Positions 1-28,222 of a DNA stretch of 28,222 nt are shown piece after piece. The translations under genes were made by a program, and so were the position numbers. The notes under the pieces were generated by a model. The model searched no databases. It worked only from the letters and a program-made list of their open reading frames with translations, and was not told the DNA's origin. Position 1 is the stretch's first letter, and the number at the start of each line of letters is the position of its first letter. The DNA comes from a virus, in IMG/VR virus record IMGVR_UViG_3300006928_000052, positions 1 to 28,222 of that record; one strand, 5' to 3'.

Positions 1-1580
1 GAACTGTTTGGAGAATATATTACCCATTTATTTGTTGAGTCGGATAATAATTCAAGTCCGGCTTGATTATCTGTTGATTCAATAGTAATTTTTTGAACAC
101 CCGCACCCTTTACGTGAAGGTTTGTATCGGGAGCATTAGTACCTATTCCTACTTTACCATCGTAAGAACCTTGTGAACCACCAACGAAGAAATCGGGAGT
201 ACCGCCCGCATTTCCTATCTCGACATCTGCTTCTCCATTATATGATAGATGTAGTTTTGACGTAGAATCTTCTTCATAGTGAAGTGCCAAATCATTTCCT
301 GCTACTAATCTAATTCCATCTATGTCAAATTTAATGTAAGTATCTGAATCTCCATTATGACGAAGATATGAGTTTATACCGATGTCTCCCGCTACATCTA
401 ATTCGTAGTCGGGAGCATCAGTACCTATTCCAACTTTACCATCTTCTAAGATACGCATTCTTTCTGTACCTGCGGCTTCAGTTCCATCTGCTCCTGTATG
501 AAATCTAATAGTAGTAGCAGGTTCACCCGAACCTGTTCCGCCCCCTAGATAAAGAGAATTATATCCATTTGCGGAATACCCATAAATTCCTGTCCATATA
601 TTTGTACCTGCATAAGTTTCAAACATTAACCTACCATCTTTAGCGGTATTTGCCGCTTCACTACTAGAAGCCAATATATTTCCAATAACGTGTAATTTTT
701 CAGTTGGAGAAGTAGTACCTATTCCAACTCTAGCATTTGCACCATCAATTACCAATATGTCGGAATCATCTGCCGCACCTAGATACAATTTACTGCTTGC
801 TTGTCGGTCATAAATATAGGAAATTGTTGCCGACTTAGTTATTAAGAGCGAACTTCCATCTGAACTACTTTCATCAGTATCACTAAGATATATTCTAGGA
901 GTTGAAGACTGAACATATAAATTAGTTCCATCATATGTGAGGGTCGCTTCACCATTTATATTACTACCATCTACCGCAGTTACAATGCGATTGTTACTCC
1001 CGTTAGCAAGAGATAAGTTGCTACCTATTCCTGCAAGACTACTTGCACTAGACCACTGAAAATTACCACTACCATCCGTAGTTAAGGCTTGGTTTGCACT
1101 ACCATCTGTGGCAGGTAATACCCATATTTGATTAGCAGATAAAGCAGGGGCTTCAAACCCTACATAGTTAGCACCTTCATAAAATCTTAATTCTTTGTTA
1201 GAACCATTTAATGATAAATTACCGGAAATATCAGTATCACCATCTACATCTAGTAAAGCGCTTGGGCTTGTATTACCTATTCCTACTTTACCATCATTAA
1301 TTACCATGCTTGAATCTGTGGAATAGTCTCCACTAACACCAAAAGCGAGAACAGTATCATCAGTCCATATATTACCCCAAGCATTACTGCCACCAATAAA
1401 GACAGAAGCATTACTTGTTCTCTCAAACTTAGCAATAGCACCGCTATCGCCGCTTGCCACTTTTACATGAAGGGTTTCAGCAGGAGAAGTAGTACCTATT
1501 CCTAGACTGCCCGCTATACTGGATGTTCCAGTTCCGTCTACTTGCAGTCCTTTTCTTACTTTAAAATCTTTTTCCACCAT
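1..1580 (-). CDS. Fibre-like protein with VGIGT repeats, C-terminus cut by window edge
   Basis: An open frame runs from an ATG at 1580 to the left edge without a stop (526 codons plus two bases), so the C-terminus is missing. It starts MVEKDFKVRKGLQVDG, closely matching the start of the next gene upstream (MAETDFKVQKGIIVSDG). This supports the chosen start and suggests a shared virion-attachment end. The rest is low-charge, rich in Gly, Ser, Thr and Asn, with at least five copies of a VGIGTxxPxxxLxV motif spread along it. I know that motif from tail-fibre and adhesin proteins of marine phages. Probable role: a trimeric receptor-binding fibre on the virion surface. It follows the 891-aa fibre gene after 28 bases. 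Its base composition is visibly AT-richer than the neighbouring fibre genes (TTA, GAA, AAT and ATA are frequent), which hints at separate acquisition. The fibre-type call is fairly safe; the receptor is unknown. Confidence 0.85.
   Translation of the reverse strand, partial: MVEKDFKVRKGLQVDGTGTSSIAGSLGIGTTSPAETLHVKVASGDSGAIAKFERTSNASVFIGGSNAWGNIWTDDTVLAFGVSGDYSTDSSMVINDGKVGIGNTSPSALLDVDGDTDISGNLSLNGSNKELRFYEGANYVGFEAPALSANQIWVLPATDGSANQALTTDGSGNFQWSSASSLAGIGSNLSLANGSNNRIVTAVDGSNINGEATLTYDGTNLYVQSSTPRIYLSDTDESSSDGSSLLITKSATISYIYDRQASSKLYLGAADDSDILVIDGANARVGIGTTSPTEKLHVIGNILASSSEAANTAKDGRLMFETYAGTNIWTGIYGYSANGYNSLYLGGGTGSGEPATTIRFHTGADGTEAAGTERMRILEDGKVGIGTDAPDYELDVAGDIGINSYLRHNGDSDTYIKFDIDGIRLVAGNDLALHYEEDSTSKLHLSYNGEADVEIGNAGGTPDFFVGGSQGSYDGKVGIGTNAPDTNLHVKGAGVQKITIESTDNQAGLELLSDSTNKWVIYSPNS
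139..1510 (-). repeat. Five dispersed VGIGTxxP coding repeats
   Basis: The partial fibre gene carries five copies of a degenerate repeat encoding [VL]GIG[TN]xxPxxxLxV. Their conserved cores lie near 139-161, 421-443, 711-734, 1271-1295 and 1489-1510. On the plus strand each contains a near-identical acctattcc core. The variants read GIGTTSPAETLHV, VGIGNTSPSALLDV, VGIGTTSPTEKLHV, VGIGTDAPDYELDV and VGIGTNAPDTNLHV. Spacing is irregular (roughly 220 to 540 bases), so this is a protein-domain repeat and not a tandem DNA array. Each copy probably caps one beta-structured segment of the fibre shaft. Confidence 0.85.
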
Positions 1581-1608
1581 ATTCTTTTCACCATGATTTC
1601 ACTTTCCA

Positions 1609-4284
1609 TCATTGTTTGATTACCTGTGTCGCTGTGACAGCGCTCTTGAACGTGCCGCTGGACGTGGGTGTGAACTTTAATTGTATTTTACCACTGCCGC
1701 CTGAACCTGACTTTGCAGCACTGACCGTGCCTAATGGAGTATCGCTGTTACTAGCGATATATGCATAGGTGGTCATGAATATAGCGTTGTTATCAGCAGG
1801 TTCGCTTGCTCCCTTGTAAGTTACTAGAACCTCGAATGCATCCACATTAGTACCATCACTCACTTGTCCTACATACTTGACAGTCCTGTAAGTGGCATAG
1901 AGATACTCCTCTATCATGTATGCCGTACCACCAGTCCAAGACTGACTTGTCAATGCGTTAGTCTCTATGACCGATACCACATCTGCACTAGTACCGACTC
2001 CAACTTGCGTGAACTGCCCTGTGGTAGCAGTTGTGACTCCTATCGTGCTGTTGTCTATCGTACCGCCGCTTATTGTCAGGTCATTAGCGACATAGGTATC
2101 AGTGATTGCAGTCCCGTTCCAAACGCCAGTCGCTATCGTCCCGACGCTAGTGAGACTAGAATTAAGAACCGTACTGCCGAGTGTGGTTTGAGTAAGCACA
2201 TCGTTAGAATTAATAATCAACTTCTTACCACTTGCTAGTTCTAAGTTTTCGGATGATGTCCAAGCATCGCTGCTGTCCACCCAGTTGAATGTCTTGTTTC
2301 CCTGACTGGATACTAGGGTTATACCACCACCGTCTACAGCAGCATCATTACCTAGACCCTTAGCGAGTTCTATGTTCTTGTCATCCAGTTCTATGGTGGT
2401 GGAGTTGACTGTGGTGGTCGTTCCATCCACTTGCAGATTACCGGCTATCGTGACTGTGGAGGACGCTGCCGCTGCACCGCCTGTGATGGTCAGCACGTTC
2501 TCGACACTGCCGTTGCTGCCTGAAGTGGCCACTGCGAATTGCATCGAACCCTTTTCGGAATTGCTAGTTACATCTTCTGCTTTCACTTTTATCATACCAA
2601 AGTTTTGGTTGTTTCCAGCGCTGTCATTGCCGTACCACTGTATATATCCGAAGATATCGTTGTTCTGACCTCCCTCATTACTGCCAAGCGCTCTGTTCGT
2701 GGTAAATCTAAGAACTTGACCATTTACAGCACTACCATTATCGGATGCTGTGTTCTTCAATACTAGACCGATAGCATCACTACTTGCACCAGTCTGAGTG
2801 AGTAGGCCACTAACTGAGTTGAATGTGAGGTTAGTCCCTGTCTTCGGCGCTAGGCTTCCGCTCGCTGCCGTTGCGAATAGTGGGAAGCATGTGGTATCTG
2901 ATGACTCGTCTGCCACTGTGACCGTGGCTGCATTTCCGGTGACATTCACTGGAGGGGTGTATGTGAAAACGCCCGTGCTGTTGTTGTAGGCTAGGCTACC
3001 ATCTCCCGATGGCGTACCCTCGCTGCCTACAGACAGGTCGCTGAGTGCTATTCCACCGCTTTGCGCTACCCAAGAAAGTGTACCAGTAGTTGTAGATTGC
3101 AGCACCTTACTACTACTGGAGGGGAAATCAGTAGGTAGAGTGTAAGTCTGAGCACCAGTGTTGTTTGAAGAAATGGCATTGGACGATGCTAGAAATCTAA
3201 TTTCCCTCTCAGCAGCACCACTCGTTGCCCCTGTGAAAGCAAAATATGCACCGACTCTATTTAGGGTGGTATTTCCGCTTGTATCGATTTCAAGACGGGC
3301 TTGCCCAGTTCGCATTGGATTTTCGCTTGAATCTGCTACGTTATCATAGTCCTTCGCTATGTAACCTATTGCGAAGTTACCTGTGGTTGCTTGTCTGCCG
3401 ACACCCCAACTATCAGCATTCGTAGCATCGCTTCTACCTACTGTGTAGATGGTTCCTTGTCCTGTGTTGGGTGCCTCTTCCGCGTTGTCTACAATAAACA
3501 CACCACCCATGTGCTCTACATGCATTCCCGCTAGGTCGTCGTTGGCTATGTCAGAGTATAACCTCACCTCTGCGTACTTATTGGTATTAGCACTGGCAGC
3601 ACTCCCACCACCACCTAGATTTCCACCTGATGCTACGTAGTCACCATTGATTTGCAGTAGGGTGTTGGTCTCTCTAGCAGTTCCGTTTACCCTAGCGTGA
3701 CTAGTAGCGAGCAAGGAAGTGACAGATGCTGTTGCTTGTGCAGCCGCACCGATGATTGTACCATCTATCGAGCCACCATTTATGTCTACGTTTTGTCCGA
3801 AGACAATCTGCTCGCTGCTATTAGTTGTGATGAACTTCATGTAGGAATTACCGCCTTCATTGATGTTGAGGGCGTCTGCTAGATTGTCTCCGAGGGTTAT
3901 CTTGGATTTGGTTGTGTTAGCGCCGCTGAAGTCTATGTTGAGACCAGTCCCGGCTGCATCGACGCTTATGCTGTCTGCGTTTATGTCACCTGCATTGGTG
4001 ATATTTCCTTCACTCAGATTGAGGCTCGTGGAGATGATGACCTCGCCAGTTCCCTTCGGCGTTATGTTGATGTCGAGGTTAGCAGTACCGCCGTCCGCTG
4101 TCGCTGCTATCGTGTTCCCTCTGATGTCAAGCCCCGATGAGGTCAGTGTGCTGCTAGCGTGGGTGTTGAACTCCTTTGCATATACAACCGCATCAGTGCC
4201 ACTGCTACCGCTTGCATTGGATACGACTATATTACCATCGCTTACGATGATACCCTTTTGAACCTTGAAGTCTGTTTCTGCCAT
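1609..4284 (-). CDS. Tail fibre-like protein, 891 aa
   Basis: This is a large Gly/Ser/Thr/Asn-rich protein with almost no Cys, typical of a phage fibre. Residues 1-17 match the N-terminus of the downstream partial fibre. Around 420-500 lie LAYNNSTGVFTYTPP and SSDTTCFPLFATAASGSLAP, and around 701-727 lies GSTVLNSSLTSVGTIATG followed by VWNGTAI. I recognise all of these as common segments of marine phage tail fibres. Residues 616-687 are a module also present in the 796-aa protein (547-619). Residues 770-891 form a C-terminal beta domain resembling the end of that same protein, preceded by a degenerate VGVGT element near 761. The ATG at 4284 is preceded by GAGGA at good spacing. The gene starts nine bases after the stop of the 796-aa gene. 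Likely role: host-recognition fibre. The receptor and its exact place on the virion cannot be told. Confidence 0.88.
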   Translation of the reverse strand: MAETDFKVQKGIIVSDGNIVVSNASGSSGTDAVVYAKEFNTHASSTLTSSGLDIRGNTIAATADGGTANLDINITPKGTGEVIISTSLNLSEGNITNAGDINADSISVDAAGTGLNIDFSGANTTKSKITLGDNLADALNINEGGNSYMKFITTNSSEQIVFGQNVDINGGSIDGTIIGAAAQATASVTSLLATSHARVNGTARETNTLLQINGDYVASGGNLGGGGSAASANTNKYAEVRLYSDIANDDLAGMHVEHMGGVFIVDNAEEAPNTGQGTIYTVGRSDATNADSWGVGRQATTGNFAIGYIAKDYDNVADSSENPMRTGQARLEIDTSGNTTLNRVGAYFAFTGATSGAAEREIRFLASSNAISSNNTGAQTYTLPTDFPSSSSKVLQSTTTGTLSWVAQSGGIALSDLSVGSEGTPSGDGSLAYNNSTGVFTYTPPVNVTGNAATVTVADESSDTTCFPLFATAASGSLAPKTGTNLTFNSVSGLLTQTGASSDAIGLVLKNTASDNGSAVNGQVLRFTTNRALGSNEGGQNNDIFGYIQWYGNDSAGNNQNFGMIKVKAEDVTSNSEKGSMQFAVATSGSNGSVENVLTITGGAAAASSTVTIAGNLQVDGTTTTVNSTTIELDDKNIELAKGLGNDAAVDGGGITLVSSQGNKTFNWVDSSDAWTSSENLELASGKKLIINSNDVLTQTTLGSTVLNSSLTSVGTIATGVWNGTAITDTYVANDLTISGGTIDNSTIGVTTATTGQFTQVGVGTSADVVSVIETNALTSQSWTGGTAYMIEEYLYATYRTVKYVGQVSDGTNVDAFEVLVTYKGASEPADNNAIFMTTYAYIASNSDTPLGTVSAAKSGSGGSGKIQLKFTPTSSGTFKSAVTATQVIKQ

Positions 4285-4293
4285 ATTCTATCC

Positions 4294-6684
4294 TCATATC
4301 GCAAATGCTTGCCATCCTATCTTGTATGCGTAAGTGTCGCCATTCTGAGTGCCCGGTGCTGTGAGTGTTAGTCTCACGTTATCACCGCTGATATCCGCGC
4401 CAATAGTCACAGCAGCGATGCCTGTATCGCTTCTTACTGAGCCATACGTCGTCACAGACGCAGCACTGCCAGTATGAGTGAGCAACACTTCGTGAGCCTC
4501 GTATCTAGTGTCGGTGCTGTTGATGAGTTCGACCATTATCTTAGCACTGCGGAACTGAGTCTTGGTGAATAGGTTCACGTTGGTTGCTGATGAACTGCTA
4601 AGAGCACCTGAGCCGTTAACGTAATCAAATCCTATGCTCTTCATCTGCAAAGTTGCTAGTGGTGTACCTTGCTTAACTCCCACTCTGTCATTCGCAACAT
4701 CTACTTTCAACACATCCGTGTCTATGGCAACCGTGCTGCTGCCTGTGATGGTGGTGGCGGTGAGCGCACCGCTGTCCAGCGATGTAAAATAACCATTAGT
4801 CCATTTCCTCCCGCTTGTCCCCACTGTCTTGCCCGAACTCTTCTGCACCAAGTGCTCACTGGATTCCCAAGCATCGGTTGTGTTATTCCAAAGGAAATCC
4901 TTGTCCCCGTCGGACGAGTCGACGATGATTCCAGCGCCGTTGACAGCACTATCTCCACCTGCTCCCTTGCCGACTTCTATGGTCAAGTCCTCGACCTCTA
5001 TCGTACCCACGTTCAGGGTCGTGCTGTCACCGCTGACGGTCAAGTTACCAGTCACAGTCAGGTCATTGTTGACAACTAGCGTGGTAGCGCCTATGTTGGT
5101 TATGGTGTTCAGGTTCGTCGGTAGGTCGCCGCTTGCTATTGTGTCGAATATGATTGCATCAGGTGTGCTGTTGACTTGCAGGAACTTGTTCGCCGCACTA
5201 GTGAAGTTGGCCGGTGTGTCTGTTAGACCTAGAATAGTGGTTGCACCGACGCTATCTCCATCGAGCAGAATCTTGGTAGAACCAAAGTACAACCTGTCAT
5301 CGTCCTCATCTCTCCACAACGTGCTAGCAGAAGGCGAACCGGGATTGGTTGTGACTGAACTCTTGAAGACTATACCAGTGGGGTTCTCAAGCAGGTTGTT
5401 CATAGAAACCTTGCCATTTATAGTAAGTATGTTTGAGGAGTAACTAAGGTCTGAAGACGCGGAGAAGTTGTTGCCGCTCTTGACCTGTATCTGACCGTTT
5501 GCGCTTCCGGCTACTGCTACGTTGATGTTTCCTGATACGAAGGATTGTTGCCATCCGTTGTCTGAATCTGCACCACCTGCATTTCCTGCCCAAGTGAATA
5601 TGATGCTCTGACCCGCTGCTATTGTGTATGAGTTCGCACCGCTGTTCCCGTCGTTCGAGCCATTGAATGAGATTGCAGAGGAGTCGCTACTGTAATTGTA
5701 TACGTTTATCGTGTGGCTGATTGGAAAATCACCTACTGGATTCAACTGTCGTGTGCCTCCAGCGGCGTGTAGGAGGAAGTGAGTACCACCATCCTTCTTG
5801 AAGGTCAGATTACCATTCATGTTTTCGTTAAGTATGGTCGCGTTAGGCCCTAGTCTCCAAGTGTACCTAGCGCTACCTTGTTCACCGCTGAAGAATAGAA
5901 CGCTCTCATCAGCCTCGTTCTTGCTCATCCATAGAGCACCAAACTTAGAGCCTGTGAAAGAGCCATTCTCATTACTACCCCCATGCATACCATCAAGCAA
6001 ATCGTGCTTGTTGATTCTGTTGGTGTAGACTGCGACATCATCCTTCGTCATAGGAGCCATGTATAATGGCGCATTAGGACGGATGAAAGTACGCATGTCA
6101 TATATGTTAGCGACAGTAAGATTCAAGTCGTTATTCGTACCATTAGATGCATCCCTTGTTACTTTGAGAACTGCTAACACAGTACTTTGTTTGCTTGAAA
6201 GTGCAGATTTAGGGTCACTAAGGAATGCTTCAGGAGTGATTGGAAATCCACTTGTTACTGGAGTGCCCATCTCGACCTGTATATGCGAACTACCACCATT
6301 CGTAGATACATACACTACTAGGAGGGCTGTATGTGACGCATTAGTGAGTTCAGTACCTCCGCCCTCTATGGTAGATGACTTGAGTTGTAATGAGAAGTCC
6401 AATGGGTCATCATGCCCAGCATCGTAGCCACCGCCAAAGTCCACTAGCAGACCATCTATGGATGCATAGCCTCCTTTAATTGTCAGTACGTTAACCGATG
6501 CTGATATCGCACCCGGTAAGTCTGCTGGTGTGTTTCTTCTTCCTGATGTACTAGTAGCACCATCCTCGTACAGCATAATTCCATTTCCATGGATTGCTTC
6601 ATACAGATTAGTCAATGAAGGTGACAAGAGAAAGTCACCATCGGTGAGGTTTTCCTTAATATTACCACTTAATGGATTCGCCAT
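4294..6684 (-). CDS. Tail fibre or baseplate-attached fibre-like protein, 796 aa
   Basis: The N-terminal half (MANPLSGNIKENLTDGDF...) differs from the other two fibres. It carries a VLTIKGGYASIDGLLVDF stretch (about 66-83) of the kind seen where phage fibre proteins meet the baseplate; that attachment role is inference. The C-terminal half is clearly fibre-like: SDTPANFTSAANKFLQVNS, then a module at 547-619 that parallels 616-687 of the 891-aa protein (both contain a [DN]AW[ET]SSE[HN]L motif and end in SGK). A degenerate DRVGVKQGTPLATLQM repeat follows (about 666-681), then a C-terminal beta domain (682-796) related to the end of the 891-aa protein. The ATG at 6684 follows GAGGTG by seven bases and lies one base after the stop of the 114-aa gene. 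Likely role: first fibre of the set, perhaps linking fibres to the tip. Confidence 0.85.
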   Translation of the reverse strand: MANPLSGNIKENLTDGDFLLSPSLTNLYEAIHGNGIMLYEDGATSTSGRRNTPADLPGAISASVNVLTIKGGYASIDGLLVDFGGGYDAGHDDPLDFSLQLKSSTIEGGGTELTNASHTALLVVYVSTNGGSSHIQVEMGTPVTSGFPITPEAFLSDPKSALSSKQSTVLAVLKVTRDASNGTNNDLNLTVANIYDMRTFIRPNAPLYMAPMTKDDVAVYTNRINKHDLLDGMHGGSNENGSFTGSKFGALWMSKNEADESVLFFSGEQGSARYTWRLGPNATILNENMNGNLTFKKDGGTHFLLHAAGGTRQLNPVGDFPISHTINVYNYSSDSSAISFNGSNDGNSGANSYTIAAGQSIIFTWAGNAGGADSDNGWQQSFVSGNINVAVAGSANGQIQVKSGNNFSASSDLSYSSNILTINGKVSMNNLLENPTGIVFKSSVTTNPGSPSASTLWRDEDDDRLYFGSTKILLDGDSVGATTILGLTDTPANFTSAANKFLQVNSTPDAIIFDTIASGDLPTNLNTITNIGATTLVVNNDLTVTGNLTVSGDSTTLNVGTIEVEDLTIEVGKGAGGDSAVNGAGIIVDSSDGDKDFLWNNTTDAWESSEHLVQKSSGKTVGTSGRKWTNGYFTSLDSGALTATTITGSSTVAIDTDVLKVDVANDRVGVKQGTPLATLQMKSIGFDYVNGSGALSSSSATNVNLFTKTQFRSAKIMVELINSTDTRYEAHEVLLTHTGSAASVTTYGSVRSDTGIAAVTIGADISGDNVRLTLTAPGTQNGDTYAYKIGWQAFAI

Positions 6685-6685
6685 T

Positions 6686-7030
6686 TTATTGCACCTCTAT
6701 TACTAATTGTATCTTGACTTCATTGTTCACACTCTTATTAATCGGCCTGAAAACATGTCGAGTAATCGGTGTAAACCCATTCGTACCACGTAGTTGCACG
6801 AAGACTTCCTTCAAAGTTTCATCGTAAGAATCGGCTGTTGAGAGCGTACCTTCGACCAAAAGTGTTGCGTTATCGAGTATTTTGACAGTTGGTGATATGG
6901 TGACAGCAGGACGTCCAGCAGCACCATCGGACGAGGTTGCGGGAGTGCCGTCAAATCCTATCACCATCTCGTTGATGTTATTCGCTACTGTTTCTATCAT
7001 TAGTCTCTTCAAATGGTCGTTTGCTGGCAT
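6686..7030 (-). CDS. Small virion protein between hub-like and fibre genes, 114 aa
   Basis: I do not recognise a named family. The protein has a helical-looking start (NDHLKRLMIETVANNINEMV), then a beta-rich body with ITPTxxxILDNATLLVEGTL-like alternation and an end rich in beta strands (HVFRPINKSVNNEVKIQLVI). No signal peptide or membrane segment is visible. Its start overlaps the stop of the hub-like gene by one base (TAATG) and a GAGGGGA ribosome site precedes it, so translation is coupled. Small beta proteins at this place, between the hub and the first fibre, often belong to the baseplate or fibre-attachment layer. That role is inferred from position only. Confidence 0.8.
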   Translation of the reverse strand: MPANDHLKRLMIETVANNINEMVIGFDGTPATSSDGAAGRPAVTISPTVKILDNATLLVEGTLSTADSYDETLKEVFVQLRGTNGFTPITRHVFRPINKSVNNEVKIQLVIEVQ

Positions 7031-8439
7031 TATAATTCCCCTCTCATAGTTATCGACGTTCCCTTGTTTAACCCTAGCACTTTGTTATTCCCACCTATCA
7101 TACCTCTATTTCCGTTTCGGCCAATAAGAAAACCATTCTGTGCTACTTTAGTGAGTGTTATCATGGGTACTATGGTTATGTCGAATGTGTTAAAGAAGGA
7201 AAAGTTCTCCTCCGTAATCTGCTGATTTATGTCCGGGTTTCTAACAGATGACTCAGTAATACCTGTTTCAAATATACCTTGTAGTATACCATCTATACCA
7301 CTCTTCACGCTAGTGAATACGAAGTCCGATACCGAACGCGCCATCTTGTGGGTGGCTTCTATAATGACATGCTTCTGACCGTCGTACATTACTATGTCTC
7401 CCGGCATTAAATCGAATGATGAGGGATGTCCTGCTGTTTCTATTCTACCTTCCATAGCACTATTGGCCTTGAGCATCTTTCTCGCAACCCTCCTTGCTTG
7501 TTGCATGGATGTGATAGATGCATCAAATACGGGGGTTATACCCTCTATTACATCATTGTCGAATCTACCTTGTTGCCTAGACCTATCATCCATAGTTACT
7601 AGAAGTTCCTCGTTAAGGGCTATGTTCCTGCCTCTAACTGATACTCTGTTCTGACTGTCATGCACTGGAATGGTATCCTTGTTGCCCAGTCTTATATTAG
7701 CATCAAGTATTCTTAGGGAGGAGAAGTAAGACATAGGTACGTGTAAGAGCGAACCGAACCTATTGAAGACCGGAATAGCATTGTCGTGCTTGGATAGGTA
7801 TCTTAGCGATGTTATTAGATTGACCCCGTTGAAGTTGGCTGCTAGGAACACATTGCTGTGTTGCCTTCTCTGAGAACTGTTGACCGTGTTCAGCGGATTG
7901 CCTATGGATACGGATGTGATAGAGCCTGTTATGCTATCTCCTAGTCTCATGGCTAAGTCAGTGGTTCTGAATCCCACATCTACTGTCTGCCCGAATCTCA
8001 CAGCATCGTCATTGAATCCTATGCTCCTCAAACTCTTCCCCTTCATGTTTCTTAATTCCACACGCAAGCCTTCATCAGTTAAAGTGGTGGTTTTACCTAG
8101 TAGTCTCTTACCATCATTGACTGCACCGTAGAGAAGAGGAGTGCTCGCATTCTTGCCCTTGCTTCCGTATATCGCGTTTTTCAAAGTATGACCATCTGTC
8201 TCCCTATGTGTCAAATATGCAGTGGACTCGCTTTCTACAAGGGAATATGTTTTCTCAGTGGCTAAGTCGTAGTTCTCAGCATTGTTGTTTTCTATCGTAA
8301 CCTTGCTACCCTCGCTACTACTCTCTACTTTCGCATAGTGCAATGCGTTATCCACAAATACAGGCGCTCTTAGTTTAGTGGCCATGGTTACTAAAGAGGT
8401 ATCAAAACTACCTTGAGCAGGTGTTATTCTTACCATCAT
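7030..8439 (-). CDS. Baseplate hub-like protein (late control D / gp27-like), 469 aa
   Basis: Residues 305-380 have the signature layout of phage tail hub proteins: a helix (SMQQARRVARKMLKANSAM), then a small barrel with GHPSSFDLMPGDIVMYDGQK, and HVIIEATHKMA, where the late-control-D/gp27 fold usually has PGDxVxxxGxxYxVxxVxH. Earlier parts are beta-rich and less clear. The C-terminal end is Gly/Asn-rich (GRNGNRGMIGGNNKVLGLN). Two adjacent ATG codons are available (8439 and 8436). GGAG lies seven bases before the first, which fits that start. The gene overlaps the stop of the giant gene by four bases (ATGA). Likely role: a ring at the distal end of the tail tube onto which the tip and fibres assemble. 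The hub assignment rests on motif layout, not on a search. Confidence 0.75.
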   Translation of the reverse strand: MMVRITPAQGSFDTSLVTMATKLRAPVFVDNALHYAKVESSSEGSKVTIENNNAENYDLATEKTYSLVESESTAYLTHRETDGHTLKNAIYGSKGKNASTPLLYGAVNDGKRLLGKTTTLTDEGLRVELRNMKGKSLRSIGFNDDAVRFGQTVDVGFRTTDLAMRLGDSITGSITSVSIGNPLNTVNSSQRRQHSNVFLAANFNGVNLITSLRYLSKHDNAIPVFNRFGSLLHVPMSYFSSLRILDANIRLGNKDTIPVHDSQNRVSVRGRNIALNEELLVTMDDRSRQQGRFDNDVIEGITPVFDASITSMQQARRVARKMLKANSAMEGRIETAGHPSSFDLMPGDIVMYDGQKHVIIEATHKMARSVSDFVFTSVKSGIDGILQGIFETGITESSVRNPDINQQITEENFSFFNTFDITIVPMITLTKVAQNGFLIGRNGNRGMIGGNNKVLGLNKGTSITMRGEL

Positions 8440-11400
8440 GCACCATCTCCACTGTGGTCTGATGTATTGAAGTTTATATCTCCTTTGTGTCCTTTACCAT
8501 GCAATGCTTGACTAAATCTAGGTTTAACCCTATAATCCATTCTCATAGATACAGTATCCGTATCAATTGCTTGTCTTCTTCTAGGTGCGTCTGAGCGATG
8601 ATGTTGAAGAGTGTTGTTTGTGATAGTCGCTGTCGTTATGGTAGATAGGAGGCTGTTGCTGTCATAGCCCGCTGCTTCCGTACCGGGTAATTTAGGGCCT
8701 TTCCCACCGGGTACTTGCAATGCAGCATCCCAATTCGAGAAGATAGGTATGTATGGGCCATTGCTATCAGGTATGCTTCGTCCAGTAGGTAAGTTATCTA
8801 TATCCGCTCTACCGCCCGGCGTTTCATATGTGAATACCCCATACTTGCCTCCTGATGTGGCTCTTAGGTAGTTCTGAGCGTATTGTGGTGAAGAAGAGTG
8901 CAATGAATCATGTGGTCTGAATACCTCCACATGCTTAGCATCTAACAGACGTATCGGTCTGAGTAGAAAACGTACGAGCGAGTCGCTCTCATTGTTCCTG
9001 ACAGTGTTGCTCGTGAAAGTGGAATCTTGGTAGGGGTTGCTTGTGTTGGTGCTCCCAGTGAGATTGGATAATCCCCATCCTGTGTCATCAAAATATCCAG
9101 CGTAATTGAATGACTCAAGCATGTATGAACCGCCGTACGGCCTGAATATGTTAGTATGTGAGAACTTGTGAGCACTGTTGAGGGATGACCCTCCACTCTG
9201 CCTTGCGAAGGATATGTTGGTGTAGTTTGCATCAGATAGCGTTGATGCGCCTGATAGCAGATTAGATGCACCGAGTAAGGTGACTCTCTGACCCACGTTC
9301 CTGTCAGTGTGTAGGCTATGTGCCTCTGTGTTAATTACCACGTGACTCTGCTCTATGTCTTCGCTTACCTCCGCATCAAGACCTATTCTAGGGCTACTAC
9401 GAGATATCGCTGACTTGTGTGGCGTATCACCCACTATCTTCTCGACTCTATCGCTCACTACCGCATCGAGTTTGATGAGTCCTTTGTCGTCTATGCCTAG
9501 CCTAGCGCTGATGCCTCGTTTAACCTCGTCATTCTGAAGCAAATCGTCTCTAGGTCTTAGTAAACCATCACCGAAAAGCGGCTCTGCCGTATTATGGCTG
9601 AGTACGATACCTGTCTTGCTTATTGGGTCTGATAGACCAGTTAAGACGTCTTCATTGAGCATAGTGGGGTATCGAATACCTCTACCGCTACCCATGTCTC
9701 CTACTCTTAGAGAGTGTGTTGGTGCGAATACATCCACTAGGTCATTATCCGTACTGTTTAGATTCTCGTCGTTGTCAGTGCCTCCGAAGCGTGGTATGTT
9801 GTATCCAGTGGTGATACTGACATTACCATTGGAGAAGTTCACAAGACCCTTCAGATTGAAGATTGGTTTAGCATCGTTCCATATCCTACGATATGGGCTT
9901 CTGTTATTTCTTCTGTCGTATTCGTACGCATCACCTGCGTCCCATGCTGGTCTGATGCCGAATCCACGCACTGGAGCACGCCTCACGTCCTCTCCACGCT
10001 CATTACCCCACCAATCCACCAAGTAGTGCTGAGAAGCCACAGAGAGGCTTGTAATGCCTAATCCATTGACATCTCCCCACCAGTCTCTTCGAACTGCACT
10101 TGGATTGCGTATGGTACGCACTGGTGTGCCGAATGGCCTTGTCATCCTTCTACCGTCACTATACCTCACCTGAGTCTCCTGCTTGTCATGTCCTAGCATA
10201 CCAGCGAAGTTGGTCTGCCTCTCCATCACACCTACGTATGTGGTTGGGAATGTGCTGCTGCTAGTACCATTGCCACCCCACTCCCAGTCCGTGGACTCCA
10301 TCTGCACGAGTGGGCCGCTGTCCGCGTCCGTGGTGTTCTTGCCCTCTACATTGGCCGTATTCTCGTACATCATACGGGCTGGTGATAGACCGTACCGTGG
10401 TCTGTTAGTGGCTTGCAGTACACCGAAACGGTGACCGTACGCTCTTCTCTCGGTAGCATCTGCGGTCGTTGTAGTGATTCCAGCAGAGATGGCATAACTA
10501 CCATCATCGTCGCTATCTACGAACTTGTGCTGCGTGGCAGATGAAAAGTTAGCCCTCTGTGATGTGTCGTGTGCGTTCCATGTAGTACCTACCATGGAGT
10601 AGTACCCCAAATCGCTGGCCTGTGCACCACCACGGCTACCGCATGGCCAGTATCCTGCTAGCATGATATTAGTGCCCCCAGCGTCGTGTGTGCTGTCACC
10701 AGCCACCGCCGTACCATCTTTCAGAGAGATACTAGGCGTCTTGATGAGGAAGTCGAATGGCCCATTGCTTATTGCATATGAGAAATCATGGTAGTGTATG
10801 GTCTCGAAATGCTCAGGTAGGCTATTGTACGCCTTCTTATCTATCGCATTGCCTCCAAATGTCGTTCTACTATCCGAGAAGTATGTATTAGGTCTACCTA
10901 GATTATGGTGCCACATGCATAGGAATGCATCGGGTACGTATCCTGAGTTGGTATCCCTATTACCTAATATGACATCATCTAATATATTTGCGAATATACT
11001 TCTTCTCTTATCTGTAATTATAGTACCAGTAGGTATATTGTTGAATGCTGAGGATAGTCTTAGAACTGCACCATCGAATAGGTTTGTCCAAAACACATCA
11101 CTACCTCCAGCAACTTGTATATAGTCGCCCTTGTTTATGTCAAAATTGCTTCCACTGCGGTTTACAAGTGCTTTAGAATACTTATTGCCGTTTTTAGCAG
11201 TATATTCGATTACCTCGGAATAGTAGTTTTTCAAAGGAAATAGATTAGAGTTGTCAATTTGTATTCTACCACTGCTGGAATCAAAACTAATCACGGTAGT
11301 TTTAGGTACTAAACTGATACTTTGCATATTACCTGAGTATATATCTATATATGCAGAAGTATATCCATTAATTGTTAACTGTTTTCCTATACTTCCAAAT

Positions 11401-14400
11401 GTATTTCTACATATATGATAATAATCGTGAGGTGTATATTGAGACATTTTCAAAAATGCACCTGAATTACCTGATGGGTCTTCCTTATGCAATATACTCC
11501 ACCAAGGTATATTCAAGGTATATCCGGGTGTAGCAGGACTGAACATCGCCGAATATGGGAATCCTCTACGTGTAAATGACGGGCTTTCTGTTAATTGTAC
11601 CCCTAATGGGTTATACGACATCAATAAAGGTATATTTGTGAATTGACTGCCGGGGTCGGGGTTTATGTCCAGCATCACCTCATTAACGAATACCTCGCAT
11701 CCTCTTACATCAGCACCTACTTCCTTTGCTAATACGAGCGTTAAACCCCCTTTGGTAGCATCTTCCTTTATTGCTACGACTGTGTTTATCTGCTGACTAG
11801 TTAATTTACCGTGATTGTGATAACCCACTAATTGGTTATCGAATACATTTGGCTGTATTACTATCTGATATGCACCTACCTCAACCGGGTCAGGGAAGTG
11901 TCTGCCTAATGTGTAATTACCCGCTGCCTCAAGAACCACACTATGCCCTCCTAGTTTGTTAATATCACCTGCGTTAGTACCACTGGAAGCCAGTATACCG
12001 TATCCATCGTATCTAACTCCAGTTTCAAACATCAGTGAGAATGCACCTCCGTGTATGTCGCTTGGGCCGCTTGGTGCAGCGTTTATCGCACTGAAGTTTA
12101 TCTCAGGCTCTAACGGGTTGATGTTGTCTGCTAGATTAGTTATGTTAGTTTTCTTGTTAGTCTGAGTCTTCAGGTTATCGAAGAATGCGGTATCTTTGAA
12201 TCCAGTTCTAATCCCGTAGTCAAGTAGGTGTCTCTTGTATAGCGACTGATATGCTGGATGTGCCCAGTGTCCGGGTAACATAGGCATAGTAGGTGTGACG
12301 AAGTGATGCCCCATTCTTGGGAACGGCATTGGTGTTAGTTTGGGTCTGCTGTAAGCATTGTACGCTACTGAGTCTCCGTTGAAGTAAAGGGTCTCAGCCA
12401 TGTCGGGGGAATTACCACTGACCTCCGCGTGGTCGCGCATTCTCCTTGCAGCAAAGAACCGTGTACTACCAGCAGGTACGTAATATGATGGTACTACCTT
12501 CACAGTAGCATCAGGCTCGTACTCACCGCTAGTTGTATTCAAGGTGAAATACTTTGATAAGAAGTCTGCTAGTTCTATGTCTCCTGTTACGCCTTTGAAC
12601 CAGTTCTGCTCCACACCTGATGTGCCCGTGCTTGTATAAGACATCACAACTCCCTCCTCGGTCACAGTGTCGTACATCCTGATGAATCGTCTGTTATCAC
12701 TAACTTCCTTTGTACCGAAGCCTGAGTAGTTTAGTATCTCATTACCAGCAGAGACGCTGATATTGTTGTCAAAAACAGGGTTTTGGTACAATCCAACAGT
12801 CATCTTCAAGTTACTGTTGGTAGCGTCCCATGACGTTACTTTACCGTTGTAGTTTCTCACACCACTGGCATGCGTGTACACAGTCGGGTATCGGTGGGTG
12901 TGGCTATGCCCCATCTTTGTCACATGGAAGAACAGTGTCCTATCATGCAGTTCATACGATGTGTCTAGCGGATTGTTGTTATTCCATGCTCCGATTTGAG
13001 AGTCAAAGGTTACTGGGTCTATCCTCTCCCAGTTGTGGTCTTCGTATGTAGGCGACATTCTAGGGCCAGCAACTGAGTTGTTGAAAAGATGACTGGTGTA
13101 TGATGACCCTAAGTCGGGGTGGTGCATACCTCCACTTCCGATAGTCTCGTTCTGATATGCTTGTAGTGGGTCGAAACCTGAACGCACCACTATGTTACCC
13201 GGTATCGAATCAGGATTAGGTAGCATTACCTTGAGATTAGGGGTATTTCCACTGTTTGCTAATGCTGGTGCTCTACCCTTGATTGCTCTATTCTCAGTCC
13301 CTCTGAAACCACGTATGACAGTTCCCAGTGGACTACCGCCCTCTATGTTGTGCTTCTCACCAGCATCATCTACAACGGTGATTGCTCTGAACTGAACTTC
13401 CTCATTGGGTATCATTAACACGTTGTTAACCTTGTAGGGATGCTTTCTCATTAAATCGGGATGAGATAGTTCCTGTGCTTGCAGCACTGGCAGCATGGCA
13501 CCGTTCGTGGTCTCGAATGTGAATCTCACATTACCTAGTAGTTTCTCTCCTGTGGTGTATGCTGTACCGCTTGCTATTCTAGTAGTCCAAGGCACTGCAC
13601 CCAATCCTCTTGCATTGGATGTAGGAAGCGACAAGTTGCCTCCATCCATTCTCTTCCATACTATGTTCTCCACTGAGAAGTTCTTCACTGCGGAGTCCTC
13701 GTACATTTGGAATCCATTGACATCACCTAACCAGTACGGTGTTGGGTATGATGCGCTGTGTACGACACTATGTTTGTCTGCTGATGTATTCCTCTCAGCG
13801 TCATTGCTCTCTAGCAGTACAGAGCCAACGGAATGGTCTAGGTCGAATAGCAGGTCTCCTATCTTGTTGAGACCCGGCACTGCGTTCTTGAGTTTTCTGT
13901 CCTTTTCGCTACCATCGCTACCTGTGACTGCTGAGTGAAAGTACGAGCCTGTGCCCGGTGTATGAGTGAATGTGGTATCTGCCCAGTTAGTGTTCGTGAG
14001 CGTACCGCTAGGTAGAGCAGTGGTGTCTAGTATGAGCGCCTCTACGTTAGGGCCAGCATTCGCTGGTGCGATGAACCTGTCCTCACCATGTATTCTCTCA
14101 TCCCACCTAGTCGTACCTGCGTAGTGTATTGGATTACTGGATTGGCCATGTATGTGTAGCCAATCTCCTGTACCCTCGATGCCGTCATTATCTCTCTTGC
14201 ATATCAGAGTGGACTCAGCATTGTACGATACTACGATGAAAGCATGAGAGTACAGCCCCTGTGGTCGAGTGAGTTCCTCCGGGAGCGTACCGGCGTAGTT
14301 CGATGGGTCTGCCCATTGGTTGGCGTTGCCTGTCTCGTCCGTGTCCTTGAAGTTGTATGTATAGGAAGACCAACCGCCTTTACTGGGGGCTGTATGGTTA

Positions 14401-17400
14401 TACTGTGAGTAAAAGTTGGCTTTCTTCATGTGAGTGCCTAGGTTGTTCCCTATGCCGTCTATGCTAGGCGTGCTCTCAGGACTGCCAAACATCGATGTTA
14501 CTACCGGTACGTGACTGTGCAGTCCCACTACCGTACCAGCAGTACCGTATGGTGAGAATGCTAACATTGGGTGGTAAGCGCCTAATCCCGCTGCATATCC
14601 AGTGGTGTTCGTAGTGGATGAGTTCTTGGTTACGCTAGTCGTAATCTTCAGGCTATTGAGATATGAGTATCTTTCACCGTGCCATCCAACAGAGCCTATT
14701 GGACGTGTCCTATCTATCGCATCTGCTATGCCTGAGAAGTGCACTTGACACATATGGTCTCTAGTAGTAGCATTCTCATTGTTGAACCTCATAGTACCGG
14801 CTTTAGTCCATACGTAGATATCGTAAGTGTTGTTTATTGTTGGGAATGAGTTGGCTGTGAATGTGGCTGAGTTCTCTGCTTTGCTGTACCCCTTGAGTCT
14901 GTTTGGAGCCATGTAGAACTTAACCTTCCAGTTGCTGCTGTCTTTGAGTACCTCCCTAGAGTGATAAGGTACCCATGCATAGTCAGACCCTCCATCATCC
15001 TTGTAGAGCCTGAGCCAACCTGATGCTGGAGTCTGCTCCAATTGAGCCTGTGTGAATGCTGGTGAGCCTGTTCCCGACATTATGTGATACCCAGCGGTAT
15101 CCGATACGTCATATGTCGCTACTGCACCGAGATTGACCCAAGAATACCTATCTTGCTGCATTGAGTTACCCATGGATGGCATGTGTGAACCACCCATGGC
15201 TTTGAGTGCCCCAGCACCGGGAAATGCGTTAATGGCTGCTCCTACGACGGTGGCGAGTTCTTCTCCGTTCTGACATCGAGTTCCGTCAACTACTATGTAC
15301 TCCATCTTAGCATCTGTAACAGATACGTTATCTGTTTCGTTACCTCCCTGACCTCCGCTAGCCACACCGCTGATGTAATCAAGTATTCTACCAGTCATGA
15401 CGCCTGATGCTCTGAATGCAGTGGGATGTACTTGTTTGGCAGCCTCCCAATGAGGCCCTCCACCACCACTCTGATTTACTGCTCCCTTGATTCTTGTAGC
15501 CTTGTTTGGATGTGGTGGGTTGAATGTGATTTGGTTGTCCATCCAGTGACCTCCGGGATGGAAGCCCCCATCCATGTGGAACACGGTATCTGCTGCCATT
15601 GCTATGCCGAAGCCTATGGTAGGAGTGTGAGAGCGGGGGAACATCAGAGATAGGTTGGATGCGTTCGTTGGGGTATCATCATTGAATTGCTGGCCGTAGT
15701 GCCTACCATGTGCTGGTCTCTGTGCTAGTATTACCTTGTTGGCGTATCCAGCGGGACTCTCCCAGTTGACCATTGCCTTCCAGTGAAAACCAGCCCTAGC
15801 AGCGTAGTTCGAGTTGCTAGGAGGTGTGTGATACAACGCAGTATCCATTGGTGGTGGCGGTGATGCCCAGTGATTACCCACTGTGACTACTCTACCCGGA
15901 TATGGCTCTAATGTGTTACTACCCACGGTACTTCCGAACAAGGTACTACCAGTAGTGGATACTTCCTTGGTGAATGGGAAAGCCTGTCCCGGCCCGAATA
16001 TCAGGTAGGTGGTTTTGTTGTCTATGTCCACACCATCAACGTGGTCTTCGTACCGAGCAGTCTGATGCGCAAATCTCAGCACCAATGGTACTGGTTTGGC
16101 TTTAATGAGGTCGTGAGTCAGGTCGTTGTTACCAGCCGGATTGCTATACTTCGTCACACCCTTGTCAAGGTCAGGGGAGAGCACGTTGTCCTTGTTGAAC
16201 GCTGGTGGTGTTATGCTGCCGCGATGCTGGTTGCATAGTGCTGTACCGGGGAAGAAGGCAAACATAGCATTCGCATCAAGTATGGCATGGCTGGATGATA
16301 TCTCGCTAGCATTCTGTAATCCTGCCACACCCATCGGCCCATTGGCGTATGGGTGAGTGTAGAACGAGGAGTAATCGTTTTGCGTACCATCATTTACATC
16401 TAGTACTACACCGCTAAAGCCTCCACCGAAGAACAGTGGTACGCTGTGGTCGTCTCCGCTCTTACCTCCTCTGAAGTACACTATCGGTTCTGACATGACG
16501 CTACCGAGAGACCTGAGACCTGCGAACTCCCTAGCCCTCTTCGAGTCTGCGAATAGGGAAAATATCACACTATCTAATGGGATAGGTTTCAAAACACCTG
16601 TGGTAGAACCTGTGAAAGTCAGTGTCTGATTGGTCTTGCTACCACCAGTGGTGGAATGACTGAGTTCAAACGTGGTGTCGTTGGTTATGCTGTTTATGAT
16701 AGCATTATTGGGTATGTCAGTACCACTGACCTTCATGCCTACGAATAATGAGGATGTGCTATCCATCGTTATCGTGGGGTCGTTGTTGTAATCGCAAGTG
16801 GCATCTGTGAAAATATCGGTCGTTTCACTCCATGTTAGCATTGAAGAGACAAATGGTATTTCAGGCCAATTGTCGGATTGTGATTTGTCATCCCATATTA
16901 GAAGACTAGCATCGGAAGAAACCGTAGATGTCACATATCTACTAACCGTGGCAAATACATCGTTTCTGAAGAATATCTTCTTTTTCTCACCTACTGATAT
17001 GTGAGCGCTATTTACATGAGCAGTACCGCTTTGTGCTGGTATGAATACTCCATCTTGTGATTTATTGCTAGTAAGAAAACGTCTATCAGTCCATTGATAT
17101 TCTCTTGCTGTTCCCGGCCCACTACCTACTCCAGTGGCTGTGAATATCGTTCCTGCGTGGTTATCAGTAGCACCTATGGCAGTAAAGTCTGTATACGGTG
17201 TACCTTGCGAAACAGCATATGACTTTTGATTTATGATTTGATATTGTGTACCTATACTGAAAGAACCTGCATCTACAGAAGGGAATATACTATATTTACC
17301 CATAGGATTGTCTATCTTAGGTAGGATATGGTCTCCATAGGAACGAGTGAATCTCATGCCTTTCAAGTTCTCCATCCAAGTACGTGTATTAACTGGGATG

Positions 17401-20400
17401 TTCTGAGAGTCTACTAATATAGGTGTGGCAGTATTAGCATGAGGGCCTCTTGCTTTTGTTCTTATCTCTAGTAGATTATAAGGTATATATCCGCAGTCTA
17501 TCGATTCACCAGCATCAATGTCCGCGTCAGCGACTGAATAGGAATTAATGCCAAAATTCCAATCTTCAGTACCTGTTGGCTCATACGCGTTTTCTAACTC
17601 TCCAAACTCCAAATGGGAGGCTTGGATACCTAAGTCTCTCTGTAAAGTAGCGGAATAGTCCATGCTTAATGGTCTAACATTGCTATTGGTGCTGAACGCT
17701 CTTATCTTGATTGACTCAGGTTTTATCCCCCATTCAGCGAATGTCCTACCATCAGTGGCATACATATTGGTACAGTCGAAGGTAAGACCTTTATCCGAGT
17801 TAATTTCATTACCCGCATTTATCGCTGCCGCCATTGCTGCTGCTATCACTTCATCTGTGAGTATGCAAGTCCAGTTGATGGATGGTGATATCAAGTAGTC
17901 ATTACCGCTAGAGATAGAGGGTGTAACTCCGTAGAACACATTATCTACTCTCTTGGAGTATGAGTATACTTTACCTACGTCTCCTGTATGTACGCTTGCT
18001 TGGAATACTCCGTTTTCCTTTGGAAATCCTAAATAGGACAGTCCTTTATCGGTATCACTGTTGTAACCATCCACGTCTGTTATTGTCAATGCTGAATTAC
18101 TAGAACTATAAGAGACATTCATCACCATTGCCACACTAGGTGACGGCACACTGCGCCATTCATTACCAAACCACCCATGAGCAGTACCAACAGTTATTGT
18201 GCTTCTTCCAGTGGCATCTCCCGACCCATGCATGTGAGCGCCTATGGTAAATCCACCATCAGACACTGACCTATCATCAAAGAATATACACACTTCATCT
18301 TCTATGGTGTTAGGTAGTATGGTGTTGTCATTCCCTATTGAGTCGCCCATTTTTCTGTAAATCAAGCGTATGCCTGATTCGGCACCTATGTTATTCTTGA
18401 ATCTAAATCCGTATATCGGCTCTGTACCTATGGAATCAGAGGATGCTTGACTAGAGGGTATATGTGAGGAATATGCAGATAGGTTAGGTGTACCGTATCT
18501 GTGAGATTGGGCGGTTTCGTTCTGCTTGCCCATACCATAAGTACCTGCAATAGGAGACCAGCCCGGTATACCAGCAGCAACTAAACCGCCAAAGTTTATC
18601 CTGCTCATTGCCCTAGTACCAGTTCGCAATCCCTTGACCAGTGAAGAGGTAGAGCCTTTCACATCGAGGGATTCAAGCGATGCTGTGTTTCTGCTACTGC
18701 CCCCTAGCGTTTCTGAAGTAGCCCTAAGAAGGTTGGTATCATCAAAATCGGCTACACTGTTAACGTCCTCGCCAGTGCTCTGAGTGCTAATGTACTGCTG
18801 TAAGGTGGTAACTGGTGCGAATGGCCTACCGTGCTTATTGAGGGGCATTGGCGCTGGATGCATGTTTTCACCCTCGCTTTCTTCGGGCAACGCCCAAAAG
18901 TTACGCCATCTACCGCCATGACCTATCAGGAACTGAGGTTGGTATGTGGTCTGACCCTTGCTGTTGTCTAACCATGCACAGAAGTTCCTGCCGCTTGCAC
19001 CCGGCACTGTGCTATGTATGACGATGGTGAATCCCCTATCTCCATTGAGGTCTTCTACCTCTCTACCTATATGGGCACGAACGTATCCCATGTGAGTACC
19101 CTTGTTATTGTCGTCCACATGCCAAAACGGAGATGGGTCATGAGCAGAACCTCCTGCTGTTCTAGCATTAAGTGCAGCATGCTGGTTGATGAGCCTAACT
19201 ACTTCCTCGGCTGCGTTCTGAACGTTGGTTACTCCGTCCCTCTGTGCTACCTCACCCATGTCTACGGTGAGTCTTCTGATGAAATCCATGTTTGTCCACT
19301 GCGGCCTCTTGTTCACGTTGCCGAACTCGTGTGATGAGAGGTCTAGCGTATCACTGCGTATCCCTCTTAGACAAAGGAAGGCTGGAATGACTCTCGTTCC
19401 ATCAGGAGTGTCGAAGAAAGTAGATGGGTCTCTCATAGTATGAGTAGTAGCGCCGGCCTTGGCTCTCCAATCAATCAACTTCCCGATGAAAAAGTCGGCC
19501 TCAGTGTTCTGTATTCTACTCAATGAGTGTAGTTTATCGGCTTTTCTATACAGCACTGCTTCGTCCTTAGTTCTAGGAGTAATGCTATTGCCGGACTTAT
19601 ATCCATCTACTATTCCCCCATAGGAAAAACCAGTATGAACGTGGTGTCCGTGAGCCTTACCCCATAGTCTGCTACCTGCTATCACTCTACCATCAGTGGG
19701 AAGAGCCGGAGATAGACTCGCTATTGTCGTGCTGTCTATGAGGTCGCTGGTGTGTCTATTTGCTAAATCGTGTGCGTAAGCGCTTTCTATGAACTTGGAT
19801 TGTTGTGTGCTTCGTATGTATGGGTTTTGCGATGGAAATCCGTTTGCTACGTCTATCTGCGTAGTCCAAGGGCTTGGGCCAGCACCGTTGTACTTGGCGT
19901 TGATTGAGTGTAGAGGGTTCGATGTGTCCTCATCCTCCTCGACGACTTCCTTCGGCCATCCGAGTTGGGTGGCTTGGGGACTGCTCTGCACTTGCATATG
20001 TATGTCTTGGAACGCTACAAACTCCCTGTCATTCTTTACATCGTACAACAAAACCCTAGCATGGTCTTCGTTGGATAGATATGGGTCTATGTAAGCAATA
20101 GTAGGTGCTTGAGATATAGTGAGTCCAAGTGCTAGATAATTTTCCTCTATCGTTCTATTGATATGCTGTACGTAGTTTCTAGCCGTCTCTAAGCATGTGT
20201 TTCCTATCAGGAAGTTCTCTAGGGCAATGCTATCCCTAGGGCTGTTATTTACTTGAGATGCCCCTCCGTTGAACTCTTGCCACACTTGAGACTCGTCATA
20301 GACTCCCCTACTCTTGGCAAACAGACCCTCTACCGCATGTGGGTTGTTGTATGACATGTTAGCCCATACCGTATCGCCGTTTCGCAATCCGCCCGGTGCG

Positions 20401-23400
20401 TACGGATTCAGCCAAGTTGCGTTGAGAATTGCATCTTTGTCAATGTAATCTCCTGTTGAGATACGTACATCATAGGTGCCAGCACTCGGTGTTTGGTTAG
20501 TTCTACCTGTAACTGTTACTACCTGTTCTCCGCTCGTGTTGACGGTTGCTACATCGCTCACAGTGCCTATTGGGTAGAACGTGCCACCGTGAGCACCACC
20601 GGAAGTGTAGAAGTAAATGTAATCGCCCTTCTTGAGATTACCACCGTGCAGGTCATTCAAACTCTTACCTGCTGCCGTTGTAATTGTAATAGCAGAGCCT
20701 GTTACTGTTGTTGTCGTACCTATTTTATATGTAGAACCAAATAGTTCGTCATACAATGCGCTACTATATGCTGAAGAGTTACCTTGATTGTGTATCGGGT
20801 TTATGAGTCCAGCAGTTAGAACGTCTTGTAAGGCTTTTCTACTTTTTCTAGCAAGATATATTTCCTTTTTATCCAAAGAATTAGGATAGGAAGCCGAGTC
20901 ATAATACGTCAGAACTATGCTAGTCTTCGGTATATTCGTATCAGTTTCTATGTTCTTAAGATGGCCGTGATACTGGTACTTGTATATCGTACCGTTATCA
21001 TCGTGCTCTACTACATAAAGCAACTGTCCTTCGTCTGTTGGTGCTGCTGCAAGAGTATCGTATCCCAAGTCGGGGAACTTCTTGAAGTCCTCTTCATTCA
21101 AAGTGACTATAATTGCTTTTTCTATTGAGTTTATTCCTATGCTCTCTATCGTCTGAGCCTGTACTATACCTCTTGCCCTACCTGTTTCTACTCGTGCTGC
21201 ATGTGGATTGCTCTCAGGCCCTGCCTTGAACTCGACTGCGCTCACGTACTGACGGAGGCCGTAATCGACGTTACCTCCCTGCGTCTTAACGCTAGCAGCA
21301 TCGTGATAGAACTCGTTTCTGCTCTCAAAATCACTGGAAGGAGTAAGGTCATCAGATGCCATGGGTGTAGCATTCTCGACTACTGGGCCACCAACGAAGA
21401 GGGATATTCCTTCTTTCAGGCTAGATACGAAGTTCTCAGATATGTTATAATCAACATTGACCAGTTGGATATAACCACTGGTATGCGGGTCGTTGTTGTA
21501 CCATGCCCACTCTCCTTCTGCTGTGAATACCCTTCTATATCTATGTTGACTAACTCCTGCTATAAGCGCGCTTCCTGAGTGAGTAGTTGCGCTTGGAAAT
21601 ATCTTGGGGTCGCTGACCGTTAAACGAAAATTGGTATCATCCCAAGACTCCAATATCGCTGACTTAACGTGCTTGTTCTGAGAGATAGCGTATGAGTATG
21701 CGGATTGTGCTTCTCTGTCAGCAGGGTGAACATCCTTCATTCTACGACCTACTGGACTTGGATTGAATGTGTGTGCCGTGTGAGTGGCATCGATATGAAT
21801 CTTGAAGGCATTGTCCGGGCCGACGTTGTTATGGAAGAATTGCTTAGAGAATACTGGTATTTCTGCTAATGCTCTAGTGCTAGCATACTGAGTACCTAGT
21901 TGGTAGTCATGAGAGACGTCGTTTAGAGACTGATGCATTCTGTCATTTATGGTAGTACCATTCTCCAAGTTGGTATTGTTCCCGAAGTCAGGCTCGCTGT
22001 ATATCGTGAAGTTACCATATACCGTCACATTAGTGCCAGTAGTGCTACCCTTCATGTATCCAGCAGCATTCAGTAAGGAATTGACTGAAATGAACTCTCT
22101 ACCTCTACTGCCAACAAAATCTCCGCTGCCTAATGCTGCTGAGGCGAATGTGAATGTACTACCCGTCTTGCTAGTGTATTTGGCACTAGTTCCATCTGCT
22201 AGGTATATTCTCCCTACTTTGGGGAATCCGTATGTACCCCAACTGCTAAGAGAGGTGGACTTGTTATTTAGAGGCTCTATGTACAGAACAGCACTGCCAG
22301 CGTTGAAATCGATGTCCATCCTTGTCGCTGTAATTGCATATGCTCTTCTAGTGGAATACGACTCGTGCGCTAGTCTGCTTATCTGACTCATTGGCGCTGT
22401 GTCCTTTGCCCCTTGACCCGGCCCACCTAGAGTAACTGTTACTACTGGGGCATTCGGCTCTATTTCCTTGACTATATGGGAATCGGGGCTTCCACTACCA
22501 GTAAGACCAACAGAACGTGTGATTGCGGATTCTGCTAAACCTATACATTCTATCGTAGTGAGACTAGCATTCTCCCCCTCGCTTTCTTTGACTGCTCTGA
22601 CTCTCGCTCTACTGAGAAGGTACATCGGCGTCATTAGATTGACTGGTGCTGTGTTTTCCAAATTGGATTTGAGAGAGGATAACTGATTCGTCCTCCTTCT
22701 ATCCGAAGGTTGTATGATGATTTTAATGTTGGATATAGAACTTAAGACTTCAAAATTGTCTATTATGTCAAATACCTCATGGACGTGCGATGACACTTGA
22801 GGCAATCCCGTATCGAACTGACCTGCTGATGGGGAAGATGCTACTATTTCAGGCTCAAGACGTTCGTAATCTACTTTATCAGCAAGTTCAGTAGCAGCGA
22901 TTATCTTGTCAATGGTCAATCTATTGAATACGGATTCGTGAGTTCCTGTCGTGCTGGATGACTCTGATATGACTTTAGGAGTAGTGTTAAATGAAGTAGA
23001 TATTGCTCTAGGCGTGTAATTCGCTGGTACTAGGCTATCATCTAATGAAACATCTGCTTCGTATCCTTCGCTGTTATCTCCTATCATAGAATGAGGCGTT
23101 GCGAGTATTTGGTCTCCAGTGAAAGCCTCTATAACTCCTCCAGCAGAATACAGAGTTTTGCCTGACGCTAATGAATTTACAATAGCGTCATATACATATG
23201 ACCCTCCTCCTGTTGCGGCGTCCGATGCTGGGACAGTCTTCTCAACCATCAACAAAGGCTGGTATCTTCTTGCTGTACCACTACCGCTACCAGTTCCAGT
23301 GGCTGTGAATATAGTACCTACATTATTGTCTGCTGCACCTATACCAGTGAAGGAGGTATTACCGGCGCTAACAATGACATATTGCTTGCCTGATACGAAA

Positions 23401-25382
23401 GAGCCAGCACTGGTTATTGTATGCATGCTCTCGCCGGTCAGGTCTATCGCATTGTAGTGAATCTCGACGTATGGTGCGAACTTCACATTGGTGGTCTTCA
23501 GTTGAGGTACATGCAACAATGCCACTCTGCTTTTGGTAGAGGGTCGCAAATGATGTGCTCTTATGGTAGATTCATATTTACCGCCTAGTGATGGAGTAGG
23601 GCCTTTCAGAAGGAATGGAGTATAATCAAACTTGTCTCCACCTATTGCTATCAGTTTACGCTTGCCAGCAGGTGGATTGCTGGTATTCTGAAGGGAGTTA
23701 ATCGCAGATGTCACAGTTGATGTGTTGACTACTTTATTCAGTTCTAACTGGTCGAAGTCTCGATAGATGTCTATCTTACTGTTGACTGCTATCTGCTGGT
23801 CTACACCATCTTGCATTTCATCATAAACCAAATCAATAAGTTCTGCTCTACCATTTCCTCTCTGATGCACAATCTCATCGGATGCTTTGGGTAATATGGT
23901 TAGGAACGAATGGCCATCTACGTGATTGAGAGCATGTCTACCGCTATGTCCTATCTTCCATCCGTCATTGTCCTCAAGAGGCCAAGTCACTGCAAAGGGG
24001 TTCTTGGTGTCGACGTCTGTGGTTGACATTCTAGAAGAGAATACGAAACCGTGATTGTCAAAACCGCTTTCGTCTATGACCATCTGCCCTGTTCTATCTA
24101 TGATTTGAGTATTGTAATGAGGCGGTTGGTATACCTTCCCTGACCTGTTATCTATGAGTAGGTCTGCACCTATGACAACGAAGTAATCGTCTGAATCGGT
24201 AGTTCTAGTCTTGTTTATGACACCGACTAGTCCACTGTTGGTATCTACGGTATGGTCTAGGTGTATGCTGGATACGGTAAGTATACCAGTAGCGACATCG
24301 ATTGAATGTAATCTTACTCTCTCAGGTGGAGTGGTATTGGGCTTCTTGGTCTTCCTGTCTATACTTCCGGGATTTATTAATAGGTTGTAAGGCAAATGAG
24401 CCACAGTTCTATTGACGTTTGTACCAGTCGATGCATCGTATATTTCGTAAGAGCCTGAACTGTAAGGAGATACAGCGAAGTCAATCGTACCTGTGGTAAC
24501 TGTGTTCCCAGTAAGTTTCTTTGCTAACTCCTTAGCATCTGCCGTAGTGAGAGTCATGGTACTGAGTGTATTGGTATCATAACCACCAGTCAGAGTAGTG
24601 AAGGTATACTCCTTTTCTACGGGTGCTATTGGTTCTTCGAATCTGTATAGCAGGATGGTGTCGTCACCTGCTAGTGGACAGTTGTTGTTCGTGAGGGTAT
24701 TCTTGAAACCAGCAGCAATGTGTACAGCCTCCATCACTCCACGGAACTCACCGCCTTTGCCTCCAATGTAGGTGTTGGAATTAGATTGAACTAACCCCAG
24801 CGTAGAGTTAAGAGTCTTTTTGGCTACCAAGGCGGCGTTGATATAGAGTTCTATGGATTTAGACCGAACTGTGGCAACTACGTGAAGCAATTCCCTGTGA
24901 TTCCTATTTAGGTCTGTCGCAAGTCCGTAGTTGGTAGTATCGAATCGATTATAGGAATCGTGAATCCCACCAAAGGTAGAGCGGGGGAAGACAGTACCAT
25001 CGTACCTATTACCACCGGTTACATCTACTGCGCTGGATATCTCATGAGTCTGCCTGTTTCCGTTGTCATTCAATGTGACTCTGAATGTTGCTGGGCCGGG
25101 AGTATCTATACTGCCTACTGATAGTTTGAACTGCCCAGCCTTTTCTATTATCGTACCACCACAATCGGGCATTATCCAAGCCTCAAAGGTTAAGAAGGGA
25201 TAATTAGCACTCATTACGCTTGCAGATGGGTCTGAGTTCTTGTCACTGAGCATTTGACTAACATCACTACCACCCTCGACGTTCTTCTTGCCGACAGCCT
25301 TGAACGCACCTTCGGGAATGAGAATGCTGTCGCTCACCCCATCGAAGAAGAATGCGTGGTTAGTGTTGCCTATTGCCGTCAT
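8436..25382 (-). CDS. Giant tail-tip/adhesin-like structural protein, 5,648 aa
   Basis: One uninterrupted frame of 16,947 nt. The N-terminus (residues about 8-250) is a LamG-like lectin fold: HAFFFDGVSDSILIPEG, FLTFEAWIMP, IELYINAALVAKK and NTYIGGKGGEFRGVMEAV. Two copies of a small beta module with GTIFTATGxGSGxGTA lie at about 657-708 and 2704-2762. A module with SLFVGMKVSGTDIPNNAI and DTTFELS lies at about 2863-2926. ELATVVGAAINAFPGAGAL and EVIAAAMAAAINAGNEI recall short helices seen in phage structural proteins. A Trp/Arg-rich segment with two DWWG motifs lies near 5100-5125. HxH motifs recur throughout. No signal peptide, clear transmembrane helix or catalytic motif was seen, and Cys is rare. 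Most of the length is unrecognised, rich in Gly, Asn, Ser, Thr, His, Tyr and Trp, which fits a large beta-rich extracellular fold. The ATG at 25382 is four bases after the preceding stop and has no obvious ribosome site, but the LamG fold begins just after it, so the start holds. Position between tail-tip and hub-like genes suggests a giant tip or fibre adhesin. Confidence 0.85.
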   Translation of the reverse strand: MTAIGNTNHAFFFDGVSDSILIPEGAFKAVGKKNVEGGSDVSQMLSDKNSDPSASVMSANYPFLTFEAWIMPDCGGTIIEKAGQFKLSVGSIDTPGPATFRVTLNDNGNRQTHEISSAVDVTGGNRYDGTVFPRSTFGGIHDSYNRFDTTNYGLATDLNRNHRELLHVVATVRSKSIELYINAALVAKKTLNSTLGLVQSNSNTYIGGKGGEFRGVMEAVHIAAGFKNTLTNNNCPLAGDDTILLYRFEEPIAPVEKEYTFTTLTGGYDTNTLSTMTLTTADAKELAKKLTGNTVTTGTIDFAVSPYSSGSYEIYDASTGTNVNRTVAHLPYNLLINPGSIDRKTKKPNTTPPERVRLHSIDVATGILTVSSIHLDHTVDTNSGLVGVINKTRTTDSDDYFVVIGADLLIDNRSGKVYQPPHYNTQIIDRTGQMVIDESGFDNHGFVFSSRMSTTDVDTKNPFAVTWPLEDNDGWKIGHSGRHALNHVDGHSFLTILPKASDEIVHQRGNGRAELIDLVYDEMQDGVDQQIAVNSKIDIYRDFDQLELNKVVNTSTVTSAINSLQNTSNPPAGKRKLIAIGGDKFDYTPFLLKGPTPSLGGKYESTIRAHHLRPSTKSRVALLHVPQLKTTNVKFAPYVEIHYNAIDLTGESMHTITSAGSFVSGKQYVIVSAGNTSFTGIGAADNNVGTIFTATGTGSGSGTARRYQPLLMVEKTVPASDAATGGGSYVYDAIVNSLASGKTLYSAGGVIEAFTGDQILATPHSMIGDNSEGYEADVSLDDSLVPANYTPRAISTSFNTTPKVISESSSTTGTHESVFNRLTIDKIIAATELADKVDYERLEPEIVASSPSAGQFDTGLPQVSSHVHEVFDIIDNFEVLSSISNIKIIIQPSDRRRTNQLSSLKSNLENTAPVNLMTPMYLLSRARVRAVKESEGENASLTTIECIGLAESAITRSVGLTGSGSPDSHIVKEIEPNAPVVTVTLGGPGQGAKDTAPMSQISRLAHESYSTRRAYAITATRMDIDFNAGSAVLYIEPLNNKSTSLSSWGTYGFPKVGRIYLADGTSAKYTSKTGSTFTFASAALGSGDFVGSRGREFISVNSLLNAAGYMKGSTTGTNVTVYGNFTIYSEPDFGNNTNLENGTTINDRMHQSLNDVSHDYQLGTQYASTRALAEIPVFSKQFFHNNVGPDNAFKIHIDATHTAHTFNPSPVGRRMKDVHPADREAQSAYSYAISQNKHVKSAILESWDDTNFRLTVSDPKIFPSATTHSGSALIAGVSQHRYRRVFTAEGEWAWYNNDPHTSGYIQLVNVDYNISENFVSSLKEGISLFVGGPVVENATPMASDDLTPSSDFESRNEFYHDAASVKTQGGNVDYGLRQYVSAVEFKAGPESNPHAARVETGRARGIVQAQTIESIGINSIEKAIIVTLNEEDFKKFPDLGYDTLAAAPTDEGQLLYVVEHDDNGTIYKYQYHGHLKNIETDTNIPKTSIVLTYYDSASYPNSLDKKEIYLARKSRKALQDVLTAGLINPIHNQGNSSAYSSALYDELFGSTYKIGTTTTVTGSAITITTAAGKSLNDLHGGNLKKGDYIYFYTSGGAHGGTFYPIGTVSDVATVNTSGEQVVTVTGRTNQTPSAGTYDVRISTGDYIDKDAILNATWLNPYAPGGLRNGDTVWANMSYNNPHAVEGLFAKSRGVYDESQVWQEFNGGASQVNNSPRDSIALENFLIGNTCLETARNYVQHINRTIEENYLALGLTISQAPTIAYIDPYLSNEDHARVLLYDVKNDREFVAFQDIHMQVQSSPQATQLGWPKEVVEEDEDTSNPLHSINAKYNGAGPSPWTTQIDVANGFPSQNPYIRSTQQSKFIESAYAHDLANRHTSDLIDSTTIASLSPALPTDGRVIAGSRLWGKAHGHHVHTGFSYGGIVDGYKSGNSITPRTKDEAVLYRKADKLHSLSRIQNTEADFFIGKLIDWRAKAGATTHTMRDPSTFFDTPDGTRVIPAFLCLRGIRSDTLDLSSHEFGNVNKRPQWTNMDFIRRLTVDMGEVAQRDGVTNVQNAAEEVVRLINQHAALNARTAGGSAHDPSPFWHVDDNNKGTHMGYVRAHIGREVEDLNGDRGFTIVIHSTVPGASGRNFCAWLDNSKGQTTYQPQFLIGHGGRWRNFWALPEESEGENMHPAPMPLNKHGRPFAPVTTLQQYISTQSTGEDVNSVADFDDTNLLRATSETLGGSSRNTASLESLDVKGSTSSLVKGLRTGTRAMSRINFGGLVAAGIPGWSPIAGTYGMGKQNETAQSHRYGTPNLSAYSSHIPSSQASSDSIGTEPIYGFRFKNNIGAESGIRLIYRKMGDSIGNDNTILPNTIEDEVCIFFDDRSVSDGGFTIGAHMHGSGDATGRSTITVGTAHGWFGNEWRSVPSPSVAMVMNVSYSSSNSALTITDVDGYNSDTDKGLSYLGFPKENGVFQASVHTGDVGKVYSYSKRVDNVFYGVTPSISSGNDYLISPSINWTCILTDEVIAAAMAAAINAGNEINSDKGLTFDCTNMYATDGRTFAEWGIKPESIKIRAFSTNSNVRPLSMDYSATLQRDLGIQASHLEFGELENAYEPTGTEDWNFGINSYSVADADIDAGESIDCGYIPYNLLEIRTKARGPHANTATPILVDSQNIPVNTRTWMENLKGMRFTRSYGDHILPKIDNPMGKYSIFPSVDAGSFSIGTQYQIINQKSYAVSQGTPYTDFTAIGATDNHAGTIFTATGVGSGPGTAREYQWTDRRFLTSNKSQDGVFIPAQSGTAHVNSAHISVGEKKKIFFRNDVFATVSRYVTSTVSSDASLLIWDDKSQSDNWPEIPFVSSMLTWSETTDIFTDATCDYNNDPTITMDSTSSLFVGMKVSGTDIPNNAIINSITNDTTFELSHSTTGGSKTNQTLTFTGSTTGVLKPIPLDSVIFSLFADSKRAREFAGLRSLGSVMSEPIVYFRGGKSGDDHSVPLFFGGGFSGVVLDVNDGTQNDYSSFYTHPYANGPMGVAGLQNASEISSSHAILDANAMFAFFPGTALCNQHRGSITPPAFNKDNVLSPDLDKGVTKYSNPAGNNDLTHDLIKAKPVPLVLRFAHQTARYEDHVDGVDIDNKTTYLIFGPGQAFPFTKEVSTTGSTLFGSTVGSNTLEPYPGRVVTVGNHWASPPPPMDTALYHTPPSNSNYAARAGFHWKAMVNWESPAGYANKVILAQRPAHGRHYGQQFNDDTPTNASNLSLMFPRSHTPTIGFGIAMAADTVFHMDGGFHPGGHWMDNQITFNPPHPNKATRIKGAVNQSGGGGPHWEAAKQVHPTAFRASGVMTGRILDYISGVASGGQGGNETDNVSVTDAKMEYIVVDGTRCQNGEELATVVGAAINAFPGAGALKAMGGSHMPSMGNSMQQDRYSWVNLGAVATYDVSDTAGYHIMSGTGSPAFTQAQLEQTPASGWLRLYKDDGGSDYAWVPYHSREVLKDSSNWKVKFYMAPNRLKGYSKAENSATFTANSFPTINNTYDIYVWTKAGTMRFNNENATTRDHMCQVHFSGIADAIDRTRPIGSVGWHGERYSYLNSLKITTSVTKNSSTTNTTGYAAGLGAYHPMLAFSPYGTAGTVVGLHSHVPVVTSMFGSPESTPSIDGIGNNLGTHMKKANFYSQYNHTAPSKGGWSSYTYNFKDTDETGNANQWADPSNYAGTLPEELTRPQGLYSHAFIVVSYNAESTLICKRDNDGIEGTGDWLHIHGQSSNPIHYAGTTRWDERIHGEDRFIAPANAGPNVEALILDTTALPSGTLTNTNWADTTFTHTPGTGSYFHSAVTGSDGSEKDRKLKNAVPGLNKIGDLLFDLDHSVGSVLLESNDAERNTSADKHSVVHSASYPTPYWLGDVNGFQMYEDSAVKNFSVENIVWKRMDGGNLSLPTSNARGLGAVPWTTRIASGTAYTTGEKLLGNVRFTFETTNGAMLPVLQAQELSHPDLMRKHPYKVNNVLMIPNEEVQFRAITVVDDAGEKHNIEGGSPLGTVIRGFRGTENRAIKGRAPALANSGNTPNLKVMLPNPDSIPGNIVVRSGFDPLQAYQNETIGSGGMHHPDLGSSYTSHLFNNSVAGPRMSPTYEDHNWERIDPVTFDSQIGAWNNNNPLDTSYELHDRTLFFHVTKMGHSHTHRYPTVYTHASGVRNYNGKVTSWDATNSNLKMTVGLYQNPVFDNNISVSAGNEILNYSGFGTKEVSDNRRFIRMYDTVTEEGVVMSYTSTGTSGVEQNWFKGVTGDIELADFLSKYFTLNTTSGEYEPDATVKVVPSYYVPAGSTRFFAARRMRDHAEVSGNSPDMAETLYFNGDSVAYNAYSRPKLTPMPFPRMGHHFVTPTMPMLPGHWAHPAYQSLYKRHLLDYGIRTGFKDTAFFDNLKTQTNKKTNITNLADNINPLEPEINFSAINAAPSGPSDIHGGAFSLMFETGVRYDGYGILASSGTNAGDINKLGGHSVVLEAAGNYTLGRHFPDPVEVGAYQIVIQPNVFDNQLVGYHNHGKLTSQQINTVVAIKEDATKGGLTLVLAKEVGADVRGCEVFVNEVMLDINPDPGSQFTNIPLLMSYNPLGVQLTESPSFTRRGFPYSAMFSPATPGYTLNIPWWSILHKEDPSGNSGAFLKMSQYTPHDYYHICRNTFGSIGKQLTINGYTSAYIDIYSGNMQSISLVPKTTVISFDSSSGRIQIDNSNLFPLKNYYSEVIEYTAKNGNKYSKALVNRSGSNFDINKGDYIQVAGGSDVFWTNLFDGAVLRLSSAFNNIPTGTIITDKRRSIFANILDDVILGNRDTNSGYVPDAFLCMWHHNLGRPNTYFSDSRTTFGGNAIDKKAYNSLPEHFETIHYHDFSYAISNGPFDFLIKTPSISLKDGTAVAGDSTHDAGGTNIMLAGYWPCGSRGGAQASDLGYYSMVGTTWNAHDTSQRANFSSATQHKFVDSDDDGSYAISAGITTTTADATERRAYGHRFGVLQATNRPRYGLSPARMMYENTANVEGKNTTDADSGPLVQMESTDWEWGGNGTSSSTFPTTYVGVMERQTNFAGMLGHDKQETQVRYSDGRRMTRPFGTPVRTIRNPSAVRRDWWGDVNGLGITSLSVASQHYLVDWWGNERGEDVRRAPVRGFGIRPAWDAGDAYEYDRRNNRSPYRRIWNDAKPIFNLKGLVNFSNGNVSITTGYNIPRFGGTDNDENLNSTDNDLVDVFAPTHSLRVGDMGSGRGIRYPTMLNEDVLTGLSDPISKTGIVLSHNTAEPLFGDGLLRPRDDLLQNDEVKRGISARLGIDDKGLIKLDAVVSDRVEKIVGDTPHKSAISRSSPRIGLDAEVSEDIEQSHVVINTEAHSLHTDRNVGQRVTLLGASNLLSGASTLSDANYTNISFARQSGGSSLNSAHKFSHTNIFRPYGGSYMLESFNYAGYFDDTGWGLSNLTGSTNTSNPYQDSTFTSNTVRNNESDSLVRFLLRPIRLLDAKHVEVFRPHDSLHSSSPQYAQNYLRATSGGKYGVFTYETPGGRADIDNLPTGRSIPDSNGPYIPIFSNWDAALQVPGGKGPKLPGTEAAGYDSNSLLSTITTATITNNTLQHHRSDAPRRRQAIDTDTVSMRMDYRVKPRFSQALHGKGHKGDINFNTSDHSGDGA
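11161..11460. other. AT-rich patch inside the giant gene
   Basis: By hand count this 300-base stretch is about 30 % G+C (89 of 300), while for example 10321-10380 in the same gene is about 55 %. It codes for residues about 4642-4741, a Tyr/Ile/Lys/Asn-rich segment. The frame stays open throughout, so it is part of the gene and not an insertion that breaks it. The likely reading is a domain gained by recombination from a source with different composition. Confidence 0.7.
16607..16795 (-). other. VGMxVSGxxIP-type beta module of the giant protein
   Basis: Residues about 2863-2926 read TITMDSTSSLFVGMKVSGTD, then IPNNAIINSITNDTTFELS and TNQTLTFTG. This matches a module I recognise from phage and uncultured marine virus structural proteins (GMxVSGxGIPxxTxIxSI...FxLS). 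It lies about 100 residues after the second GTIFTATG module. Confidence 0.65.
17097..17273 (-). repeat. Second GTIFTATG-type beta module of the giant protein
   Basis: Residues about 2704-2762 contain AGSFSIGTQYQIINQKSY, FTAIGATDNHAGTIFTATG and SGPGTAREYQ. They line up with the first copy except for an insertion of about five to seven residues in the middle. The surrounding DNA is AT-rich compared with most of the gene, so the module may have been swapped in separately. Confidence 0.75.
23262..23414 (-). repeat. First GTIFTATG-type beta module of the giant protein
   Basis: Residues about 657-708 contain AGSFVSGKQYVIVSAG, FTGIGAADNNVGTIFTATG and SGSGTARRYQ. The same module recurs about 2,000 residues later (DNA 17097-17273). 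I know this pattern (YxIxxxGxTxFTxIGAxxNxxGTxFTATGxGSGTGTA) as a common module of marine phage structural proteins. It is probably a small beta fold that stacks in fibres. Confidence 0.75.
24633..25361 (-). other. LamG / concanavalin A-like domain coding segment of the giant protein
   Basis: Residues about 8-250 of the giant protein show the usual landmarks of a LamG_3-type sandwich. An aromatic FDG(V)xD opening comes first, then a TFEAWI strand, an LLHVVATVRSKSIELYINA strand pair (where the family has HVAxTxDGxxxxxYxNG), an IGG turn, an EAVHIA strand and a closing LLYRFEE. Such domains bind sugars or act as docking folds in phage tail proteins. No ligand residues can be assigned by eye. Confidence 0.75.
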
Positions 25383-25386
25383 GATA

Positions 25387-26646
25387 TCACAGGATGTTGT
25401 CTATTGGTGCGAATATGATGTTGAAGTTATACGCAGTCTCTCCTGCATCGTATGTGATATCAAGTTTCTGAATAGAGCCTTGGATTCCAGTTCTGTCTTC
25501 ACTGGCGTGTGAGAACTTCGTTCCTGCTGGCCGTGCTCCCTCCGAGCCTTTATTGGAAGAGGAGTGACCCAATCCAGTGGGCATGAAGAAGTTCATAGCG
25601 CTGTACTGAGTGCCATCTTCGGCTTTGAGCATGGAATTATAAGGTATCTGAAGACCGATGATGTAGTCTTCTTTGTTGCGAGCAAGTACAGCATTAGTCA
25701 GAAACCCTCCTGCTGCACCAGCACCAGCAGCAAAGGCAGTGCCGCCAGTAGCAGCACCAGTAACGGCAGCACCAACACCAGCACCCGCTGCGATAGGTGC
25801 AGCAACTATCAACCCGGCTATACCGAGAGCGGCTGCTGCACCTGCTTGCACGGCTCTTCCCGCTTGCGTCTTGCTGTTGTTCACGATGCCGTATAGGTCT
25901 TGCACCTTGTCACCTGCTGACTTCTTGGTCTCGTTAGCACCACCACCGAAAGTTTGAGTTTGGGGAATTTCGAATCGTGCTGCGTTGCCTCCGTATCGAC
26001 TAAATCTAATAGTTGTCCCATTGGGAGCAGTACCCTTCACCACATGCTGTATTTTGACTGCGCAGTTTTGAACTGCGTCAGCGTTATTAGTGCCCGCATT
26101 ACGGTTTAGACCGGATACTGATGTTGCAGTGAAGTATGACGATAACTCACCAGTGATGTATGCTGCTACTGCTGTCGCTAGGTCTACTGCGAAGTTACCA
26201 CTAGAGTCTATCTGAATCTTGCTTGGATTGAGAGATGAGTTGTATAGCGCCTTCACTCCTCCTGCGAGGCCGCTACCTGCTACAAACAGAATGCTCCTTT
26301 CATTACCATTGAAGTCCTTTAGTATCATGGCTGGAGTCTCTGCCTCAAGCAAGTAGTCTATGTTTTCTTTTGTCGCCCAAGTATCGGAGAGTCCATGTTG
26401 CGAGCCAAAATTGACAGTCATAGATGCTGCCTCTGAGCCTTTTGCTATTTGGTCATCTACAATTATTCCTTGTATGTTTATCATTGCGGAGTTAACGTTG
26501 AGGTCGAATCCGACTCTCCTGCTGCCTGAGAAGGGCAATGCAGAGCCTCCTACCTTCCTGCTGGTGGTGAGCACCATGCTGGTGGCATCTAGTTCGATGA
26601 CATCATGGCTCTCTTGTACGAGTCTTATCGGTGTACCTACTGGCAT
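25387..26646 (-). CDS. Tail-tip / distal tail-like protein with Ala/Gly hydrophobic insert, 419 aa
   Basis: Residues 1-230 are a beta-rich domain (IRLVQESHDVIELDATSMVL, VGFDLNVNSAMINIQGIIVD). Its start resembles the first domain of distal tail or baseplate adaptor proteins that follow the tape measure, but I cannot name the family firmly. Residues 262-320 are an uninterrupted Ala/Gly-rich hydrophobic stretch with glycine-zipper spacing (AAALGIAGLIVAAPIAAGAG and onwards), flanked by charged residues. Residues 325-419 return to a polar, beta-rich fold ending GIQGSIQKLDITYDAGETAY. The ATG at 26646 overlaps the tape measure stop by one base (TGATG) and AGGAG lies nine bases before it. The giant gene follows after four bases. 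Likely role: connects tail tube to tip. The hydrophobic stretch could enter a membrane on infection, which is inference. Confidence 0.78.
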   Translation of the reverse strand: MPVGTPIRLVQESHDVIELDATSMVLTTSRKVGGSALPFSGSRRVGFDLNVNSAMINIQGIIVDDQIAKGSEAASMTVNFGSQHGLSDTWATKENIDYLLEAETPAMILKDFNGNERSILFVAGSGLAGGVKALYNSSLNPSKIQIDSSGNFAVDLATAVAAYITGELSSYFTATSVSGLNRNAGTNNADAVQNCAVKIQHVVKGTAPNGTTIRFSRYGGNAARFEIPQTQTFGGGANETKKSAGDKVQDLYGIVNNSKTQAGRAVQAGAAAALGIAGLIVAAPIAAGAGVGAAVTGAATGGTAFAAGAGAAGGFLTNAVLARNKEDYIIGLQIPYNSMLKAEDGTQYSAMNFFMPTGLGHSSSNKGSEGARPAGTKFSHASEDRTGIQGSIQKLDITYDAGETAYNFNIIFAPIDNIL

Positions 26647-27548
26647 CAGAGCACGCTCCTATTACTTCCCAATGACCCTTTTACTTGGTCTTCAATCATA
26701 TTGCCTATCTCTCTAGCGTATGCTCTCTTGTCGCTCTTGTCAGTCATACCAGCAAGACTCAATGTCATATTCACTGAGGTGTTCATTCCTCCGTTTATCG
26801 CCGCCCCAATTGTTGTAGCGGTATTTTGCCTTGCGTCTTGTATAGCAGATGCAGTACCCTTGACTTTGGATTTGGCCTTTCCTAATACTCCACCTATCTT
26901 GTTTATTATTTTCTTGATTGGTGCGAATGCTTTCTTTATTATACCGAATGCTGTTGTAAATATCTTTGAGATGAAGTTGCCGACTGGTGCGAATGCTTTC
27001 TTTATGAAGCCGACTACCTTACTAACTGTTGATTTTGCTGTCTTGAAGATTCCCTTTATCGCTTTCTCGCCTATGTTGATGCCAAACTTCAGTATCTTTC
27101 CGGGTATCCCCATTAGAGTCTTTATGAGAGGTATGAGATTGCTTTTGATGGTACTCTCGATTGTCTTGAAAGCCCCTTTGAAATCACCTGTGAATATCTG
27201 TATGATTGCTTTTAGAGTATCTTTGAAGATTTTGAATATCGGGATGACTATATCCGTGAATGCCGTTTTCGCTATGCCGAAGGCACCGAGGAATATATTT
27301 CCGATGAACTTGCCTACTCGTATAGCAGCATCTACTAAAGGTTCTAACATAGGCCATATATTCTCTTTGGCCCACTCTGTAAACTTACCAAAAACCTCTA
27401 TCGCTTTGGTAGCAGCGGACGCCATTGCACCAGCCAATGCGCTTCCTGCCGTGGCTGCTATACCGCCTAGACTACTCATGAGGCCGCCTACTGCGCCTAG
27501 GGATGACGTGAGTGTCGCCATGCTGGTGAGTAATGCGCCTATTGCCAT
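26646..27548 (-). CDS. Short tape measure protein, 300 aa
   Basis: The composition is that of a tape measure: Ala/Gly/Ser-rich start, long Ile/Phe/Lys-rich amphipathic helices (residues 50-225) with no Cys, then a C-terminal tail (NTSVNMTLSLAGMTDKSDKR, YAREIGNMIEDQV). The tail matches the usual tape measure ending of the form xVxxTxxVxGxTDxxDKRxxAxEI. Two imperfect 22-residue repeats start at 181 and 203 (FIKKAFAPVGNFISKIF and IIKKAFAPIKKIINKIG). The protein acts inside the tail tube as length ruler. At the common scale of about 1.5 angstrom per residue, 300 residues predict a tail near 45 nm, short for a long-tailed virus. The ATG at 27548 overlaps the preceding stop by one base and is preceded by GGAGGA at six bases. 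Its place right after the chaperone pair supports the call. Confidence 0.85.
   Translation of the reverse strand: MAIGALLTSMATLTSSLGAVGGLMSSLGGIAATAGSALAGAMASAATKAIEVFGKFTEWAKENIWPMLEPLVDAAIRVGKFIGNIFLGAFGIAKTAFTDIVIPIFKIFKDTLKAIIQIFTGDFKGAFKTIESTIKSNLIPLIKTLMGIPGKILKFGINIGEKAIKGIFKTAKSTVSKVVGFIKKAFAPVGNFISKIFTTAFGIIKKAFAPIKKIINKIGGVLGKAKSKVKGTASAIQDARQNTATTIGAAINGGMNTSVNMTLSLAGMTDKSDKRAYAREIGNMIEDQVKGSLGSNRSVL
26916..27005 (-). repeat. Two 24-base near-identical copies in the tape measure gene
   Basis: The 24-base stretches at 26916-26939 and 26982-27005 differ at one position and are 66 bases apart, giving an in-frame 22-residue repeat (xIKKAFAP...). Twenty-two residues is two 11-residue helical periods, a usual tape measure spacing. 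Tail length evolves by gain or loss of such units. Confidence 0.8.
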
Positions 27549-27829
27549 CAGAAGTCCTCCATCTCAAGGAACGTGTAGTCGAAGTCAACAGTGTCGTTAC
27601 TCTCTGAGTTGTTTCTCAGACGCTCCTTCTTCTCTTCCTCTTCTCGCTCTTGCTCTACCGCCATAGCCCATGCGAGAGACTGCTTGAACATGGACTCTTC
27701 CATCATATACACCTCTCGTAAGGATATACCGTAGTGTTTCGCTACGGTGTAGGCGAACAGTTGAAGTTGAAATCCTAAATCGTCTGCTGTTTCTATATGC
27801 TTCTTCTTTAGGAAATCATTTATCTTCAA
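27548..27829 (-). CDS. Tail assembly chaperone, -1 frame extension (T part of GT-type protein)
   Basis: A 93-codon frame reads from a TTG at 27829 with no clear ribosome site. The first ATG in frame is about 42 codons in. It is better read as the second half of the preceding chaperone, reached by a -1 frameshift at 27844-27850. The joined product would be 115 residues of the first ORF, then YESEQ, then these 93 codons (213 aa). The protein is largely helical (KINDFLKKKHIETADDLGFQ), with a strongly charged stretch EQEREEEEKKERLRNN and an acidic, aromatic end. In lambda-type phages the G and GT proteins bind the tape measure and recruit tail tube subunits, and the T part makes the tube contact. 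The location directly before the tape measure gene fits. The start overlaps the first ORF's stop by three bases. Confidence 0.82.
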   Translation of the reverse strand: MKINDFLKKKHIETADDLGFQLQLFAYTVAKHYGISLREVYMMEESMFKQSLAWAMAVEQEREEEEKKERLRNNSESNDTVDFDYTFLEMEDF

Positions 27830-27837
27830 CTGTTCGC
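27753..27837 (-). promoter_or_regulatory. Frameshift-stimulating RNA stem-loop
   Basis: On the minus strand, GCGAACAGTTGAAG (27837 to 27824) is followed 57 nt later by its perfect complement CTTCAACTGTTCGC (27766 to 27753), a 14-bp stem. Inside its loop TCCTAAA (27813 to 27807) pairs with TTTAGGA (27779 to 27773), giving a nested 7-bp stem. The 5' arm begins six nt after the slippery heptamer, the usual distance for a -1 stimulator. A second small hairpin (ACCGTAG/CTACGGT, 27728-27748) lies four nt further. The arms lie within coding sequence, so conservation of pairing against codon choice would be informative. Confidence 0.75.
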
Positions 27838-28188
27838 TTTCGTAAAACCCCCTTGCATCGCCTCCGCCATTTCGTCAGGTTTGGGAAGTAGGGCTGCGAT
27901 GTTTTGTCCTACGTATGCGTTGAGTTGCTGTAACTCTTGAGATGTAAGTTCAGGGTTAGTTCTCACTACCCAATTGCTCAGAGCGTACGACCAGTATCCT
28001 TCTAGGTCTAGTTCTATTTCCTGTCCTTTCATTTGGAACATGGACTGAGCGGCTTTCTGAATATCCAAGAATGAGATTTCACGAATCCATACCTCCATGA
28101 CCTGTTCAGGGTCATCAGGGTCAGTTCTTATCTCATGCTTGCTTTCATTCTTCTTCGTTAATATCGTTTGTTTCTCCACTATTGGCAT
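27826..28188 (-). CDS. Tail assembly chaperone, zero-frame (G-like), 120 aa
   Basis: A small acidic protein, MPIVEKQTILTKKN... followed by DPDDPEQVMEVWIREISFLD and a helical body with YWSYALSNWVVRTNPELTSQ and ELQQLNAYVGQNIAALLP. Size, position directly before the tape measure gene and the -1 frameshift signal near its end are all typical of the G-type tail chaperone. Zero-frame translation ends TKANS at a TGA. The minority frameshift product carries the 93-codon extension. The pair probably coats the tape measure until tube subunits polymerise, then leaves, so it is not expected in the virion. The ATG at 28188 follows GAGGAAG at about nine bases and lies inside the end of the upstream gene. 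Confidence 0.82.
   Translation of the reverse strand: MPIVEKQTILTKKNESKHEIRTDPDDPEQVMEVWIREISFLDIQKAAQSMFQMKGQEIELDLEGYWSYALSNWVVRTNPELTSQELQQLNAYVGQNIAALLPKPDEMAEAMQGGFTKANS
27844..27850 (-). promoter_or_regulatory. Slippery heptamer G_GGT_TTT for -1 ribosomal frameshift
   Basis: Near the end of the first chaperone ORF the codons are CAA GGG GGT TTT ACG. The heptamer G GGT TTT is in the correct frame and of the X_XXY_YYZ type (X = G, Y = T, Z = T). Shifting back by one base re-pairs GGG and TTT and continues with TAC GAA AGC GAA CAG TTG into the second ORF with no stop. Lambda uses GGGAAAG in the same place between G and T. The TGA of the zero frame is 15 nt after the heptamer. Confidence 0.85.
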
Positions 28189-28222
28189 TTGTTGTCACTT
28201 CCTCGGTTACAGCCGCTTCTTC
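28145..28222 (-). CDS. C-terminal end of an upstream gene, cut by window edge
   Basis: From the right edge one minus-strand frame is open for 25 codons (EEAAVTEEVTTNANSGETND, then INEEE) and ends at TGA 28145-28147. The other two frames hit stops within 14 codons. The acidic, Glu/Thr-rich tail looks like the C-terminus of a virion or tail protein, and in this gene order a tail tube or terminator gene would be expected here. It overlaps the 120-aa chaperone by 44 bases, more than other overlaps in the window. Too little is visible to name it. Confidence 0.5.
   Translation of the reverse strand, partial: EEAAVTEEVTTNANSGETNDINEEE

What the first reader, a model, noticed from the sequence alone, without database searches (positions are those of the whole stretch)
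8436..25382. Single 5,648-residue protein filling 60 % of the window
One open frame of 16,947 nt lies between tail-tip and hub-like genes. Only the LamG-like start, two GTIFTATG modules and one VGMxVSG module are recognisable. The rest (well over 4,500 residues) is unrecognised by eye. A protein this large in a virion is exceptional. It could be a giant tip fibre, a shell around the tip, or several fused adhesins. This is my main candidate for an undescribed system.
Basis: partly seen in the sequence, partly recalled or inferred. Interest (0 to 1): 0.85.

Follow-up and report, generated by a model that had tools for sequence, protein, structure and literature searches.

The report
Giant tail protein of archaeal viruses
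The window encodes a real 5,648-residue (614 kDa) protein, shared by hundreds of marine virus contigs that look like magroviruses (viruses of Poseidoniales archaea); it is probably a core part of the tail tip, built as a strictly conserved scaffold into which small protein modules are inserted at about twenty alternative places, and I found no description of it.

Summary
The frame is real: 8436-25382 (-), 5,648 codons, 614 kDa. It is not an assembly chimera. Independent IMG/VR contigs carry the same gene as one frame of 5,215-6,362 aa, and profile scans find 264 related contigs. It always sits between a ~400-aa gene and a ~470-aa gene. The viruses look like magroviruses: the capsid protein matches only archaeal viruses (Druskaviridae 31-34%), with thermosome-like chaperonin, family B polymerase, HMG-lyase and ~100-kb contigs. 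All 14 marine contigs that reach 15 kb past a capsid gene carry it; three complete Druskaviridae genomes lack it. It evolves as a scaffold: 60% identical between distant members (hub-like gene 53%, tape measure 30%), dN/dS mostly 0.02-0.1. A ~66-aa module occurs at 21 different sites across relatives; two 98%-identical giants carry a 94%-identical copy at different sites, each with an empty site in the other. Outside a lectin-like (LamG) N-terminus, small beta repeats and these modules, no known fold was found; the C-terminal model failed. Best reading: tail-tip/baseplate scaffold with exchangeable surface modules. Virion location and function are inferred, not shown.

The parts
8436..25382 (-). 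giant tail protein, 5,648 aa, 614 kDa
   Evidence: homologues
24633..25382 (-). N-terminal LamG / concanavalin-like domain (aa ~1-250)
   Evidence: Pfam Laminin_G_3 E 3.6e-7, 35 of 36 relatives; AF2 model pLDDT mostly 80-93 in the core strands and Foldseek matches to ConA-like folds
23265..23420 (-). inserted GTIFTATG module 1 (aa 655-706)
   Evidence: absent at this place in many relatives; HMM E 6e-25
17094..17270 (-). inserted GTIFTATG module 2 (aa 2705-2763)
   Evidence: 56-61% identical to module 1; absent or different in most relatives
16581..16862 (-). insert of ~94 aa (aa 2841-2934) holding the 66-aa VGMxVSG module (aa 2858-2923)
   Evidence: lacking in over 120 of the aligned relatives; same module at 20 other scaffold sites in relatives
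21375..21701 (-). hidden small beta repeat, copy A (aa 1228-1336)
   Evidence: profile match to aa 4681-4782, 79% probability
11037..11342 (-). hidden small beta repeat, copy B (aa 4681-4782)
   Evidence: the only part of the C-terminal AF2 model with pLDDT around 80-89
8439..8519 (-). strictly conserved C-terminus RFSQALHGKGHKGD...HSGDGA (aa 5622-5648)
   Evidence: same ending in full-length relatives
25387..26646 (-). conserved gene upstream of the giant, 419 aa, no known match; includes an Ala/Gly-rich stretch
   Evidence: always directly upstream in relatives; alignment A5
26646..27548 (-). short tape-measure-like protein, 300 aa
   Evidence: PHROG tape measure families, E 2e-8
7030..8439 (-). 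469-aa gene, weakly hub-like; start codon overlaps the giant's stop
   Evidence: Phage-tail_3 E 0.01, below cut-off; PHROG 1887 tail protein E 0.05; always directly downstream of the giant
6686..7030 (-). 114-aa conserved gene
   Evidence: 81-94% identical in relatives
4294..6684 (-). 796-aa fibre-like gene, diverging (36-76%)
1609..4284 (-). 891-aa fibre-like gene, fast diverging (27-53%)
   Evidence: PHROG 6002 virion structural protein E 8.5e-20
3..1580 (-). tail fibre gene, incomplete at the window edge
   Evidence: PHROG tail fibre E 1e-19
27826..28188 (-). conserved 120-aa gene in the position of a tail assembly chaperone (position only)
   Evidence: 70-86% identical in relatives; HVTV-1 has annotated chaperones at this place
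27548..27829 (-). 93-aa gene overlapping the previous one

Best explanation
It is a core tail-tip (baseplate-like) structural protein of a magrovirus-like archaeal tailed virus. Shown: one conserved 5.2-6.4-kaa reading frame, fixed in a clade and in one gene position (after the tape-measure-like gene and a ~400-aa gene, before a hub-like gene and the fibre genes), under strong purifying selection, with a LamG lectin-type N-terminus and many sites where small modules are gained or lost in frame. Inferred: a few copies of this 614-kDa chain build most of the mass of the tail tip around a small hub; the invariant part is the assembly scaffold that links tail tube, hub and the fast-evolving fibres; the LamG domain and the exchangeable modules lie on the outside and tune binding to glycans or particles, without touching the scaffold.
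For: Gene position in every relative examined; tape-measure and tail-fibre matches of neighbours. Present in 14 of 14 marine contigs that reach 15 kb past the capsid gene, absent in three complete Druskaviridae genomes. Identity between two distant members: terminase 83, capsid 81, portal 80, giant 60, hub-like gene 53, ~400-aa gene 45, tape measure 30, fibre genes 50 and below. dN/dS 0.02-0.1 almost throughout, 0.21-0.25 at the module region. About 40 insertion-tolerant points of at least 30 aa and module relocation.
Against: No proteomics or microscopy, so virion location is by gene position only. The hub call for the 469-aa gene rests on sub-threshold matches. Giant and neighbours match no Druskaviridae tail protein. 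No baseplate fold was recognised: the N-terminal model matches only LamG folds, and the C-terminal model has pLDDT 35.
Confidence: 0.6

Rival explanations
1. A giant receptor-binding fibre or side adhesin: the LamG end and the modules bind the host, the rest is shaft.
For: LamG N-terminus; beta-rich N-terminal model; next to fibre genes; modules shared with downstream fibre-like ORFs.
Against: No tandem repeat architecture expected of a shaft. Conservation above that of the hub-like gene and the fibre genes, and strong purifying selection. The fast-evolving fibre genes downstream are better candidates for receptor binding.
Confidence: 0.2
2. A polyprotein: translated as one chain, then cut by the viral protease into several tail proteins.
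For: Extreme length and several distinct regions; these viruses encode an S78-type prohead protease. One relative (L080) has the frame broken near aa 3980.
Against: No cleavage motif was found or tested; the break in L080 is a small out-of-frame internal deletion in a single contig; in 36 of 41 contigs the frame is whole.
Confidence: 0.12
3. Not a virion part but a large secreted or injected protein that happens to lie in the tail block.
For: No direct evidence for virion location; no known fold in most of it.
Against: Strict position between tail genes in all relatives, and presence in every marine contig of the clade that reaches the place.
Confidence: 0.06
4. Assembly chimera or read-through artefact.
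For: None found.
Against: Same frame in many independent assemblies.
Confidence: 0.01

Closest known systems
UniProt A0A1B1IU10 (first piece of a split long viral protein in BFVD)
   Same: 56% identity over ~1,210 columns with the N-terminal model, so a homologue is in public protein databases
   Different: no name in the tables at hand; no role assigned that I could find
Magrovirales (Aoguangviridae, Apasviridae and unclassified magroviruses; PMC10768690, PMC12999244)
   Same: ~100-kb genomes, family B polymerase, chaperonin, HMG-lyase, ERCC4, capsid related to haloviruses
   Different: the profiles and papers I could read list capsid, portal, terminase, 'minor tail', 'baseplate' or 'tail fibre' proteins but no giant protein; reference genomes ON649702, OR863078 and PP497040 are not held here
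Druskaviridae tail module (HVTV-1, HCTV-1, HCTV-5)
   Same: capsid protein 31-34% identical; order chaperones, tape measure, tail proteins, baseplate; a LamG protein in the tail block (HCTV-5 gene 136 by annotation; HVTV-1 L7TI36)
   Different: no protein longer than 1,045 aa in the tail block shown, no sequence match to the giant
Phage gp27/GPD-type baseplate hubs (for the neighbouring 469-aa protein)
   Same: sub-threshold C-terminal match to phage tail families; sequence pattern resembles hubs (own knowledge)
   Different: not significant; PDB profile search found nothing credible

Membership tests
Magrovirales (virus lineage) | HK97-type capsid protein related to haloarchaeal tailed viruses | tested here: met
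   capsid protein of relative G009 hits only archaeal viruses, Druskaviridae 31-34% over 99%; the window itself holds no capsid gene
Magrovirales (virus lineage) | family B DNA polymerase, ERCC4 nuclease, chaperonin and other replication genes, 90-110 kb genome | tested here: met
   PolB, ERCC4, SNF2, AAA, Cpn60_TCP1, HMGL in relatives G005 and G009; contigs of 91-115 kb
Magrovirales (virus lineage) | host Poseidoniales, or placement in a reference phylogeny | not testable with these tools
   reference genomes not held; two genome-contig scans found no relative; no tree was built
LamG / concanavalin A-like lectins (N-terminus) | Pfam Laminin_G_3 above cut-off and jelly-roll fold | tested here: met
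LamG / concanavalin A-like lectins (N-terminus) | binds sugar | not testable with these tools
   needs protein
Receptor-binding tail fibre | rapid divergence of the distal part compared with core virion genes | tested here: not met
   giant 60% identical where fibre genes are at 50% or less; dN/dS 0.02-0.1
Receptor-binding tail fibre | repetitive shaft (tandem repeats) | tested here: not met
   no tandem repeats, few internal repeats
gp27/GPD-like hub (469-aa neighbour) | significant match to a hub family | tested here: inconclusive
   E 0.01-0.05 only
Polyprotein | cleavage into separate mature chains | not testable with these tools
   needs virion proteomics

The most novel reading that the evidence does not exclude
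The short modules are mobile protein-coding cassettes: DNA of ~240 bp that inserts in frame into many places of one giant scaffold gene (and into other tail genes), by a dedicated or strongly selected mechanism, so that these viruses remodel their tail surface by moving domains rather than by point mutation.
Probability: 0.2. Interest if true: 0.85.

Novelty: new variant of a known kind. Interest (0 to 1): 0.66.

Why it matters
Magroviruses have been ranked as possibly the third most abundant planktonic viruses of the surface ocean (PMC10160649), with no isolate. If this reading holds, a single ~600-kDa protein is the largest and one of the defining parts of their virion, and the module map gives a test of how they vary their surface. 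It may also correct a published reading: Laminin_G_3 was listed as an auxiliary metabolic gene shared by four magrovirus groups (PMC10160649), whereas here it is the N-terminus of this protein (I did not examine that paper's own genomes).

Tried and rejected
Assembly chimera: rejected by independent homologues. Homology to described phages in INPHARED: only the GTIFTATG module gave weak hits. PDB profile searches with giant and neighbour alignments: nothing credible. Derivation from Druskaviridae tail proteins: profile comparisons gave at most 8% probability. AF2 of aa 4455-5648: pLDDT 35, not interpreted apart from one small domain. Foldseek matches of the N-terminus to PAPP-A, neurexin and clostridial neurotoxin binding domains only reflect the common ConA/LamG jelly-roll and say nothing about toxicity. 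Host through GTDB contigs: two scans found no relatives. Module matches in Pfam, PDB and INPHARED: none, or one weak cyanophage hit. Reference magrovirus papers by Philosof 2017 and Prabhu 2025 are not held.

Full report
OBSERVATION. The open frame 8436-25382 on the minus strand starts with ATG and has 5,648 codons; the product is 614 kDa with pI 5.8. There are no tandem DNA repeats and, apart from two copies of a ~50-aa GTIFTATG module, no repeat that BLAST can see. Pfam finds only Laminin_G_3 at the N-terminus (E 3.6e-7), PHROGs nothing. Its start follows the 419-aa gene by 4 nt and its stop overlaps the start of the 469-aa gene.

IT IS A CONSERVED GENE, NOT A CHIMERA. A scan with the downstream 469-aa protein found eight IMG/VR contigs, five of which carry the giant's first 1,350 residues in frames of 5,506-6,148 aa. 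Full-length proteins of 5,500, 5,517, 5,633, 6,143, 5,589, 5,516, 5,539 and 5,613 aa are 61-90% identical over their whole length. Profile scans found 149 contigs with the aa 4300-4700 region and 264 with the aa 1000-1400 region. Of 41 further contigs, 36 have single uninterrupted frames of 5,390-6,129 aa; MCP-based sampling added frames from 5,215 up to 6,362 aa. The one broken frame seen, in L080, comes from a small internal deletion in a single contig. In every locus where the flanks are present, the order is tape-measure-like gene, ~400-aa gene, giant, ~470-aa gene.

WHAT VIRUS. The window is a 28-kb virus record. Large related contigs (91-115 kb) encode family B polymerase, ERCC4, SNF2 helicase, a Cpn60/TCP1 chaperonin whose sequence reads as thermosome type, HMG-lyase-like protein, terminase, portal, S78 protease and an SU10-type capsid protein. 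That capsid protein matches only archaeal viruses in INPHARED: Druskaviridae at 31-34% over 99% of its length, and two methanogen-associated viruses. This agrees with the published profile of magroviruses, viruses associated with Poseidoniales: 90-110 kb, PolB, chaperonin, HMG-CoA lyase, haloviral kinship (PMC10768690, PMC12999244, PMC5332604, PMC10160649). PMC5332604 describes a clade with thermosome-type chaperonin. Host and formal placement were not tested with a tree.

PHYLETIC PATTERN. Capsid-gene scanning led by a halovirus sequence sampled 36 contigs. All 14 non-haloviral contigs that extend at least 15 kb past the capsid gene hold the giant; three complete Druskaviridae genomes do not. 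The HVTV-1, HCTV-1 and HCTV-5 tail blocks have ordinary proteins of up to 1,045 aa, and profile comparison found no relation of any of them to the giant. The sample is the 80 hits closest to the halovirus sequence, so other magrovirus groups could differ.

HOW IT EVOLVES. Between G009 and G005, identities are terminase 83, capsid 81, portal 80, giant 60, hub-like gene 53, the ~400-aa gene 45, tape measure 30, and 39-50 for the fibre-like genes. Nei-Gojobori dN/dS between the window and two close relatives is 0.02-0.1 in nearly all 300-codon blocks, but 0.21-0.25 at aa 2701-3000 where the modules sit; dS is near saturation, so these values are rough. An alignment of ten diverse members (first ~850 residues lacking) still has hundreds of invariant positions. 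This is the pattern of a core structural protein, not of a receptor-binding fibre.

ROAMING MODULES. Across 168 aligned sequences there are about 40 points where at least one relative carries 30 or more extra residues, up to 588. Clustering these inserts shows that the same module types recur at different points. A profile of the VGMxVSG module (66 aa) gives 63 hits in 40 giants at 21 separate scaffold sites; in most of these the module replaces 0-10 window residues, i.e. it is a clean insertion. GTIFTATG occurs at five sites, two further types at three to six. The VGM type also occurs in the ~760-825-aa tail gene upstream and in fibre-like ORFs downstream. Movement is recent: giants L111 and L112 are 98.2% identical over 4,585 residues, yet a module that is 94-95% identical in DNA lies at scaffold site ~4903 in L111 and ~1891 in L112, each virus and a third relative (L109) showing an empty site where the other is filled. 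The inserts are 246 and 243 bp, a multiple of three; no target duplication or inverted repeat was evident by eye. Mis-assembly of repeats in short-read data is not fully excluded.

STRUCTURE. AF2 on aa 1-1195 with 36 own-clade sequences gives pLDDT 69, pTM 0.68, mostly beta, with the LamG jelly-roll as the only part that matches solved structures. In the viral library the best match is an unnamed UniProt homologue at 56% identity, A0A1B1IU10. The C-terminal 1,194 residues failed (pLDDT 35) although they are among the best conserved, apart from a small domain at about aa 4685-4780. That domain is related by profile to aa 1228-1336, and another weak pair is aa 1031-1078 with 2430-2484. Failure may reflect a shallow alignment or an obligate multimer; I draw no conclusion.

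MECHANISM. Position after the tape measure and before hub-like and fibre genes, fixation in the clade and strong constraint point to a tail-tip or baseplate scaffold. Three to six copies would weigh 1.8-3.7 MDa, the scale of a phage baseplate (own knowledge). The LamG end and the exchangeable modules are the natural candidates for surface-exposed binding parts, while the fast-evolving fibre genes downstream probably carry main host specificity. Steps shown: gene, conservation, position, insert mobility. Steps inferred: virion location, copy number, tip placement, binding roles.

NOVELTY. The protein has database homologues, but in the papers available here no giant protein is described; key papers were not readable. 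The nearest published statement is the listing of Laminin_G_3 as an auxiliary metabolic gene in four magrovirus groups (PMC10160649), which this work suggests may be the giant's N-terminus. I rate it a new variant of a known kind: a tail protein, but of unusual size, clade-wide, and with domain relocation inside one scaffold.

Noticed in passing
L055 (contig IMGVR_UViG_3300030102_005560), giant after window aa ~5160: One relative carries a single 588-aa insertion made of beta-rich repeats, making its giant 6,143 aa.
   Followed up: partly
L108, L110, L115 downstream ORFs of 875-878 aa; upstream 759-825-aa tail gene in L018, L019, L023: The VGMxVSG module also sits in other tail genes, so modules are shared between genes of the tail block.
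   Followed up: partly
L080:7254-7273: The giant frame is broken by a small internal deletion in this one contig; assembly error or a real broken copy cannot be told apart.
   Followed up: partly
contig IMGVR_UViG_3300004457_000028 (L138 and L204): N- and C-terminal parts of the giant lie at opposite ends of this 103,294-bp contig (3,545 + 2,176 aa), as expected of a circularly permuted or circular genome map.
   Followed up: no
L050:10882-16521 and L029:12369-17561: Magrovirus-like contigs carry a second very long gene (1,730-1,879 aa) between portal and protease, only 31% identical between two members; HVTV-1 has a large gene annotated 'zeta toxin' in the region before its protease.
   Followed up: no
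window 27548-28188: A conserved 120-aa gene overlaps a 93-aa gene just before the tape-measure-like gene, the usual place of the frameshifted tail assembly chaperones; no frameshift site was examined.
   Followed up: no
window 25387-26646, around aa 260-320: The 419-aa neighbour has a long Ala/Gly-rich hydrophobic stretch that most more distant relatives lack.
   Followed up: no
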